DNA of 64,000 bases, from NCBI GenBank assembly GCA_028717785.1, contig JAQUND010000002.1:96926-160925 (forward strand), read 5' to 3'. Source of the stretch: Candidatus Nanoarchaeia archaeon. GTDB lineage: Archaea > Nanoarchaeota > Nanoarchaeia > SCGC-AAA011-G17 > JAFCDX01. Shown in pieces: positions 1 to 64,000 of the stretch; position 1 is the stretch's first letter, and each line of letters starts with the position of its first letter. The notes beneath the pieces were generated by a model that was given only the letters and a program-made list of their open reading frames with translations, had not been told where the DNA came from and did no database searches. A program made the translations under genes and the position numbers.

Positions 1-1
1 A

Positions 2-409
2 ATGAATAATATAGTAGAAATTAAGACTAAAGTTGATGCTATTAAATCCTCAGATTTTAAAAATTTTAATGAATTTTGGAATGCTAAAAGAATAGCAGAA
101 AAACCTTTAGATGATTGGGCTTATTCAGAATTTAATAAAGCTTGTACTGATTTAGGATTTACTACTTTAGATCAATTACATAATTTTGTTTATACTAATG
201 ATATAAATTGTAATAAAACTCCTATAGAAGTTTCTGGAATTATGAAGAATAGTGAAGAAATAAAAGTATTTGCTATCTTAGATTATGATTATGATACAAC
301 GATATGTAAGTTTTCTGTTACAGATAAGAAAACTAACGTATCTCATAGGGGAGCAATTGATCTAGGCAAAAAATATTTAAGTGGTGGAATAAAAATTTTC
401 ATTAAATAA
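2..409 (+). CDS. Hypothetical protein (135 aa)
   Basis: I do not recognise this protein. It is soluble and mixed alpha/beta, with an acidic, aromatic N-terminal half and a beta-rich C-terminal half ending in GGIKIFIK. The first ATG lies at base 2, so the true start could be upstream of the window. It is followed by a 54-base gap with a Bacteroidota-type promoter box, so it ends its own transcription unit or shares one with the next gene. Confidence 0.6.
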   Translation: MNNIVEIKTKVDAIKSSDFKNFNEFWNAKRIAEKPLDDWAYSEFNKACTDLGFTTLDQLHNFVYTNDINCNKTPIEVSGIMKNSEEIKVFAILDYDYDTTICKFSVTDKKTNVSHRGAIDLGKKYLSGGIKIFIK

Positions 410-432
410 TTTTTACTTAAGAAGAATTTTTG

Positions 433-440
433 TATATTTG
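433..440 (+). promoter_or_regulatory. Bacteroidota-type -7 box TATATTTG
   Basis: TATATTTG fits the TAnnTTTG element used by the Bacteroidota primary sigma factor. It lies 24 bases before the ATG at 464 in a non-coding gap. A -33 TTTG element is not clear. The assignment rests on the motif and its position. Confidence 0.5.
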
Positions 441-463
441 TTCTATAATAAAAAATAAATAAT

Positions 464-802
464 ATGAATCTTATAACAAAAGTTAAACCCTCTAAATGTA
501 TAAAAACTAATAAGCAAGATATTATATCATCTTGGAGGCTTTATGGTTATACCGTTTCTAATTACGGTCAATACTGGGGGGATGATGACAAATATATTTA
601 TGTCATTAATTTCGAAAAGTTTAACAAAAAAACTAAACAATCTAAAAAAGTAGTAAAAGGTAAAAATGTTACTACTTCTAAGATTATTAGAGGAAAACAT
701 TGGGTTGGGTATCTTTATAAAATACCCAAAACATGGTTGGAAGCTTCAAATAAGAAAGTTATACAAAAAACTCGAAATTTTTGTATAGTTTCTAAGAATT
801 AA
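464..802 (+). CDS. Hypothetical basic protein (112 aa)
   Basis: Unrecognised small protein, rich in lysine (KKTKQSKKVVKGKNV around residues 50-65) and aromatic residues, so nucleic-acid binding is possible but unproven. It has its own TATATTTG promoter box just upstream and is followed by a second such box and two tandem terminators. That layout suggests a short, probably early, unit separate from the structural genes that follow. Confidence 0.6.
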   Translation: MNLITKVKPSKCIKTNKQDIISSWRLYGYTVSNYGQYWGDDDKYIYVINFEKFNKKTKQSKKVVKGKNVTTSKIIRGKHWVGYLYKIPKTWLEASNKKVIQKTRNFCIVSKN

Positions 803-816
803 ATTTAATTTTTATT

Positions 817-824
817 ATATTTGT
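817..824 (+). promoter_or_regulatory. Second Bacteroidota-type -7 box TATATTTG
   Basis: A second exact TATATTTG, in the 163-base gap after the gene ending at 802. Transcription would begin near 830, only about 35-60 bases before a strong terminator hairpin, so the product would be a short RNA unless the terminator is read through. Confidence 0.45.
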
Positions 825-865
825 ACTTCCCTAATTTTAAATTTTAGTTAGTTAATAATTGAATC

Positions 866-894
866 AGGACTTTCGAAAGAAAGTCCTTTTTTTT
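866..894 (+). terminator. Rho-independent terminator 1 of a tandem pair
   Basis: A perfect 9-bp stem (AGGACTTTC / GAAAGTCCT) closed by a GAAA tetraloop and followed by eight T residues. This is a textbook intrinsic terminator for plus-strand transcripts from the first genes. Confidence 0.9.
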
Positions 895-907
895 GTTTTA
901 AATCGAT

Positions 908-940
908 AAAGAAGGGGTTTGAAAAAGCCCCTTCTTTTTT
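908..940 (+). terminator. Rho-independent terminator 2 of a tandem pair
   Basis: A 10-bp stem (AAAGAAGGGG / CCCCTTCTTT) with a 10-base loop and a terminal T run. It follows terminator 1 by 13 bases and insulates the gene starting at 966 from upstream transcription. The rest of the 802-966 gap holds only the promoter box at 817. Confidence 0.85.
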
Positions 941-965
941 GTGAATAAATAAAATAAAATTTATA

Positions 966-2399
966 ATGAATAATATTCCTTTATATAATCATATTAGGGA
1001 TTTTTCCATTCAGGAAGTTTTCAATAGTGCAAAAATTGGATTTATTTTTGAATTTTTTACTTCAAAAGAATTAAATTTTATTCTTGAAGATCTTTCTAGA
1101 ATAACGGGTAAAGCTGTGACTGTTACTAATGATGAAAAAATTCAACCTTCATGGTCAAATGCTATTCTTTTAAGAGAATATGAGGGAAAATCTCCTAAAT
1201 ATAAATTATATCTTGCCCAACAAGATTATCTTAGCATAGATTCAATGTTACATGGAATTTTAAATTGGATAAAAGAAAGCTGTAAAACAGATAAAACTAC
1301 AGGTTTAAATGTTTCTTTATCTTTTAATAATGGATCTTTACAAACAGTTAGAACTATTTCTAATATGGATGTTGCTAAAATGATCCTTAAAATAGATGAA
1401 AATTATCTTTATAAAAGATTTCCTGATAGAGAAGGTTCCCCATTTTCAATGACTGTAAAAAAATTTATTCCGGTAAATGAATTTGTTAATATATCTCATC
1501 CATTTCAAAATTTGAATAATTCATTTCAAATGCCAAATTCTTCTTATTATGGAATAGATTTTTCAGATCAAACTATGGGAGTTTTAAGATTCAATTATAT
1601 TGGGGGAAAAGAATATGAAAATAAAGGAGCTCAAATTAATGAAGCTTTAAAATATTATATTATTTCAACTTACCAAGTTTTAAATATACCAGGATATTCT
1701 AAAGATATGGAATATCAAATGGGGAAAATTTTAGAAGATTATTCAATTATTAGAAGATGTTATTATGATCCAGAGTTTTTTCTAAAAGAATTTAAAGAAA
1801 TACAAGTTGGAGTAGATCTTAAAACAGGGGATCAAATTATAAAAACTTTTTGGCCAAAATTAAGAAATCCATTAACTAAACTTATGATGGAAAGTGGATT
1901 TAAAAAAGGAAAATTTAATTTTGATTTAGAACAAGGAGTTTGTCAAATAAAAGATGCTAAATTATTTGGAATAAAGATTTCAAATATGCAAATTGTAAAT
2001 TGTGAAATACAAGGAGTTTTAGAAAGATGTTCATTATGGAATTCTAAATCTAATAATTCAAGGTTTATAAAATCTACTTTAGTAGAAGGTAATAATATAA
2101 ATGAATGCTATTTAGAAAAAACAAGAGCAGATAGAGGAAATACAATTTCTAAATCTATTATTACTAATGCAGGAGAAATTATTAATTGTAAAGTTAATGA
2201 ATCTATTATAAAAAATGCTGGTCTTGGTAAAGAAGCAAAAGTTGATGAACATTGTGTTATTATTGGGGATAAATTACTTCAACAACCAGTAGTTCAAAAT
2301 ATAAAACCCGAAGAGATTAGAGATTTTAAATGGATAAAGAATCTTACTCCATCTGAATCAGATAAAGAATTCGGAAATATTTTTAAAATTAAATGGTAA
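966..2399 (+). CDS. Unknown protein with C-terminal beta-solenoid-like repeats (477 aa)
   Basis: Not assigned to a family. Residues 1-320 form a mixed globular region. From about residue 325 to 435 short units such as NCEIQGVLERCSLWNSKS and NCKVNESIIKNAGLGKEAKV recur, alternating hydrophobic and Asn/Cys/Ser positions as in right-handed beta-helices or pentapeptide-like solenoids. It opens a plus-strand operon after two terminators, with an A-rich stretch (GAATAAATAAAATAAAAT) before the start. Its place ahead of a possible neck protein makes a virion or morphogenesis role plausible, but this is inference. Confidence 0.6.
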   Translation: MNNIPLYNHIRDFSIQEVFNSAKIGFIFEFFTSKELNFILEDLSRITGKAVTVTNDEKIQPSWSNAILLREYEGKSPKYKLYLAQQDYLSIDSMLHGILNWIKESCKTDKTTGLNVSLSFNNGSLQTVRTISNMDVAKMILKIDENYLYKRFPDREGSPFSMTVKKFIPVNEFVNISHPFQNLNNSFQMPNSSYYGIDFSDQTMGVLRFNYIGGKEYENKGAQINEALKYYIISTYQVLNIPGYSKDMEYQMGKILEDYSIIRRCYYDPEFFLKEFKEIQVGVDLKTGDQIIKTFWPKLRNPLTKLMMESGFKKGKFNFDLEQGVCQIKDAKLFGIKISNMQIVNCEIQGVLERCSLWNSKSNNSRFIKSTLVEGNNINECYLEKTRADRGNTISKSIITNAGEIINCKVNESIIKNAGLGKEAKVDEHCVIIGDKLLQQPVVQNIKPEEIRDFKWIKNLTPSESDKEFGNIFKIKW

Positions 2400-2400
2400 A

Positions 2401-2847
2401 ATGAAATTAGTTAAAGAAGCTATTTCATTTGAACGAGGAAATAATCCTATGAAAAATTTAGGATTAGGAAGAAAAAATCTAATAGAAAAATGGTTAAATG
2501 AAATGATGATTGAAGATTATAATATAAAAGATGATTATACAATTGATGCATTAAAAGGAAATGTCATAGATTTATCATTTAAAAATTTATTTTATTTTCC
2601 AGAATATATTCAATTTAATAAAGTCGATGGCCATTTTTTTTGTAATAATAATCATTTAATATCATTAAAAGGTTCTCCTATATTTGTAGGAAGAGATTTT
2701 GATTGTAGCGATAATAATTTATTTTCTTTAGAATATTGTCCTTTAGAAGTAAGATGGGGATTGGATTGTAGTAAAAATCCTGGTAAATTTATAAAGGAAA
2801 ATGTTTTAAAATATTGTAAAATAGAGAAAAATAGAATTAAATGTTAA
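2401..2847 (+). CDS. Leader-tagged LRR-like protein (148 aa)
   Basis: Begins MKLVKEAISFERGNNPMKNL then GLG, a member of the recurring leader family. The body has the LRR-like repeat seen in several window proteins: FPEYIQFNKVDGHFFCNNNH, then SLKGSP, then FDCSDNNLFSLEYCP, with a Cys-Asn-Asn ladder. It starts 2 bases after the previous stop. A role as packaged internal protein is inferred from the leader. The repeat type suggests protein binding. Confidence 0.75.
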   Translation: MKLVKEAISFERGNNPMKNLGLGRKNLIEKWLNEMMIEDYNIKDDYTIDALKGNVIDLSFKNLFYFPEYIQFNKVDGHFFCNNNHLISLKGSPIFVGRDFDCSDNNLFSLEYCPLEVRWGLDCSKNPGKFIKENVLKYCKIEKNRIKC

Positions 2848-2854
2848 AATATTT

Positions 2855-3523
2855 ATGAAAGGATACGTTTATATAATTACTAATAATATTGATGGAAAAC
2901 AATATGTTGGCAGTAGAATGGCTTATAAAGGAGAAAATATTTATAATGATTCTTATATGGGTTCAAGTAAATATTTAGATATAGATATTTCTACTTATGG
3001 AATAGAAAATTTTACAAAAGAAATTTTACAGGATAACTATATAGATATTAATGAAATGTTAAAGAGGGAAAGTTTTTATATGCATGAATATAAAACGTTT
3101 GAACCTAATGGCTATAATAGATATGATCCTATTAAAAGAAATGGATTTTATAGCGGAATGAAAGGTAAAAAGCATTCAGATGAAACTAAAAAAAGAATAT
3201 CAGAAAAAGGTAAAATATCTCAAATAGGACATTTTGTTTCTCGTGAAACTAGAATTAAAATAGGAAAAGGAAATTCCAAATCTTTAAAAGGTATTAAATT
3301 TGATGAATATAGAAAAATAAAAATGAGGGGGTGGCATCATTCAGAGGAAGCTAAACAAAAAATTGGACTTTCTTCTAAGAATTCTGAAAGATACACAAAA
3401 GAGAGAAGTTTAAAAATTTGGGAAACTAGAAGAAAAAATGGAAAAGGAAAGATTTCTGATGAGCATAAAAGAAAAATAAGTAAATTTTGGGAAGAAAAAA
3501 GATTAGCTAAAATAAATTTATAA
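2855..3523 (+). CDS. GIY-YIG homing endonuclease with NUMOD3 repeats (222 aa)
   Basis: The N-terminal GIY-YIG nuclease shows YVYIITN (residues 4-10) and KQYVGS (residues 16-21), followed by a glutamate-bearing helix. From about residue 100 there are several NUMOD3-type DNA-binding units (GMKGKKHSDETKKRISEKGK, then HHSEEAKQKIGLSSKNS, then ISDEHKRKISKFWEEK). It is free-standing, 7 bases after a tagged gene and 2 bases before the next. Such genes are selfish elements that cut homologous phage DNA at a recognition site. Confidence 0.9.
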   Translation: MKGYVYIITNNIDGKQYVGSRMAYKGENIYNDSYMGSSKYLDIDISTYGIENFTKEILQDNYIDINEMLKRESFYMHEYKTFEPNGYNRYDPIKRNGFYSGMKGKKHSDETKKRISEKGKISQIGHFVSRETRIKIGKGNSKSLKGIKFDEYRKIKMRGWHHSEEAKQKIGLSSKNSERYTKERSLKIWETRRKNGKGKISDEHKRKISKFWEEKRLAKINL

Positions 3524-3525
3524 AA

Positions 3526-4260
3526 ATGTTATTAAGTGAATTAGTAAATCAAGTGAAAAATGAACTAACAGCTTCATGCTCATTACCTTATAGTCCTCCA
3601 GATAAAGAAATAGAAAGAATAATTTCAAAGGAAATGCGTTTTCTTTTTAGGGAATATCGTACATTATTACAAGATAGAATTTATATTATCCATGAAAGAT
3701 ATTATCAAACTCCTGAATGGAAAAATACAAGAACCTTTCAAATGAACAATTGTACAGAAGGTATTAAACAAGTAATGGAAATGAATGGGGGAAATAGAGT
3801 ATTTGGTATAAATGACCCAGATTTAAATTTTGATAGATTAATGGCTTCAGATTTATATTTAACTCCTTTATCTTCAGATCAAATTACATATCGTACTATA
3901 CAATGGAGTTTTTGGGATTTGGCAAGAGCATTTAATTTAAAAGATATTAATCATGATTTTAATCCAAATACACATAGATTAATTATAACAGGACGTACTC
4001 CTATTCATAGTCTTTTTGTATTAGGTATGGATCATATTCCTCTTGAAGAAGCTTATGAAGATACAATAGTAATTGAATGGATAATAGCAAAATGTAAATT
4101 ATCTCTTGCACGTGTACTTGGTGCTTTTAATTATAATTTATTAGGAAATATTACAATTAATTTTGAACAATATCGTTTAGAAGGAAATGAAGAATTAGAA
4201 AGATTAAGAGAAAAAATTAAAGGGGATAATCCTCCAGATTGGTTTGTTTTATTTCCTTAA
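3526..4260 (+). CDS. Possible head-tail connector (neck) protein (244 aa)
   Basis: Resembles small phage neck or adaptor proteins in length, in its N-terminal helix (LLSELVNQVKNEL), in an acidic helix with RIISKEMRFLFREYR, and in a C-terminal helical region with VIEWIIAKCKLSLARVLGAF. It is soluble, without membrane segments. The baseplate genes follow about 11 kb downstream. The assignment rests on general resemblance rather than a diagnostic motif. An unrelated virion protein is the main alternative. Confidence 0.4.
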   Translation: MLLSELVNQVKNELTASCSLPYSPPDKEIERIISKEMRFLFREYRTLLQDRIYIIHERYYQTPEWKNTRTFQMNNCTEGIKQVMEMNGGNRVFGINDPDLNFDRLMASDLYLTPLSSDQITYRTIQWSFWDLARAFNLKDINHDFNPNTHRLIITGRTPIHSLFVLGMDHIPLEEAYEDTIVIEWIIAKCKLSLARVLGAFNYNLLGNITINFEQYRLEGNEELERLREKIKGDNPPDWFVLFP

Positions 4261-4282
4261 AGATATATACAATAAAAATATT

Positions 4283-4951
4283 ATGAAAGGAATTATTTAT
4301 TGTGCAACTAGTCCAAACACAAAAAAATATTATGGACAAACAATCCAAGGATTAGAAAAAAGAAAACAAAGACATAAAAGAGATTTAAATAAAGGAATAA
4401 ATTGGGTTTTTTATCAAGCTTTACGAAAACATGAATGGGAAAATTTTAAATGGGAAATTATAGAAGAATACTCATTTGATAATAAAAAAGAACTTCATTC
4501 TAAATTAAATGAACGAGAAATATATTGGATTTTAAATAATAAAACATATTTTAGAGAATTTGGATATAATATGACTAAAGGGGGAGATAATTATATTCAT
4601 ATTAGAAAACCTTTATCTAAAGAATCTAAAGATAAAATAGCTAAATCTAATTTAGGTCAAAAAAGATCCAAAGAACAAAGAAAGAATATGTCTTTATCTC
4701 AACTAGGTAAACCTCATGCTCAAAATTTTGGTCCTCCTAGGTATGGTAAAGATAATTCTGCATATAAAATAATTTCTCCAGAAGAAGAAATTATAATTTT
4801 AGATCTTTATTTAAATAAAGGATATGGTTCAAGAAAGATTGAAAAATATTTTAACCATAAATTTAGTTTTATAAAAATTTTGAAATTTTTACGTGAAAAA
4901 AAGGTTTGGAAACCTCATAAAATGGATGAAAATATAAATCGAAATAAATGA
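4283..4951 (+). CDS. GIY-YIG homing endonuclease with NUMOD-type units (222 aa)
   Basis: The GIY-YIG core is GIIYCATSP and KKYYGQTIQG near the N-terminus, with R-x-x-x-H basic residues after it. Further on are NUMOD3-like (SKESKDKIAKSNLGQKRSKE) and HTH-like (YLNKGYGSRKIEKYFNHKFS) segments. I place the start at the ATG at 4283. The longer frame from 4244 would overlap the previous gene and adds residues unlike the family. A late-promoter-like stretch (GATATATACAATAAAA, from 4262) precedes this start. The stop overlaps the next start (ATGA). Confidence 0.88.
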   Translation: MKGIIYCATSPNTKKYYGQTIQGLEKRKQRHKRDLNKGINWVFYQALRKHEWENFKWEIIEEYSFDNKKELHSKLNEREIYWILNNKTYFREFGYNMTKGGDNYIHIRKPLSKESKDKIAKSNLGQKRSKEQRKNMSLSQLGKPHAQNFGPPRYGKDNSAYKIISPEEEIIILDLYLNKGYGSRKIEKYFNHKFSFIKILKFLREKKVWKPHKMDENINRNK

Positions 4952-5427
4952 AAATAGTTAAAGAAAATATAAATTTTGAAAGAGGGCAAGAACCTAATAA
5001 ATCTTTAGATATAGGAATAGAAAGTCGTGATGCTCGCCAAACTCATTTTAATAAATTAGAAGCAGAAGGGATAAATTTTTTTCATCCAGGAGATTTTAAG
5101 GAAAATGAAATAATGAAAAAATATTTGGACCATATTTATGAAATTGAAGAAATTATTAGAAAATTACAAAAATTACAAATTTCTATAGAAAGAATTTCTG
5201 GATCTTTAACTATTTATGTTAAAGGTTTTATAATATATGATCCTATTAACCATAAAGAAATTGTATCCTGTTTTGGAGAAAATGAAGCAAAATATTTATT
5301 TAAGGAATTAAATAAATTTTCTTCTAAAGATCATGGGAAATTAGAAATAAATTCGGGGGAAATTTCTATTTATATGGATAGAGATTATCATTTGGATGAA
5401 TTAGAAAAAAATAGAAAATCCTTATGA
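4948..5427 (+). CDS. Leader-tagged protein, tandem paralog 1 of 3 (159 aa)
   Basis: Starts MKIVKENINFERGQEPNKSL then DIG, the recurring leader. The body has YLDHIYEIEEIIRKLQKLQI, a beta region (SGSLTIYVKGFIIYD), then GENEAKYLFKELNKF. This layout is shared with the next two genes, so the three are tandem duplicates. Start and stop overlap both neighbours by ATGA. Function unknown. Packaging is inferred from the leader. Confidence 0.75.
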   Translation: MKIVKENINFERGQEPNKSLDIGIESRDARQTHFNKLEAEGINFFHPGDFKENEIMKKYLDHIYEIEEIIRKLQKLQISIERISGSLTIYVKGFIIYDPINHKEIVSCFGENEAKYLFKELNKFSSKDHGKLEINSGEISIYMDRDYHLDELEKNRKSL

Positions 5428-5912
5428 AAATAGTTAAAGAAAATATTAATTTTAAAAGAGGAAAAGATCCAAAACAATCTTTAGATATAGGAAAAGAAAG
5501 TACTTATTCTAAGGAACAAATTCTTCAAAAATTTTCTGAAATGGGGGTAGAAATTTATATTGATTTTGATCCATTAAATCCCCCTAAAGTTTTGGAAAAT
5601 ATTTATGAAATAAAAAATTATGTTGAAAATTTAATTGATCTTGGGGTAAAACCAAGTGATATAGAAATAGCATATCCAGATTCAGTTTGTGTTAAAGGAT
5701 TTACTGTAAAAGATAGTAATCAAGTTCTACTTCATTGTTTAACTGAAGAAGATGCTAAAATAATAGCAAAAACTTTAGAAAAATTTATGATTGAAGGAAA
5801 TAATATTAATATAGATAGATCTTCTATGAATCCATATATTCATTTTTATAGAAAAAATGATTGGTTAAAAGATTTAAAAGAAAACAGAAAAAAATATGCT
5901 AAAATTAGTTAA
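5424..5912 (+). CDS. Leader-tagged protein, tandem paralog 2 of 3 (162 aa)
   Basis: Leader MKIVKENINFKRGKDPKQSL then DIG. The body repeats the scheme of the flanking genes: LENIYEIKNYVENLIDLGV, IEIAYPDSVCVKGFTV, then TEEDAKIIAKTLEKF. It has diverged strongly from its neighbours apart from the leader, which is closest at the DNA level, so the leader seems under tighter constraint or is being re-copied. Confidence 0.75.
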   Translation: MKIVKENINFKRGKDPKQSLDIGKESTYSKEQILQKFSEMGVEIYIDFDPLNPPKVLENIYEIKNYVENLIDLGVKPSDIEIAYPDSVCVKGFTVKDSNQVLLHCLTEEDAKIIAKTLEKFMIEGNNINIDRSSMNPYIHFYRKNDWLKDLKENRKKYAKIS

Positions 5913-6390
5913 AGAAGCTTTAGATTTTGAAAGAAATCAAGAACCTAAAAAATCAATGAGTATAGGGAAAGAAAGTCTTTATATTAAACAACAAATTTTT
6001 AATAAACTGGAAAAAGATGGAATCCTTTTTCATCATTCTTCAGATGAAAAAGATGAAAAATATTTAATGGATCAATATCTTAAAGATATTTATAAAATAA
6101 AAGAAATTATCCAGAAATTACAAAAATTGAATATTCCTATAATAATTATTACAGGTTCTGCTGAAACATCTATTGGAATATCAATACAAGTTTATCAAAT
6201 TTTAGATGGTAATCATGTAATTTTATCATGTGTAACTAAAGAAGATGCAGAACATTTAATTAAAGAAATGAAAAAATATGCTTTTAGAAATTATGAAAAT
6301 TTTTCAATAAGTGATGATGGGGAAGAAGTTATTTACTTATTTAATACTATTTGGCTTGATGAAACAATAGAAAGAAGAAAAAATTTATGA
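5896..6390 (+). CDS. Leader-tagged protein, tandem paralog 3 of 3 (164 aa)
   Basis: Leader MLKLVKEALDFERNQEPKKS then MSIG. The body is YLKDIYKIKEIIQKLQKLNI, a beta segment, then TKEDAEHLIKEMKKYAF, matching the two preceding genes. The start lies 17 bases inside the previous gene. Its stop overlaps the next start (ATGA). Function unknown. Confidence 0.72.
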   Translation: MLKLVKEALDFERNQEPKKSMSIGKESLYIKQQIFNKLEKDGILFHHSSDEKDEKYLMDQYLKDIYKIKEIIQKLQKLNIPIIIITGSAETSIGISIQVYQILDGNHVILSCVTKEDAEHLIKEMKKYAFRNYENFSISDDGEEVIYLFNTIWLDETIERRKNL

Positions 6391-6791
6391 AATTAGTAAG
6401 AGAAAATTTAAATTTTACTCGAGGAGAAAATCCTATGGATGAATTAAATATAGGAAAAGATTTTTTAATTAAAAAATGGATGTTTTCTATAGGTCTTTAT
6501 GAAAATGATGATTATAAAATTAATGAAGATGGAACTCTTGATGTTTTTGAAGATATAAATTTGTCTGGATTGGGGTTAGAAGAGTTGCCAGAATATATAA
6601 ATTTTAATAAAGTATATAAAAATTTTTATGCAAAACATAATAATTGGAAATCGTTAAAGGGATTTCCAAAAGAAGTCCTCGGAGATTTTTCGATTTATCC
6701 AAAACCTTCAGGAGGTATTATATCTAAATCAAAATGGTTAGAAAATGAAATTAGAAAAAAAATTAAAGTAAATGGAACAGTTTGGTGTTAA
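6387..6791 (+). CDS. Leader-tagged LRR-like protein (134 aa)
   Basis: Leader MKLVRENLNFTRGENPMDEL then NIG. The body shows the LRR-like consensus (LEELPEYINFNKVYKNFYAK, then SLKGFPKEVLGDFSI) with fewer cysteines than its relatives and about one and a half repeats. It sits directly before the metallopeptidase/VWA gene. Confidence 0.72.
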   Translation: MKLVRENLNFTRGENPMDELNIGKDFLIKKWMFSIGLYENDDYKINEDGTLDVFEDINLSGLGLEELPEYINFNKVYKNFYAKHNNWKSLKGFPKEVLGDFSIYPKPSGGIISKSKWLENEIRKKIKVNGTVWC

Positions 6792-6813
6792 AAATAGCTA
6801 TTATTTAAGAAAA

Positions 6814-8355
6814 ATGGAAAAAGCAATAGAGCCTTTTTATCCATTACTTACTTCATTTTTAAATGAAAAAGAAGAATTATTAGATATACCTAAATCTGAA
6901 AAAATAGAAGATATGGGTAAAATTACAGCAGAAGATGGTACAGTAATAGATATGACTTTCCTTAAAAAAGAAATGGAAAGTGCTAAAACTGCTATTGTTT
7001 CTCAAAGCCCTCTTTTTGCTCCTTATGTACATAAATTTGTTCCCATTTATACTTGGTTAGTTCCAACAATGGCAACAGATGGAACAAGACTTTTTGTTAA
7101 TCCAGCTTTTGCAAATAAATTAGAATGGGAACAAAAAATATTTGTTATTATCCATGAGATTATGCATTGTGTACTTCTTCATATGGAAAGAATGAAAGCA
7201 AGAGATGCAATGGTTGTTGGTTCTGATGGTAAACCTGTATCCCTTTTTAATATAGCAGCTGATTTTGAAATTAATGCTATTATTGTAGATACTTTAAATG
7301 ATTTTAATGAAGATTTTATTAAAAAAATACATGGTTTATATGATGTAAAATATCTTAATATTCCAGTAGAACAAATTTATGATGAAATAAAGAAAAATAT
7401 TCCTAAAATGCCTCCTAATCCAAATAAAAATAATAATAAACCTGGTCAAGGAGAGGAAGGTGAAGGAGGAAATGGTAAAAGTAAAGAAGGAGAAGGCGAA
7501 GGAACTGGTAAAGGAAAAGGTAAAGGTAAAAAAGGTAAACCTCAACCTGGTCAAGGAGGGGAAGGTGGTATCTATGATCAAATGGATAGTTATGATCCAG
7601 CAGGAACTGGTTCAATTATTTCTTCTGATGTAGGTAAAAAAATTGCTAAAGAAAGTGGATACGGAGAAGATGAAATAGGGCCTGACGAAAATCCAGTTGA
7701 TAAATGGAGAGTTGAAGGATCAAAATTACTAGAAAGAGCTGAAAAAGGTCAAAAACATGCGGGGAAAGGAAAAGGAACTGCATTAGTAAATGCTCTTTAT
7801 AAATTACATCGAGGAGATGTTAATTGGCAAAATTTATTTCGTAGATATGTTTCGACTGCATTATCTCCAGAAGTTTACCAAAAAATAGGTAATAAAAAAC
7901 ATTTAGGAGGGGAATTTTTAAGATATGGAGAAAAACAAAAACAGGATGCTATGGAACATATAGTTGTAGCTGTTGATGTTTCTGGATCTATGGGAGAAGA
8001 AGCTATTAAAAAAATATTAAATGAAATTAATCAAATTATATTTTCAAAAAGAGTAAATAAAATTACAGTCTTATTTTTTGATGATGGGGTAGATGATAAG
8101 AGTGTTCAAACTATAAAAAGAATGGGAAAACCATATATTCCTAAAAATGTAGCTGGAGGAGAGGGAACTAATTTTCAAAAAGTTCTTGATTGGGTTAACG
8201 AACATTTAAAAGATAGAATATCTCTTATGGTATTTATGACAGATGGAGGAGCTTCTAATCCTAAAAAACCTATTTATGCACATAAATTTATTTGGATGAT
8301 TTATGATAATCCAAGTTGGCAACAACCTTTTGGAAAACAAATTAATTTAGGATAA
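6814..8355 (+). CDS. Metallopeptidase-like / VWA protein, MoxR partner (513 aa)
   Basis: Two domains are visible. The N-terminal half has a zinc-peptidase motif, HEIMH, at residues 114-118. The C-terminal half is a VWA-like domain with a MIDAS motif DVSGSMG at 388-394, and later TDGGASN. They are joined by a Gly/Lys/Glu low-complexity linker (roughly 206-252). This is the architecture of the DUF2201 metallopeptidase plus VWA family, whose members act with MoxR AAA+ ATPases; a MoxR gene lies two genes downstream. I use the ATG at 6814, because the longer frame from 6772 overlaps the preceding gene. Probably an assembly or remodelling complex. The substrate is unknown. Confidence 0.85.
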   Translation: MEKAIEPFYPLLTSFLNEKEELLDIPKSEKIEDMGKITAEDGTVIDMTFLKKEMESAKTAIVSQSPLFAPYVHKFVPIYTWLVPTMATDGTRLFVNPAFANKLEWEQKIFVIIHEIMHCVLLHMERMKARDAMVVGSDGKPVSLFNIAADFEINAIIVDTLNDFNEDFIKKIHGLYDVKYLNIPVEQIYDEIKKNIPKMPPNPNKNNNKPGQGEEGEGGNGKSKEGEGEGTGKGKGKGKKGKPQPGQGGEGGIYDQMDSYDPAGTGSIISSDVGKKIAKESGYGEDEIGPDENPVDKWRVEGSKLLERAEKGQKHAGKGKGTALVNALYKLHRGDVNWQNLFRRYVSTALSPEVYQKIGNKKHLGGEFLRYGEKQKQDAMEHIVVAVDVSGSMGEEAIKKILNEINQIIFSKRVNKITVLFFDDGVDDKSVQTIKRMGKPYIPKNVAGGEGTNFQKVLDWVNEHLKDRISLMVFMTDGGASNPKKPIYAHKFIWMIYDNPSWQQPFGKQINLG

Positions 8356-10007
8356 TGGGAATATTAAGAGAATCATTAGATTTTGAACGTATTGAATCTC
8401 CTTTAGAAAAAATGAGGATAGGAAAAAAAGAATCCGACTTAATTTTTATAAAAGAACATGAATGGGATCTTTCACTTCCCCATATTTTTAGAGATTTTAC
8501 TATAGAAGAATTAATAAGGAATTTTAATAATATTCCAATATTAGTATTAAAATCTAATACTACTATACCTACATATGTAGCTATTTCAACAAATTATCAT
8601 TCAGATCATAAAAATACTCCAAAAGAAGCAATAGCAGAATTAAAATTAGATCTTTTTGACATTAAAGAATCCTTAACATTTACTCGGGAAGGATCTAATT
8701 TAGAAAAAATAGGAATTGGAAAAACTGCTATTATAAAAGATATTTTAAATCAATTATGTATAGAAAGATTTAATGTTTTCCAAAATTCCCCAACAATTTA
8801 TAAAAAAGAAATACAAAATATTAAATCTATTCCAGAAAATTTAAAAGAACTTAATGAAAAAAATGCAATTCTTTTATCAAGAGAGGATTTTTTAAATTTA
8901 TATAAATCAGATTCTAAATACATACCTTATTTAGATGAAATTTTAGAAAGAATAGCAAATTTTAATCCAAATAAATTTGACTATCATAGAACTTGGACTG
9001 AAGTTTTTTGGGATTTAAATAAAATAGATATGCTTTTTAATTCTCCTAATAACTGGGTTACTGATGAAAATATTCATATTTTAATGGATTACAAAGAAAA
9101 GAAAACTATAGAAAAGATTAAAGAATTAGATCCTAATAAAATTTTTTCTATTTGTAGTCAAAAAAATTGGTATCCTGAATTAATACTTTATGCTATTGAT
9201 CACGGAGCTACTAATTTAAATATAGGATCTAATGAAGCAATAAGAAGAGCTTGTGAAAAGGGGGAATCATTTATAGCTGAAAGATTATTAAAAGATCCTT
9301 CTGTTGATCCTACTCAAAATACTCCTGATGGTAAAAGATATAAACAAGATGAAGCTAATTTTTGTATAAGAAGAGCTGCAAAAAACGGTCATTTAGAAAT
9401 AGTAAAATTATTATTAAAAGATGGCAGAAGTAATCCAGCTTATAGAAATAATTTTGCTCTTTCTGCTGCTATAACTAATAAAGATAAACCTATGATGGAT
9501 CTTTTATTATCTGATAAAAGAGTTAGGGAAGCAGTAAAATATATGCCTAAAACTAAACAAGATGAATTAAGATTTATGAAATTAGTTAAAGAATCTTTAT
9601 TATCATTTGAAAGAAATAAAGATGCTTTTTCTTCTTTGAATATTGGAATGATAGATAAAGTTCAGCGATTTATGGAAAATCTTAAAAATGAATTTCCTGA
9701 ATCTAATTGGAAATGGAAAATAAATTCGAATCTTTCTGTAGATATTTTTTGGCCAGAATTTTATAAAGATAGAAATCCTATTTTTGATATATCAATAGAT
9801 GAATATGGTTTATTACCTTTTTATATAAAATTTAATAAAATAGAAGGGGATTTTGCTTGTAGTTTTACATCTAAGGAATCATTAAAATCTTTCCCAAAAT
9901 TTATAAAAGGTAAATGTGAAATATTTGGGAAAAAAAAGAAAGAATTTAATGAAACTGATATTAGATCTATTTGTAAAATAGAAAAAGATTTAAAAATTTA
10001 TCCATGA
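8355..10007 (+). CDS. Three-module leader-tagged protein with ankyrin repeats (550 aa)
   Basis: Contains three copies of the leader motif. The first (about residues 3-23) precedes a YKGFPIL-type domain. The second (about 103-122) precedes a helical region and ankyrin-like repeats (NGHLEIVKLLLKDGRSNP near residues 345-365). The third begins at Met 408 (base 9576) and precedes an LRR-like tail ending in ICKIEKDLKIYP. It looks like three tagged genes fused in frame; the third still has an ATG where a separate gene would start. Its start overlaps the previous stop by one base (TAATG). Confidence 0.8.
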   Translation: MGILRESLDFERIESPLEKMRIGKKESDLIFIKEHEWDLSLPHIFRDFTIEELIRNFNNIPILVLKSNTTIPTYVAISTNYHSDHKNTPKEAIAELKLDLFDIKESLTFTREGSNLEKIGIGKTAIIKDILNQLCIERFNVFQNSPTIYKKEIQNIKSIPENLKELNEKNAILLSREDFLNLYKSDSKYIPYLDEILERIANFNPNKFDYHRTWTEVFWDLNKIDMLFNSPNNWVTDENIHILMDYKEKKTIEKIKELDPNKIFSICSQKNWYPELILYAIDHGATNLNIGSNEAIRRACEKGESFIAERLLKDPSVDPTQNTPDGKRYKQDEANFCIRRAAKNGHLEIVKLLLKDGRSNPAYRNNFALSAAITNKDKPMMDLLLSDKRVREAVKYMPKTKQDELRFMKLVKESLLSFERNKDAFSSLNIGMIDKVQRFMENLKNEFPESNWKWKINSNLSVDIFWPEFYKDRNPIFDISIDEYGLLPFYIKFNKIEGDFACSFTSKESLKSFPKFIKGKCEIFGKKKKEFNETDIRSICKIEKDLKIYP

Positions 10008-10038
10008 TAAATATAAAAAATAAAAATAGTTAAATACA

Positions 10039-11592
10039 ATGAAAAAAATATTAGTTAATGAATCTCTATTGGAGTTTCAAGCTCAAAATTTAAAAATAGA
10101 TGAAGGCTTATTTGGAAAAGCCCTTGGAGCTATAAAAAAGTTTTTCCAAAAAATAGGAAATTTCTTTTTTTTCATGTTAAATGGATCTCCAATAGTAGAA
10201 TCTATAGCTCCAGTTAATATAGGTATTATGGATAAATCGGGGATGCTTAATAAATCTGCAATCTCTTATGTTCCCTCTTCAGCTGATTTAGAAATTGCTC
10301 CTGAATTGAGTAGTTTAAATGCAAAAGTCTTATTAGATAAAAGAGGAGGAGATGATACTGTAAATGAATGTTTTGTTGATTCAATTAATGAAGCAAAAAT
10401 TGCTCTTGAACATCCAGATAAAAATGTTCCCAATATAGATAAAAAATCTCTTTATCGAAGAATTCGTATAGTAATTGCTAATCCAAATGCAAAACCTCTT
10501 ATGATATGGGGAGCTCCTGGTATTGGAAAAACTGCAATAGTAAAAGCAGTTTTAATTGTTACTAAAAAAGGTAGACTTATAGATATTCAAACTTCTAAAA
10601 TGGCTCCAGATGATTGGGCTTTACCAGCTACTTATAAAATGGGTGAAGAAATTAAAGCTAGAGATATTCCTAAATCCTGGTTACCTGTTTATATTCCTAC
10701 TGGAAATGCTGAACAAGATAAAAAATTAGATGAGATAGCAAATATGGGGGAAGGAGGAGTAATATTCTTAGATGAACTTTCTCGTGCATCTGGATCAGTT
10801 CAAAATACTTGTTTAAAACTTATTGATGAAAGAATAATCGGGGATGCTAAATTAGGATCTAAATGGTCTATTGTATCTGCATCTAATAGAGCTGGGGATG
10901 ATCCTGAAGGTGTTCAAAATTTTTCTACTGCTCTTGGTAATAGATTTTCTCAAGTAAATTATATTCCTGATTTTAAATCATGGAAAGAATGGGCAATTGA
11001 TAAAGTAGATCCACGTATTTTAGATTTCTTAGAATTTAATCAAGAATATTTTTATACATTAGACGATGATCCGGAAAAAAGTATTTTTGCATCTCCTCGT
11101 TCATGGGAAGCTGCTTCTAATAATATTGCTTTATTAATGCAGGATGCTAAAGATCAAGGAACAAATGTAAGTATAAAAGATATTACTGAAGTAGTTGGTT
11201 CTGATGTTGGAATGGATATTGCTACAGAATTTCAAGCTTTCTTACGTCTTCTTGAAACATTTAAAAAAGAAGATATTAAAGAAGTTCTTACTCATCCTGA
11301 TAAAGCTCGTATGCCTAAAAAAGCTGGTTCTGGATATGATCAAGCTGAAGCTAATGCTCTTATTTCACTTGTTTGTACTTCAACCAGAGGAAGAGAATTA
11401 ACCCCTGATGAATTTTCTAAATATGTAGAATATTTAATTAGACTTAATAATCCATCTCTTGCTACAAGAGGTTTAAAATTAATGCTTGAAATTCATCCTT
11501 ATATCCACGATGAATTAGGTGAAGTAGCAGGTAAAGATAAATACAAAGCTGGTGTAGATGCTTTTATTGAAAAATACAAAGAGATTTTTTAA
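10039..11592 (+). CDS. MoxR-family AAA+ ATPase (517 aa)
   Basis: Walker A GAPGIGKT is at residues 158-165 and Walker B VIFLDE ends at 245-246, followed by a sensor-like region (SASNRAGDDPE) typical of MoxR/RavA ATPases. About 130 extra residues precede the AAA core. They begin MKKILVNESLLEFQ, leader-like at the I-L-V-N-E-S step but without the F-x-R-G-x-x-P part. It probably powers the metallopeptidase/VWA protein encoded upstream. In cellular systems such pairs act as chaperones that insert cofactors or remodel complexes. The phage target is unknown. Confidence 0.9.
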   Translation: MKKILVNESLLEFQAQNLKIDEGLFGKALGAIKKFFQKIGNFFFFMLNGSPIVESIAPVNIGIMDKSGMLNKSAISYVPSSADLEIAPELSSLNAKVLLDKRGGDDTVNECFVDSINEAKIALEHPDKNVPNIDKKSLYRRIRIVIANPNAKPLMIWGAPGIGKTAIVKAVLIVTKKGRLIDIQTSKMAPDDWALPATYKMGEEIKARDIPKSWLPVYIPTGNAEQDKKLDEIANMGEGGVIFLDELSRASGSVQNTCLKLIDERIIGDAKLGSKWSIVSASNRAGDDPEGVQNFSTALGNRFSQVNYIPDFKSWKEWAIDKVDPRILDFLEFNQEYFYTLDDDPEKSIFASPRSWEAASNNIALLMQDAKDQGTNVSIKDITEVVGSDVGMDIATEFQAFLRLLETFKKEDIKEVLTHPDKARMPKKAGSGYDQAEANALISLVCTSTRGRELTPDEFSKYVEYLIRLNNPSLATRGLKLMLEIHPYIHDELGEVAGKDKYKAGVDAFIEKYKEIF

Positions 11593-11597
11593 ATAAT

Positions 11598-12047
11598 ATG
11601 AAACTTGTTAGAGAGAATATATTTGAATTTCAGAGGGGTGCAGATCCCTCTGAAATTTTAGAATTAGGCCGTCTTCAAAAAACAATAGATTGGTTAAAAC
11701 CATATTTATTTAGATCCTCATATTCTATTAATCAAGATTGGACAATTGATATTAAAAAAGATTTTATTGTAACTAATTCTATGCCTAATTTAGAGGAATT
11801 TCCTGAATTTATTCAATTTAACATATGTTACGGAAGTTTTATCAATAGAAGTCATCAATTTATTTCAATGATAGGATGTCCTAAAATAGTTTATGGTGAT
11901 TTTTTAGTAGATGGAAATAAATTGCAAGTTCTTACAGGATGTCCAAAACAAGTAAATGGGGATTTTTATATACAAGATAATGATACTAAATTTACTGAAA
12001 ATGAAGTACGCAAAATCTGTCAAATAAAAGGAAAATTAAAAGTATGA
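11598..12047 (+). CDS. Leader-tagged LRR-like protein (149 aa)
   Basis: Leader MKLVRENIFEFQRGADPSEI then LELG, a slightly degenerate copy with one extra residue. The body has LEEFPEFIQFNICYGSF, then SMIGCPKIVYGDFLVDGNK, then VLTGCPKQVNGDFYIQDND, showing the 21-residue LRR-like period. It ends KICQIKGKLKV, like the other LRR-like members. The stop overlaps the next start by ATGA. Confidence 0.75.
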   Translation: MKLVRENIFEFQRGADPSEILELGRLQKTIDWLKPYLFRSSYSINQDWTIDIKKDFIVTNSMPNLEEFPEFIQFNICYGSFINRSHQFISMIGCPKIVYGDFLVDGNKLQVLTGCPKQVNGDFYIQDNDTKFTENEVRKICQIKGKLKV

Positions 12048-12529
12048 AACTTGTTAAAGAATCGTTAAAGTTTGAAAGAGGTCAAGATCCGATGGATGCT
12101 TTAAATATAGGGGATCCTAGAATTCGAGAAATACATAAAAATTATCAAAATATAAAATCTATCATTGAAACTGGGGTAGCTGAAGAATTAATGTTTGGAG
12201 AATTCAGACATAAAATAGATAAATTAAAAGAAATTATGGATTATGTGGTAATAAATCATATAAGAAATAAATTTAAAATTGATGCTAAATTTGAAACTGA
12301 ATCAAATAAATTTGGTTCAGGTAGTAATTTATTTGCTATAGCATATATAGGTCCTTATAAATATGAATTTAGAAAAAATGGAGTAGGATCTACTTATTGG
12401 ACAGAAATTAAAGGACTAAATTTACCAGAAAGCCCTGAAAAAAAAGCTTATCTTAAACTAACTTCACAATCTACATCTTTAAAAAGTTTTGATTCTAAAC
12501 TATCAAATTTATTAAAAAAATATTATTAA
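12044..12529 (+). CDS. Leader-tagged protein of unknown function (161 aa)
   Basis: Leader MKLVKESLKFERGQDPMDAL then NIG. The remainder is a helical segment (residues 25-80) followed by a beta-rich region (AIAYIGPYKYEFRKNGVGS) and a short helical tail. No family recognised. Confidence 0.72.
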   Translation: MKLVKESLKFERGQDPMDALNIGDPRIREIHKNYQNIKSIIETGVAEELMFGEFRHKIDKLKEIMDYVVINHIRNKFKIDAKFETESNKFGSGSNLFAIAYIGPYKYEFRKNGVGSTYWTEIKGLNLPESPEKKAYLKLTSQSTSLKSFDSKLSNLLKKYY

Positions 12530-13465
12530 ATGATTGTAAAAGAATCATTAAATTTTGAAAGAGGAATAGATCCTAAAGAATCCATGAATATTGGATTAGA
12601 ACAAACTATTTCCCAATTTATGTATGAAAATAATTATAAGGATCCTTTTCAATGGATTTCATATCTTACAGGAGCATGGGAAGATGTTGAAGATTTAGAT
12701 AAGGAAACTCGTATAAAATGGGTAAATTTTCTATTATCTAAATCTCGAAAATATATTGGAAAAATTTCATTAGATGAATTTGATTACAATGTTATGAAAG
12801 AATTAGGTATTCATTGGATACCATATGTTCCAATAGCAGATGATGAATTTAAATATATTCAAAAAGATGAAAAATATTATTTATTATTTGATAGTTGGGA
12901 AAATTTTAGCTATTATTTTGAAGAAGATCCAAAAGTTAATAAAGAATTTGTAACAAAAGTTTTAGAAGGAGATGCATTTGAATTTTTTACATATGATAAT
13001 GATTATTATAAAAATATAAAATCATTTATATGGTTTCTAAAGAAAATGGATATTTCAGCTTTTCAAAAAATAAAAGAAAAAGCAATAGAATTAGGAGCAA
13101 ATTCAGATAATTTGAATTCCATTGAAAATATGTTTATAGAAATAGATAATAATGAAAATTTATCAGAATTAAAAACTATTATTTTATATTCTATTGCAGA
13201 TGCTCAATCTTCTGTTGATGAATCTGAAGCATTTAATATTTTAAAAAAACTCATAAAAAAACATTATGAAATAGGAGATAAAGAAGAATATTATGAAAAA
13301 ATTAAAGTTCCTATTTCATTTGATGGTCTTGAAAAATTTTCATATACAGTAGCTACTGGAGAAGAAAAAATTATTTTATATTTACCTAGAGAAATTAGTG
13401 GAGATATTGATGCAGAAACTCTTAATGATTCTATTTATAATCAATTAGAAAAATTATCGGATTAA
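12530..13465 (+). CDS. Leader-tagged acidic protein (311 aa)
   Basis: Leader MIVKESLNFERGIDPKESMN then IG. The body is long, acidic and aromatic-rich (DDEFKYIQKDEKYYLLFDSW), followed by a helical half and a C-terminal beta segment (EEKIILYLPREISGDI). It is the longest single-tag protein in this run. No known domain recognised. It is the last gene of the tightly packed tagged run that begins at 11598. Confidence 0.72.
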   Translation: MIVKESLNFERGIDPKESMNIGLEQTISQFMYENNYKDPFQWISYLTGAWEDVEDLDKETRIKWVNFLLSKSRKYIGKISLDEFDYNVMKELGIHWIPYVPIADDEFKYIQKDEKYYLLFDSWENFSYYFEEDPKVNKEFVTKVLEGDAFEFFTYDNDYYKNIKSFIWFLKKMDISAFQKIKEKAIELGANSDNLNSIENMFIEIDNNENLSELKTIILYSIADAQSSVDESEAFNILKKLIKKHYEIGDKEEYYEKIKVPISFDGLEKFSYTVATGEEKIILYLPREISGDIDAETLNDSIYNQLEKLSD

Positions 13466-13520
13466 AAACTTTTAATAATATTTTAGTATTAATATAAATT
13501 TACCTTAAATATTTTAAATT

Positions 13521-13763
13521 ATGAACATTACATTCAATGAATTAAGAAAAATTAAGGACAATTTACCTTCGGGCAGTATAGGACAAATTGCTAAGATTCT
13601 AAATATTTCTGAAGATACCGTACGTAATTATTTTGGAGGAGAACATTATAAAACTGGAGAATGTGTTGGTATTCACTTTGAGCAAGGACCAGAAGGAGGT
13701 ATAGTTTCTTTAGATAATACAGAAGTTTTAAATTTAGCTTTGAAAATGATAAATTCTAATTAA
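13521..13763 (+). CDS. Small helix-turn-helix DNA-binding protein (80 aa)
   Basis: Residues 17-38 read SIGQIAKILNISEDTVRNYF, a clear helix-turn-helix in which the recognition helix is SEDTVRNYF. The tail (GIHFEQGPEGGIVSLDNTEV) matches a small family common in Bacteroidota and their phages. It probably acts as a transcriptional regulator or chromosome-associated factor. It follows a 55-base non-coding gap containing an imperfect TATAAATT box near 13493. Confidence 0.8.
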   Translation: MNITFNELRKIKDNLPSGSIGQIAKILNISEDTVRNYFGGEHYKTGECVGIHFEQGPEGGIVSLDNTEVLNLALKMINSN

Positions 13764-13764
13764 T

Positions 13765-13956
13765 ATGGAAAAATATACAATAGAACAGATTGAACAATGG
13801 AAATTGAAAGCTGAAAAATGGGATAAATTAGATGAACAAATTTCAAAATGTTATTGCAATAAAAACGGAGAATATGATGAGGATAATCCGGAATCTGAAG
13901 GAGCCGATTTATTAACTATTGGAGAAATAGCTGCATCTTCATTTGGATGGATTTAG
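13765..13956 (+). CDS. Small acidic protein (63 aa)
   Basis: Unrecognised. The N-terminal amphipathic helix (YTIEQIEQWKLKAEKWDKLD) is followed by an acidic segment with two cysteines (KCYC). It starts 2 bases after the HTH gene, so it is co-transcribed with it and may work with it. Confidence 0.6.
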   Translation: MEKYTIEQIEQWKLKAEKWDKLDEQISKCYCNKNGEYDEDNPESEGADLLTIGEIAASSFGWI

Positions 13957-14012
13957 TTCTATAAGTTATTATATATAGAAATATATAATAAAAGAAAATG
14001 AATTAATAAAAA

Positions 14013-14633
14013 ATGAAAAAAAATTTTTTAAGTTTATCTGATTATTTAAAAGAATCTTCTGAAGAAAAATCCGTAAATAACCAAATCAAAAAAATTTTAA
14101 ATTTTCCTCGAGTTGCTCAAGGATTTACTTATGATTGTGGAGCTGCAGCTTTTCAATTAGTTCTTACTTATTATGGAGTTTATGAAAGAGAAACAGAGTT
14201 TATGAAAATTTTGAAAACCGTCCCTGTTGAAAAATTTAATAACGGAACAAAATTATCAGCAATTAAAAAAGGAGCAGAATTTTATGGATTTGAATGCGAA
14301 ATAAAAAGAAATATGACTGATAAGGATCTTATCAAATATATTGATAAAGATATACCTATTATTGTATTACTTCAAGCATGGAGGTTAAAAGAAGATGAAG
14401 AATGGACTGAATCATATAATAATGGTCATTATGTAGTTGCTATTGGTTACACAAAGGATAAGATAATTTTTGAAGATCCTTATTCTTTTACAAGAAATTA
14501 TCTTACATTTTCAGAATTAAAACAGAGATGGCATGCTGTAAATGATAATAGTAAACCCGATCCTATAAGTGTAGGAGTTATTATTTATGGATATCCTACT
14601 TTTGATGAATTTTTAATTACACACATGGAATAA
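14013..14633 (+). CDS. C39-like cysteine protease (206 aa)
   Basis: The papain-like C39 core is visible: YDCGAAAF with the nucleophile at Cys 42, NNGHYVV with His 139, and EDPYSF with Asp 155. This gives the Cys-His-Asp triad of bacteriocin-processing and C39-like peptidases. There is no ABC transporter attached. The first residues (NFLSLSDYLKESSEE) carry a leader-like Y-L-K-E-S step, so the enzyme could be packaged and act after injection, or act in processing. Upstream is an AT-rich stretch (ATATATAATAAAAG, about 13981) resembling the late promoter motif. Confidence 0.85.
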   Translation: MKKNFLSLSDYLKESSEEKSVNNQIKKILNFPRVAQGFTYDCGAAAFQLVLTYYGVYERETEFMKILKTVPVEKFNNGTKLSAIKKGAEFYGFECEIKRNMTDKDLIKYIDKDIPIIVLLQAWRLKEDEEWTESYNNGHYVVAIGYTKDKIIFEDPYSFTRNYLTFSELKQRWHAVNDNSKPDPISVGVIIYGYPTFDEFLITHME

Positions 14634-14646
14634 AAAAATAATTTAT

Positions 14647-15207
14647 ATGGAATTAGGAGAATTGTCCGATGAAGGAGATGATTTTAATATAAAACAATTA
14701 TTATTTAAAGATTTTGATTTTTTCAAAAATGATATTTTAGATTTAGAAACAGAATGTTTTGTCCCCAAATTAAGAGATGATGAAAAAGGTTTAAGAGATG
14801 CGCTAAAAATGAAAAGCGCATTATGTTTTGCTATTTATGATAAAGGAAAAATGATAGCAGTTTATTATTTAACTTCTTTAGATGATTTAAATAAGCAATT
14901 TTTCGATACCTATCTTCTTGGATGTTGGGATCCAAATACATATAAAGATTATGGAAAAAATAATAGCTATTATATTCATATAGTTGCAGTTTCTCCAAAA
15001 TATCAAGGAAAAGGAATTGGTAAAAAAATGAATAATTTTATTTTAAATTATCTTAAACAAATGAATATTAAAAATGTTTTAATTCATGCTCATGAAGGTT
15101 CAATGTTAAATATAATAAAAAAATCTGGCGGTATAAATATCGAAAAAATAGAAAATATTGTTGATACCCATCAAAACTATTTTCTATGTGAAATGATTCT
15201 TAATTAA
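14647..15207 (+). CDS. GNAT-family N-acetyltransferase (186 aa)
   Basis: The acetyl-CoA binding motif VSPKYQGKGIGKKMNNFIL (about residues 117-135) has the Q/R-x-x-G-x-G/A signature of GNAT enzymes, preceded by a beta strand (YYIHIVAV) and followed by VLIHAHEGS. The substrate cannot be predicted. It follows the protease gene by 13 bases and ends the unit before the baseplate promoter. Confidence 0.85.
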   Translation: MELGELSDEGDDFNIKQLLFKDFDFFKNDILDLETECFVPKLRDDEKGLRDALKMKSALCFAIYDKGKMIAVYYLTSLDDLNKQFFDTYLLGCWDPNTYKDYGKNNSYYIHIVAVSPKYQGKGIGKKMNNFILNYLKQMNIKNVLIHAHEGSMLNIIKKSGGINIEKIENIVDTHQNYFLCEMILN

Positions 15208-15285
15208 AGCTCTTTACTTTTTACTTAATAATTTTATAGGATTATTGTTATCAGTTTTATTTCATCTTTCTTTAATACAAAGATA

Positions 15286-15293
15286 TATAAATA
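15286..15293 (+). promoter_or_regulatory. T4-like late promoter box TATAAATA before baseplate genes
   Basis: AGATATATAAATAAAAC in the 97-base gap before the gp25-like gene contains an exact TATAAATA, the core of T4-type late promoters, 12 bases before the ATG at 15305. The same extended motif recurs before other genes of the window. Confidence 0.6.
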
Positions 15294-15304
15294 AAACTGA
15301 ATAG

Positions 15305-15667
15305 ATGATACAAGATCTTTATATTAGAAGTCCTCAAGATCCAAATTATAAATATGGAGTTTATTCTCATTCTGATCCTATCGAGAGTATAATTGCAAAA
15401 ATTCGTATGATTTTAGGAACTACTCAAGGACAAGTTCTCGGAGATTTACAATTTGGGGTAGGAGTAGAAGATCTTATATTTGAAACTCGTATTAATAAAA
15501 TAGAGTTAGAAGAAAAAATTTCAAAACAAATTTCCCAATATATTTCTGAAGCTTCACAATATAAAATATCTCCATCAGTATCTTTTGGAAAAGCTGATGG
15601 CTATGATTATTGTGTTATAGATATTTATATTAATGATCAGAGAACTATAGGGGTATTAGTTAAATAA
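15305..15667 (+). CDS. gp25-like baseplate wedge protein (120 aa)
   Basis: Matches the gp25/W family in length and pattern: an N-terminal DPIESIIAKIRMILGT, then GQVLGDLQFGVGVEDLIFET, a helix (EEKISKQISQYIS) and a beta finish. In contractile tails this protein sits in the inner baseplate wedge and starts sheath assembly. It heads the baseplate operon, behind a TATAAATA box, with the gp6-like gene two genes later. Confidence 0.88.
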   Translation: MIQDLYIRSPQDPNYKYGVYSHSDPIESIIAKIRMILGTTQGQVLGDLQFGVGVEDLIFETRINKIELEEKISKQISQYISEASQYKISPSVSFGKADGYDYCVIDIYINDQRTIGVLVK

Positions 15668-16371
15668 TGGGGATAGTTAGAGAACATATTAATTTTGAAA
15701 GAGGGGTAGATCCTAAAAAAATTCTTGGGATTGGAATTTTTAGTAATAAAGATTTTGCAAATTATGAAGAAGCTGGATTATATATAATTAAGTATTTAAA
15801 AATAATATTAGGTAAAAAATCTGTTCCAAAAAATATTATTAAAACAAATGATGAAACTTGGTTTTTAGATGAATATTATTTCAAACTTCAAGAATATATT
15901 GATAATTATTTAATAAATTTTTCTGAAAATGATAGAGAAATGACAATGAGATTTATTCACGATTATTTAGAAGATGCAGGATATTCAAAAGGAATAATTA
16001 AAGAAAATTTAAAATTAGATTTCGAAAGAGATTTAAAAAATCCTTTAGATACTTTAAATATTGGTAAAATATGGGAACGAAAAAATAAAGAAGTTATTAT
16101 AGGAATGAAAGAGATTGCTAACAAATATAATAAAGCTCTTGAATTTTTAAAAAAAGGAGAAAATAAAATTGTATGTATTTCAACTTCTAATGAATTAAAT
16201 ACAAAATTTGTACATATTTTCATGCATTGGGTAAATTATAATTTTACAAATAAACATTTTGAAGTAGGATTAACTTATCATAAAGGAATTTCTTTTTCAA
16301 ATATAGGAATATATGAAACTGTAGAAGAAGGATTAAAAGAAGTAGATTTATATATAAAAAAATATGGATAA
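15667..16371 (+). CDS. Two-module leader-tagged protein inside the baseplate operon (234 aa)
   Basis: The first leader, IVREHINFERGVDPKKIL then GIG, is at the N-terminus. The second, IIKENLKLDFERDLKNPLDT, starts near residue 115. The first module (EAGLYIIKYLKIILGKK, then EYYFKLQEYIDNYL) is related to the first module of the tagged protein ending at 25956. It overlaps the gp25-like stop by one base (TAATG), so a tagged gene has been inserted without breaking the operon. Confidence 0.75.
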   Translation: MGIVREHINFERGVDPKKILGIGIFSNKDFANYEEAGLYIIKYLKIILGKKSVPKNIIKTNDETWFLDEYYFKLQEYIDNYLINFSENDREMTMRFIHDYLEDAGYSKGIIKENLKLDFERDLKNPLDTLNIGKIWERKNKEVIIGMKEIANKYNKALEFLKKGENKIVCISTSNELNTKFVHIFMHWVNYNFTNKHFEVGLTYHKGISFSNIGIYETVEEGLKEVDLYIKKYG

Positions 16372-16386
16372 AATAAAAAATAAAAT

Positions 16387-18282
16387 ATGAATATTATTCA
16401 AAATTCAAGAATAAGACTTGCTGAATTATTTCAGGATTCTATAAATTTTATTAAACAAACTTATGATGATATAGGTCAGCAATTTACCATGGCTTCTCCT
16501 TTGGGTCAATTATTACAAGTTCTTTTGAATTTAGGACGTATGATCCTTTATTATATTGAAGATTCTATTACAGAATTAAATATTCTTACAGCATCTAGAC
16601 CTAATAGTGTAAAAGGTTTATCTGTATTAACTGGCCATAATCCTTCAAGAGGTATAGCAGCAAGAGGAACTCTTCGTTTTACTTATAATGGACAAAAGAT
16701 AGATATTTATGGAAATACCGTAATTATACCTAATTACACTCAAATTGTATCCACTACAAGTGGTCTTACTTATACAATAGTTTTACCCGGACAGGAAGCT
16801 CATCTTGATCTTACATCAATCACTAACTATATTGATGTAAATATTATGCAAGGAAAATTAGAATATCAACAAGCTACTGGAACCGGAGATCCATTACAAT
16901 CTTTTAATTTTCAATCTAAAAAAGGATCTTTTATAGATAATTTTTTCGTAAATATATTTGTAGATGGAAAACAATGGCAAATAAAAGATAGCATTTTAGA
17001 CATGGATTTTTATGAAGAAAGTGTTATGGTAAAAACTGGTCAAACTGGCGGAATTGACGTATTTTTTGGTAATGGATATAATGGTCAAGTTCCTAATTTA
17101 GGAGCATCTATATTAGTCGAATATTTAATTACTGACGGTGAAAATGGTAATATAAGAACCCCAGAAGCAAAAGCTCTTACTAATTGGAAATTTGTAACAA
17201 AAGGATATTCATTAAATGGCCAAGAAATAGATTTAAATAAAATTCTTCAAGTAAATATTCAAAAAGATATTTTATTTGGAGCACTTGAAGAACCAATTTA
17301 TCTTACACGTCTTTTAGCTCCTCATATGTCTAGAAGTTTTGTATTAGCAAATCAAACTAATTATATTTATTTTTTAAAAAAATTAAATATGTTTACCATT
17401 GTAGATGCTATACCAGGATTTGCTACATTTGAAGATAGATATGCTTTAGATAAATATAACAGTGCTAAAACAACTTATGAAAGTGTAAGTGAAGAATATA
17501 GATTTCTTTTATCTACTGTTGGAGCTAATTCTTCAAAAACAATAGCTAAAAAAGTAGAAGTAGATAATGCTCAAAAACAACTTTATTATTGGCAAGAACA
17601 AGTAGAAGAACAAAAGAAAGATGATAATACCGTATATCTTTATCTTGTTCCTGATGTTAATAAAAGAATACCTGCTAATCAAAATTATTATAGTTGTGGA
17701 TTAGATAGTTTTCAATTAACAGATTTAGAAAAAACTGGTATTTTAGATTTAATAGAAGAAAGTGGACAAAGAATAATTACGGTAGATAATGCTATTATGA
17801 CTTTAAGATATCCTCGTTTTGTTTTAAATATATCTTTAATTATATTCGAAGGTTTTGAATTAAATACAATTCGAGAATCTATTATAGCTAAAACTTCTGA
17901 TTATTTTCTTCAAAATACAAGAAGAGATAGAATACCTCAATCTGATTTAGTTAGAATTATTGAAATGATTGATGGGGTAGATTCTGTTAGTGTATGGTTT
18001 GATGCTGATAAGAATAATTTTTCTATTTATGGAGAAGGATATGGAATTGATGATTATGGAGATATTGTATTAGGAAGATCCGTAAAAGATGCATTTGGAA
18101 ATAGTGTTCTTGTTAAAGATCTTTATCCTTTAATAAGAGGGGGATTTGAAAGTTATAATGGAATTAGTTATGAAGATTCTACTGCAAAAGATAAATTATC
18201 AACAGTTAATATTCAATTAAGAGGTATTACTGCTAATGATTTTAATTCACAACAAAATAAAAATATTGTTAGTAATCTTTAA
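16387..18282 (+). CDS. Baseplate wedge protein, gp6/J-like (631 aa)
   Basis: The N-terminal region (PLGQLLQVLLNLGRMILYYI, then TASRPNSVKGLSVLTGHNPS) and the C-terminal beta domain with DRIPQSDLVRIIEMIDGVDS and RYPRFVLNISLIIFEG follow the baseplate J / T4 gp6 pattern. It forms the iris-like ring of the wedge. It sits downstream of gp25, as in other myoviruses. Confidence 0.8.
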   Translation: MNIIQNSRIRLAELFQDSINFIKQTYDDIGQQFTMASPLGQLLQVLLNLGRMILYYIEDSITELNILTASRPNSVKGLSVLTGHNPSRGIAARGTLRFTYNGQKIDIYGNTVIIPNYTQIVSTTSGLTYTIVLPGQEAHLDLTSITNYIDVNIMQGKLEYQQATGTGDPLQSFNFQSKKGSFIDNFFVNIFVDGKQWQIKDSILDMDFYEESVMVKTGQTGGIDVFFGNGYNGQVPNLGASILVEYLITDGENGNIRTPEAKALTNWKFVTKGYSLNGQEIDLNKILQVNIQKDILFGALEEPIYLTRLLAPHMSRSFVLANQTNYIYFLKKLNMFTIVDAIPGFATFEDRYALDKYNSAKTTYESVSEEYRFLLSTVGANSSKTIAKKVEVDNAQKQLYYWQEQVEEQKKDDNTVYLYLVPDVNKRIPANQNYYSCGLDSFQLTDLEKTGILDLIEESGQRIITVDNAIMTLRYPRFVLNISLIIFEGFELNTIRESIIAKTSDYFLQNTRRDRIPQSDLVRIIEMIDGVDSVSVWFDADKNNFSIYGEGYGIDDYGDIVLGRSVKDAFGNSVLVKDLYPLIRGGFESYNGISYEDSTAKDKLSTVNIQLRGITANDFNSQQNKNIVSNL

Positions 18283-18284
18283 AA

Positions 18285-18665
18285 ATGAAAATAATTAAAG
18301 AATCTTTAATAAGTTTTGAAAGAAATAAAGATGATAAATATTCTTCTTTGGATATAGGTAAAGAATATTTACTTAAAAGAAAAAGTGATGAAATAGAATG
18401 GAATTGGTATCCTAAACCAGAATATAAAGAAAAAATTATAGATATAATTTCTTATCCAAAAGAAGATAATCCTAATTTACTTATAAAAATATCTAAAATA
18501 AACATAAATAATAAAAATAAAAAAACATTTATTGCTGTTCATAACGTAAAAAGACCTTATAAATCTTATGAATCGATTGCTTATAATACTCTAGAAGAAG
18601 CATTAAAAGAAGAAAAAGAATATTGGGATTTATATTATAATAATAAAATAATGAAAGATAGATAA
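18285..18665 (+). CDS. Leader-tagged small protein (126 aa)
   Basis: Leader IIKESLISFERNKDDKYSSL then DIGK. The body (EIEWNWYPKPEYKEKIIDII, then NLLIKISKI, then AYNTLEEALKEEKEYW) is a shortened form of the YKGFPIL-type domain found in other tagged proteins. It lies between two baseplate genes and overlaps the next by one base (TAATG). Confidence 0.72.
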   Translation: MKIIKESLISFERNKDDKYSSLDIGKEYLLKRKSDEIEWNWYPKPEYKEKIIDIISYPKEDNPNLLIKISKININNKNKKTFIAVHNVKRPYKSYESIAYNTLEEALKEEKEYWDLYYNNKIMKDR

Positions 18666-18961
18666 TGGCAACTCCTATACAAAAATTAAGTGCTTTAAGT
18701 AGTAATGATGCTAAATATAAAGTAAGAGAATCCTATATGAATTCTGCTAAACATATCAATGATAATTTTATTAATCTAGGATATGATTATAGAGGAAAGA
18801 TTCTTAAAAAAATGACTTCTCCAGAATTGTGGAGTAATCCATTACAAGCTCCTCATTTTGGTCAATTAGAAGCTATGATCAATTTTCTTATAGAACAAGT
18901 AAAATATATTAAGAAAACTTTTTCAATAGCACATGATAAAAATTCAGTTAATTTAAATTAA
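18665..18961 (+). CDS. Small probable virion protein (98 aa)
   Basis: Unrecognised, mainly helical (PIQKLSALSSNDAKYKVRES near the start; QLEAMINFLIEQVKYIKKTF near the end). It sits between the gp6-like gene and the large 1226-residue tail gene, so a small baseplate component is likely. Its last 14 bases overlap the convergent minus-strand endonuclease gene. Confidence 0.6.
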   Translation: MATPIQKLSALSSNDAKYKVRESYMNSAKHINDNFINLGYDYRGKILKKMTSPELWSNPLQAPHFGQLEAMINFLIEQVKYIKKTFSIAHDKNSVNLN

Positions 18962-19706
18962 TTTGTTTTCTTTTTATCCAGGAATCTTTAATCCTCTGTT
19001 TATGTTGTTCAGATAAGGGTTTTCCTTTTTTTGCATTGCTTAATTTCTTTCGAGTTTCAATAGAAAAGATTTTTCCTATATGGGAGTTTAACCATTTTTC
19101 TTTACCTACTATTGAAAAATTGTGAGATTTTTTCATATTTTGTTTTCTTTCTTCCGAATGTTTTATTCCAATAAGTGAATTTTTTATTTTTTCTTTAGTT
19201 TCTTTTGACATTGGTATTCTTAATTTTTGTTTAGTCTCTTCGGATCTTTTTAAACCTGTAGTTTTTTGTATTCTTTTTTGTATAGTTTCATTTGATTGTT
19301 TAATTCCTAAATGAGATTCTTTTAATCTTTTTTTGTGTAACTCAGAAAATTTTATACCTTTTTTTAAATTACTTATTTTTTTACGAGTTTTTTCCGAATG
19401 ACATCCTCCATTATATGTTCCCCCAGTAGGACTTATATTATATCCATTTGGAGATAAAGTATTATATTGAATAATATATTTTTCTTGTGCATCAAAAGCT
19501 TCCAGTTTTGTTGAAAAAAATTCTAAAATTTCTCTTTTAAAGTTTTCTTTCCCATATTTTCTTTGAGCTTCTTTAATAATTTTTCCTCCTCCTTTATAAT
19601 TTTTTGTATGACCACAATTTAAATTATTAGTAGAATGATCTCCGACATATTGTTTATTATTAATTAAATTAGTAGTTAAATAAACAAAATTATATTTCTT
19701 TTCCAT
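18948..19706 (-). CDS. GIY-YIG homing endonuclease with about six NUMOD3 units (252 aa)
   Basis: The N-terminus has NFVYLTTN and KQYVGDHS, the two halves of the GIY-YIG signature. Then come repeated NUMOD3 units of the form S-E-x-x-K-x-x-I (HSEKTRKKISNLKKGIKFSE, RSEETKQKLRIPMSKETKEK, IETRKKLSNAKKGKPLSEQH). It is the only minus-strand gene in the 15-24 kb baseplate block and lies between two plus-strand tail genes, as expected of an intruding mobile gene. Confidence 0.9.
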   Translation of the reverse strand: MEKKYNFVYLTTNLINNKQYVGDHSTNNLNCGHTKNYKGGGKIIKEAQRKYGKENFKREILEFFSTKLEAFDAQEKYIIQYNTLSPNGYNISPTGGTYNGGCHSEKTRKKISNLKKGIKFSELHKKRLKESHLGIKQSNETIQKRIQKTTGLKRSEETKQKLRIPMSKETKEKIKNSLIGIKHSEERKQNMKKSHNFSIVGKEKWLNSHIGKIFSIETRKKLSNAKKGKPLSEQHKQRIKDSWIKRKQINLN

Positions 19707-19715
19707 TTATAGCAA

Positions 19716-19757
19716 TTTAATGATATATAAATAAATATTAAATTATATATCATTAAA
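19716..19757. repeat. Inverted repeat in a divergent promoter region
   Basis: TTTAATGATATATA (19716-19729) is repeated as its reverse complement at 19744-19757, with a 14-base spacer. The left arm overlaps the TATAAATA box and the right arm reaches the A of the plus-strand ATG. It could be a symmetric operator or simply two opposed promoters. Confidence 0.7.
19726..19733 (+). promoter_or_regulatory. T4-like late promoter box TATAAATA before the large tail gene
   Basis: TGATATATAAATAAATATT contains an exact TATAAATA 24 bases before the ATG at 19757. The same extended sequence is seen at 15286. The gap also serves the divergent endonuclease gene. Confidence 0.6.
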
Positions 19758-22700
19758 TGAATACTCAAAATTGGAAGTTTTTTACAAAAGAAGGCAGTAA
19801 TATGAATGTTTATGCCGATTCATATGTAAATTTAGAATTTGTTACAACTACTCAAAATGCTATAGGAGCTGAAGTTTATGCTTTAACTGATACTAGTGCC
19901 TTAGTTACTGGTGTTCATGTTGTAAATAATGGTTGGCAATATCCTCCAGATACTCAAATAAATATTGCTTATGTTTTTGGAAATCCAATAGAAAATTTAT
20001 CTCAACAAGAAGCTTCTATAATATGGAAAGACGTTAGTATTTTTAATCCTAGTCCTATAAATTCAAAAGGAATAGGAAATGTAATTATGGATTTAAGTAC
20101 TTATACTTTTGTTTATCCTTCTGTTTCTTTTGCATCAGCAATTTTTTTAAAACCTATTTCCCAAGGATTGGTTGAAACAGAACATATAACTATATTAGAA
20201 GAAACCCCGGAAGGAAAATGGATTAGACCATATGATCCTATAAATTATACTCTTGTCTTACGGATGGATTCTGCTGGGGATAAAGAAATAAAATTATTTG
20301 AAATTAATGAAGATAATCAATTAGTAGAATGGACAGATGAATTAATATTTGATGTTAGTCTTTATACTGAAAGAACTGGTTTAATGGTTAATATAGGATT
20401 TAGATCAGATGATGAAGGAGTATATGAAAGAAAATTACGTATTTTTCATCTTGTTGGGGGTCAAGAGTATTTATTATCTGAAATTCTTGTTAATGCTGAA
20501 AGTATTGGCCCGGATGAAAGATTTGATTCACTTATAGCAAATTTTGGATTACCTGCACCAAAAGATACTCCTTCTTTATTTAAAGAAGCTGATATAAATG
20601 AAGATTTACCTGATTGGCAACTTTTAAATTATAAGGGAAAACATATTATTTTAGAATATGATAAAATTATGCCTTATATTGGAAGTTATAAAGCTTTAAT
20701 AAATGCTATTAAATGGCTTGGATATGAAGATATTCAAGTTAAAGAATGGTTTAGAAATGTAAAAGATAAAATCAATATAGCTCTTACAGTTCCTTATGAA
20801 GCAGCAGATAGAACAAAAACTATTCTTTATTTTACACCAGATGAAAGAAGAAATTTAAAAAAACTTAATCAACTTTCTCTTGTTTATTGTATCACAAGAG
20901 AAACAGGTGAATATGATGAATGGGGAAATCCCCTTATTGAAGATTGTTATAATTATAATTTAAATGAAATATTAATAAAACTTTTTGCTTTAAAAAATTG
21001 GTTAGAAAAATGGATTATTGGGGTAAATGCTAGGATTACAGATATAACGGGTGAAGGAGTTTATTTTGAAAGATTTCAAAATTTTATTTATGCTATTCAA
21101 AATAAGGGATCTGTAGCTAATTATATTCAGTCTTTAACTCCAATAGCTTTAACTAGAAATTCAGAACTTGTAAAAGGGGATGCTAGTATTTTATTAACTC
21201 TATTAGAATTAGAAAAAACTAATATGAAGAATTATAATCTTCGACTTCAAGATTTAATATCCTATTATTGGGATCCTTCAAATGGAGCTTTTAGTCCAGA
21301 AGATGCTTCCTCTGTAGTTTGGGATCCATCAACTATATTTATTGGTTCTACATTTCAATTTCCGTTTAGTCTTTATGATATTCAGTGGAGAGCTTCTGTT
21401 GAAAAAACAGATGCAGGAATTTTAACAGATAATTTAGTTACTAAACCTCTTTTTGTTTATGAAAACGAAATAAGATTTTGGGATGTAACTGAAACTTATT
21501 CTAAATTTTATGATGTATCTACTGATTTAGATATTATATTAGAAAAAGCTTATTTAAGAGATCCATCAAATGATGTATGGGAAGATTCTATATCTTATTC
21601 GATTTATCCAGCTACAAATGGAGCTTATTGGTTAGAAAGTTCTTTAGGAATAAGAAATCAAATTTTTGGATATGCTATCTTTACCCCGGATGTAAGTTCC
21701 GAATTAATTTATGAGCTTGATCTTAATTATAAAATTCCTCTATTAAGTTTTAAAAATTATAGGTTTGTAGATGGTAGTTTAAATGTAATAAATTTTAATA
21801 AAAAATATTATCTTGATATATTAGATGGTAAAATTTATATGGATTCTAGCATATTAGGTCCTAAAAATGAAATTGTACAACGAGAAAGTTATTTAAATTT
21901 TAATTATGATACTTCTCTAAATGAACAAAAAATTACTCTTAATGTAGTTTACAATTCTCCTAGAATGCCAATCGCAGTTTATGATCCTTCTCTTTATTGG
22001 TATTTTATAAATGAATTAGGACAAGACCCTTATCCATCTAGAGTTATTGATAATAGTATTTATCAATTTAATGTTAATTTTACTGGAAATTATCAAATAG
22101 AAATTTTTGGATGGGACGGGCAAAATAATATTTTCCGTAATAATATGAAATCTCTATATTCGGTATGGACTAAATTTCCACAAATAGTTTCTTATTTAGA
22201 TAATTCAATAATGTATTATGATGATACATCTGTAGTATCTTGTCTAAATATTTGTACAAGTACTCTTTTATCTCCTGAAGATATAAGTGCTTTAATTGCA
22301 AGTAATATTTATCCTATTTTTGATAAAATCATACCTCTTCAAGGTTTAACATTAGAATATGACGATGAAGGATTACCATTTATAAGAGTTCCTTCTATAT
22401 CTTATTTTATTGATATACCTGAAGTTGGATCAATAACTCGTTTTTATAATTTAACAGAAAGATGTGTTTCAATTAATACAACAACTGTTGTAGTAGATCC
22501 TGATTATCAAGAATTTTTTAATGGAGATAATGTTAATCTTGTTCTTTGGGATAAAAAAAGTCTTTCAATGATAGAAGAAGTTTCAACACATATTACAGCA
22601 ATTTCTGGTAATACATTAACTCTTGGAGTTCCTTCTAGATTTATTAATCAAGAATCTTCTACAGAACTTTATATATTAAATGATACAGAAAGAACTGTAA

Positions 22701-23437
22701 GTAATTTAGTTAATGGATTTACTACAGATGGATCAATAACATTTCCTTCTTTAAATTTAGATATTTCATCTTATTCTTTTAGACATAATCAATTAGTTGG
22801 AATGATTATCAGTGAACCTTCTACTGGATATAGATGGGGATCTTCTTTTAGAGTTCATGATGTATCAGGAAATCATCATGTTCTTGAAGGACAAATGCCT
22901 AATTTTGTAATAGCTAATCCTGCTAAATATAAAATTACAGCAAAACATTCTTTTTCATCATTTGCAGATTTTCAGGTAGAAGTAGCTCAAGCATCTGAAG
23001 TAGCTAATAATTTTGAAACTTATTTAAATGATATTTATCATTATCAATATTATTTAGATAATACATTTGTATTTGTAAATATTTTATTTGATCAAGAATA
23101 TGTCCTAGATCAGTGGTACGATCCGTCTACTGATAAATTAGTATCAGGATCATATTATCCATTCAATCAAGCTTTATATGTAGATACGAGCACCCTAGTT
23201 ATATTTACATCATATTTTGATCCTTCCAATTATATGATAAATCAAAAAAATATTTGGACTGTTTGGAATAATTCTACGAAACAAATAGTATTTAAAGTTT
23301 TTAATGATATAGTTCCTTTTATATTTGATAAAGTTGGGGTATATGATGTACAATTAGAAGCTTATGATAAATATGGAAATTTAAAAGCTAAATATTGGGA
23401 AGGACTTTTAACCGTTAATAGTTCAACAAATATTTAA
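19757..23437 (+). CDS. Large tail/baseplate protein (1226 aa)
   Basis: A very long beta-rich protein. Around residues 305-340 it has IGSYKALINAIKWLGYEDIQ and VKEWFRNVKDKINIALTVPY, which resemble tail-protein-I-like baseplate domains that link wedges to fibres. The rest is repeated beta-sandwich-like sequence with many DPS and WDPS turns. Its position after gp25-like and gp6-like genes fits a gp7-like wedge or fibre-attachment protein. I am sure of virion location, less of the exact role. Confidence 0.6.
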   Translation: MNTQNWKFFTKEGSNMNVYADSYVNLEFVTTTQNAIGAEVYALTDTSALVTGVHVVNNGWQYPPDTQINIAYVFGNPIENLSQQEASIIWKDVSIFNPSPINSKGIGNVIMDLSTYTFVYPSVSFASAIFLKPISQGLVETEHITILEETPEGKWIRPYDPINYTLVLRMDSAGDKEIKLFEINEDNQLVEWTDELIFDVSLYTERTGLMVNIGFRSDDEGVYERKLRIFHLVGGQEYLLSEILVNAESIGPDERFDSLIANFGLPAPKDTPSLFKEADINEDLPDWQLLNYKGKHIILEYDKIMPYIGSYKALINAIKWLGYEDIQVKEWFRNVKDKINIALTVPYEAADRTKTILYFTPDERRNLKKLNQLSLVYCITRETGEYDEWGNPLIEDCYNYNLNEILIKLFALKNWLEKWIIGVNARITDITGEGVYFERFQNFIYAIQNKGSVANYIQSLTPIALTRNSELVKGDASILLTLLELEKTNMKNYNLRLQDLISYYWDPSNGAFSPEDASSVVWDPSTIFIGSTFQFPFSLYDIQWRASVEKTDAGILTDNLVTKPLFVYENEIRFWDVTETYSKFYDVSTDLDIILEKAYLRDPSNDVWEDSISYSIYPATNGAYWLESSLGIRNQIFGYAIFTPDVSSELIYELDLNYKIPLLSFKNYRFVDGSLNVINFNKKYYLDILDGKIYMDSSILGPKNEIVQRESYLNFNYDTSLNEQKITLNVVYNSPRMPIAVYDPSLYWYFINELGQDPYPSRVIDNSIYQFNVNFTGNYQIEIFGWDGQNNIFRNNMKSLYSVWTKFPQIVSYLDNSIMYYDDTSVVSCLNICTSTLLSPEDISALIASNIYPIFDKIIPLQGLTLEYDDEGLPFIRVPSISYFIDIPEVGSITRFYNLTERCVSINTTTVVVDPDYQEFFNGDNVNLVLWDKKSLSMIEEVSTHITAISGNTLTLGVPSRFINQESSTELYILNDTERTVSNLVNGFTTDGSITFPSLNLDISSYSFRHNQLVGMIISEPSTGYRWGSSFRVHDVSGNHHVLEGQMPNFVIANPAKYKITAKHSFSSFADFQVEVAQASEVANNFETYLNDIYHYQYYLDNTFVFVNILFDQEYVLDQWYDPSTDKLVSGSYYPFNQALYVDTSTLVIFTSYFDPSNYMINQKNIWTVWNNSTKQIVFKVFNDIVPFIFDKVGVYDVQLEAYDKYGNLKAKYWEGLLTVNSSTNI

Positions 23438-23440
23438 TTA

Positions 23441-23767
23441 ATGGAAAGATTTTATAAAGAAGATAAAAATGTCCCCGAAATAGTTGGGGACAAAACTTTT
23501 ATACAAGTTGATTCAGGGGATTGGAGAAAACCTTATATTTTATCAATTCAACGTCTTGGAGAAACATTACAAATAAAATTAGATAAGGATTTATCTAATT
23601 TTAATATAACTTCAGTTAAATTTGAAAATCAAGATTTTATTCCTGAAAGAAGCCCAGAAAGTTTACCAATTAATGATAAATCCCATTTAGCTGTAGATGA
23701 AAATTATTTATATATTTGGGTTCCTCAAGTAAAAAGATGGAAAAGGATTCCATTATCTATATGGTAA
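23441..23767 (+). CDS. Small tail-associated protein (108 aa)
   Basis: Beta-rich and unrecognised (WRKPYILSIQRLGETLQIKL, ending in YLYIWVPQVKRWKRIPLSIW). It follows the 1226-residue tail protein by 3 bases and closes the plus-strand baseplate operon, 4 bases from a convergent gene. Probably a small partner of the large tail protein. Confidence 0.6.
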   Translation: MERFYKEDKNVPEIVGDKTFIQVDSGDWRKPYILSIQRLGETLQIKLDKDLSNFNITSVKFENQDFIPERSPESLPINDKSHLAVDENYLYIWVPQVKRWKRIPLSIW

Positions 23768-23771
23768 TTTA

Positions 23772-25163
23772 TTATTTTTTAGATATGTTTAATAATGATT
23801 TATCAACTAATTTTCGTTTAATTAAAAGATTATCAACATAATCTTCATCATAAATTAAACCTTTTGACTCTTTTATATTTTCTTCTGCCGGTTTTTTTAT
23901 TGATATTTTATTCGGATCATAATAATCTTCATCATTAATATAATTATCTATAGATTCTTTCATAAAATTTATAGCATCTCTTTTATATACATATGGAAGA
24001 GTTCCAATAAAAGTAGTTATTCCAGTATATTTTGGATAAGATTTTTCATCTAAAAAGGATTTTACTAAATGTTTAATTATAAGAATAGGAAATCCTTTAT
24101 AATCTCGAATTAATTCCATTTCTTGAATATTTTCAGGAAATTCTTTAAACCAATCGATTTCTTCTATTATTTTTTTATCTATAGCTTCTTGCCCAATATT
24201 AATTTTTTTGAAAGGTTCTCCTCTTCTTTCAAATTCTAAAGATTCTTTTATTTCTAAAGTTTTACAATTAGTATGTTTTTTAAATTCTTTTAAATTTTTA
24301 ATTTCATGTTCTGTATTATTCCATTCATCAAAGCAGAGTATTCCTTCATTTTCAGTCAGATATAAACAATATTCTTTATATTCATAACTACTAGCTAAAT
24401 TTATATTAGGAGCTTTATAAACAGTTTCAATTTTAAACATTGGTTCCTTATTTTTATAATCTATATCAGAAACTTTAGTAAAATATTCACATTTTTTTGC
24501 TTCTTCGTGTATAAATTTAAAAAGTATATCTTTAGGTAAATTTGAAGAATATTTTCCTATATTTAATTTTTCTTTTGAATCCCCCTCTCTTTTAAAATCT
24601 AATGATTCCTCTAAATAACTAATTTTATTAAGTATAAAATTATATTGAGGATTTTTTTCATGACATTTATTAAATAATATTTTTATATCTTTTATTTTTT
24701 TAACATCTTTATTATCATTTAAATTAATTACATTTGATTCTCCTATATAAAAATTATTTGTAACATTATATCTTTGAATAGTTACATATCCAATATCTTC
24801 AATATCTTTTCTAGCCCAAGTTGGATCATATTTTAAAACTCCTAATTCATCAAGAAAATATAATATATCATCATGAATAATACTATAACCTGTATTACAT
24901 AAATATAAATCCCCTTCGTTATCTATAACACCTCTAATATTTGGATAAATTCCTAATTTTTTAGGATTTTTAAAAATAGGAGCAGGTTTTTTTAATTGTT
25001 TAGATTCTTTATCTCCATGAATATAACTTAAATAACCTATTATTTCATTTCTTTGTGCAGCATATATTCGTTCAAATTTATCGAATTCGTCCTCAATTCC
25101 AATTCTTTGATAAATTTTATCAGCAACCCCTTCTAATATTTCAGAAATTTTTTTAGCTTTCAT
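23772..25163 (-). CDS. Multi-module leader-tagged protein (463 aa)
   Basis: I place the start at 25163 (MKAKKISEILEG). The longer frame from 25202 overlaps the upstream gene. The first module lacks the full motif but opens with an I-S-E step. Two internal leader copies follow: ESLDFKREGDSKEKLNIG near residue 185, and IKESLEFERRGEPFKKINIG near 305. The last module is a YKGFPIL-type domain (LIRDYKGFPILIIKHLV). The arrangement suggests three proteins in one chain, possibly separated by proteolysis. Confidence 0.75.
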   Translation of the reverse strand: MKAKKISEILEGVADKIYQRIGIEDEFDKFERIYAAQRNEIIGYLSYIHGDKESKQLKKPAPIFKNPKKLGIYPNIRGVIDNEGDLYLCNTGYSIIHDDILYFLDELGVLKYDPTWARKDIEDIGYVTIQRYNVTNNFYIGESNVINLNDNKDVKKIKDIKILFNKCHEKNPQYNFILNKISYLEESLDFKREGDSKEKLNIGKYSSNLPKDILFKFIHEEAKKCEYFTKVSDIDYKNKEPMFKIETVYKAPNINLASSYEYKEYCLYLTENEGILCFDEWNNTEHEIKNLKEFKKHTNCKTLEIKESLEFERRGEPFKKINIGQEAIDKKIIEEIDWFKEFPENIQEMELIRDYKGFPILIIKHLVKSFLDEKSYPKYTGITTFIGTLPYVYKRDAINFMKESIDNYINDEDYYDPNKISIKKPAEENIKESKGLIYDEDYVDNLLIKRKLVDKSLLNISKK

Positions 25164-25167
25164 AATA

Positions 25168-25959
25168 TTATTTATATGTATATCCTGATAGTGATCCCCC
25201 ATAAACTCTAATTAATTCTTTCATTTTACTTACAGGAACATAATCTACAAGTTTCCAAAGACCTATAAAAGCTCCAGTTTGATCATGTCTAAAATTTGCT
25301 CTATCATATAATTTAGATAAAGGTTTATCTCCAGCTGTAAAAACTAATTTATTGTTACCTTTATCATCTTCCCATACCTCAACGGTTCCATCCCAAGTTT
25401 CATAAATATTAAAAAATTTACATTCACCAGTTCCAAGATTAACTTTACCTAAAGGTAAAATAGAGGAATGCCCTTTTTTTAATTCTCCACCTATTTCAGG
25501 AGGGGTAGCATATCTTCCAATACCTAAAGATTTAAAAGCATCTTCTTTTCTAAAAAATCCTCCTTCATCAGATACTTTTTTTTCATTTCTAACTCTTTCT
25601 GAAGGCAAAAAGAATTCAGTTTTAAATTCTCTTTCAATTTTTTCTCCTTTACCAGTTGGAGCTTTTACAGGAGCAAGAGTTCCTGCTGATGCAGTAGATT
25701 TAACATAAGACCCCCCAAGTTCTTTAGCTCTTTCATCAAATATAATAGAAATATCGCTACCTGCACCAAATACCTCTTCTGCAGCTTCAGCTCTTGCTTT
25801 AGCTTTTCCTGCATCTTTAATAATATTAGCTTGAGTAGTAGCTAATTGAATTTCTTTATCATGATTACCTGCAGCTTTAGTTTTTATATCTTGCATTCTA
25901 ACAAGATCCTTTTGACCATATCCTTCATTTAATTCTTCATTTACAAAACGTGCTCTCAT
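25168..25959 (-). CDS. Virion-associated protein with degenerate internal leader (263 aa)
   Basis: It begins RARFVNEELNEGYGQKDLVR, leader-like in its first 8 residues. Ala/Lys-rich helices (residues 25-65) follow. At 135-148 there is FFRKEDAFKSLGIG, a worn copy of the recurring motif. The C-terminal domain (LGKVNLGTGECKFFNIYETW, ending GGSLSGYTYK) is homologous to that of the 228-residue protein at 50826-51512, so the two are paralogs. Function unknown. Confidence 0.7.
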   Translation of the reverse strand: MRARFVNEELNEGYGQKDLVRMQDIKTKAAGNHDKEIQLATTQANIIKDAGKAKARAEAAEEVFGAGSDISIIFDERAKELGGSYVKSTASAGTLAPVKAPTGKGEKIEREFKTEFFLPSERVRNEKKVSDEGGFFRKEDAFKSLGIGRYATPPEIGGELKKGHSSILPLGKVNLGTGECKFFNIYETWDGTVEVWEDDKGNNKLVFTAGDKPLSKLYDRANFRHDQTGAFIGLWKLVDYVPVSKMKELIRVYGGSLSGYTYK

Positions 25960-27206
25960 ATTTTATTTTTTATTTTATTATCTATTATTTCTTGCATTTC
26001 TTCTAAAGCTGTTGTAGATTCATAAAAATAACCATCTAATAAATCTTTTGAAGAAATAGCAGTATATTTTGTAGATATAACTGTATTTTTCGATTTATTT
26101 AAATAAGCATCTTTTAATTCTAAAATTAAAATTGGAAATCCTTTATAATCTCTAATTAATTCTATTATATTAAATTTTTCATAAATATATTTTATAGAAA
26201 AAACCCAATCTGTTTCTTCTATAAATTTTTCATCAGAATATTTTTTACCAATTTTAAATTTATCTAAATTAGAACCTTCTCTATCAAAATTAAAAGATTC
26301 ATTTATCATTTTTTCTAAATTTAATAATTTGTTTATTAATTCTTTTAATTCATAATCAGATGAATTTAATCTGATTTTATTTAATTCTTTAAGTTGTTTT
26401 TCTGTTAATCTCTTATAGGATTTATATTTTCCTTTTGACCTAATTAAATTTTGTAATTTTATATTATTAATTTTTTTAGAATATTTAAATAAGTCTTCTA
26501 ATAAATCCATAACTTCTATTGATTCATCAAAAGATAATTTAGGACGTTTACTTTGATCTATAAGTATTTTTATTTTTTTTATAGCTTCTTCAGCAGTAAA
26601 ATAATAATCAGTACTTTCCGAAATTGAAGTAGCCATATAAAAATTTTTCAAAGGATTATATAAAACTAAAATAGGAAAATCCTTATAATTCCTAATTATT
26701 TTAAATATTTCTAAATTTTCACTTTCTGCATTTCCTAAAGAATAATGCCAATTAATTTTTTCTATAAATTCTTCATCAGAATATTTTTTACCGATATTCA
26801 TTTTATTAAAAGCAGATCCTTCTCTATTAAAATGAATAGATTCATCTAATTTAAGAAGTGTTTTAAATCCAGAATTTGAAAGTTTCTTCCATAATAATTC
26901 TATCCAATCAATTTTTTTATTATTAATAGTTAAATATTCATCAATATAATCTCCTATTTTATAAAGATATTTTTCCTTAAAAAATAAATAAGTTTTACCA
27001 TGAGCAATTTTTCTTTCTCTCCCCATTATAATATCTTCTGGAATTTTATCAGTTTTAAGAATAGCAGATAAATGATTATAAATCCATTCTATAGCTTCAT
27101 TTGAATTATTAAAATCTCTTTTTATAAAAAAACCAATATCCATAGATTTTTTAGGATCTTTTCCTCTTTCAAAATTTAAAACCTCCTTAATTATAATGGC
27201 TTTCAT
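25956..27206 (-). CDS. Three-module leader-tagged protein (416 aa)
   Basis: The start is set at 27206 (MKAIIIKEVLNFERGKDPKK), which puts the leader at the N-terminus; the longer frame from 27266 overlaps the previous gene. Further copies begin near residues 120 (ESIHFNREGSAFNKMNIG) and 300 (ESFNFDREGSNLDKFKIG). The first module resembles the first module of the protein at 15667. The second and third carry YKxFPIL-type domains. Its stop overlaps the next start by ATGA. Confidence 0.78.
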   Translation of the reverse strand: MKAIIIKEVLNFERGKDPKKSMDIGFFIKRDFNNSNEAIEWIYNHLSAILKTDKIPEDIIMGRERKIAHGKTYLFFKEKYLYKIGDYIDEYLTINNKKIDWIELLWKKLSNSGFKTLLKLDESIHFNREGSAFNKMNIGKKYSDEEFIEKINWHYSLGNAESENLEIFKIIRNYKDFPILVLYNPLKNFYMATSISESTDYYFTAEEAIKKIKILIDQSKRPKLSFDESIEVMDLLEDLFKYSKKINNIKLQNLIRSKGKYKSYKRLTEKQLKELNKIRLNSSDYELKELINKLLNLEKMINESFNFDREGSNLDKFKIGKKYSDEKFIEETDWVFSIKYIYEKFNIIELIRDYKGFPILILELKDAYLNKSKNTVISTKYTAISSKDLLDGYFYESTTALEEMQEIIDNKIKNKI

Positions 27207-27243
27207 TTTATAATTCAACTTTATTTTATTTATCTTTATAAAA

Positions 27244-30200
27244 TTAAGGAAATCCTGGTATTCCAAAACACTTAGCCCCTGTTGGTGCCCATGCAGTTAA
27301 TAAAAAAGTCATCCATGGAATATTAATTGGTTTAAGATTTTCATATTTAGGAAATGGATCTATTAAAACTAATACCATCATAGCACCAATCAAATCTTTT
27401 TTTAAAAATTTAATAGTATTAGTAGTACCTTGTTGAATAGCATTAGTATTCATTACATCTTCATTTTTGAGTTCAAATTTAGAAATAATTTTACTTACAG
27501 CTCCTGAATTGAGAGTTTCATTAATATTACTTTCTATTTTATTTAATGGTTTAGGACTTTTTATAGTTATAGCAAAATTAGCAGTTCCGGGATTAGTAGC
27601 TAAAGGCAAAGGTGCTAATAATAAAGGTAAACCTATCTCCATTATATTTAATTTTTCTAAACTATTATCAAGATTTTTTTCAGTTATCTGTATAGTTGTA
27701 ATTGGAGGGTCTACTTCAATATCTTTTTTCTTATATAACCCTTTTATAGTTCCATCATATAATTCTTTAATTATTTCATATTTTTTTTCTAATATCCATT
27801 TTCTTTTTTTAATTGTTAAAATTTCTTCTTCAATACTAACTCTATTAGTTTCCCATTCAGCAAATTGTTCTTCATAAAGTATATTTCTTTTTACTATAGT
27901 TAAATTTCTATCTAATTTGGGTTTAACTAATTTATTATTTCTTTTTAATTCAGCAAGTTCTAACAATCTATATTCTAAAGCTTCTATATCTGATTTAGTT
28001 TTATCTAAATAAGCTTTAAGAAAATCCTTTTTAAAAGTTTTAAATCCATCAGATATAGCTTTTTTTAAAGCAGCTATTTCTCTCTTTATTATTGCAACAG
28101 GATCTACAAAAGGAACATGATATTCTGCTGAATAATTTACAAAAAGTATCCAAGGAAATGGAAACATTCCTGTTATAGTTAATCCAATAACCATAAATCC
28201 CCAAGGTAATTGAAAAGCTTTAAGAGGAATATAAACAATAGGTAAAGAAACTGGTCCAATAGGGGGAGGAATTCCTGTTGCCCATCCTATTCCAGGAGTT
28301 GCAACAGAAGCAAGAGTAGCAAAAGCACAATATTTTAACCAATAACGTATATCTCCCGGATCAATTTTTGTATGAGGGCTAAGATATTCACTTTCTTCTA
28401 ATGGTTTAGGACAAGTACTTTCATTTCCTATAACATAATATCTATATTCTTCTCCATCTATTTCTATTGTAGTATATGCATTAAAAAACATATAAATATC
28501 ATCCATTTCTTTATAATTATCTTCTATAGCTATTTTTAATTCTTCATATCTTATCCAAGATGAACTAAAAAATTTTTCAATAGATGTTCCTTCAGAAAAA
28601 GTAGCTTGAAATTTATTTGTTTTAATAGAAAAATTTTGAGATAATAATTGAGAAATTGTCAATGAAAAATCAAAAAGAAAAGAAATTATACTTACAAGTT
28701 CTTGTTTTCTATTTTCTGAAATATTTTTATTAGATTTTCCAATTTCTGTTAAATAATTTTTAACAACATCAGTTTTTTGTCCAGATTTTGGATCTGTATT
28801 ATCATATTTAGTTTTTATTAAAGTATAATAATCTGGAATATTTGTTTCAGATATCCAGGAATCTAAATTACCTATAGTTAATTCTATAGAATAATTTTGT
28901 ATTCTTTCTTTAATTTGATTAAAACTATACTTATCAACAAAATACCTATTTATTAAAATTTCAGATATTATTTTAATAAAAGCATTTACAGTATCATTTT
29001 TATCATAAAAAGATGCTAAAGATTCCGATAATTTAAAATAATAATCTATTAAATTAAATTCAGAATTTAAAGGAATTGTTACCTTAGATTGATTTATACC
29101 TATATTAACATCTGTTTTTAAAAGAGAAAATAATAATTCCTGTTCCGTATCTAATTCTTCTTTAATTAATTGAAGCTGTTCATTTTCAGCTTTTGCTTTA
29201 ACATTATCAGGTCCAGCAATTTCCTGTGCTTTTCTTTCAAAATTAGCATTTTGTATTTTTTTTTGCTCTATTGAATTTTCCCATCTTGATTGAACCCCTC
29301 CAGATGAAAAAAGTATTTGATTATTATTACTTAAATTTCCTGGTGAAATAAAAAATGAAGATACATCCTTTACAGAAACCCCTGCAGCAGCCAAAATAGA
29401 AATATCTACTGTAGTATTTTTAAGCATTACAGGATACATTGATTCTACATAAAAATCTTTAAGAAAAAATTTTAAATTATTTAATTCTTTATAATAATCT
29501 TGAGTTTTTTGAATTAAAGATTCTAAATAAGATTCACTAGATTCTATAATATTATCTAAATAAATTTTATTTTCTTCAATTTTTATAATTTTTCCTTCTA
29601 AAGGAGAATAAATTTTTTTATTATCATATGTAGCAATAAGAGTTAAACCATTTACTATAAGATCCTTTTTTATAAGAATATTAAATGATTTTTCTGTTTT
29701 ATTTTCAAATAAAGCTTTACAAGCAAGATCTGGTTGAGGAGTAGTTTCTCCTACTACTGATGCTTCTGGTTGAATAGGGATTTCACAAAAATTTATATCT
29801 ACTAGTTCAATAGGTAAATGGGGAACTATATAATCGTCTTCTTTTTCAATTCCAATAGGATTACAATTTTCATTATTTAAAGCATCTATTAAATTATCAT
29901 TTGATAAATTATTAAATGGAATTATATTTTTTGGTGAAGTTTCCTCATCAGTTAAATCCTTTACTACTATTTCACATGATTGGAGATTAACTTCTTCTTC
30001 AAAATTTTTCTGAGAATTCTTTTGAATTAATTTTCTATTATATAAATAAATAAAAGAACCCATAAGAACTGCACCTATTACAGCATCTAATGTTTTAAAA
30101 TTTCCTATTAATTTATTAGCTTGATCTATTTGGGATTTTCCAAATCCCCTAATAGTTGAAGGAGTTCCTGCTGCAGCTTTTGTTTCACTGCGTATATTTT

Positions 30201-30804
30201 CCTTTAAAATTATTGTAGTATTTCTAATTAATCTTTGAAGATATTTTCCTCTATAAATTGATGGATAATCATTTTGATTTAAAAATTCTTTAATTCTTAA
30301 TCCAATATAATAAGTTAAAAAAACCCAAGGAAGAATTCCTTCAATTTTTTGAGTAATTCCTAATAAATTATTTGATACACTAGTACTTTCAGTTTTATTA
30401 TCAAAATCATTAATTTGATTTGCTATTTTAATAAAATCCTCTCCACTAAGATTTTCCCCGGAAAAAACTGTTATAAGATTTTCAATTTGTTTATTATAAT
30501 ATTCTGGATCTTCACAAGCAAGAATTATATCAGATACTGCAGAATCATCTATTTGGGAACTAGTAAAATTTATAAATTTTTGAAGATCCCTATTATTTTT
30601 AACGTAACTTTCTATACCATCATCAGAAACATTTTTATCAGTAAATAATTCTCTTATTTTTGGAAATAAAGAATTTACAATAGAGAATGCAGCAAGAAAT
30701 AAAGCTACAAGAGAAGCAGGTTTTTTTAAAAAAGATTTAAATTTACTTACTTCAGATTGAAAAGCTGATAATATTGCTGCTTTTAATGTATCTATAAGAC
30801 TCAT
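27244..30804 (-). CDS. Very large virion protein with hydrophobic segments (1186 aa)
   Basis: No family identified. Hydrophobic stretches occur near residues 28-48 (PASLVALFLAAFSIVNSL), 160-172, 235-255 (LDAVIGAVLMGSFIYLY), 830-880 (LPIVYIPLKAFQLPWGFMV) and near the C-terminus (LIGAMMVLVLIDPFP). Between them are long charged helical regions. It follows the spike gene in the tail operon. Size, helical content and membrane-like segments would fit a tape-measure or hub-associated protein, but no motif proves it. Confidence 0.55.
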   Translation of the reverse strand: MSLIDTLKAAILSAFQSEVSKFKSFLKKPASLVALFLAAFSIVNSLFPKIRELFTDKNVSDDGIESYVKNNRDLQKFINFTSSQIDDSAVSDIILACEDPEYYNKQIENLITVFSGENLSGEDFIKIANQINDFDNKTESTSVSNNLLGITQKIEGILPWVFLTYYIGLRIKEFLNQNDYPSIYRGKYLQRLIRNTTIILKENIRSETKAAAGTPSTIRGFGKSQIDQANKLIGNFKTLDAVIGAVLMGSFIYLYNRKLIQKNSQKNFEEEVNLQSCEIVVKDLTDEETSPKNIIPFNNLSNDNLIDALNNENCNPIGIEKEDDYIVPHLPIELVDINFCEIPIQPEASVVGETTPQPDLACKALFENKTEKSFNILIKKDLIVNGLTLIATYDNKKIYSPLEGKIIKIEENKIYLDNIIESSESYLESLIQKTQDYYKELNNLKFFLKDFYVESMYPVMLKNTTVDISILAAAGVSVKDVSSFFISPGNLSNNNQILFSSGGVQSRWENSIEQKKIQNANFERKAQEIAGPDNVKAKAENEQLQLIKEELDTEQELLFSLLKTDVNIGINQSKVTIPLNSEFNLIDYYFKLSESLASFYDKNDTVNAFIKIISEILINRYFVDKYSFNQIKERIQNYSIELTIGNLDSWISETNIPDYYTLIKTKYDNTDPKSGQKTDVVKNYLTEIGKSNKNISENRKQELVSIISFLFDFSLTISQLLSQNFSIKTNKFQATFSEGTSIEKFFSSSWIRYEELKIAIEDNYKEMDDIYMFFNAYTTIEIDGEEYRYYVIGNESTCPKPLEESEYLSPHTKIDPGDIRYWLKYCAFATLASVATPGIGWATGIPPPIGPVSLPIVYIPLKAFQLPWGFMVIGLTITGMFPFPWILFVNYSAEYHVPFVDPVAIIKREIAALKKAISDGFKTFKKDFLKAYLDKTKSDIEALEYRLLELAELKRNNKLVKPKLDRNLTIVKRNILYEEQFAEWETNRVSIEEEILTIKKRKWILEKKYEIIKELYDGTIKGLYKKKDIEVDPPITTIQITEKNLDNSLEKLNIMEIGLPLLLAPLPLATNPGTANFAITIKSPKPLNKIESNINETLNSGAVSKIISKFELKNEDVMNTNAIQQGTTNTIKFLKKDLIGAMMVLVLIDPFPKYENLKPINIPWMTFLLTAWAPTGAKCFGIPGFP

Positions 30805-30822
30805 TATTATAAAATTTATCTA

Positions 30823-31602
30823 TTATTTTCCTATAAGAACATTAGTTGATGTTGCTGCTTGTTTTGCTTGCTGTACTAAAGCAACATTTACTCCAGGAGT
30901 TACTGGAAGTTTAGCATCAATAGATGTAGCCATAGTTGTTAATAAAGGAAATAAAATTTCTGATAAAACTGCATGATAATAAGGAGGTGCTCCAATTTTA
31001 GTTGTTTGATTTCCTTTTGCTATTAATTCATCTGCAGTCATTGTAATTTTAGCAGAAGCAGATATAGATATTTCATTTTTTGTTACTATATTCATTTTAT
31101 CCCCTTCTAATTGAATAATAGATTCTTGATTAGCATGTTGAATAGTAATCATAGAATCCGGAGAAATCTGAATAAAACTATCTCTATAAAATATCTGAAA
31201 TCCTAAATTTCTTTGATATATTACATTTAATTCTTCATCTGGATCATAAAGAAGAACATGAGTTCCTTCATAATCATCTTTTATTTTATCTATTAATTGG
31301 GTATCAATATTTTGTATAGTAGTATATTCGGGTGAATATAAATCTCCATTATTAAATTGAACTCTTACAATTTGACCAATTTTAGGAATTGAAATAGATC
31401 CTGCCCCATCTCCAGCAAATACTGTAGAATTTATAGGAACTGCCCAAGGTAAATGATCTACATGAATATTATCCATAAGTCTAAAAACTCTAACTTGACA
31501 TCTACCCGAAAATAAAGGATCCAAATTATTCACAATAATTCCTAACCAATCATTATCATGAAGGTCCTTCATTGTTAAATGTAAACTCTCTTGATTAGCC
31601 AT
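30823..31602 (-). CDS. Baseplate spike protein, gp5/gpV-like (259 aa)
   Basis: The N-terminal OB-fold-like domain (LGIIVNNLDPLFSGRCQVRV, GSISIPKIGQIVRVQFNNGD) is that of gpV/gp5 spike proteins. It is followed by beta-helix-like strands (FIQISPDSMITIQHANQESI, MNIVTKNEISISASAKITMT) ending in a short helical tail. It would form the membrane-piercing central spike at the tail tip. No lysozyme domain is present. It overlaps the preceding tagged gene by 8 bases. Confidence 0.85.
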   Translation of the reverse strand: MANQESLHLTMKDLHDNDWLGIIVNNLDPLFSGRCQVRVFRLMDNIHVDHLPWAVPINSTVFAGDGAGSISIPKIGQIVRVQFNNGDLYSPEYTTIQNIDTQLIDKIKDDYEGTHVLLYDPDEELNVIYQRNLGFQIFYRDSFIQISPDSMITIQHANQESIIQLEGDKMNIVTKNEISISASAKITMTADELIAKGNQTTKIGAPPYYHAVLSEILFPLLTTMATSIDAKLPVTPGVNVALVQQAKQAATSTNVLIGK

Positions 31603-31924
31603 TGTAAATAAGATTATAATATTTCATAGTTATTTCTTTAATATTGCTAAAATCTTTTTTAGATAATTCATTAAAATAATTATAAATATTTGCCCAACCA
31701 CATTTAAGCATAATACCCGGTATTTTTTTTAAAATTTTAAGAATTTCTGTACTAAAATTTTTTCTATATTTTCCAAATTCAGGAGTTTCTATTTTATTTA
31801 TTATATCCTTATAAATAGGAATAAATTCTTCCACATTATATGAATATCCTATATTTAAAGATTTATAAGGATCTTCAGAATTTCTTTCAAATTTTAACTT
31901 TTCAAATATAAATTGTGCTTTCAT
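31595..31924 (-). CDS. Leader-tagged small helical protein (109 aa)
   Basis: It begins MKAQFIFEKLKFERNSEDPY then KSLNIGYSY, a leader copy with one extra residue in the middle. The rest is helical (EEFIPIYKDIINKIETP, then FSTEILKILKKIPGIMLKCG). It is embedded between two tail genes and overlaps the spike gene start. Confidence 0.7.
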   Translation of the reverse strand: MKAQFIFEKLKFERNSEDPYKSLNIGYSYNVEEFIPIYKDIINKIETPEFGKYRKNFSTEILKILKKIPGIMLKCGWANIYNYFNELSKKDFSNIKEITMKYYNLIYNG

Positions 31925-31927
31925 ATT

Positions 31928-34132
31928 TTATAGTTTATTTTCTTCAGCTTTTCCGGGTTCGGGTCTTTCTAAAGATCCTCCAGCTAAAGTATTATTTACT
32001 TCTGGAGAAATAAATTTACCTTTTTCTATAGTTCCTTCAAGAATCTCACTTGGTTTAGGCATTTTTATAGATCCTCCTATTAATTCTTTAGATACTTCTC
32101 CAGATATTAATTTACCCCCATCTATAGAATTTGAATTTTCTGCTTCCCCGGGAGCAGGCATTTTAATACTACCAGATTCTAAATCAGAAATTGTACTAAC
32201 AGAAAAATCAACTTTAGGTATAACTTCTTTATTACTTGTTGCTTGTCCGGGATCGGGCATTTGAATACTACCTAATTCTAAATTTGAAATTGTGCTAGAA
32301 GAAAATTCTACTTTAGGTAAAATTTCTTTTCCGTTTGTTGCTTGTCCTACTTCAACAATAGGTAATTTTTCAATTTCAATTTCAACTTTATTTGTTGAAT
32401 CCCCACTAAAAGAAGCCTTATCAATTTGATTTGTAGTTACATTAATTTCAGATTTATATAATTTTTCAGTATCTATATTATTTTGAGTAGCTAAACTTGA
32501 AGGAAGTCCTTCAAATATGAAATGAGTTGATACTAATGGACTAGTTATTTTAGCAGCATTTTCTAAAATAGCATCTTTAAGAGTATTTTTATTTTCAATT
32601 TCATTAGGAATATTAACTTCTCCTAATGCAGAAGATATAAGATCTGTTGCTTTAGAAAAATCATTAATTTTTTCCATAATAGTTTGATTATTAAGAGCTT
32701 TAATAGCAGCTGCTATTAAATCTTTACCATCTCCTGTAGTTGCTTTAGAATTAGAAATACCTATTAATACTTGTTTAAATGTACTTTCAATTACTTTATT
32801 ATCTAAATATTGAGAAGGAGTAGTATTCATAGCAGATTGAGTAACAGCTTTTTTTACAAGTCCTAGTACAGAAAATATATCTTTACTTTGTAATACCGTA
32901 ACTGCTTCATTAAATGATATTCCCATTCCAGGAATATTTGCAGTTGTTGCTTTATCTATAAAACTTTCAACTAAATTTTTACCATATGCTTGTCCAAATT
33001 TAAGAGCATTTCCTATCCAAGTTGGGGAAGCATTTTGTCCGCTTCCTATTAAAGATCCAGATTCAATAAATGGTTGACCTGATTGATGATGCATTTTATC
33101 TCCATAATCCATATCCTGATTAATAAAATATGTAGCATTATCATTTGTAGATAATTTAATTGGGGTATATGGAACATTTTGAGCATTTGATCCTGTATTA
33201 ATTCCAGTTTGCTCTTTATTTACTTCAACAGATTCCCCAGCTGTAATATCAAATTCTTGAGTTCTTTCTAATCCATTAATTATTCTATCAGTCCAATAAT
33301 AATCTAAAAGAGTGTTTCTATATTCTTCGGTAATATTTCCTACTAAAATATCAAAAGTAATTTCTGTCATTTCATCCCCTCCTGTAACATTTAATTCATC
33401 AAAATGTGAATTAAAAGAAGTTATATCAAATTGACATCTTTCACAATGTAGAACATAAGTGGGCATTAAATCATCTATAGCTGTTAAAATTAATTCGGGC
33501 ATTTCTGATCCAGGCATTAATCTTTTTATAGGTTCTACAAAATTTGATTGATGAAAAGTTCTAAATTCTGTTATAAAAATATCCATTATAAAATATCTCA
33601 TCATGTCTGGTAAAATCCATCTTTGATAAACATCATCCCATGCTATCTTTTTATATTCATTTAACATATGAGTTACTCTCCAATCAAGACTTTCCAATAA
33701 TTTAATTGTAATTTTTGCATCTTTTTCTACACGAGTACCTCTTTTAAGATCTACTTTTAATATAGTATTTAAACCAGAAATAGATTGAAATGACCATTGA
33801 TAATCATTTAAAAAAGTATTCCATTTTTCTATAAAATCCTGTAACATTTTAGCTCTAACAAATTCATTAGAATCCCTTAAATATTGGATAGATGAATAAT
33901 AATTTCTAGCATCCATATTATCTTCTTGATATAATTCAAAAAGTGGATGTGGCATTCTATCATAATTAGTCATTTCCACATTAGTATTAGCTGATCTAAA
34001 ACCTAATCTAAAGGTTAAATAAGTAGGTTCATCAAATGTTTTCGATAATTTTCCGCCAGCTATAACATCTGGAACATAAATTGGACCTGGACTTTTAAAT
34101 CTTTGAAATATATTATTTGGTAATGTTGCCAT
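31928..34132 (-). CDS. Large tail protein with C-terminal tandem repeats (734 aa)
   Basis: The N-terminal 280 residues look like a tail-tube or baseplate-tube-initiator protein: ESLDWRVTHMLNEYKKIAWD, then WILPDMMRYFIMDIFITEFR, then EMTEITFDILVGNITEE. The middle is low-complexity and helical. The C-terminal 150 residues carry about four degenerate repeats with GSIQMPDPGQA, GSIKMPAPGEA, GSIKMPKPSEI and GSLERPEPGKA. I would compare it with T4 gp48/gp54-type proteins. Confidence is high for a virion component, moderate for the exact role. Confidence 0.6.
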   Translation of the reverse strand: MATLPNNIFQRFKSPGPIYVPDVIAGGKLSKTFDEPTYLTFRLGFRSANTNVEMTNYDRMPHPLFELYQEDNMDARNYYSSIQYLRDSNEFVRAKMLQDFIEKWNTFLNDYQWSFQSISGLNTILKVDLKRGTRVEKDAKITIKLLESLDWRVTHMLNEYKKIAWDDVYQRWILPDMMRYFIMDIFITEFRTFHQSNFVEPIKRLMPGSEMPELILTAIDDLMPTYVLHCERCQFDITSFNSHFDELNVTGGDEMTEITFDILVGNITEEYRNTLLDYYWTDRIINGLERTQEFDITAGESVEVNKEQTGINTGSNAQNVPYTPIKLSTNDNATYFINQDMDYGDKMHHQSGQPFIESGSLIGSGQNASPTWIGNALKFGQAYGKNLVESFIDKATTANIPGMGISFNEAVTVLQSKDIFSVLGLVKKAVTQSAMNTTPSQYLDNKVIESTFKQVLIGISNSKATTGDGKDLIAAAIKALNNQTIMEKINDFSKATDLISSALGEVNIPNEIENKNTLKDAILENAAKITSPLVSTHFIFEGLPSSLATQNNIDTEKLYKSEINVTTNQIDKASFSGDSTNKVEIEIEKLPIVEVGQATNGKEILPKVEFSSSTISNLELGSIQMPDPGQATSNKEVIPKVDFSVSTISDLESGSIKMPAPGEAENSNSIDGGKLISGEVSKELIGGSIKMPKPSEILEGTIEKGKFISPEVNNTLAGGSLERPEPGKAEENKL

Positions 34133-34144
34133 AATTTTAATTTT

Positions 34145-35725
34145 TTATTTTTTAGCTATTGGATCTACTGGAATAGGCGTAGGCCATTCTCTTCTAGTTA
34201 ATTTAAACATTTGTGAAAAATTAGAATATATTTGAGGATCATTTCTTTCCCAATTTAAAGTAAAACCCGCAACATAATACCAGCCAGAATAAAAAAATTC
34301 AACAACTTCTGATGTATTAAAAGTTTTATCCATAATAAGATTTTCTACTCTATCTTTTTGAATTAAAACAATAGGTATTTTATCCCCTACTATAACATTT
34401 AAATTAGTTCCCTGCACAGATATTTCTACATTTAATTTATCTAATTCAACTAAATTTAACATATTTTGAACATGCGCTCTTATATAATTTCGATGATGAT
34501 TTCCAGTCCATTTCGAATTATCTTCATCAGGATTAGAAATAGTATATTGAATCCCCATCCAAGGAGAAACATTATATAAATCTAAAAAACTGTAATTAGA
34601 TCTTGCTGGTTCATTAGAATTAACTGAAGGATCATATTTAGGTCTTCCCCTTAAAAGTATATGAGAATTTACTTTATCCAAATCATATGCTGGTTCTATT
34701 TTTAAATCCCAATATTTTTGTTTATCAGGATTTCTAAAAAGAATATCATTATGCTCAAAAAATGCTGTTTGAATAGAGGTTCCATAATTAAATGTAATGG
34801 AAGAAGATTTATTAATAGATCTCCAATTTAAAATATAAAAACTAGAATTAGCATAATTATTAAAATTAGAAAAAACTTTAGGAGTTTCTATAGAATCGCT
34901 TCCAGCTTTTCCCCAATAAAATTCTGTATTTGTATTACTTAAAAGAGCTGCTACATCTACTTCATCTTCTGATGATAAAAGTTGTTTTTGAACATTTACA
35001 AAATTAAAATTATAATAAATATCAATCCACCAATCAAAAAAGCTATTATCATCTTTCCAACTTTTTAATGTAATTTCATCAATAGCTTTATCATAAGCAG
35101 TAGTAACATACCATATTTGTTTATCATCTGTATTTTCATCATTTGTATTAAAACCTAATCCTAATATTTTAGCAATTTCTTTTAAAGTTTCCATAGAAGT
35201 CATATTAAAAGAGGTATTACCTTGGAATCCATAAAATCCTGGTATAAATAATTCTCCAAAAAAAGTAATAGTATTAGCTTCTTTTACTGTTGTACTTCTT
35301 TTTAATGATGTAGTACCTGTTATTATATAATCATTTCTAATAGGATTAAGAAGATTAGATTTATTAGTAATTGCAATTGAAATAAGATCTCCATCTTTTG
35401 GAAGATTTTTCATTATAAATAAATCATTGGAAAAACTAAGAGTTATAGTAATTTTTGGAAGAGTTTCAGTAGCATTTATACAAAAATAATCGATTTCACT
35501 TTTATCTACAATATAATCATTTATTTTTATAAGAGGATATTCTAAAGAAGCATAATCTTCAACTTTTTGAGTTTTACCTTCTCCATTATCTGAAGATAAA
35601 GACAATTCATCTAATACAATTGTTGATTTAAAAACATTGTAAATACGATATTTTACTTTACCTCCAGTTGTTCCTGATTTTGGAGCTTCTGATCTTTCAG
35701 TTGGATTAAATGTATAATTTGCCAT
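34145..35725 (-). CDS. Baseplate hub protein, gp27/gpD-like (526 aa)
   Basis: A beta-rich protein with the layout of phage hub proteins: an N-terminal barrel-like region (ITITLSFSNDLFIMKNLPKD, DLISIAITNKSNLL), a central WIDIYYNFNFVNVQKQL region and a C-terminal barrel (EISVQGTNLNVIVGDKIPIV, then FYSGWYYVAGFTLNWERND). It lies between the LysM/gp53-like gene and tail-tube-like and spike genes, the usual hub context. Confidence 0.65.
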   Translation of the reverse strand: MANYTFNPTERSEAPKSGTTGGKVKYRIYNVFKSTIVLDELSLSSDNGEGKTQKVEDYASLEYPLIKINDYIVDKSEIDYFCINATETLPKITITLSFSNDLFIMKNLPKDGDLISIAITNKSNLLNPIRNDYIITGTTSLKRSTTVKEANTITFFGELFIPGFYGFQGNTSFNMTSMETLKEIAKILGLGFNTNDENTDDKQIWYVTTAYDKAIDEITLKSWKDDNSFFDWWIDIYYNFNFVNVQKQLLSSEDEVDVAALLSNTNTEFYWGKAGSDSIETPKVFSNFNNYANSSFYILNWRSINKSSSITFNYGTSIQTAFFEHNDILFRNPDKQKYWDLKIEPAYDLDKVNSHILLRGRPKYDPSVNSNEPARSNYSFLDLYNVSPWMGIQYTISNPDEDNSKWTGNHHRNYIRAHVQNMLNLVELDKLNVEISVQGTNLNVIVGDKIPIVLIQKDRVENLIMDKTFNTSEVVEFFYSGWYYVAGFTLNWERNDPQIYSNFSQMFKLTRREWPTPIPVDPIAKK

Positions 35726-35734
35726 TAAAATCTT

Positions 35735-36334
35735 TTAAACTTTTTTTGAACTAATTACTTTAGATAAAAATTCACTTGATGTCATTCCATTTTTTAGACA
35801 TGCACTTTCTCCGATACCTTCTCCAAAATAAACTCTGCCATTTCGATAGGTAATTTGTTGAGGAGAGCCTTCTTCAGCAATATTAGGAGGTAATGCTCCT
35901 TCTTGAAGTTTTCTATCATCAAAATTAACTACTTCTTGAGTTTTTGTAGGAGCTTTTGTTGGATCAATATATTTGTAAGAATTTCTTATCCTATTTTCTG
36001 CTCCTTCAGTAGTTCTAGCTGCACCAGTTCCACTTTTCTTAACAGTATCTTTGACAGCATCTAAATTTGGTATAAGTATAACATCTCCATTTGATATTGT
36101 AAATGGATTAGAAATACCATTATATTTTAAAATATATTCAGAATGAAGAGTATTATTATAAACTGATTGAGAAATAAGATCTATCCTCATCTCATATTCA
36201 AAAGGAACCCTATATGCTTGAAAATTAACAAAAGTATTAGATTTAAAATCAAACATTGTTTGAGTTAAATCTCTAATTATTTCTCCATCTGATTTTGTAA
36301 AAAATGGTTTTCTATCAATTGAATTTAAAAACAT
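35735..36334 (-). CDS. gp53/LysM-like baseplate protein (199 aa)
   Basis: Residues about 45-95 (VPFEYEMRIDLISQSVYNNT, then ILKYNGISNPFTISNGDVIL, then IPN) follow the gp53 and LysM-like pattern of baseplate proteins: R-x-D-x-I-x-x-x-V-Y, then a tyrosine and NGI, then G-D-x-I-x-I-P. The C-terminal half is Ala/Lys/Gln-rich and probably extended. It precedes the hub gene in the operon. Confidence 0.65.
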   Translation of the reverse strand: MFLNSIDRKPFFTKSDGEIIRDLTQTMFDFKSNTFVNFQAYRVPFEYEMRIDLISQSVYNNTLHSEYILKYNGISNPFTISNGDVILIPNLDAVKDTVKKSGTGAARTTEGAENRIRNSYKYIDPTKAPTKTQEVVNFDDRKLQEGALPPNIAEEGSPQQITYRNGRVYFGEGIGESACLKNGMTSSEFLSKVISSKKV

Positions 36335-36336
36335 AA

Positions 36337-38706
36337 TTATTTAAGTGATTTTAAAGTTACCCATTCTGCTGCACGATATGAACTTCTATTAAGAATTCCA
36401 TTTGTAAAACTTAAATCTTGAGTATCAGAAATAACTGAAAATTTTTCTCTATTCCAAACACTAACACCACTAGCCATAGCATTTCTTTTAGTTGCAGGTC
36501 TATCAAATTTACCCCCAGTTGTTCCAGAAGTTGCAATAGCAGTACCTCCAGCATATGATGGACTTGTTCCCATTTTTGTTTGATTACCAGTTTTATTATC
36601 TACTCTTGTTTCATAATCTGCACTTCCAGCCATATTATCTGGTAAATCATAGATTCTACCCATACCTCTATTAAATATGGATTGAATAGCATCTCTATCT
36701 CTTGCCATTCCGTGTTCTAAGTTTACAGTAATTTTTATTTCTAATGGAAAATCATCAGGACCTAATTCATCTCCAAATTCTACTTCAATATTTTCACATA
36801 TTAAATTACCAATCATAGCAATAGGATTTAATGGATTTCCTATAGTTACATGCCATTCTCCTACTGGTTCACCAATAAGAAGAGCTTTTAATCCAGTTAA
36901 ATATGGAATTTGTCCTTCTGATTTTTCAGCAGCTTTTACTTTTATATAATTAGCTGCTGGATTATCACCCGATAAAAGATTAGCTATACTCCCCATTCCT
37001 CCTTCTCCTCCGCCACCACCTTTTCCAAGGATAGTATTAAAAAAGTTTTTAGCAAAATCTATAAGTTTTCCTCCCCCATCAAATAATTTATTAGCAAAAC
37101 TATCTATAGAAGTTTGCCCCCAGGCAATAGGATTTCCACTATACCATTGTTGAATACCTTTATCTCCTCCCATAAAAGGATATTTTTGAGGTTGACCCAT
37201 GAATCTATGCTGACCCCCCCAAAACATAGCAGAAGCAGAACCTATAATTAAAAAATTAGAAAGTATATCTAATAAAACTGCTTTTGTATTTATACCACCA
37301 ATAGGTCTAGCAACATATTCAAATACAAGAGAAATTTTATTTTCAAAAGTTAAACCAGCTTCTCTCTTTTTTACAGAACTAATTCTATTAACAGGACCAA
37401 TAATTCTATTTTCATAAGGACCATTTTCATAAGGATCCGGTGGTAAATTTCCTTTATTTAATATTGCTTGTTTATCAAAATTACCTGTAGCAATATTTAA
37501 CATCCTTGATATTCCAAGAAGTCCTCCAAAAAGTCCAGCTGGACCAGTTTCCATTTCAGGATTTGATTCAGAACCTACTTTAAAAACTTCAGCTTGAACA
37601 TCCCCCCATTTCATACCTGTAGAGAATTTTAAAATAGAACTTAAAGAATTTCCTGTTTCTTCTCCAAAATAAGTTATTGCAGTAGCCATAGGGGGAAATG
37701 TTATTTTTTTACCAGAACCGCCTTCTTCATTTCCTCCTGTTGTAGTTCCTGTTGTATTTTTATCTATTTTTGATGTCCCAGCACTTCCTGTATCTGATAA
37801 ACCATCCATTCCAGGAAACTTAAGATTATCAATAATAGGAGCTGCATATCTTCTTAATGTAATAAGTCTATTATTAGGTATGATATTCCAATATTTTGAA
37901 AAAACAAAATCTGTAAAATGAAATGGGGTTCTTCCATAAGGATCTCCATTTCCCCAAGATATAAGAGAAGATGTAGTTGGGTTAAGAGAAAATCCTAAAT
38001 CTCCATCAGAAGTTTGATCTATTTCATACCATTTTCTTTCACCCTTTCTATTTACAAGAAAATCTCCTCCTTTTGTTCCATATAATTTTGTTATAGCATA
38101 AGTATTAATAAGAGAAGGAACCCCTAAATAAAAATCATCCTTTTTCATTTCTTCGCGTCTTTGTTTAAGAGCAGCTTTTATAGAATCTGCATCTTGAACT
38201 TTAGATTCTTCTATTTTTTTATCAGACATAAGATGTCCAATTGTAGAAACTGTTTGAAATCTAGTATCATATGGAGTAATAACTGTCATATTACCACTAT
38301 CCCCTTGATATAATCTTTGTATTCTTCTATCAAATGGTGCTACAGAAGTTCCGGTTAAAGGCTGACCATCATAATCTTTTTGTGCAACAGGTGCATTTGC
38401 TGGTTTTTGATCTTGAACATATTGAATTCTTAAACATCCTTCCAAAAATTCTTTTGATTGAGCCATAGCCTCTTTATAGACTCTACCCATAGCAATAGGA
38501 TGAATATGATCAAGACTACTTGAAGGTATATCTGAACTAAAAATTCCTTCTCCAGATATAATTTCATTAAATAATTGATTTACTTTTCTTCTAAAGCATC
38601 CGTTTGTTGTATAATAGTTAGTATATTCAATAACATTTTCAATAGCTCTTAAAGCTCTATCAATTAATTGATCAATATTATTACTACTAGTAACTTGTTC
38701 AGCCAT
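36337..38706 (-). CDS. Large virion structural protein, tail region (789 aa)
   Basis: Unassigned by family. Notable parts are an N-terminal helical region, a middle with FHFTDFVFSKYWNIIPNNRL and TLRRYAAPIID, a Gly-rich loop (GKGGGGGEGGMGS) near residue 560, and a conserved-looking C-terminal block (GEWHVTIGNPLNPIAMIGNL, NIEVEFGDELGPDDFPLEIK). It is the first gene of the long tail operon, directly downstream of a terminator and a late-promoter-like box. Confidence 0.65.
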   Translation of the reverse strand: MAEQVTSSNNIDQLIDRALRAIENVIEYTNYYTTNGCFRRKVNQLFNEIISGEGIFSSDIPSSSLDHIHPIAMGRVYKEAMAQSKEFLEGCLRIQYVQDQKPANAPVAQKDYDGQPLTGTSVAPFDRRIQRLYQGDSGNMTVITPYDTRFQTVSTIGHLMSDKKIEESKVQDADSIKAALKQRREEMKKDDFYLGVPSLINTYAITKLYGTKGGDFLVNRKGERKWYEIDQTSDGDLGFSLNPTTSSLISWGNGDPYGRTPFHFTDFVFSKYWNIIPNNRLITLRRYAAPIIDNLKFPGMDGLSDTGSAGTSKIDKNTTGTTTGGNEEGGSGKKITFPPMATAITYFGEETGNSLSSILKFSTGMKWGDVQAEVFKVGSESNPEMETGPAGLFGGLLGISRMLNIATGNFDKQAILNKGNLPPDPYENGPYENRIIGPVNRISSVKKREAGLTFENKISLVFEYVARPIGGINTKAVLLDILSNFLIIGSASAMFWGGQHRFMGQPQKYPFMGGDKGIQQWYSGNPIAWGQTSIDSFANKLFDGGGKLIDFAKNFFNTILGKGGGGGEGGMGSIANLLSGDNPAANYIKVKAAEKSEGQIPYLTGLKALLIGEPVGEWHVTIGNPLNPIAMIGNLICENIEVEFGDELGPDDFPLEIKITVNLEHGMARDRDAIQSIFNRGMGRIYDLPDNMAGSADYETRVDNKTGNQTKMGTSPSYAGGTAIATSGTTGGKFDRPATKRNAMASGVSVWNREKFSVISDTQDLSFTNGILNRSSYRAAEWVTLKSLK

Positions 38707-38716
38707 ATTATTCTTT

Positions 38717-38725
38717 TATTTTATA
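38717..38725 (-). promoter_or_regulatory. Late-promoter-like box TATAAAATA before the tail operon
   Basis: On the minus strand GAATATATAAAATAAAAG lies 11 bases before the start of the 789-residue tail gene (38706) and just downstream of a terminator. It is nearly identical to the sequence at 63851-63866 on the plus strand. Confidence 0.5.
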
Positions 38726-38732
38726 TATTCAC

Positions 38733-38767
38733 AAAAAAGTCTAGCCTTGAATTTTGGCTAGACTTTT
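38733..38767 (-). terminator. Intrinsic terminator between accessory genes and the tail operon
   Basis: A perfect 12-bp stem (AAAAGTCTAGCC 38735-38746 / GGCTAGACTTTT 38756-38767) with a 9-base loop. Read on the minus strand it ends in a six-T run. It stops transcription from the 39-56 kb accessory region before the tail genes, in the 81-base gap shared with their promoter. Confidence 0.88.
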
Positions 38768-38787
38768 AATTTTACTAATAATTATTT

Positions 38788-39030
38788 TTATTTTTTCTTA
38801 AAAAAATTCCGAAATTTTTTTATTTCTTTTATGATAATAACATATTCAGCATGTAATCTTTCAAAATATTTTAATTTATTTGTAACTTCACTAAATAAAA
38901 ATATTAACTTTTCTTGTTCTTCATTAGTTAAATTAGTGTTTATTAAAAAAATATCTAATTTTTCTAAAAAATCCTTATCAGAATAATTTTTTCCAAGTTC
39001 TGATTCTTTTAATACTCTATTTGCTATCAT
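38788..39030 (-). CDS. Small leader-like protein (80 aa)
   Basis: I start it at 39030 (MIANRVLKESELGKNYSDKD). The longer frame from 39087 overlaps the previous gene. The V-L-K-E-S step and the GKNYSDKDFLEKLD segment echo tagged proteins such as the one ending at 25956 (IGKKYSDEEFIEKI), so the F-x-R-G-x-x-P part of the leader seems deleted. The rest is a single helical hairpin. Confidence 0.6.
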   Translation of the reverse strand: MIANRVLKESELGKNYSDKDFLEKLDIFLINTNLTNEEQEKLIFLFSEVTNKLKYFERLHAEYVIIIKEIKKFRNFFKKK

Positions 39031-39040
39031 TTTTATAATT

Positions 39041-39478
39041 TTAAACTTTCCAAGGTATATTTTTGTTTTTAATTTCTTTGCATTCAATTAACCTTATTTT
39101 TTTAACGGAAGGAAAAAATATTATTTCTTGAAAATATTCATAATATTCTTGTAATTTAGGTATATTATAATCATCCAGAAGAACTAAATCAGATATTCTT
39201 TCATTCTTTTCTAATTCATCAAATAAATTCTCAATAATAATTGAAGAAATATTAGGATTAGAATAAATAATTCCTCTAATCCTTTTTGATTTAACATAAT
39301 TATTAATAAGAGATTCTAACTTTTGATGAACTATAAAAGCTTTATAATCATTCATTTCATTATAAGTAAATCCTAAATCAAATAAAACTTCAGGAACACT
39401 TATTACTGAATATAATTTTAAATTTAAGAACGATCTTTTTAATTTTTGTATACCTTCAACCGTTATATAAAATTTCAT
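39041..39478 (-). CDS. Hypothetical protein (145 aa)
   Basis: Unrecognised. An alternating strand/helix pattern (IRGIIYSNPNISSIIIENLF, then ISDLVLLDDYN) suggests a small alpha/beta fold. It sits in a run of minus-strand small genes with 2-10 base spacing. Confidence 0.55.
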   Translation of the reverse strand: MKFYITVEGIQKLKRSFLNLKLYSVISVPEVLFDLGFTYNEMNDYKAFIVHQKLESLINNYVKSKRIRGIIYSNPNISSIIIENLFDELEKNERISDLVLLDDYNIPKLQEYYEYFQEIIFFPSVKKIRLIECKEIKNKNIPWKV

Positions 39479-39480
39479 AT

Positions 39481-39768
39481 TTACACTTTTTGACCGAATT
39501 CAAGTTTTGCTTTTTCTGTTGCTGAGTAGTAATCCATATCTTCATTTATCATAAGATCTAATGCTCTTTTGGAAATCTGACTATTAACTAAATTTTCTTG
39601 GTCTTTTTGATCCTGAATCCTTACAGTTTCTTTCATTTCCTCTTGTTTCTTTTTTCCCTCGAGTATATTTCCTCGTATAAGTTCACATCTTTGAGAAAAA
39701 GGTAATGTTCTTCTAAATTTATCAATCCCTAATTTTTTTTCGGTTTTTCTTCTTTCTTTACGATTCAT
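39481..39768 (-). CDS. Highly charged helical protein (95 aa)
   Basis: It begins NRKERRKTEKKLGIDKFRRT and is Lys/Arg/Glu-rich throughout, predicted as long helices. The basic N-terminus suggests nucleic-acid or ribosome contact. No family recognised. It is 2 bases from its downstream neighbour. Confidence 0.55.
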   Translation of the reverse strand: MNRKERRKTEKKLGIDKFRRTLPFSQRCELIRGNILEGKKKQEEMKETVRIQDQKDQENLVNSQISKRALDLMINEDMDYYSATEKAKLEFGQKV

Positions 39769-39778
39769 ATAATTATTT

Positions 39779-40102
39779 TTAACAATGTGGAAAAATTCTA
39801 AATTTTTTTACTTTTATCGTTTTTTTGCCTTCTATAATAGCTTTAGCAAGTCTATGATTGCCATCAATAATATTCATATCTTTACCAATTATAATAACTT
39901 CATCTCCGGTCTTTTTATTCATTCGATTTACATGGTTAATAAAGTCAAATAAATTATCAATTTTCCAAAAAAATGGTTCATCTATATTTAAATCACTTAT
40001 ATTAACTTCTTCAACAGGTAAATGTTCAGCATGTTTATTTATTAGTTCTTGAGTATATTCAACATTATCTTTTATATACACACCCTTTTTAAATTGCCTC
40101 AT
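39779..40102 (-). CDS. ParB-like domain protein (107 aa)
   Basis: The segment EVIIIGKDMNIIDGNHRLAK (residues 68-87) contains the ParB/sulfiredoxin-like G-N-H-R box that in ParB-type domains binds nucleotide. The upstream DEPFFWKIDNLFDFINHVNR helix precedes it. There is no HTH, so it is not a full partition protein. Small stand-alone ParB-like proteins in phages can be nucleases or nucleotide-dependent switches. Confidence 0.7.
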   Translation of the reverse strand: MRQFKKGVYIKDNVEYTQELINKHAEHLPVEEVNISDLNIDEPFFWKIDNLFDFINHVNRMNKKTGDEVIIIGKDMNIIDGNHRLAKAIIEGKKTIKVKKFRIFPHC

Positions 40103-40113
40103 ATTTTATAATG

Positions 40114-40662
40114 TCAAGTTGTAGTTTCATATTTCCTTTTATTTGTTAAATTAATTAAACATTCTTCAAAAGATTCCAATATTTTTCCTCCACTTAATTC
40201 AATGGATTCCTGTAACATTAAATTAACACAATTATTTGCAAAAGATTCTACATTAGGAAAAGATTGCTTTTCAATTAAAAAATTTGTATTTTTATTATTT
40301 ATAGATGAATTATAAGTTATTTCTTTTAATTTTTTATCATAATATTTTGTATATCCATATATAGTTTTATTTAAAGAATACGCATATGCTATTTCCCAAG
40401 AAGTCCCATCATCAACACATGCACCTCTAAATGGAATTAAATTTGCAAAAACATATTCACATTTTTCTATCATATTTGTATTTGACTTAAAAATATTTAT
40501 AGAATGTTTTTTTGAAAATAATTCTCCATCAAAATTTTCATTATCGAAAGGGGATAAACCTTCAAATCCATATTTTGAACATAATTCTTTAATATTATTA
40601 AAATACTCCATAGGATTTTGTCTAAAAACATCAGGACCAGCTAAATAAATTTTATTATTCAT
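40114..40662 (-). CDS. Nucleoside 2-deoxyribosyltransferase-like protein (182 aa)
   Basis: The N-terminal KIYLAGPDVFRQ (residues 4-15), CEYVFANLIPFRGACVDDGT and WEIAYAYSLNKTIYGYT follow the nucleoside 2-deoxyribosyltransferase family, with the D-x-G-T-x-x-E active-site region. The enzyme would exchange or hydrolyse the base of (modified) deoxynucleosides. A second, divergent member lies at 45609. Confidence 0.8.
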   Translation of the reverse strand: MNNKIYLAGPDVFRQNPMEYFNNIKELCSKYGFEGLSPFDNENFDGELFSKKHSINIFKSNTNMIEKCEYVFANLIPFRGACVDDGTSWEIAYAYSLNKTIYGYTKYYDKKLKEITYNSSINNKNTNFLIEKQSFPNVESFANNCVNLMLQESIELSGGKILESFEECLINLTNKRKYETTT

Positions 40663-40665
40663 ATA

Positions 40666-41202
40666 TTATTTTTCTAGCGATTTAACATAAAAATAATTAA
40701 ATAAGCGAAAATAACTTGCAAGAAATAAAATTTCATCAGATCTAATAACTTTTGAAGAATCCATTATTCTAAATTTTTTCCTTGTATTTTCTGCTTCAAC
40801 ATTTTCTTGCTCCTGTATTTTAAGGTTGGTAATATCTACACAATAAAGTTTTATTGGACTATCTGATGTAAGATTGCTATAAACACTACCTAAATACATC
40901 CATTCTTTAGCATCTGTAATATTTACTCCGATAACTTCAAATAGTATTCTATTAGCAGCAACTAAATCAGTTGGGTCGTCTGTAGAAATATAACCATTAA
41001 TAAGAGTTAAAACTTCTTCATTTTCAACATAATTCCAATCCTGAAGTACCCCAATTTTATCGAGTAAACCATTAGAAGAAATAGTATATGGAAGAACACA
41101 TAAACGATCTTTTTTATTTAATAAATAATAGTGATTATCTATTTCTAAAATATCTTCATAGTTACCTTCTAAAACAACTTTCTTCTCTATAGTTTTTTCC
41201 AT
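40666..41202 (-). CDS. Hypothetical protein (178 aa), possible Nudix-like fold
   Basis: Unrecognised. The segment HYYLLNKKDRLCVLPYTISS, followed by helices and SPIKLYCVDITNLKIQEQEN, resembles the strand order of Nudix folds, but there is no Nudix box. It shares an R-x-C-V-L-P element with the 233-residue protein at 41394. It follows the deoxyribosyltransferase-like gene's order on the minus strand with 3-base spacing. Confidence 0.5.
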   Translation of the reverse strand: MEKTIEKKVVLEGNYEDILEIDNHYYLLNKKDRLCVLPYTISSNGLLDKIGVLQDWNYVENEEVLTLINGYISTDDPTDLVAANRILFEVIGVNITDAKEWMYLGSVYSNLTSDSPIKLYCVDITNLKIQEQENVEAENTRKKFRIMDSSKVIRSDEILFLASYFRLFNYFYVKSLEK

Positions 41203-41211
41203 TTATATAAT

Positions 41212-41394
41212 TTATTTTTGATTTAATGAATTTTTCCATTCATTAAAAATTTCTGCAAGTAATTTAAATTCTTTTCGATATTCATATCCATTAAATTCAT
41301 CTTTAATTAAATCTTCCTTTTTTAATGATAAAAGATAATTTGCAAAAATATCTTTATCCTCTGGATATAAAACAATATGTTCTGCTTTTATCAT
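41212..41394 (-). CDS. Hypothetical small protein (60 aa)
   Basis: Short, charged and helical (EDKDIFANYLLSLKKEDLIK). Unrecognised. Start and stop are tightly packed with neighbours (one-base overlap upstream), which is the main support for it being a gene. Confidence 0.45.
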   Translation of the reverse strand: MIKAEHIVLYPEDKDIFANYLLSLKKEDLIKDEFNGYEYRKEFKLLAEIFNEWKNSLNQK

Positions 41395-42095
41395 TATTTT
41401 TCTATTATAGAAGTTTCTTCATATGATTCTAAAAGAGATTGTTTTAAACTTTCTTTTATTAAATTATTATCTAGATTTTGAATTATATATTCAATAACTT
41501 TTTCTCCTCCATTTTCAAAGGATTCTTTTGCAACATTATAAAGACTTTTTTTAGGTAAAGAAACAATTAAAGTCATAGAAATTTCTGAATCAAATTTTTT
41601 TGCTTTCTCACACATTAAATATACTGGATCATTCAAATTACTTTGTTGAACAGTGTTAGAAGATGATAACAAAACTTTATTTTCTTCTACAGAGGTAATA
41701 TTGTTTTGAGAAGAAATATTTGTAGACTTATTTATTTTACCAAATTTAGAAGTAGTAGGTTTTGGAGGAATAGGAGTAATTTTTTTTCTACCGGGTACAA
41801 ATGGAAGAACACATACTCTTTCTCCTGAAGCATTTAAATCATATTTTTCTTCTTGTCTCCCTATCCATTCTTCTTTAAAAGTCCAAATATTTTGAGGATT
41901 TTCTACTTCTGCTAATAATTCACTTGAATAAGTTCTTTGGTTTAAAGGAATTATTAAAGTTTCATCACATCTAGAACCATCTTTAAAAACAATAAAAATC
42001 TGTCCATCCTCTTCTTCGACTTTATCAAATATAACGACTTCTCCTAATCTTTCCCCTCCAAGATATTGAAAGAATCTTTTTTGTTCGGATTCCAT
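41394..42095 (-). CDS. Hypothetical protein with Ser/Asn linker (233 aa)
   Basis: Two parts are visible: an N-terminal beta-rich domain (RLGEVVIFDKVEEEDGQIFI, ending near GERVCVLPFVPGRKK at residue 105), and a C-terminal helical domain (residues 155-233). A Ser/Thr/Asn-rich linker joins them. The internal NNLIKESLKQSLLES echoes the K-E-S-L step of the leader family but is otherwise unlike it. No family recognised. Confidence 0.5.
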   Translation of the reverse strand: MESEQKRFFQYLGGERLGEVVIFDKVEEEDGQIFIVFKDGSRCDETLIIPLNQRTYSSELLAEVENPQNIWTFKEEWIGRQEEKYDLNASGERVCVLPFVPGRKKITPIPPKPTTSKFGKINKSTNISSQNNITSVEENKVLLSSSNTVQQSNLNDPVYLMCEKAKKFDSEISMTLIVSLPKKSLYNVAKESFENGGEKVIEYIIQNLDNNLIKESLKQSLLESYEETSIIEK

Positions 42096-42148
42096 TATTT
42101 TAATTTTTAATATTAATCTTCTTAATTTTAACTTTTTTTACTTCTATA

Positions 42149-42478
42149 TTAAATGGAGATGAATCGAGAAAATTGGTCTCTGTATTCTTGACTCCATTCT
42201 GTAATCCATCCTTCTTTTCCCCATTCGATATAATCTTCCCGAAAAGTTTTAAGAGTATCCTCAAAATGCTTTTCATATTCACCACTACTTAAAAAATTCA
42301 TTCTTAATACAGGAATAACAAACGTATGTTTAGTTCCTTTTACCCTCCAAAAATATGAGGGAACATTACCATGAAGGCCCATTCCATATTCAATCCAAAT
42401 AGGATTTATCCATCCTTCGGGGTGGATTTCTAAATTATGTAAATCCCTTATATTTGAAAAATCGTGGTTATAAGGCAT
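42149..42478 (-). CDS. Hypothetical protein (109 aa)
   Basis: An aromatic-rich protein (IEYGMGLHGNVPSYFWRVKG, then FREDYIEWGKEGWITEWSQE) of unknown function. Chosen over the overlapping frame 42100-42285, because this frame has normal amino-acid content and its own well-spaced start. About 50 bases before the next gene are non-coding. Confidence 0.6.
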   Translation of the reverse strand: MPYNHDFSNIRDLHNLEIHPEGWINPIWIEYGMGLHGNVPSYFWRVKGTKHTFVIPVLRMNFLSSGEYEKHFEDTLKTFREDYIEWGKEGWITEWSQEYRDQFSRFISI

Positions 42479-42495
42479 TTTATTTTTTTAAATAA

Positions 42496-42810
42496 TTATT
42501 CTTTTTTTGTTTCTGTTGTTGTAGTAGTATTTTCTGTATCAGAATCTGATTTATTTCCATTTTTAAAAAAAGCAGAAACTTTTCTTACCCCTAATAATAA
42601 AGCTGCTAAACCCCCAAATTGAAGAACCTTATCCATAAATTCTATTATTAAAGGTTTTTCTAAATACCATCCAACAACTCCAGAACAAAATCCTAATACA
42701 CAAGCAATCCCCATAATTACACCAATAAAACCTGATCCTGAAGTTTTTCCATTGGAGTTATTAAAGGTTTCGCTAAAAACAAATTTTGATTTATTAAATC
42801 CCATACTCAT
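42496..42810 (-). CDS. Small membrane protein with two hydrophobic segments (104 aa)
   Basis: Transmembrane segments lie at about residues 27-48 (GFIGVIMGIACVLGFCSGVV) and 60-76 (VLQFGGLAALLLGVRKV). There is a polar N-terminus and a Ser/Thr/Lys-rich tail. The size and two-helix layout are like holins or small virion membrane proteins, but no endolysin gene is adjacent. The start codon touches a 19-bp inverted repeat that may control translation. Confidence 0.6.
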   Translation of the reverse strand: MSMGFNKSKFVFSETFNNSNGKTSGSGFIGVIMGIACVLGFCSGVVGWYLEKPLIIEFMDKVLQFGGLAALLLGVRKVSAFFKNGNKSDSDTENTTTTTETKKE

Positions 42811-42863
42811 AAGACTAATTTTAATTGGTTATACTTTATTTATTCAATTAAAATTAGTCTTAT
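42809..42863. repeat. 19-bp perfect inverted repeat at the start of the membrane protein gene
   Basis: ATAAGACTAATTTTAATTG (42809-42827) and its exact complement (42845-42863) flank a 17-base loop. Read on the minus strand, the second arm ends with the first two bases of the ATG at 42810. No T-run follows on that side, so a leader hairpin or protein-binding site is more likely than a terminator. The 67-base gap holds nothing else visible. Confidence 0.8.
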
Positions 42864-42877
42864 AGAATAATGTAATA

Positions 42878-43087
42878 CTATTTAATAATAGCAACAATTT
42901 TAGTTTGAACTACTGAGGTAATTTCATAATCGGAAACAGATCCTTTCATATATTGAGCTATTTTAGTTTCAACATCAGATGGACCAATAGCTTCTACAAT
43001 ATATGGTTCTGATTTCTTTTTCATATTACCTTTAGCATCTTCATACTCCATTTTTAGAGTTACCTTGAAATAGCAATTTTCTGTCAT
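42878..43087 (-). CDS. DUF4494-like small protein (69 aa)
   Basis: The layout YFKVTLKMEYEDAKGNMKKK, then PYIVEAIGPSDVETKIAQYM, then YEITSVVQTKIVAI matches DUF4494, a small beta-alpha-beta family common in Bacteroidota and their phages. Function unknown. It supports the host assignment. Confidence 0.65.
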   Translation of the reverse strand: MTENCYFKVTLKMEYEDAKGNMKKKSEPYIVEAIGPSDVETKIAQYMKGSVSDYEITSVVQTKIVAIIK

Positions 43088-43107
43088 TTTGTTTTTATTT
43101 AAAATTA

Positions 43108-43380
43108 TTAATTAATAGGTTTTTTAGCTTTTAATTCATCAGGAACTATATTTAATCTATCAAAGATTGAAGGAACTTTCCCACATTTTTCACAAACAAA
43201 AATTTGTAATGGAGCTAATTCTTCTTTACCTGAAGGAGAAATTAAAGGGGAAAGAATTTTAAAAAATAAAGCTTCTTTGAAAAGCATTCCTCCACATTCA
43301 CAAGTAAGCGTTTTAGATTTTCTAATCATTTCATTATTTACTTGAAATCCCGGAGCTGTTTGATTCATTTCTTGATTCAT
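43108..43380 (-). CDS. Zinc-ribbon-like protein (90 aa)
   Basis: Two cysteine pairs, C-x-C (TCECGGMLF) and C-x-x-C (FVCEKCGKVPS), separated by about 35 residues, make a zinc-ribbon-like domain. The role is unknown. It overlaps the next gene by 4 bases (ATGA). Confidence 0.65.
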   Translation of the reverse strand: MNQEMNQTAPGFQVNNEMIRKSKTLTCECGGMLFKEALFFKILSPLISPSGKEELAPLQIFVCEKCGKVPSIFDRLNIVPDELKAKKPIN

Positions 43381-43760
43381 GATTCTTTATGAGTTATTTG
43401 ATTATAAATTGATTGAAAAGTTCCTAAAGGACCATCTATTTCTAAATAAGATACATAATATTTGTCAGGATCCATATCAAATTTTTGACATTTTTCTGTT
43501 CCTTCTTGAATATAGATTTTTATATAATATCCTTTTGTAATATACATGTTCCATCGAACATTTTCTAAAATATCTTTTCTAGATATTTCACTAATATCTT
43601 TTAAAAAATATGGACGTAAACGATCTTCAAATATTTTAGATTTAACTGTAAGAGAGGATTTAATTATCTCATCTGAAATAGTAAATACATAGAATTCGGG
43701 TAATTTACGTATATCTGTTATACTAATATTTTTATGTGTCCAATCTTTTTTTGTATCCAT
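43377..43760 (-). CDS. Hypothetical protein (127 aa)
   Basis: Unrecognised alpha/beta protein (ENVRWNMYITKGYYIKIYIQ, then DKYYVSYLEIDGPLGTFQS). It is co-transcribed with the zinc-ribbon gene through an ATGA overlap and separated from the upstream gene by 36 non-coding bases. Confidence 0.55.
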   Translation of the reverse strand: MDTKKDWTHKNISITDIRKLPEFYVFTISDEIIKSSLTVKSKIFEDRLRPYFLKDISEISRKDILENVRWNMYITKGYYIKIYIQEGTEKCQKFDMDPDKYYVSYLEIDGPLGTFQSIYNQITHKES

Positions 43761-43796
43761 TTTTATTTGTTTTATTGATTGTATGTTGAGATTATA

Positions 43797-44276
43797 TTAA
43801 AGTTTTTTATTGATAGAAATAAATTTAAAAAAATCTTCTATAGAATAAGAAGCATATTTAGATACTCTTTTATCTTTTAATCGAGAATAGGAAATTCCAA
43901 GATCCCCCGAAAAAGCTAATTTATCAAAGTCTTTTTCTCTAAAATTTTTTATTATATTTCTTAATATTTGAGGTTTAAAGACTAATCCGTTTATACCGGG
44001 CTCATTAGAATTTTCATATATAACAAAATAATCTTTTTCAAAATTTAAAATAGATTTTTTAGATATAGCTCCTCCTTTAACATCAATAAATAAGGATTCA
44101 AAAAAAAGAAATATTATAAAACCCCCTATTTTTAAATCTAATTCTGAAGTCCATCCTTCAATAATTTTAGTATTTATATAAGGAATTTTATTAATTATAC
44201 ATTGATTACTAAATTTTTTTTCAGATATATAACCAACATTTAATCTTTCATCAAAAGGAACTAAATTATTAATCAT
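43797..44276 (-). CDS. Hypothetical protein, possible PD-(D/E)XK-like fold (159 aa)
   Basis: The segment SELDLKIGGFIIFLFFESLF followed by IDVKGG resembles the D...(D/E)-x-K core of PD-(D/E)XK nucleases. The evidence is only this pattern and the strand-helix context, so the call is weak. It overlaps the asparagine synthase gene by 8 bases and may be functionally linked to it. Confidence 0.45.
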   Translation of the reverse strand: MINNLVPFDERLNVGYISEKKFSNQCIINKIPYINTKIIEGWTSELDLKIGGFIIFLFFESLFIDVKGGAISKKSILNFEKDYFVIYENSNEPGINGLVFKPQILRNIIKNFREKDFDKLAFSGDLGISYSRLKDKRVSKYASYSIEDFFKFISINKKL

Positions 44277-45609
44277 GTAATTTTTTCCAAATTAAGTAAT
44301 CTTCTATTGTTTTTCTTCGATAAAGAATTTCATTTTCTTTTATTTGATTAATTTTAAGAGGTTCTTTTTTTCTATTCAATATTTCTTCTGGAATAAATCC
44401 TCTAAATTGATCTTTTAAAATTTTTTTATTAGTTCTTTCAGAATAAGGAAGTTGAAGAGCAGCTCTAATTACATCATGTCCTAAAAATGGATTTCGACAT
44501 TCAATAGTAAAATGCATACTCATTCTATCAATCCTTATTAAATGATAAAAGGGAAGTTCTTCAAATACATCACTTCGTTGAGAATCATATTCATTTATTC
44601 TACGATAACCCCCAAATAATTCATCTGCTCCATCTCCAGTTAAAACTATTTTATCCTTTATATCTTTGAAAAGATAATATTGAGGTATTACTGATCCTAA
44701 ATCAATCATAGAATCATTAATATCATAAATTTTCATTTTTTGTTCAAAAGGAAGATTTTCTGGTTTAACATCTAAATAATTAATATTTAAATTCCATTTA
44801 TTTTCCATTAACTTAACATATTTTCCATCTTCCCCATTATTTATAGAATAAATGTTAAAATCAGCTCTTAATTTCTTTAAAAAATAAAGAATAATAGTAC
44901 TATCCAAACCACCAGAAAAAAGGGTAGAAATTTTATATTTCTTAGACAAAAGTCTTCTTTCAACAGATTCTTCTAATAAATCGTAAATAGATTCTTTACG
45001 TAAATTAGTATCCCATTTGTAGTATTCGTGTATAATTTCAGGATATGAAAGAGAATTATTCCATATATAGATATTATTTGGCATAATTCGTCTAACATCT
45101 TCATATATAGTTCTGTTATCTGTATTATAACCCCATTTATTAACAGTACTTATAAAATTTTTATCAATTTTTAAACTATTAGATAATCCTTTAATTTCAC
45201 TGGATATTTCTCCTCTGTAATTAATATATAATTGTTTTTTTCCAAGGGGATCAGTAAATGCTGTTACTTTATCCCCTCTAATAATAACAATACTCCAAAA
45301 TCCATCCCAGGAATTTATTTCAGGAAGAATTATTTCAAATGGAATTTCATGGTAAAAAAATTTTTGTAAATATTCTGTATCATTATTATATTTGGTTTTA
45401 TCATAATTAAAAATTTCTCCGTTAAATAATAATAAACCTCCATCATATAATTTAATTGGTTGATACCACGAATCTTCTTCGAAAGTTTGAATAGGTAATC
45501 TATGATGACCATAAATCCATCTACCTTTTGAAATAGAAGTAAACTGAATTCCCCTATGTTTAATAGAATCTAATTTATTTTCATCATTACTTATAATAAT
45601 TCCACACAT
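44269..45609 (-). CDS. Asparagine synthase, glutamine-hydrolysing type (446 aa)
   Basis: Cys 2 (MCGIIISND) is the class II glutamine amidotransferase nucleophile, with GHHRLPI at 34-40 and NGEIFN at 63-68. The ATP-pyrophosphatase domain has SGGLDST at 232-238 and GDGADELFGGYRR later. The usual reaction transfers glutamine ammonia to an adenylated carboxylate such as aspartate. At 446 residues it is shorter than bacterial AsnB (about 550). In a phage it could amidate a nucleotide or protein instead. Confidence 0.9.
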   Translation of the reverse strand: MCGIIISNDENKLDSIKHRGIQFTSISKGRWIYGHHRLPIQTFEEDSWYQPIKLYDGGLLLFNGEIFNYDKTKYNNDTEYLQKFFYHEIPFEIILPEINSWDGFWSIVIIRGDKVTAFTDPLGKKQLYINYRGEISSEIKGLSNSLKIDKNFISTVNKWGYNTDNRTIYEDVRRIMPNNIYIWNNSLSYPEIIHEYYKWDTNLRKESIYDLLEESVERRLLSKKYKISTLFSGGLDSTIILYFLKKLRADFNIYSINNGEDGKYVKLMENKWNLNINYLDVKPENLPFEQKMKIYDINDSMIDLGSVIPQYYLFKDIKDKIVLTGDGADELFGGYRRINEYDSQRSDVFEELPFYHLIRIDRMSMHFTIECRNPFLGHDVIRAALQLPYSERTNKKILKDQFRGFIPEEILNRKKEPLKINQIKENEILYRRKTIEDYLIWKKLHD

Positions 45610-46019
45610 TATTCTTCTCCATTTAAATAATCTGCAACTTCATCAAGGTTATTTAAAACCATTCCCCAATTATCATCTACCATTTTCTTTATAGCAGTCC
45701 AAGATTTTTTCTGATTTTTAGACCAAGTTTTTTTAGCATTTTCTCCTTCCCCATCAGTATCAAGAACACATAATATTGTTTTTTCTGCTCTTTTATTGGA
45801 ATCATCTACTACTTCTGCAATAGAATAATAGCCTTCCATTAAAGGAGTTATAACATAAAGAACATAATCACAAGTTTCTCTTTTTTCAAGTTCTTTTTTA
45901 TAAGCTTCATCATTCCAATCATCAACTATTGGATTAAAATAATCTATTTCTAACATTGGAATGAGTTTTTCTCTCCAATTAGTTCCCTCTGCAGTAGTTC
46001 CTCCTAAAAATACCTCCAT
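45609..46019 (-). CDS. Nucleoside 2-deoxyribosyltransferase-like protein (136 aa)
   Basis: VFLGGTTAEGTNWREKLIPM at the N-terminus, FNPIVDDWND, and CDYVLYVITPLMEGYYSIAE match the small deoxyribosyltransferase-like proteins common in phages and bacteria. The final glutamate of YSIAE corresponds to the catalytic region. It overlaps the asparagine synthase gene by one base. It is distinct from the member at 40114. Confidence 0.78.
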   Translation of the reverse strand: MEVFLGGTTAEGTNWREKLIPMLEIDYFNPIVDDWNDEAYKKELEKRETCDYVLYVITPLMEGYYSIAEVVDDSNKRAEKTILCVLDTDGEGENAKKTWSKNQKKSWTAIKKMVDDNWGMVLNNLDEVADYLNGEE

Positions 46020-46020
46020 A

Positions 46021-46341
46021 TTATAATTTTATTATTTTATTTAATCTTTCCAAATAAGTTTTGGCTCCCGTATCTCCACTCATATACCATTCTAATTCTT
46101 TTGCTCTTTTAGCACAGTATTTTAAATCTGATATAAGTGTTTTAATTTCTTTTAATATAATTTCTTTCTGATCCGGATCTGCATCAGATAATCTATCCAT
46201 TTTAATTTTTGGTTTATCCCCAAATCCAGAAAAAGACCAATCCTCAGATTCATAAATACCGTCATTAATAAAATCTGATTCTATATAATCAGTTAATTGA
46301 TCTATTTGACTATATTGATAATCGTAATGTCCTCCACTCAT
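46021..46341 (-). CDS. Conserved small phage protein, MSGGHYDY type (106 aa)
   Basis: It opens MSGGHYDYQYSQIDQLTDYI, the hallmark of a common but uncharacterised phage and bacterial family with a W-Y-x-S-G-D end (LEWYMSGDTGAKTYLERLNK). Function unknown. Confidence 0.65.
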   Translation of the reverse strand: MSGGHYDYQYSQIDQLTDYIESDFINDGIYESEDWSFSGFGDKPKIKMDRLSDADPDQKEIILKEIKTLISDLKYCAKRAKELEWYMSGDTGAKTYLERLNKIIKL

Positions 46342-46351
46342 ATTTTTTAAA

Positions 46352-46804
46352 TTATTTTAAATTAGGATATTCATATCTAAATATTCCAAATTTTAAACGG
46401 TCATTATTTCCTTGTCTCCAAAAATTAAATGCAAAAGGAATAAGCCAATACAAATTTGAAATTATATTTGTGGGTAAATTATCAATATCAACCCAAGTAA
46501 CCATTTGATCCTCTTTAGTACAAATTTCACCATGTTCAATTTTTTGGATAGCTGTAAATACTTTAACTTCATAAAATTCTTCATTAAGAATTATTCCTAT
46601 TTCTTTCCAATCATTAATAGAAGTATTTATTCCGCATTCTTCTTGAAATTCCCTTATAACACAGTTTATTCCACTTTCATTTTCTTCTATATGACCACCC
46701 GGAAAATTAAATCTTCCTTCTTGCCATTTAGGTCTATTTTTAAGAATTAATGCTATTCTTTTTAATTGATCGTCAAAATAAATTCCAACAGTATATTTTT
46801 CCAT
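46352..46804 (-). CDS. Nudix hydrolase (150 aa)
   Basis: A perfect Nudix box lies at residues 37-59 (G-x5-E-x7-R-E-F-Q-E-E-C-G-I). The enzyme would cleave a nucleoside diphosphate linked to X, such as a damaged or modified NTP. It lies next to the thymidylate-synthase-like gene, which suggests nucleotide-pool work. Confidence 0.9.
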   Translation of the reverse strand: MEKYTVGIYFDDQLKRIALILKNRPKWQEGRFNFPGGHIEENESGINCVIREFQEECGINTSINDWKEIGIILNEEFYEVKVFTAIQKIEHGEICTKEDQMVTWVDIDNLPTNIISNLYWLIPFAFNFWRQGNNDRLKFGIFRYEYPNLK

Positions 46805-46808
46805 TTTT

Positions 46809-47552
46809 TTAATAAATTACCCATTTAGATAAATCTTCTCTATATGCATGCATACTACCTGCATAATAATTAAGAGAACCACATTTTAAATTTGGATATA
46901 TGTCAATCAATTGTTGTCTGACATATTCTTGAAGAGCATTTGTAAGCCAAATATCAATTACAAAATGTTTGAAATAATCATTTGACCTAATATAATAGAG
47001 AACCATTATTTTATTATTTCTGATAAGGAATTGATAAGATATAGAGCAAGGTACACGAGTACTAAATCCAGCAACATCACAACTATCTTTAGGATCCCAA
47101 ATAGAAATAAAAGATCTACGGGAATGAATATCTTCTTTTAAAGCTGCAATAGCATTATCTAATTGATGAAGATTATTTATTCTTTCAGCATAAGTATAAT
47201 CAAATTTTTCTCCATCTTTTTTAGACATAAATCCTTGCCATAAATCAAGACGAATTTTATAAGAATTACCAGGATTAAGGGGTTCACCACATGTACGATC
47301 TGCTATTTCTTGTATACAATATTGTTCAATATTGTCTGATTCTTCCTTAAAAAGAAAATCAAGCATTTCTTTCTTTTTAAGATATGGTTTTGAAATAACA
47401 AAATTTACTCCAGTAAGTTCTTTTGTGTTTTGATTTTCTCCGGTAAGTTCTTGATTTTGGTAGTGTTTTACAGGAACAGTAATGCCTGAAACTTTTAATT
47501 CTCGGTCCATTTCTTGAACCATTTCTAAACAATCCCGAAATATTCTTGCCAT
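46809..47552 (-). CDS. Divergent thymidylate synthase-family protein (247 aa)
   Basis: It has the fold's landmarks: RRSFISIWDP (145-154, including the phosphate-binding arginines), the nucleophile region RVPCSISYQF with Cys 169, RSND at 189-192, Asn 205, and a C-terminal AGSMHAY (231-237). Compared with ThyA the sites differ: ThyA usually has PPCH and GDxHxY, here VPCS and GSMHAY, so the conserved Asp is Ser. Such variants in phages include dUMP or dCMP hydroxymethylases. Substrate unknown. It has its own late-type promoter box. Confidence 0.75.
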   Translation of the reverse strand: MARIFRDCLEMVQEMDRELKVSGITVPVKHYQNQELTGENQNTKELTGVNFVISKPYLKKKEMLDFLFKEESDNIEQYCIQEIADRTCGEPLNPGNSYKIRLDLWQGFMSKKDGEKFDYTYAERINNLHQLDNAIAALKEDIHSRRSFISIWDPKDSCDVAGFSTRVPCSISYQFLIRNNKIMVLYYIRSNDYFKHFVIDIWLTNALQEYVRQQLIDIYPNLKCGSLNYYAGSMHAYREDLSKWVIY

Positions 47553-47574
47553 ATATAAATATCTTTTTATTTGA

Positions 47575-47582
47575 TATTTATA
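47575..47582 (-). promoter_or_regulatory. T4-like late promoter box TATAAATA before the thymidylate synthase-like gene
   Basis: On the minus strand GCTATATAAATATC contains an exact TATAAATA, 22 bases before the ATG at 47552. A terminator for the upstream gene is immediately behind it, so this box probably starts a new unit in the 47553-47635 gap. Confidence 0.55.
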
Positions 47583-47610
47583 TAGCTATTAAATTATTTA
47601 GTTTTGGATT

Positions 47611-47647
47611 TTAAAAAATAAAGGGATGAAATTATTCATCCCTTTAT
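47611..47647 (-). terminator. Intrinsic terminator overlapping the stop of the upstream gene
   Basis: A perfect 13-bp stem (ATAAAGGGATGAA 47618-47630 / TTCATCCCTTTAT 47635-47647) with a 4-base loop. On the minus strand it is followed by a T-rich run. The stop codon of the gene at 47636-47950 lies within the stem. Confidence 0.88.
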
Positions 47648-47950
47648 AAATTTTTCATTTCTCCATCCCATATATTTACAAATATCTATAATTATATGAG
47701 ATCCTGGTGGTAAATAGATATAATTTCCTCCATAAAAATGAGCTTTCCATATTCCTTCTATTTCTGAATTCTTAATTCTATTATAATTATCAGTATTTTT
47801 TAAAAATAATTGAAAACAACATCCATTTTTATTTTGGCATCTATGTATTGTTGAATCATCCGATAAATGAGCCCATTGTTCATTATCCCACATTAATTTT
47901 TTACTTGTTGGATGTTCTTCAAAATGAAGATATTCATCAATAAGTGCCAT
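47636..47950 (-). CDS. Hypothetical small protein (104 aa)
   Basis: Unrecognised. It contains a C-x5-C-C cluster (RCQNKNGCCFQLFLKN) that could bind metal or form a disulfide, then an aromatic/Gly-rich region (HFYGGNYIYLPPGSHIIIDI). It is the last gene before a strong terminator. Confidence 0.55.
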   Translation of the reverse strand: MALIDEYLHFEEHPTSKKLMWDNEQWAHLSDDSTIHRCQNKNGCCFQLFLKNTDNYNRIKNSEIEGIWKAHFYGGNYIYLPPGSHIIIDICKYMGWRNEKFIKG

Positions 47951-47951
47951 T

Positions 47952-48311
47952 TTAAAAACTAATTATTTTACCAAATTTTGTTAAATCGGATTTTACTTTA
48001 CAAATTAAAGTGTAATCATATTTAGAATGATGATTTTTTTGATCAGATTTTTTACTAAATGGAACATTTCCTAGTAAATTTCTTAACATTCTCCAATGAG
48101 TATTAGCTTTTCTACATCCTTGATTTCCATATTGATCTTCAAAAAATTTAGAAGTTGCTTTATCAGGATCTTTTAATTTATTTACATCAATATTTATTCC
48201 ATTAGTAGTATTTAAATAATCCCTATTTATATCAATATACATTGCAAACATTTTATTTCTGAGACTATCACTTTTATTTGGGCCTCTTTTGTGTGTAGAT
48301 TTTTTATTCAT
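47952..48311 (-). CDS. Hypothetical protein, paralog of the product at 48567 (119 aa)
   Basis: Contains KLKDPDKATSKFFEDQYGNQ then GCRKAN, HWRMLRNLLGN and VPFSKK, aligning with the neighbouring gene's ELKNPSKEFLKSFEG, HQGCINLNPF and MAKKVLLDLYFSPGKK. Highly basic N-terminus. The two are diverged duplicates of unknown function. It overlaps its upstream neighbour by 8 bases. Confidence 0.55.
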   Translation of the reverse strand: MNKKSTHKRGPNKSDSLRNKMFAMYIDINRDYLNTTNGINIDVNKLKDPDKATSKFFEDQYGNQGCRKANTHWRMLRNLLGNVPFSKKSDQKNHHSKYDYTLICKVKSDLTKFGKIISF

Positions 48312-48567
48312 TTGTTTTATTATTTAATTGTTTATATTCCTCTTTTGTTATTAAATGAAAACCAGATCTAATAATTTCATTATTATCAGAATATTCGCTA
48401 GGTCGATACCCATTTTTAGGTAAAGCATATTCTCCAATAGGTCGAATAATAATTTCATCTAGCATTTCAGTACATTCATAAACAATACCAGGTTTAAATA
48501 ATTTTGCTTTATCTATACCCAATAAAACTTTTCTTTCATCAGGTAAAACAGCAAATCTAGTAATCAT
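48304..48567 (-). CDS. Hypothetical small protein (87 aa)
   Basis: Unrecognised. A beta-rich N-terminal half (RFAVLPDERKVLLGIDKAKL, then PGIVYECTEMLDEIIIRPIG) and a polar C-terminal tail. It sits between the two paralogs at 47952 and 48567, with small overlaps on both sides. Confidence 0.5.
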   Translation of the reverse strand: MITRFAVLPDERKVLLGIDKAKLFKPGIVYECTEMLDEIIIRPIGEYALPKNGYRPSEYSDNNEIIRSGFHLITKEEYKQLNNKTNE

Positions 48568-48902
48568 TAAAAATTTATTTTACCATTATTTAATAATTGG
48601 ATTCTGAACCCCAACATAATATCTGTAGCAGAACTCTTTTTGTTTCCTAATCTACATTTTTCTTTTTTACCGGGACTAAAATAAAGATCTAATAAAACCT
48701 TTTTAGCCATACCCAAAAAAGGATTTAAATTTATACATCCCTGATGACCTTCAAAAGATTTTAAAAATTCTTTAGATGGGTTTTTTAATTCTTTAAGTTT
48801 TATAGCTTTAATATTTTTAGAATTTAATAATTGTATATTAGTAGCTATAAGATTATAACATAAAGATCTTACATCTTCTGCACTTTTATTTCTTGTATCC
48901 AT
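48567..48902 (-). CDS. Hypothetical protein, paralog of the product at 47952 (111 aa)
   Basis: Helical N-terminal half (SAEDVRSLCYNLIATNIQLL), then the shared block LKNPSKEFLKSFEGHQGCIN and FLGMAKKVLLDLYFSPGKK. The Q-G-C and L-L positions are kept in both copies. Function unknown. Confidence 0.55.
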   Translation of the reverse strand: MDTRNKSAEDVRSLCYNLIATNIQLLNSKNIKAIKLKELKNPSKEFLKSFEGHQGCINLNPFLGMAKKVLLDLYFSPGKKEKCRLGNKKSSATDIMLGFRIQLLNNGKINF

Positions 48903-48923
48903 ATTTTATTTGTTTTAATTAAT

Positions 48924-49238
48924 TTATAAATTATTTTGTATAAATCCAAAATAATTTATAAATTCTTTTGGATCTTTTTTTATACTATCAAGTTCCCTCC
49001 ATTTCTTAATTAAACCATTATTTGTTAAATAAGAAATAAAAGCAAATTGTTCTGGATAATTAGATCTATTTCCATAACTAGGATCTACAGTAAATTTTGG
49101 TTTTCTATAAGTTCTTGGATCAGAAGAAGATACATTTTTAATTTTATCTTCTGTAGTTATTTTTTCAATAGTACATTCTATTATTATAGAATCTTCTATA
49201 ATATAAGCTTTATCCTTCTTTTTTAAATTTTGATTCAT
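48924..49238 (-). CDS. Hypothetical small protein (104 aa)
   Basis: Unrecognised. A beta-hairpin-like N-terminus (KAYIIEDSIIIECTIEKITT) is followed by a polar, aromatic middle (YRKPKFTVDPSYGNRSNYPE). Spacing of about 24 bases to both neighbours. Confidence 0.5.
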   Translation of the reverse strand: MNQNLKKKDKAYIIEDSIIIECTIEKITTEDKIKNVSSSDPRTYRKPKFTVDPSYGNRSNYPEQFAFISYLTNNGLIKKWRELDSIKKDPKEFINYFGFIQNNL

Positions 49239-49262
49239 ATTATATTTTAACTATTTTTATTT

Positions 49263-50408
49263 TTAAAACTGAGATTTTTTTAATTCATTAATTTTTATTT
49301 CAATCTCATTTAAAGCAAAATTATATCCTTCTTGCCATTTTACTTCATTTTGAATATCTGAAATATTAGAAGAAGGTTTTATAATAGTTTTATCTTTTTT
49401 GAATTTTGTTGTAATTTTTTTCTCTTTTATTTCAGTAATGATCTCTCTTACGGTTCTTTCTATTTCTCTAGGAAAACCCTCTCCCAATCCAAATTCTTTT
49501 TTCCTTAAAACAATACCTGTTTGATAAAGTGGTATAAGTAAACCCGGAAACCTTTTTGTGTAGGTATTAATAAACATTGTAGTAGGACAGTGTTTATGCA
49601 AAAAGAATCCATAATGTTCCATATCAGGATTATGGTCTAAAACAACATCAGTAATATATTTATGTAATAAATAAGGTTTTTTATCTTGAACAAGATCCTT
49701 TATAAGAATTACAAAATAACCTCCAGGTTTTAAATATTTTATTGATTTAGAATACATTGTATCAATAAGATTCCAATAAATATTTCCTTTAGTTAATCCT
49801 ATATTATCCTCGTGTGTATAATCAAAACTTTTATCTTCTTTTGTTTGAAGATTTTTTCTTTCAGGAGCATCCGAACTTTTACTGGATAATTTAGGATAAG
49901 GAGTTCCATTTATAATTAAATCAAGAAAAGGTTCATCAAATCCCCATTCTGACATATATTCATCAATTTTTGTAGCATCTCCTTGGCGAAAACGAAAAGT
50001 TTGATCAATAGTATTTCCCATTAATTCAATAGCATATCGAATATTTTTTTGACCAATTTCGGGGTATTCAAGTTCAACCCCAATAGCATTTCTTTTATTA
50101 ATAATAGATTCTACAATTGCTGTACCAGTTCCTGCTGTTGGATCTAAAACATAACCATTTTCGGGACAAAGATTTTGAACGGCCCATCTATATCCTATTA
50201 TTTGACCTACATCAAGATGTTCACCAGCTTTGTCAAGATAATACTCTTTGCGAATACGATTACTATAATATTTGTCTTGATCCACATTGTAAATTTCTCC
50301 CATGAAATTTTTACAATATTCACAAGTACAATGATAATCAGAGGGTATACCAGTTCTAATTTGAACTTGATGATCTAAAGAAATGGAGTTAAGATGTTTT
50401 GATGCCAT
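49263..50408 (-). CDS. DNA methyltransferase-like protein (381 aa)
   Basis: AdoMet-binding motif I is DPTAGTGT at residues 89-96 (D-P-x-x-G-x-G-T). The catalytic-type motif is IINGTPYP at 165-172, a variant of the usual (D/N/S)PP(Y/F). The N-terminus has a C-x-C-x-x-C cluster (27-32) that could bind zinc. Motif I comes first, so the order is unlike the common beta class. Probably an N6-adenine or N4-cytosine methylase that protects phage DNA. Substrate and specificity are not shown. Confidence 0.75.
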   Translation of the reverse strand: MASKHLNSISLDHQVQIRTGIPSDYHCTCEYCKNFMGEIYNVDQDKYYSNRIRKEYYLDKAGEHLDVGQIIGYRWAVQNLCPENGYVLDPTAGTGTAIVESIINKRNAIGVELEYPEIGQKNIRYAIELMGNTIDQTFRFRQGDATKIDEYMSEWGFDEPFLDLIINGTPYPKLSSKSSDAPERKNLQTKEDKSFDYTHEDNIGLTKGNIYWNLIDTMYSKSIKYLKPGGYFVILIKDLVQDKKPYLLHKYITDVVLDHNPDMEHYGFFLHKHCPTTMFINTYTKRFPGLLIPLYQTGIVLRKKEFGLGEGFPREIERTVREIITEIKEKKITTKFKKDKTIIKPSSNISDIQNEVKWQEGYNFALNEIEIKINELKKSQF

Positions 50409-50625
50409 TATATAAATTTTTTATCTCTTCTATTTTTTTAATAATATCCTCTTCTCCGTATATTTTTATTTGGTATTTATATTTTTTGGATATTATTAAA
50501 AGTGGAGGATTATTACCTTCTTGAATTAATTTTATTTGTTTAATATCATGTTGTAATAAAAGATCCTCATCTGATATATCTTTTAATTTTTCACTACATA
50601 TTTCAAATAATTTACGATTTGTCAT
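50389..50625 (-). CDS. Hypothetical small protein (78 aa)
   Basis: Unrecognised alpha/beta protein (LLIISKKYKYQIKIYGEEDI, then IKKIEEIKNLYN). It overlaps the start of the methylase gene by 20 bases and the HicB-like gene by 4 (ATGA). It does not look like HicA, which has a short conserved H-P pattern. Confidence 0.5.
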   Translation of the reverse strand: MTNRKLFEICSEKLKDISDEDLLLQHDIKQIKLIQEGNNPPLLIISKKYKYQIKIYGEEDIIKKIEEIKNLYNGIKTS

Positions 50626-50816
50626 TTTATTATTTTTATTGCTCCTTTTTCTAAAATATCATAAAAGGTTGCAAAAAGATTTTTAACAGCATCATTTTTA
50701 TTATCCCCTTCTACTATAATTTCTGGGTATTCTAAAAAATAAGCAGTATATCCCCCATCTTTATCCTCTATAAAAACTATAGATAAATCTAATCTTGACA
50801 TTTTAATTTCAGACAT
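50622..50816 (-). CDS. HicB-like small protein (64 aa)
   Basis: The order of strands and turns (LSIVFIEDKDGGYTAYFLEY, PEIIVEGDNKNDAVKNL) matches the HicB RNase H-like antitoxin fold, including the G-G-Y-x-A and P-E-I-x-x-x-G-D-x pattern. No HTH or HicA partner is next to it, so it is an orphan, perhaps neutralising a host HicA or acting as an RNA-binding regulator. Confidence 0.65.
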   Translation of the reverse strand: MSEIKMSRLDLSIVFIEDKDGGYTAYFLEYPEIIVEGDNKNDAVKNLFATFYDILEKGAIKIIK

Positions 50817-50825
50817 AATTTTATT

Positions 50826-51512
50826 TTAATTATACATATATCCTGTTATTGATGCTCCATATAGAGGTTGTAAATTCATCATATTATAAACTTCTATATA
50901 ATCTATCATTGTCCAGGTTTCTCTTTGTCCACCAATAAATTTAAAATCCTTTTGATCTCCTATTGATGCAGTAGGTAAATAACCCCCAGTGTATACTATA
51001 CGAATTTTCTCTTCAGAGGTTTTCCAAAGTTCTATAGTTCCATTTTTCATGTATTTCATATCGAAACCCGGACCGGTTCCTTTTACAACATTAACTTTAC
51101 CCATAGAAATTATATCAGAAAATCCTCTTTTATTTGAAACTTCTATTTTTTCCCAAGATTCTGGGGATCTTCTACTTGCAGGTTGTTTTTCAACAGGAAT
51201 TCTGCTATAAGCTTCTTCAATAGCATCTTCATTATCACCAACTGAATTCATTGATGCCATTACTTTAATATTTTGAATACTTGTTTCACCAGTTAAATCA
51301 CAAGCTCGCTGAAAAAAAATTCCGGCAATAGGAGAATAAAGGCTTTTATAAACTTCTATAGCTGCCCATCCTCGAGCTAAAGCTTTTCCAGGTTCTTCAA
51401 TCTCATTAGCCATTCTATAAGCTAATTTAAAGGCTTCAATTAAATCTCCATTTGATTTTTTTTGGATATCCATAAGCCTCATCAAATCTTTTGTTCCGTA
51501 TTGTGTTACCAT
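50826..51512 (-). CDS. Unknown protein, paralog of the virion-associated protein at 25168 (228 aa)
   Basis: Shares GTKDLMRLMDI (versus GQKDLVRMQDI) at the N-terminus and a C-terminal domain with LQPLYGASITGYMYN and GGYLPTASIGDQKDFKF. The middle (AFKLAYRMANEIEEPGKALA, then AAIEVYKSLYSPIAGIFFQR) is helical. Function unknown. Confidence 0.65.
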   Translation of the reverse strand: MVTQYGTKDLMRLMDIQKKSNGDLIEAFKLAYRMANEIEEPGKALARGWAAIEVYKSLYSPIAGIFFQRACDLTGETSIQNIKVMASMNSVGDNEDAIEEAYSRIPVEKQPASRRSPESWEKIEVSNKRGFSDIISMGKVNVVKGTGPGFDMKYMKNGTIELWKTSEEKIRIVYTGGYLPTASIGDQKDFKFIGGQRETWTMIDYIEVYNMMNLQPLYGASITGYMYN

Positions 51513-51526
51513 TTTATTTAAAGTTT

Positions 51527-52393
51527 TTATATTATTTGATATTCCTTAAATATAGATTTCATTGTATTAGGGCTAAAACCAAAATAAATTGCAGTCTTTC
51601 TTATAGATTTTAAATTATTTAAAGTTTTTATAATATCTTCTTTTTTCGGTCTTATTTTCTTTTTAAATTTAGTATTTCCTCCAGAATTTTTTAACCAATT
51701 TATTTTTATATTATAATAATTACATATAGTTTCTAAAGTTGGATGAGAAATATTTAATTTTTTTGATACTTCAGTTTTAGTTTTATATTTTTTGATATAT
51801 TCTAAAGTTTTTTCTTTAGAAGGCCATTTTTTTCTTTTTGTTTCAATAGATTTTTTATATGATTCTTCCGTCCAAGTTTTTTTAGGAGATATAGAATTTT
51901 CAGAAATTTTTTTCTTATGACTATCAGATAATAATTTACCTTTATGAGATAAAGATATTTTCTTTTTACACTCTTCTGATAAAGATTTTCTTTTTTTACC
52001 TTTATCTGATCTTGTTCTATAACTTCCTACTCCATCCCCTTCTTTAGTTATATTTGTTAAAGGCCCTTCTTTTAAATGACTTCTTCCTATTAAATTTACT
52101 AATTTTTCTTCTAATAATAAAGCTTCTTTATTAATTAAATTACAATTAATTATTTTTATAATAGGTTGAATATTATTATTTTTAAAATAATATAATTTAT
52201 TTTTAAAATGTAAATTAGTCCATTTTCCATTATTATTTAAAACTTTTTTCCAATGATAATAAGCTCTATAATATTTTCCTTTACCTATATAAAAAGGTTC
52301 AAAATTAAAAGAAATATTATCATATTCATAAATTCCATATTTTGTAGGATCTAAATAAGCATATACATAATAAATATTATTTTCCATAGACAT
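51527..52393 (-). CDS. GIY-YIG homing endonuclease with NUMOD3 and HTH units (288 aa)
   Basis: The GIY-YIG core is YYVYAYLDP, then PFYIGKGKYYRAYYH (about residues 8-45), with Arg and an E-x-x-L-V-N helix later (LLLEEKLVNLIGRSH). Then come NUMOD3 units (RKSLSEECKKKISLSHKGKL, SDSHKKKISEN) and HTH-like DNA-binding tails (KTKTEVSKKLNISHPTLETI, SIRKTAIYFGFSPNTMKSIF). It has its own TATAAATA promoter box. Confidence 0.9.
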   Translation of the reverse strand: MSMENNIYYVYAYLDPTKYGIYEYDNISFNFEPFYIGKGKYYRAYYHWKKVLNNNGKWTNLHFKNKLYYFKNNNIQPIIKIINCNLINKEALLLEEKLVNLIGRSHLKEGPLTNITKEGDGVGSYRTRSDKGKKRKSLSEECKKKISLSHKGKLLSDSHKKKISENSISPKKTWTEESYKKSIETKRKKWPSKEKTLEYIKKYKTKTEVSKKLNISHPTLETICNYYNIKINWLKNSGGNTKFKKKIRPKKEDIIKTLNNLKSIRKTAIYFGFSPNTMKSIFKEYQII

Positions 52394-52396
52394 TTT

Positions 52397-52404
52397 TATT
52401 TATA
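52397..52404 (-). promoter_or_regulatory. T4-like late promoter box TATAAATA before a homing endonuclease
   Basis: On the minus strand AGATATATAAATAAAAATG places the exact box only 3 bases before the start at 52393, so the transcript would start inside or beyond the first codon. The next in-frame ATG two codons later may be the real start, or the box may serve another purpose. Confidence 0.4.
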
Positions 52405-52429
52405 TATCTATAGAGTTTAAAAAAATAAG

Positions 52430-53032
52430 TTAATAATTAGTTCTAAGTCTATATAAATTCACTTGATACTTTAAGCTCCATTGTTGAAAAAGCTCTTCTG
52501 GTGTAATTCCACAATTCCAAAATAATTGTTGAAAATCAATCCAAACCTGTTTAAATCTTTTTTCAAAAATTAATAAATCCACTAAATATTGGGATTGTCT
52601 CCATTTCCTATTTTTTAAAAGATTAGCTGTTAATCCTAATGATTTAATAACTTTTATAGAAAAAATTTCAGCAGTTACAGGATCTAACTTCTTTTTACCG
52701 AAGTTTTTTATATTTTCTTTATTAAAAATCCATTCTAAATTTGTTACTGACCATCCATAAAGGTTATAAAGTTCTATTAAAAAATTAAAAGCATCAACAA
52801 TTTCTTCTTTAAAATGTTGTGGATGTTCTGTATCTTCAAGAGCTTCGGATATTTCTTCAGTAACCCGCCAACAATATTTTTTAAAAATTTCTTGATCTTC
52901 ATAAGTATCTATATCGAAATTTTTAAATATTTCTTTTTCTGTAGGCTCATATTGAAACATAATTTCCATTTGTTTATTTTCAATAAAATCAAGATCAATA
53001 TTTTTTAAAGGACTAAAGTTTTCTGTATTCAT
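52430..53032 (-). CDS. MazG-like all-alpha NTP pyrophosphatase (200 aa)
   Basis: The catalytic pattern E-E-x-x-E ... E-x-x-D is visible as TEEISEALEDTEHPQ then KEEIVDAFNFLIELYNLY (about residues 54-92). This is the dUTPase/dCTPase-type alpha fold. It would clear a nucleotide such as dUTP or dCTP from the pool. It overlaps the kinase-UDG gene by 4 bases, so the two are likely to act together. Confidence 0.75.
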   Translation of the reverse strand: MNTENFSPLKNIDLDFIENKQMEIMFQYEPTEKEIFKNFDIDTYEDQEIFKKYCWRVTEEISEALEDTEHPQHFKEEIVDAFNFLIELYNLYGWSVTNLEWIFNKENIKNFGKKKLDPVTAEIFSIKVIKSLGLTANLLKNRKWRQSQYLVDLLIFEKRFKQVWIDFQQLFWNCGITPEELFQQWSLKYQVNLYRLRTNY

Positions 53033-53934
53033 AGATTTTTTAATTTTTCAATGTACCAAGTATAATTTTTTGAATGAAATCTTTTAACATAGGAAGGATG
53101 TTCTAAAACTTCTCCTATCCCTACTTTTTTTTGGATATCTTTATTAAAAAAAATTATTTTTCTTGGTTTTAAAAGCTCTATTTCTTCTTCAAGAGCTTTT
53201 AAATTTAATTTATAATTATTTTCGCATTTATTCCAATTAGTAAAATAAGGCATAATTTTATTTGGATAAAATCCTGCTTCATAAAGACATTTATGAAGAA
53301 ATTCAGAAGAACCTTTATCACTAATAAAAGCTCTTAAATATCCATTACCTATAGATTGATTACTAGGCATATCTCCTATAAACATAAGAGAATTTTCGCT
53401 TTCACAGTCTCCTGAAAATAAAAATTTTTTGAAAGGCTTAATTTGTTCTAAAAAAAATTCATAATAAGATTCTATCATATGTAAAAATGAACATAAATCA
53501 TTTAATTTATAATCATAAACATATCTTGCTAAATAAGATTTTTCAATAGTTTTGTCATAATATTGAATCATTGCATCTACTTCATCTATGTTAATATAAT
53601 CATCTCCTCGATTTTTTATATTTTCATAAATAGTTTCTTTAGCAGGGCGAACATAAAGTATTATAGGAGCAAATGGCATTAATCCTGCTTCAATTAAATA
53701 TTGATGCCAAGGTTCCATTTTAACTCGATTGGGTTTAAATTGAGGATAAACTAATTCACTTATATAATATCTTTCAAGATAAAAATTAGCATAAGTGGCT
53801 GGGGAATGCAAATAATATGAAAGCTGATTCTTTTTTGGATAAAAAGGCTTTATTAAAGGTATAGTAGAATTATTTTTAATAAATTCAACTACAGTACTTT
53901 TACCAGCAGCATCCGGACCTTCAATAATAATCAT
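53029..53934 (-). CDS. P-loop nucleotide kinase fused to a uracil-DNA-glycosylase-like domain (301 aa)
   Basis: The N-terminus has a Walker A GPDAAGKST (6-14) in a thymidylate-kinase-like fold, followed by a helical region to about residue 165. Residues 183-300 look like a UDG superfamily domain, with a motif FIGDMPS (185-191), FTNWNKC (231-237) and HPSYVKRF (279-286), like the motifs of family 4-type UDGs. The two domains suggest one protein that handles a modified pyrimidine as nucleotide and as base. Activities are inferred from motifs. Confidence 0.75.
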   Translation of the reverse strand: MIIIEGPDAAGKSTVVEFIKNNSTIPLIKPFYPKKNQLSYYLHSPATYANFYLERYYISELVYPQFKPNRVKMEPWHQYLIEAGLMPFAPIILYVRPAKETIYENIKNRGDDYINIDEVDAMIQYYDKTIEKSYLARYVYDYKLNDLCSFLHMIESYYEFFLEQIKPFKKFLFSGDCESENSLMFIGDMPSNQSIGNGYLRAFISDKGSSEFLHKCLYEAGFYPNKIMPYFTNWNKCENNYKLNLKALEEEIELLKPRKIIFFNKDIQKKVGIGEVLEHPSYVKRFHSKNYTWYIEKLKNL

Positions 53935-53998
53935 GTAACTTGTATTTTGTTATAATCCTATTATAATTCTATATTAAAAAAGTTTTATAAATATACTA

Positions 53999-54103
53999 TT
54001 ATTTTTTATTCTTTTTCTTTTTTATTTTAGATTGTCTAAAAGACCATTTCCATAGTAAAAATACCAATATAGGAACTAATACTAAAAACCAATGTTCATT
54101 CAT
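53999..54103 (-). CDS. Small single-pass membrane protein (34 aa)
   Basis: Too short for standard ORF calling but well formed: a start at 54103, a hydrophobic segment WFLVLVPILVFLLW (residues 5-18) and a Lys-rich tail (KIKKKKNKK), giving a positive-inside single span. It lies in the otherwise non-coding 53935-54106 gap, with 3 bases to the fucose synthase stop. Similar small phage membrane peptides act in lysis or superinfection exclusion. The function here is unknown. Confidence 0.55.
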   Translation of the reverse strand: MNEHWFLVLVPILVFLLWKWSFRQSKIKKKKNKK

Positions 54104-54106
54104 ATT

Positions 54107-55048
54107 TTATTTTTTAAGGGTATCATAATTTTTTAAAAACCACTGATAAGTTTCTTTTATGCCTTGCTTAAGAGGAATTTTTGGATACCATCCAAGTATA
54201 TTTATACGTGTAGTATCCAAAAGTTTTCGCATAGTTCCATTTGGATATTTTGTATTCCAAATAATTTCACCTTTATAATCTATAATATTTGCTATTATAT
54301 TTGCTAAAAATTCAATAGAAATATCTTCTCCCGATCCAACATTAATATGCATAGGATCGTCATATTCTTCCATTAAAAGTAATAATGCTTCAACTAAATC
54401 ATCTACATGTAAAAATTCTCTTTTAGGAGTTCCATCCCCCCATAATGATAAAGATTTTAATCCAAATATTTTTGCATCATGAAATTTTCTAACCATAGCA
54501 GGTAATACATGAGAACCCATAAGATTAAAATTATCTCCAGGACCATATAAATTACAAGGCATAATGCTTATAAAGTTACATCCATATTGTTTATTATATG
54601 CTTTACACATTTCAATTCCTGCAAGTTTAGACATTGCATAAGCACTATTAGTTGTTTCTAGGGGTGCTGAAAGAATGTATTCTTCTTTTATTGGTTGCGG
54701 GCATTCTTTAGGATAAATACAAGAACTACCAAGAAATAATAATTTTTTTGTTTCAAATTTTCTAGCAGCTTCTATAACATTAGTTTCCATAACTAAATTA
54801 TCATAGATAAATTCACCAGATTGAGAATTATTAGAATAGATTCCACCAACTTTAGCGGCAGCCATAAAAATATATTCTGGTTTAAACAATCTAAACATTG
54901 TTTCGGTTTCTTTTTTATCAGTAAGATCTAATTCTTTATGTGTAAATGTTAAAATATTCTTATATTTTCTTTCATTTAATTTTCTTAAAATAGCAGATCC
55001 TACTAAACCTGTATGGCCAGCAACATATATTTTACTTGTTTTTTCCAT
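54107..55048 (-). CDS. fcl: GDP-L-fucose synthase (313 aa)
   Basis: Rossmann motif GHTGLVGSAI (11-20), then active-site SSC (GSSCIYP, around 105) and Y-x-x-x-K (YAMSKLAG, around 135). The whole length matches the epimerase/reductase that turns GDP-4-keto-6-deoxymannose into GDP-L-fucose. It ends one base before the start of the Gmd gene on the minus strand, so both steps of the pathway are encoded together. Confidence 0.92.
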   Translation of the reverse strand: MEKTSKIYVAGHTGLVGSAILRKLNERKYKNILTFTHKELDLTDKKETETMFRLFKPEYIFMAAAKVGGIYSNNSQSGEFIYDNLVMETNVIEAARKFETKKLLFLGSSCIYPKECPQPIKEEYILSAPLETTNSAYAMSKLAGIEMCKAYNKQYGCNFISIMPCNLYGPGDNFNLMGSHVLPAMVRKFHDAKIFGLKSLSLWGDGTPKREFLHVDDLVEALLLLMEEYDDPMHINVGSGEDISIEFLANIIANIIDYKGEIIWNTKYPNGTMRKLLDTTRINILGWYPKIPLKQGIKETYQWFLKNYDTLKK

Positions 55049-56080
55049 TTAATTTAATTCATTTTCCATCATTATTTTTACAATATCTTTGAATTTAGTT
55101 TTAGCTTCCCATCCTAATATTTTTTTAGCTTTTGAAGAATCCCCGAGTAAAAATTCTACTTCAGATGGTCGATAATATTTTTCATCAATTCCAATAACTT
55201 CCTTCCATTCTTTCATATCCCATAAAATATCTCTTCCTTCTTCATCTTTTTTCCACTGAAATATATCTTTTATATCTTTTGGAAGATAATTTAAACATTC
55301 ATCGATAAATTCTCTTATAGTATGAGTTTCACCAGTTGCAAGAACAAAATCATCAGGAGTTTCTTGTTGTAACATCATCCACATTCCTTTAACAAAATCA
55401 GGAGCATATCCCCAATCTCTTTTAGCATTTAAATTTCCGAGATAAAAAGTTTCACCAATTTTAAGATATTTTGTAAGTCCTTCAACTATTTTTTTTGTAA
55501 CAAAAGTAGATCCTCTTCTTTCGCTTTCATGGTTAAATAAAATGCCATTACAAGCAAAAATATTATAAGCTTCTCTATAATTTTTAACTATCCAAAAGGC
55601 ATATATTTTAGATACTCCATAAGGACTTCTAGGATAAAAGGGGGTGGTTTCTTTTTGAGGAACTTCTTGAACTTTACCAAAAAGCTCACTTGTAGCTGCA
55701 TTATAAAAACGAGTATTTGGACAATGTTTTCTTATAGCTTCAAGCATATTTAAAGTTCCTATTGCATCTGTTTGAGCAGTATATCCAGGAACATCAAAAG
55801 ATACTTTTACATGAGATTGTGCAGCTAAATGATAAATTTCATCAGGTTTAATTTTATGTATAATTTGATCAATAGAAAGAGCATCCGTAACATCTCCATA
55901 ATGTAAATGAAGTTGATTAAAAATATGTTCTATTCTTTGAGTATTAAATGATGAAGAACGACGAATAATTCCATGAACTTCATATCCTTTTTCAAGAAGA
56001 AATTCAGCAAGGTAACTCCCGTCCTGACCATTTATTCCACTGCAGAGGGCGATGGGTTTTTTAATATTTAAATTTTTCAT
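55049..56080 (-). CDS. gmd: GDP-mannose 4,6-dehydratase (343 aa)
   Basis: [20 protein letters not shown] (14-33) is the Gmd NAD(P)-binding motif. Active-site TSE ([13 protein letters not shown]) and Y-x-x-x-K ([11 protein letters not shown]) follow, with the family signature [15 protein letters not shown]. It makes GDP-4-keto-6-deoxymannose for the adjacent fucose synthase. Product fucose could decorate phage proteins, host surface or DNA. Confidence 0.93.
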
Positions 56081-56771
56081 TCATATAATTTTTAAAAAAT
56101 ATTATCCAATTTTCTCTATTAAAATTTGTTTTCATGTGATCTTTATGGCAAAGAGTAATTAAATTTTCTTCTAAATTATTTAATTTATTGTAATCAATAT
56201 GATGTACATCCTTTCCATTTCCCTTACAAATAGCACATTTATAATTATCTCTTTCTCTGATTTTATTTCTTAAAGTTCTATTAAATTTTTCATCATACGG
56301 ATTTTCAGATATCCCTCCATACCAACCTCCATTTTTATTCCCTCTTAATTTATATCCCTTTCCATACATTGGATTCTTTTTCCCTTTACAATCTTGATGA
56401 TTTTTACTAATTTTTGCTTTATGCTCATCTGAACAATGTTTTCCATAAAACCCATTTCGTTCTCCTAAACTAGATAAAGACATTTTTATTTTTGTTTCTT
56501 CAGAAGCTTTTTTTCCAATTTGAGTTAATTTAAATTTTTCAATGAATTCTTTAGAATGTTTTTTTCCATAAAATCCATTTCGTTCTCCCGAATTAGATAA
56601 AGACATTTTTATTTTTGTTTCTTCTGAATGTTTTCTTCCTTCATTTCTTTTACCATTATTAGATTTAGCACACAATGAAGAACAAAATTTTCTTTTATAA
56701 GATTTTTTATTATTAAGATTTACAAAAAATTCTTTTTCACATTCAAGACATATTCTAATTTCTTGCATCAT
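56061..56771 (-). CDS. HNH homing endonuclease with NUMOD3 repeats (236 aa)
   Basis: The N-terminus has a C-x-x-C...C-x-x-x-C zinc finger ([17 protein letters not shown]), then NUMOD3 units: [30 protein letters not shown] and others, two of them near-identical tandem copies. The C-terminal HNH is [20 protein letters not shown] followed by CHKDH. It is inserted at the start of the fucose operon, its stop overlapping the Gmd gene by 20 bases, so it probably arrived later without breaking it. Confidence 0.9.
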
Positions 56772-56806
56772 TTAAAATTATATTATAATAAATGAATAAG
56801 TTTTAA

Positions 56807-56820
56807 AGATAAATAAATAA
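56807..56820 (+). promoter_or_regulatory. Late-promoter-like stretch before a tagged LRR-like gene
   Basis: AGATAAATAAATAA lies 8 bases before the ATG at 56828, in a divergent gap. It resembles the GATATATAAATAAA motif seen elsewhere but lacks the exact TATAAATA. Low confidence. Confidence 0.3.
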
Positions 56821-56827
56821 AAAATAC

Positions 56828-57334
56828 ATGAATATAGTTAAAGAATCATTAGATTTTGAAAGAGAAGGAACTCCTTTTAAAAAACTTAATATAGGAGTAA
56901 AAAAATCAATAGAAAATTGGTTAGAAAACCATAATATTTATAATTATGTAATAAATGAGGAAGAAAATAATTATATTTATTCTAAACAAAATATATTTTT
57001 ACATTTATGTAATTTAGTAAAATTACCCGATTATATACAATTTTTTATAGTTGATGGTACTTTTACAATCCATAGAAATAAATTAATATCATTAAAAGGT
57101 TGTCCTATAAATGTTTTAGGATCATTTTCATGTCATAATAATAAATTAAAATCATTAGATGGATGCCCAGAATTAGTTAAAGAAAATTTTTCTTGTAATG
57201 ATAATTTATTAACATCATTAGACGGATGTCCAAAATTAGTAGGGGGAAATTTTTATTGTAAAAATAATAAAGTAAAATTTACAAGAAAAGATGTATTAGC
57301 AAGATGTAAAGTTAAAGGATCTATATCTGTATAA
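56828..57334 (+). CDS. Leader-tagged LRR-like protein with three clear repeats (168 aa)
   Basis: Leader MNIVKESLDFEREGTPFKKL then NIG. The body has the clearest LRR-like array: LISLKGCPINVLGSFSCHNN, LKSLDGCPELVKENFSCNDN, LTSLDGCPKLVGGNFYCKNN, a 21-residue period ending KCKVKGSISV-like. It is the only tagged gene on the plus strand between two minus-strand blocks. Confidence 0.8.
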   Translation: MNIVKESLDFEREGTPFKKLNIGVKKSIENWLENHNIYNYVINEEENNYIYSKQNIFLHLCNLVKLPDYIQFFIVDGTFTIHRNKLISLKGCPINVLGSFSCHNNKLKSLDGCPELVKENFSCNDNLLTSLDGCPKLVGGNFYCKNNKVKFTRKDVLARCKVKGSISV

Positions 57335-57351
57335 AAATAAAAATAATAAAT

Positions 57352-57414
57352 ATGAGTTATTTAACTGCTAATGGTAAATTATTAACTGCTAATGGTAAAT
57401 TAGTGGTTGGTTAA
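57352..57414 (+). CDS. 20-residue repeat peptide
   Basis: ATG at 57352 opens a 20-codon frame ending TAA at 57412. It encodes two exact LTANGKL units (MSYLTANGKLLTANGKLVVG), repeated at the DNA level as TTAACTGCTAATGGTAAATT. It follows the LRR-like gene by 17 bases. Either a real micro-protein or the remnant of a larger repeat protein. No function can be given. Confidence 0.4.
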   Translation: MSYLTANGKLLTANGKLVVG

Positions 57415-57444
57415 AAGTTGTTTTAATTAATAATAAATATTGAA

Positions 57445-58123
57445 TTAAGATAACGATTTCCAATCTATTACACTTTTTATAGATTCTTCAGCTTCTTCAA
57501 TAGTTTTTGATGGGGAACCACCAAATCCTTTTATTGACATACCAATATAGGGTTTATTTTCAGATGAAGTATCTTTTAAAATAAGTATAGGAAGCCCTTT
57601 ATAATTTCTTATAAATTTAATTTTTTTAACATTAGGAAATAATGGAGGTACACTATCTATATCCCAATTCCATTCTGTATTTTTTATAATTTGTCGATCA
57701 ATTTCTTTTTGACCTATACCAATTTTTTCTATAGGGGAACCTTCTCTATTAAATTCTAATCTTTCTGATAATCCGGTTCTTCTAATATAATTGCTAATTC
57801 TTTTTTTCATATATTTTATAGCTTCTTCTTTAGTTTCATATGCTGAAGTTTCATCCATAGTAGAAGTAGCCATATATAATAAAATTTTAGTAGTTCTTTT
57901 ATTATCAATTTCATAAACAAGTATAGGAAACCCTTTATAATTTCTAATTAAATCAATAGGTTTAACTCTTTTAAAAAAAATCAGGATTACGAAAAGAACG
58001 AGTAGTGTACCAATCGGTTTCTTTAATAAACTTTTTATTATCTTCTTGACCAATTCCCATCTTTTTGATAGGAGAACCTATTCTATTAAAATTTAAGGAT
58101 TCTCTTACTATATTAGTAATCAT
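57445..58123 (-). CDS. Two-module leader-tagged protein interrupted by a frameshift at an 8-T run
   Basis: From the ATG at 58123 the frame reads TNIVRESLNFNRIGSPIKKM then GIGQEDNKKFIKETDWYTTR, a normal leader and start of the module, but stops after a run of eight T (57973-57980). The continuation (RVKPIDLIRNYKGFPILVYE) lies one frame on; with seven T the frame is continuous. A second leader copy (LEFNREGSPIEKIGIGQKEI) and YKGLPIL module follow. So this is a slippage site, a recent mutation or an assembly error. A 202-residue frame from 58053 in the downstream reading frame is not a natural start. Confidence 0.7.
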
Positions 58124-59450
58124 AAAGCCAAGATTTTATTTTTTCTTCTGCTTCTTCTGGGGTATCATATAAATCAGGTTCATCCATATAAGGTTCTCCA
58201 CAATCAGAAGTTCCTCTATATTGAATTTTTCTATTTCTTTTAATCTCGGTTATTTTTATCCAATAAGGTTTCCATTCAAAAACTTTTAAAAGTTTTTCAT
58301 CCGGATCATTCCAATCCCAATCTATTTTAGCAGCTTTTTGTCGAAGAATTTCTTGTTGTCCCATATCCATTTTCTCAATAGGAGTTCCTTTTCTTTCAAA
58401 ATTTATAGATTCCCCCATTAAATAAAGATGTTTATCTATTTCCTCTTTTATAAATTTTATAGCATTTTCTGGAGTTTTAAAATAAAAAGAGCCAAAATTA
58501 AATGGACTAAAAGCTATATAAGGTAATGCAAATATGGATTCATTAGTACCTCTTTTTAATACTAATATTGGATTCCCTCTATAATTACGAATTAAATCAA
58601 TAATTTTATATCCATTATTTTTAAAATAATCTATAGTAAATCCATTCCAAATAGTATCTTCTATAATTTTTCTATCTATAGTAGATTTTCCTATATCCAT
58701 TTTTTTAATGGGATTACCACTTTTAGTAAAATTTAGAGATTCTTTTATCTTATTAGATAATATTTGATCTATTTTAGATTTAGTATCATCTTCAGCTTCC
58801 TTAGGGGTTTTACAATATTGATAACTAACTTGAGGAGTAAATACAATAGAGGGAACAGCTATATAAGGTAATTTTAAATCATCCTTATCTTTTAAAATTA
58901 AAATATTAACTCCTTTATAATTTTTAGTTAAATTAATAACTTCATAATTATCTTTTTTTAAATCTTCAATAGTCCAATTATCCCATAAAGTATTTTTTAT
59001 AATTTGTCGGTCAATTTCCTTTTGACCTATATCCATTTGTTCAATAGGAGTTCCTGATCTTTCAAAATTTATAGATTCTTTTACTATTTTATCTGCTATT
59101 TTATCTATATAAGTTTTTTCTATAGCAACGGATTCTTCTGGATTTTCAAATATAATAGGTTTTTCTTTACCTAAATATGGGTTATATGTATTTGATATAG
59201 ACATAAATCCTAAAGAATCAGATTCATCTGTAGGAAAAATTTCAGAGGTTTTAATTAAATATCCTTTATATTCTATAATATCAAAAATTTTTTCATCATA
59301 ATTAAAATAAATATTATAATCCCAATCAGTTTTAGCATCTATTTGTTTAAGATGTTCTATTTGACCTATACCTAATTTATCAAATGGGATTCCTCCCCTA
59401 TTAAATTTTTGTATTTTTTCTAATGATTCCTTTATAAAGAGGGCTTTCAT
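58113..59450 (-). CDS. Four-module leader-tagged protein (445 aa)
   Basis: The best example of tandem modules. Leader copies begin near residues 6, 123, 235 and 345: IKESLEKIQKFNRGGIPFDK, VKESINFERSGTPIEQMDIG, IKESLNFTKSGNPIKKMDIG, GESINFERKGTPIEKMDMG. Each is followed by the same roughly 110-residue domain (TEDWxx, then IxxYKGxxILxL, YIAxx, then TPEEAxxxIKxxID). The arrangement is like a polyprotein of four units. It overlaps the start of the next gene by 11 bases. Confidence 0.85.
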   Translation of the reverse strand: MKALFIKESLEKIQKFNRGGIPFDKLGIGQIEHLKQIDAKTDWDYNIYFNYDEKIFDIIEYKGYLIKTSEIFPTDESDSLGFMSISNTYNPYLGKEKPIIFENPEESVAIEKTYIDKIADKIVKESINFERSGTPIEQMDIGQKEIDRQIIKNTLWDNWTIEDLKKDNYEVINLTKNYKGVNILILKDKDDLKLPYIAVPSIVFTPQVSYQYCKTPKEAEDDTKSKIDQILSNKIKESLNFTKSGNPIKKMDIGKSTIDRKIIEDTIWNGFTIDYFKNNGYKIIDLIRNYRGNPILVLKRGTNESIFALPYIAFSPFNFGSFYFKTPENAIKFIKEEIDKHLYLMGESINFERKGTPIEKMDMGQQEILRQKAAKIDWDWNDPDEKLLKVFEWKPYWIKITEIKRNRKIQYRGTSDCGEPYMDEPDLYDTPEEAEEKIKSWLYDY

Positions 59451-59944
59451 TTATTTCCTAATTTTTGTATGAATTCTTCTAAATTCTTTTTTTGATCTTG
59501 TAATTCTTGTATATTTTTATTAATATTCTTTATTTTTTCTTTTACTTGTTTTAAATCCCCATATTTTTCTTTAGTAAGATATTTAATTATTTTTTCACCA
59601 GTATAATCACTATCTACTAATATATTTCCATCTTCATCTGCTAATTGAAACCCATAATCTCCAATATCTTCAAATTGTTCTTTAGCAATTTTTTTAGTAG
59701 CATAGGATAATTGATAACTATTAATTATATTATCAGAATTATCTAAATCATCTAAAATAAATTCCCTTACTTCTGGACCATATTGAAAACTGTCATTTTC
59801 TGTAGCATATATTCTTAATTTTTCTAATGCTTTTTTAAAATCTTTTACAATTCCTTTCCATCCTCTACCAATATCTAATTTAGTTAAGGGATTAGATTCG
59901 CTTCTATCAAAATTAAGATTAATATTTTCTTTTACTATTTTCAT
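59447..59944 (-). CDS. Leader-tagged helical protein (165 aa)
   Basis: Leader KIVKENINLNFDRSESNPLT then KLDIGRGW. The rest has a globular middle and a coiled-coil-like end (NKNIQELQDQKKNLEEFIQK). Its first ~80 bases are nearly identical to those of the next gene upstream (see findings). It overlaps the four-module gene by 4 bases. Confidence 0.75.
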   Translation of the reverse strand: MKIVKENINLNFDRSESNPLTKLDIGRGWKGIVKDFKKALEKLRIYATENDSFQYGPEVREFILDDLDNSDNIINSYQLSYATKKIAKEQFEDIGDYGFQLADEDGNILVDSDYTGEKIIKYLTKEKYGDLKQVKEKIKNINKNIQELQDQKKNLEEFIQKLGNK

Positions 59945-59954
59945 TTAACTTAAC

Positions 59955-60293
59955 TTACATTACTGAAGCACTGGCACTAAAATAACGATTAAGAGGATCA
60001 TATAATTCATTGATTGCATCTTTAATAGATACATCCTCCCATAAATCATAAACAGTTCTTTTAATTAAAGTATAATCTCCTGTCATATCAGTAATCATTT
60101 TTTCTACTGATTCAGCAGTAATATCTACATACTTTCGAAATTTTTCATTAGGCCATTTTTCTATAAGGCCATTTACTACTTTAACAATATAATATTCAAG
60201 TTCATTCCATCTTTTACCAATATCTAATTTAGTTAGTGGATTAGATTCACTTCTATCAAAATTAAGATTAATATTTTCTTTTACTATTTTCAT
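59955..60293 (-). CDS. Leader-tagged protein, duplicated 5' end (112 aa)
   Basis: Leader KIVKENINLNFDRSESNPLT then KLDIGKRW, almost identical to the preceding gene in the map. After the tag the bodies differ (LEYYIVKVVNGLIEKWPNEK, then MITDMTGDYTLIKRTVYDLW). Unknown function. The shared leader with unrelated body is direct evidence of module exchange. Confidence 0.75.
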   Translation of the reverse strand: MKIVKENINLNFDRSESNPLTKLDIGKRWNELEYYIVKVVNGLIEKWPNEKFRKYVDITAESVEKMITDMTGDYTLIKRTVYDLWEDVSIKDAINELYDPLNRYFSASASVM

Positions 60294-60565
60294 TTAGTTT
60301 TAAATATTTTAGGATTAGCTATAAAAAGTTTTATTTTTATATCACCTCTTATTAAATCTTCTACTAATGATTTAGCATTAATATTAGTCATCCCTCCGGA
60401 TTGAGTTAGAAAATTTATTATTTCTTTTCCAGGAGCTTTTTTAATTACATTTTTTTCAGCATCCTTAATTTCTAATTCATTATCTTCGGATTTAGTAATA
60501 CTATATGATTCTTTCTTAGATTCATTCAAATATTCAATACTTTCTTTAATTAATTTTGCTCTCAT
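60290..60565 (-). CDS. Small protein with leader-like start (91 aa)
   Basis: It begins RAKLIKESIEYLNESKKESY, with an L-I-K-E-S step but without the F-x-R-G-x-x-P part. The rest is a mixed charged domain (GKEIINFLTQSGGMTNINAK). Its stop overlaps the next gene by 4 bases (ATGA). Unrecognised. Confidence 0.6.
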   Translation of the reverse strand: MRAKLIKESIEYLNESKKESYSITKSEDNELEIKDAEKNVIKKAPGKEIINFLTQSGGMTNINAKSLVEDLIRGDIKIKLFIANPKIFKTK

Positions 60566-60923
60566 GTTGATCTAGTGTCATTTTTATAAATTCGAAAATT
60601 GGAACTATTCCTGGTTCTCCAAATTGTTGAATATTTTCTAAAACTGATAAATCTAAACTATTTTCTAAAACTTTATCTCCAATAGTTATCCATATACCTA
60701 CTGCATCATAAAAATTTGTTTCACCTACTCTATTACGTAAATCATTAAATATTTGTTGAGAAATTTCAGATAATATTTTTTCTTGGCTCTTTTTATCTAT
60801 ATTTTCATCTTTTAAATATTTTCTAAAATTAAAAGAACCCGATATTTTTTGAATATATTCTGTTTTTCCTTTATCTAATTCACCAGCTTTTTCTAAAAGT
60901 GCAATTTGTATTATATCAATCAT
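60546..60923 (-). CDS. Hypothetical helical protein (125 aa)
   Basis: Helical and acidic (SFNFRKYLKDENIDKKSQEK, then FDLSVLENIQQFGEPGIVPI-type end). It does not carry the leader. It overlaps the next gene by 20 bases and precedes the SET-domain gene by 11. Unrecognised. Confidence 0.55.
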   Translation of the reverse strand: MIDIIQIALLEKAGELDKGKTEYIQKISGSFNFRKYLKDENIDKKSQEKILSEISQQIFNDLRNRVGETNFYDAVGIWITIGDKVLENSLDLSVLENIQQFGEPGIVPIFEFIKMTLDQHESKIN

Positions 60924-60934
60924 TACATTAAAAT

Positions 60935-61627
60935 TTATTGTTGCCCCATTCCTTGAAGAGATACTCCATTTACAGCAGGATTATTTTTACTATTTGGTTG
61001 AGAAAAAAGAGTAGCACTATTTTTTTGTTCAATATCTGCTGCACTAGGTTGAACCATACTTTCATTTTCTTGCTTAACTGGAGCTGTATTTTTATTAACA
61101 TCTGGTAATTCAGCCATTGTATTAAAATTAGTTCTTTCTGCCCAATAATCATCCCCATAATTAATTGTAAGTTCTTCCCCTAATTTTACAAACCTGTTTG
61201 TAACAAAATACATTTGTCTATTTTTAGGGTTATAAGCATAATCAACATTAGCATTTTGAGAATGACGATATAAAGAACCATATCCTAAAACAATTCCCCA
61301 TTGATCTTTATTTTTATCTATTTCAAAAATAATATCTTTTATTCTATCTAAAGTTTTAGCAATTTCTCCAGTTAATATAACTGGGCAAACTTCAACAATT
61401 TCACCTTTAGCAAATTGAGTTTTTCCAAAAATAGAATAATCTCCACCAGGTCTTTTAGAAAATTCTACACGTGCTAAATTAAAGGCTTCTTTTCTCTGTT
61501 TAAAAAATCCTCCATAATCTGCCATATGTTTAGGAGTTGATTTTTTATCATCTTCTATATCAAAAGGATTATAAAAATCCTCATTTATAAATTCTTCTAA
61601 AGATGGTATTTTTTCTTGTTTAGACAT
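60935..61627 (-). CDS. SET-domain protein (230 aa)
   Basis: I start it at 61627 (MSKQEKIPSLEEFINEDFYN). The longer frame from 61684 overlaps the upstream gene. The SET landmarks are FGKTQFAKGEIVEVCPVILT, then VLGYGSLYRHSQNANVDYAY (the R-H-S-x-N-A-N step), then VTNRFVKLGEELTINYGDDY then W. Such domains transfer methyl groups from AdoMet to protein lysines. The EEFINE-D start resembles a capsid-targeting leader. The last 45 residues are Gln/Asn-rich and disordered-looking. Confidence 0.8.
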   Translation of the reverse strand: MSKQEKIPSLEEFINEDFYNPFDIEDDKKSTPKHMADYGGFFKQRKEAFNLARVEFSKRPGGDYSIFGKTQFAKGEIVEVCPVILTGEIAKTLDRIKDIIFEIDKNKDQWGIVLGYGSLYRHSQNANVDYAYNPKNRQMYFVTNRFVKLGEELTINYGDDYWAERTNFNTMAELPDVNKNTAPVKQENESMVQPSAADIEQKNSATLFSQPNSKNNPAVNGVSLQGMGQQ

Positions 61628-61628
61628 A

Positions 61629-63053
61629 TTATAAATAATATTTATATTTCTTAAATGAAATAAATGATTCATTTTGAGCTTCATATTTTTGACGAAATTC
61701 TTTTAAAAAAAGAATTAGCAAAGATTTATCGGCTATTGGAGGATTTTGTAAAAGTTTTAATTGTCTATCATATTCTTCAGGATCATCCATTATCTCTCCA
61801 ATAATAAATTTAGAAAAAGATCTTATAGTTTGGAAATCTTTATATTTATTATAGAAATTACTACTAAATACTTCTTTTATACGTTTTTCTCTAGTTTTAA
61901 ATAATGTATCTATATCATTGATAAGATTTTTTGTATATTTGTCAGCTTTAGCATCCCTTTCAATATCAGCTTGAGTCTCTTCACCTTCCTGAATCATATT
62001 TATAATTTTATCAGCAATATCAATATCATCAATTTCAACAGTTTTTATAGGTTTATCAATCCTAAATGAAGTATCTTTTTTATAAAAAAGAGCTGTTATT
62101 GTTTTAGATTTATCATCAATTTCAAAATAAAGATCGTAAAATTCAGGAGGTTTACCTGTTTGAATAGAATAAGCTTCATCTTCATCTAAAATACCTTCAG
62201 GTAATCCATCATCTAAATGTTTTTTTAAAGTATTAAAAGATTCTTTTCTTTCAAATTCTTCTTCTTTCGATTCTTCTTCCGGTTTTTCTTTATCAATTTT
62301 TTCTTCTGATTCTTTTCTTTTCTTTTCTTGATTATATTCTCTTTTTTCTTGATTAAATATATTTGTTCTAGATCTTCTATTAATTTGTCTACGATCTTCT
62401 GCATCTTCTATTTCAACTTCAAGTCGAGAAATAAGAGATTCCATTCCTTTAACATGTTTATTATTAATAATTTGTATTAATTTTTCATATATCTGTTGTT
62501 TAATTGTTGAAATATATTCTTCCCATAAGAATTTTAAATCAGTTTTACCTCTTTCTGATAATTCTACTTTTAAAATATATCCTGGTTCATCTATTCTTTT
62601 ATGGATCCCCGTAGTATAAGCACCGATTAAACTATCAATAGATTGATTTAAATGATTTATTCTATCTGATTGATTTTTTTCAACATCAGCTTTAAATTTT
62701 TTCTGCTGGTTTATTATAGCTTTTTCTTCCATATATTTTCCAGCATTTCTAGCTTTTAATAACTGATTTTGAAGATCATTTCCCTTTCTTTCTATTTCTA
62801 TTATAGATTTTTCTAATTCGCCTTCAAACTTTTTTATGATTTTTTCAGAACGAGATAGAATTTTTTTAGAATATTTAGACATAACATTCTTAGCTTTTCT
62901 ATATCTAATAGCTCTAGAAGGAAAAGAAATCATTCTTTGAAGTGGAGTAGATATTCCTCCATCATTATCTTTATCTTCTAATAAAGGAGTTATTTCATAT
63001 TCTTCAAATATTATTTGATCAAGTTCTTTTTCGATTATATTATTCATTTTCAA
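61629..63053 (-). CDS. Long charged coiled-coil protein (474 aa)
   Basis: A mostly helical protein with a very charged middle (EKKRKESEEKIDKEKPEEES) and a C-terminal domain (PEFYDLYFEIDDKSKTITAL). Residues around 155-205 (ERGKTDLKFLWEEYISTIKQ) align with the next gene's KESTKVDLQTYWSLLSTQII, so the two are paralogs. No leader motif. An internal head protein or scaffold-like role is possible. Confidence 0.6.
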   Translation of the reverse strand: MKMNNIIEKELDQIIFEEYEITPLLEDKDNDGGISTPLQRMISFPSRAIRYRKAKNVMSKYSKKILSRSEKIIKKFEGELEKSIIEIERKGNDLQNQLLKARNAGKYMEEKAIINQQKKFKADVEKNQSDRINHLNQSIDSLIGAYTTGIHKRIDEPGYILKVELSERGKTDLKFLWEEYISTIKQQIYEKLIQIINNKHVKGMESLISRLEVEIEDAEDRRQINRRSRTNIFNQEKREYNQEKKRKESEEKIDKEKPEEESKEEEFERKESFNTLKKHLDDGLPEGILDEDEAYSIQTGKPPEFYDLYFEIDDKSKTITALFYKKDTSFRIDKPIKTVEIDDIDIADKIINMIQEGEETQADIERDAKADKYTKNLINDIDTLFKTREKRIKEVFSSNFYNKYKDFQTIRSFSKFIIGEIMDDPEEYDRQLKLLQNPPIADKSLLILFLKEFRQKYEAQNESFISFKKYKYYL

Positions 63054-63061
63054 TTTTATAT

Positions 63062-63808
63062 TTATTCGGATTTAACTTCTTCACTAGATTTTTCTTCAGT
63101 TGTTGATTTTTCATCAGATGCTTTTATAGCTGTTTTCTTTTCATCTGATTTTTTCTTTAATTCTTCAGTTTTAGAATTTAAATCTTTATTAACAGCTTTA
63201 TTAATTACTTTTGCAGATTTTATTATTGCAGGATCTTTAATAGTATCATTTATTAATTTATCATCCTGCATTGCAATTTTTTGTAAAAGATTCATTATAA
63301 TTTGAGTAGATAATAAACTCCAATAAGTTTGAAGATCTACTTTAGTAGATTCTTTTAATCCTTTTTTCTGTATTGTTGTTTCAATTTTTTTTGTATAATT
63401 ATCTATACCTGTTTGAGCATATTTTTCAATTTGTGCTAATTGTTTTGCTTGAATTTTTTGGATATTTTGTAAATCCCCCTTTAGTGCAGTAACAATATCT
63501 TTAGGTTGTTTTCCTTTACCTAATTCTGCCATTTTTTTGTATACTTGTACTTTTAAATCATATATAGGTTTAAGAAATTTATCAGCAACTTCTTTATTGA
63601 TACTATCCATTAATTTTTTTGCATGACCATTTAATGAATTTCTTAATCTACCTCTTTTAGTAAGTATATTTCCTTTTTTAGTATCAAGAGTATCAGTAGG
63701 ATCTCCTTCTGCTTCATTTAAATTTGTAAAGTTTATTAACCAAGTATTTAAATTTATATTATTGAATTCTAATAATTGATTAAATTGTATAAATTGAGAA
63801 TATTTCAT
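63062..63808 (-). CDS. Charged helical protein, paralog of the product at 61629 (248 aa)
   Basis: I use the start at 63808 (MKYSQFIQFNQLLEFNNINL). The longer frame from 63877 runs into the divergent gene. N-terminal 35 residues form a beta or extended region ending LNEAEGDPTD, then helices (residues 45-190), then a Lys/Ser/Glu-rich acidic-basic tail. The L-N-E-A step fits a prohead-protease-type site. Virion-internal role inferred. Confidence 0.6.
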   Translation of the reverse strand: MKYSQFIQFNQLLEFNNINLNTWLINFTNLNEAEGDPTDTLDTKKGNILTKRGRLRNSLNGHAKKLMDSINKEVADKFLKPIYDLKVQVYKKMAELGKGKQPKDIVTALKGDLQNIQKIQAKQLAQIEKYAQTGIDNYTKKIETTIQKKGLKESTKVDLQTYWSLLSTQIIMNLLQKIAMQDDKLINDTIKDPAIIKSAKVINKAVNKDLNSKTEELKKKSDEKKTAIKASDEKSTTEEKSSEEVKSE

Positions 63809-63854
63809 ATTACTAAACTTTTTTATATATATCTTCTTGAACAAAGAATAGATA

Positions 63855-63863
63855 TATAAAATA
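63855..63863 (+). promoter_or_regulatory. Late-promoter-like box TATAAAATA before the last gene
   Basis: AATAGATATATAAAATAAAAG lies in the divergent gap 63809-63875, 12 bases before the ATG at 63876. It matches the minus-strand copy at 38717 almost base for base, one A longer than TATAAATA. Confidence 0.5.
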
Positions 63864-63875
63864 AAAGAAATCCCC

Positions 63876-64000
63876 ATGGATATAATTTCAGGAATTCAAT
63901 CTCCTTCTTATGGTGAAGAGGGGTTAAAAGACAAAACATTTTGTTCTTTAATGAGGCTTTTAGGTTTCAGAAATCAAATAAGAATAAATCATTGGCAAAC
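63876..64000 (+). CDS. Partial gene at the window end, DUF5856-like N-terminus
   Basis: An open frame without stop begins at 63876 (MDIISGIQSPSYGEEGLKDK, then MRLLGFRNQIRINHWQ) and runs off the window. The R-N-Q-x-x-I-x-H-W-Q pattern recalls small helical phage proteins of the DUF5856 type. It is preceded by a late-type promoter box. Only 41 codons are visible, so the assignment is tentative. Confidence 0.5.
   Translation, partial: MDIISGIQSPSYGEEGLKDKTFCSLMRLLGFRNQIRINHWQ

Follow-up and report, generated by a model that had tools for sequence, protein, structure and literature searches.

A recurring peptide tag in a distant relative of Lak phages looks like the head-packing label of T4, in wider use

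What does one short peptide do when it recurs on many genes of the same phage, at the front of some proteins and inside others? This question is raised by the window, the whole stretch of 64,000 nucleotides analysed here, which is part of a myophage distantly related to Lak. Below, the copies are located, their bodies and relatives are described, and a role in the phage head is weighed against other roles.

The tag in the window

The original prediction counted 29 copies on at least 19 genes, and this is borne out: with a minimum score of 13 bits, a model built from 29 rows (A1) recognises 29 copies, spread over 20 frames, and none in 20 within-frame shuffles, where the top score is 8.7. An iterative HMM search of stop-to-stop frames of at least 30 amino acids (i-E <0.05) gives 30 copies on 21 frames, and a model trained on just the 14 rows from the part before 19 kb recovers 15 copies in the part after it (i-E <0.01). 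The predicted limits, 2401 and 60293, are those of the first and last tagged genes. Third-position codon identity among 21 tags is 0.729, compared with 0.681 when codons are drawn at random for those residues; third positions are thus near background, and the repeat is preserved mainly at the protein level. Sorted by reading, the copies comprise 18 at N-termini and 12 internal ones, so that the description of the tag as a leader holds for the former and fails for the latter. Five frames carry two to four copies (58113-59450, 8346-10007, 25956-27296, 23772-25211 and 15664-16371).

On the forward strand, single N-terminal tags stand at 2407..2478 (gene 2401-2847, LRR-like by eye), 4954..5025 (4948-5427), 5430..5501 (5424-5912), 5905..5976 (5896-6390), 6393..6464 (6387-6791, LRR-like by eye, with a body 49% identical to the final module of a five-tag protein of the related record G002), 11607..11678 (11598-12047, LRR-like by eye), 12050..12121 (12044-12529), 12533..12604 (12530-13465), 18294..18365 (18285-18665, YKGFPIL body) and 56834..56905 (56828-57334, LRR-like by eye). 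Gene 8355-10007 has an N-terminal tag at 8361..8432 with a YKGFPIL body, an internal one at 8658..8729 followed by ankyrin repeats, and another internal one at 9585..9656 with a body that is LRR-like by eye. Gene 15667-16371, which adjoins a baseplate wedge gene, is tagged N-terminally at 15673..15744 and internally at 16000..16071.

On the reverse strand, gene 23772-25202 holds two internal tags, at 24546..24617 and, with a YKGFPIL body, at 24183..24254, while gene 25168-25959 begins with MRARFVNE and holds a degenerate internal tag at 25507..25578. In gene 25956-27266 the N-terminal tag at 27123..27194 is followed by internal tags at 26781..26852 and 26238..26309, both with YKGFPIL bodies. 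The four tags of gene 58113-59450 are N-terminal at 59355..59426 and internal at 59016..59087, 58680..58751 and 58350..58421. Further N-terminal tags lie at 31841..31912 (gene 31595-31924, adjoining a baseplate hub-like gene), 58040..58111 (short frame 57971-58135), 59861..59932 (gene 59447-59944) and 60210..60281 (gene 59955-60293), and a further internal one at 57703..57774 (frame 57445-58077, YKGFPIL body).

Many bodies, one dialect per record

That the bodies share nothing but the tag was an overstatement, since three groups recur, namely a YKGFPIL family (10 modules in the window), a family of LRR-like bodies and the trio 4948/5415/5878; no mutual link between these families was found. 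Pfam confirms the ankyrin label for 8355-10007 (Ank_2 32.3 bits, cut-off 27.3); the LRR-like label was given by eye and found no LRR match in Pfam in four such proteins. Across five records, the tag sits on unrelated bodies, with 265 modules falling into 140 BLAST body clusters, 8 of which span more than one dialect of the tag. One body crossing dialects is that of gene 12530-13465, with a relative in G001 that bears dialect C. When 148 tagged proteins were scanned with Pfam (all 19 of the window, 24 of G002, 45 of 47 of G001 and 60 of 63 of G006), only ankyrin families, with at most 15 members each, matched more than one member among 25 families listed of 26. In both AlphaFold2 models made, the tag is predicted to be disordered: in the tag 3 module of 58113-59450, pLDDT is 41-44 in the first 20 residues and at least 90 in 72 of 110 residues, and in the protein of gene 12530-13465 it is 31-40 across residues 1-20. 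Foldseek returned no PDB match at E ≤0.001 for two body models.

Gene-by-gene scans found 266 copies in five records, each with a single dialect: 28 copies of A in the window, 37 of A in G002, 56 of C in G001, 87 of B in G006 and 58 of B in G007. The window contributes 28 rather than 30 because the gene set used excludes overlapping frames. The core of dialect A reads LxFxRGxxPxxxMxIG. The richest of these, G006, carries its copies on 63 of the 479 genes of a 405-kb record; the tagged genes are dispersed across it, and two adjoin the protease and capsid genes. A wider census, with a minimum score of 15 bits, found copies in 60 contigs or loci, 52 of which have at least two; 51 of these 52 use a single dialect, and the exception mixes 5 B with 1 C. 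The gene-by-gene scans are the cleaner dialect test, because the census includes near-duplicate contigs and many that were retrieved by dialect patterns. One dialect per record, together with bodies that recur across dialects, points to one recogniser per phage.

Exact DNA patterns for a looser dialect A, for B and for C matched 37, 27 and 11 stretches of viral contigs, and a strict dialect-A pattern matched 0. The original prediction had named mainly cellular matches as evidence against it; as far as exact DNA patterns go, dialects A and B matched 0 stretches in a bacterial and archaeal genome collection. Among 34 relatives identified through a baseplate gene, 13 have no copy above 15 bits in the DNA scanned. 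Lak-A2, LR756501, MaF61, G001, G004 and G005 yielded no match to the dialect-A model at E up to 10; G001 proved to use dialect C. Two 32-residue consensus leaders gave no tblastn match in a phage collection at E up to 10. In protein-database searches, the tag region of 4948-5427 matched 2 proteins, among them the one encoded in the window, and a dialect-B query matched 33, three of them bearing ankyrin domains. A literature search, with most subscription papers beyond its coverage, gave no recognised paper on the tag.

A hydrophobic-x-Glu site shared with head proteins

The leaders start with MKAKFVYES, MRAKFVNE, MKIVKES and the like, and T4 ipII and ipIII, in the T4 record, with MKTYQEFIAEA. 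The likeness of the tag's front to the T4 capsid-targeting sequence was judged by eye and is too short for a statistic; leaders that bridge the two are MKTFNQFINES-VRDKMTPKSKEDI and two similar ones (L186-L188). Among N-terminal copies, Glu is in register in 32 of 33 (A), 57 of 59 (B) and 22 of 25 (C), and 5 of the 37 copies of G002 start at the core with no Glu ahead. In T4 IPIII, the available text of PMC9026906 assigns targeting chiefly to residues 4 and 7 and control of processing to residues 8 and 10. P4 here denotes the tag residue that falls opposite position 7 of T4, and FILVMYW count as hydrophobic; the p values are uncorrected, and 28 ambiguous copies and 6 copies lacking Glu in register were left out. 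P4 is hydrophobic in 31/34 N-terminal versus 14/26 internal copies of dialect A (Fisher 0.002) and in 39/76 versus 12/54 of dialect B (Fisher 0.001), and dialect C has no such contrast (15/26 versus 8/16). At P3 the figures are 30/34 versus 22/26 in A and 76/76 versus 49/54 in B, where P3 also drops in internal copies (p 0.011). Dialect A has the same contrast at P6 (24/34 versus 8/26, the start Met being counted as hydrophobic there). In dialects A and B, then, N-terminal copies retain the T4-type targeting residue, and internal copies relax it and mostly retain the cut-site residues. The residue after Glu in dialect B is mostly Lys (52/76 N-terminal, 35/54 internal), as against Ala in the capsid protein.

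To count leaders, we used the pattern hydrophobic-x-Glu-[SNAG] at residues 6-12 with the first Met as start, which undercounts because that start is assumed and because dialect B has Lys after Glu. The excess is strong in the window (18 versus 2.7 expected) and G001 (43 versus 9.9), and moderate in G007 (7 versus 2.0), G006 (30 versus 15.2) and G002 (13 versus 7.7). There is little enrichment in pieces of LR756501 (5 versus 2.0) and MaF61 (1 versus 1.8), or in the first 400 kb of Lak-A2 (17 versus 13.1), which has a related protease and capsid protein. With Asp also allowed after Glu, the cultured relative PAU has 29 versus 16.9.

A gp21-like protease (PF03420) and a gp23-like capsid protein (PF07068) score above cut-off in G002 and G006. 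Neither was seen in the window, the head genes of its phage lying outside it; of two fragments, G001 gave no protease and a capsid match under cut-off, and G007 gave neither. The capsid protein has, near its N-terminus, ALNE-A in both G002 and G006, and LNE, MNE and IYE in Lak-A2, LR756501 and MaF61. The excess of [ILVMF]NE is largest in a protease-scaffold fusion, with 9 versus 1.27 expected in G002 and 11 versus 1.44 in G006; in the window, G001 and G007, where no protease was identified, the top protein is not a protease-scaffold. The capsid and protease-scaffold proteins have the motif of the tag's predicted cut site, and we infer that the region fused to the protease acts as scaffold.

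PAU, whose annotated capsid protease is 34% identical to that of G002 and 33% to that of G006, has a capsid protein of 585 residues and, by N-terminal sequencing, a mature form of 520 (PMC5646251, Table 1); the maturation point adjoins LME64-N. In the whole PAU record, MK-x-LYE starts 4 of the 5 coding sequences noted as internal capsid protein and the one noted as scaffolding, these being record notes that could be circular as evidence. Three proteins lack the leader: gp70, noted as internal, and gp1 and gp10, noted as internal capsid vertex.

Proposed role and alternatives

Starting from the copies and their conservation, the single dialect per record, the site matches, the predicted disorder and the bodies that cross dialects, we propose that the tag is probably a head-targeting and head-processing peptide comparable in action to the capsid-targeting sequence of T4. 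The hydrophobic-hydrophobic-x-Glu stretch that makes up the tag's first half would steer freshly made proteins to the core of the prohead, and the prohead protease would cut after the Glu. The second half would be a disordered motif that varies among phage lineages and that a single partner in each phage, most likely a scaffold or protease-scaffold protein, recognises. Internal copies would be extra cut sites, so that a multi-tag protein may be packed as one polyprotein and split within the head into separate small effectors, to be ejected later with the DNA. The original prediction of a modular tag for targeting fits the dialects, the protease-site match, the T4 likeness and the PAU leaders; it left the destination unnamed. 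The fuller scheme is tentative, and we would not quite bet on it: up to 63 genes per record would be loaded by dialect, some as polyproteins cut at internal tags by the prohead protease within the head, dozens of effectors would be delivered with the genome, and each lineage's dialect would be read by its own scaffold.

The closest precedent is the T4 set IPI-III, processed by gp21, in which diverse bodies likewise share only a short N-terminal hydrophobic-x-Glu leader, and G002 and G006, like T4, encode both a gp21-like protease and a gp23-like capsid protein. In the text available, T-even internal proteins are a diverse set conserved only in this sequence (PMC3012670), and Ip1-3, with the leader alone in common, inhibit different GmrSD enzymes (PMC12373910). 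Unlike T4 with its three genes, these phages have tens of tagged genes each, internal copies in multi-module proteins, and lineage-specific dialects whose conserved A, B and C cores lie on the far side of Glu and would remain on the product after the predicted cut, whereas a T4-type sequence has its targeting residues wholly upstream of the cut and loses them. The ejection-protein propeptides of phiKZ and SPN3US are also alike, in that a diverged homologue of gp21 cuts head proteins on the C-terminal side of Glu and many proteins are packed; as given in the available part of PMC5694885, SPN3US gp53 and gp54 have identical first 15 residues, several SPN3US propeptides, unlike the leaders here, exceed 100 residues, and that part does not describe tens of proteins with a repeated short tag. 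PAU, a related phage with a homologous protease, bears its short leader MK-x-LYE-A on proteins noted as internal to the capsid, with no second half of the A, B or C type visible by eye in the leaders listed.

The tag may instead direct proteins elsewhere, to a replication compartment or the inner membrane, the hydrophobic-x-Glu likeness being coincidental. The single dialect per record argues for a common reader and not for the head as such, and some jumbo phages form a nucleus-like compartment whose import is selective (PMC11087766, as far as available). We consider this destination unlikely, given the capsid notes on the PAU leader-bearing proteins, the lack of a tag on any nucleotide or DNA enzyme identified in the window and, as a weak negative, the lack of a match to the phiKZ nuclear shell protein in G006, G001 and G002, with phiKZ as positive control. 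A dock for tail or baseplate assembly is suggested by several tagged genes that flank baseplate wedge, hub and gp25-like genes; it is improbable, because the tail genes identified in the window are themselves untagged and because of the dispersal in G006, with two tagged genes beside protease and capsid genes.

Ordinary paralogy would make the tag the best-preserved piece of a single ancestor of all tagged genes, and some body families are clearly paralogous. Against the 140 body clusters, and with a tag predicted in two models to be disordered rather than a folded core, a common ancestor has little probability. A homology cassette for recombinational shuffling of bodies, having no role at the protein level, would suit the window's single-tag proteins that match modules of multi-tag proteins elsewhere; it is highly implausible, considering that third codon positions are near background with the residues conserved and that bodies are common to records with different dialects.

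On the head-packing reading, which sequence comparison favours, the tag looks like T4's known packing label in wider use. In T4, internal proteins inhibit restriction enzymes of the host (PMC12373910, in the text available), so that, if the reading is true, the tagged set is a natural place for counter-defence proteins. A short pattern would then name the likely injected protein set of this group's uncultured phages, mostly unannotated otherwise. It would also show how a phage loads dozens of effectors simultaneously, hint at the production of cargo polyproteins by phages, and offer a co-variation of tag dialect with reader that can be tested.

Tag copies in the window

Because the baseplate wedge protein of the window (16387-18282) shares 42% identity with its counterpart in the relative Lak-A2 and has matches in 31 phage records (named for Prevotella, 15; uncultured, 6; Tenacibaculum, 5; Chryseobacterium, 2; Sphingomonas, 2; Flavobacterium, 1), we assign this stretch of 25.5% GC to a myophage, and its kinship suggests a jumbo phage. 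It carries three homing or HNH endonuclease-like genes (18948-19706, 51527-52393 and 56061-56771).

An iterated profile found 30 copies of the tag in the window, 18 N-terminal and 12 internal by our own count. The 29-row profile model, at a score of at least 13 bits, found 29 copies on 20 frames, the best of 20 shuffles reaching 8.7 bits; a model built from the left block only recovered 15 copies right of 19 kb. All 29 aligned copies have the same Glu, Phe and Gly. At third codon positions of equal residues in 21 tags, pair agreement was 0.729 versus 0.681 with random codons for the same residues; being near the random-codon level, it makes the tag a protein-level feature. In AlphaFold2 models of two tagged proteins, the first 20 residues have pLDDT of 41-44 and 31-40, and the bodies that follow are folded (72 of 110 residues at or above 90 in one, a mean of 78 over 311 residues in the other); no PDB chain matched either model at E <=0.001. 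The exact DNA patterns of two tag versions, dialects A and B, occur in 37 and 27 stretches of viral contigs, respectively, and in none of the bacterial and archaeal genome collection.

At 57445-58135, a tag frame (57971-58135) overlaps, in a different frame, a body of the recurrent YKGFPIL family (57445-58077), which looks like a split gene. The protein at 25168-25962 has an MRARFVNE-ELNE-G leader and a degenerate internal tag, and its paralogue at 50826-51545 begins near the body, without the leader; the related phage record G002 likewise holds both kinds (106899 and 83646). A leader-like start also stands on a C39-like peptidase (14013-14633; Pfam 2.4e-15), which begins MKKNFLSLSDYLKES and is a candidate packaged protease. 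An AAA ATPase (10039-11592; phrog_1297) begins MKKILVNES, a similar G002 protein beginning MKKQLVFES.

Dialects and modules

Related IMG/VR records share this architecture, and the second half comes in three versions: LxFxRGxxPxxxMxIG (A), KFxEESDPIxDMGIG (B) and xDVLKPKSxEEI (C). Read by eye, A and B have a common core, F-x4-[DE]-P-x3-[ML]-x-[IL]-G, and C is different. Scans of called genes at 13 bits gave 28 dialect-A copies on 19 of 83 genes in the window and 37 on 24 of 200 in G002, 56 dialect-C copies on 47 of 316 genes in G001, and 87 and 58 dialect-B copies in G006 (63 of 479 genes) and G007 (30 of 80), with one dialect in each and zero mixing; pieces of Lak-A2, LR756501 and MaF61 gave no copies. 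In a wider census, 51 of the 52 contigs or loci with at least two copies held a single dialect. The 265 modules fall into 140 body clusters, eight of which (96 modules) span dialects. A G001 protein tagged in dialect C aligns, at 23% identity, with the body at 12530-13465. Since each record has one dialect while body clusters cross dialects, the tag goes with the phage, not with the body.

Window proteins with one tag match individual modules of multi-tag proteins in other records: 6387-6791 matches the final module of a G002 protein with five tags (49% identity), and 12530-13465 the second of two tagged modules of a protein in L029 (38%). Thus the tag marks module starts, in stand-alone genes and in fusions alike.

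Head genes and the PAU capsid

G002 and G006 have genes for a gp21-like protease and a gp23-like capsid protein, the latter with ALNE-A near its N-terminus; the Lak-A2, LR756501 and MaF61 capsid proteins show LNE, MNE and IYE at similar positions. The protease has a long C-terminal region fused to it, taken for the scaffold (G002 60753-63302, 849-aa frame; G006 306658-309021, 787-aa frame), unlike in the PAU record, which lists protease and scaffolding protein as distinct genes; in both G002 and G006, this fusion shows the largest [ILVMF]NE excess of all proteins counted. G002 27380-27841 has a tag at its Met and then a body whose weak similarity to the gp23 capsid family scores 14.7 bits, under the cut-off; it is possibly a capsid-protein fragment carried as cargo. 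A short frame in G001 (137722-138267) starts LMNEDVMGG, by eye like a capsid-protein start with the same cut site.

The PAU protease annotated for capsid maturation and the proteases of G002 and G006 are homologues. A cut of the PAU capsid protein after LME64 would leave 521 residues, within one of the 520 of 585 given for the mature protein, from N-terminal sequencing, in the portion of PMC5646251 consulted. A leader pattern matches 26 of 290 scanned PAU genes. Among all record features, five CDS are annotated as 'internal capsid protein', a status that is the record's own; the leader is present in gp142, gp154, gp199 and gp270 and absent from gp70, as it is from both 'internal capsid vertex' proteins, gp1 and gp10.

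Proposed address and cut site

The front half of the tag resembles the T4 capsid-targeting sequence (CTS), ipII and ipIII starting MKTYQEFIAEA; contigs L186-L188 have intermediate forms, MKTFNQFINES-VRDKMTPKSKEDI and two others, with a dialect-C-like second half. In IPIII, the part of PMC9026906 consulted assigns residues 4 and 7 mainly to targeting and 8 and 10 to processing; residue 10 of the T4 sequence is Glu, and positions 7 and 8 align with P4 and P3 of the predicted cut after Glu. P4 is hydrophobic in 31/34 N-terminal versus 14/26 internal copies of dialect A (Fisher 0.002) and 39/76 versus 12/54 of B (0.001), with no difference in C (15/26 versus 8/16); P3 is hydrophobic in 30/34 and 22/26 (A), 76/76 and 49/54 (B; 0.011) and 25/26 versus 12/16 (C; 0.06), all tests being uncorrected, on copies picked for Glu in register with 28 ambiguous ones excluded. 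An earlier count, split otherwise, found Glu in register in 29/32 (A), 86/86 (B) and 21/31 (C) internal copies. Because P4 is relaxed in A and B, internal copies in these two of three dialects resemble cut sites with part of the address gone, and mainly for this reason we read the multi-tag proteins as polyproteins.

Several observations are at odds with a role in the head. The residue after Glu is Lys in most dialect-B copies, and 5 of the 37 G002 copies begin directly at the core, with no Glu. Lak-A2 has a protease and a capsid protein that are related, and its leader excess is small in 400 of 541 kb; reading TAG as Gln (code 15) in its positions 1-400000 (L193-L212) raised gene coverage from 0.82 to 0.95, and the leader signal was no clearer (16 versus 12.1). 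The baseplate gene alone identified 34 relatives; of these, 21 have copies and 13 have none in the DNA scanned, some of the latter (L015, L018 and L023) having leader-like starts of other kinds. The 13 copyless relatives and the five Glu-less copies slightly lowered our confidence in the head reading. Tagged genes lie near tail genes in the window, which may point to a tail role.

For T-even phages, it is already known that many unrelated internal proteins have only a head-targeting leader in common (PMC3012670 and PMC12373910, as far as consulted); the scale of the tag, its internal copies, its dialects and the post-cut core were not found in the titles and abstract openings searched. The tag differs from the CTS in that its second half stays conserved beyond the predicted cut, and we do not file it as a CTS because this defining feature differs. 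We nevertheless predict that it works like one and probably has a role in the head, and a phage-specific dialect would be expected if each phage has one partner that reads the tag.
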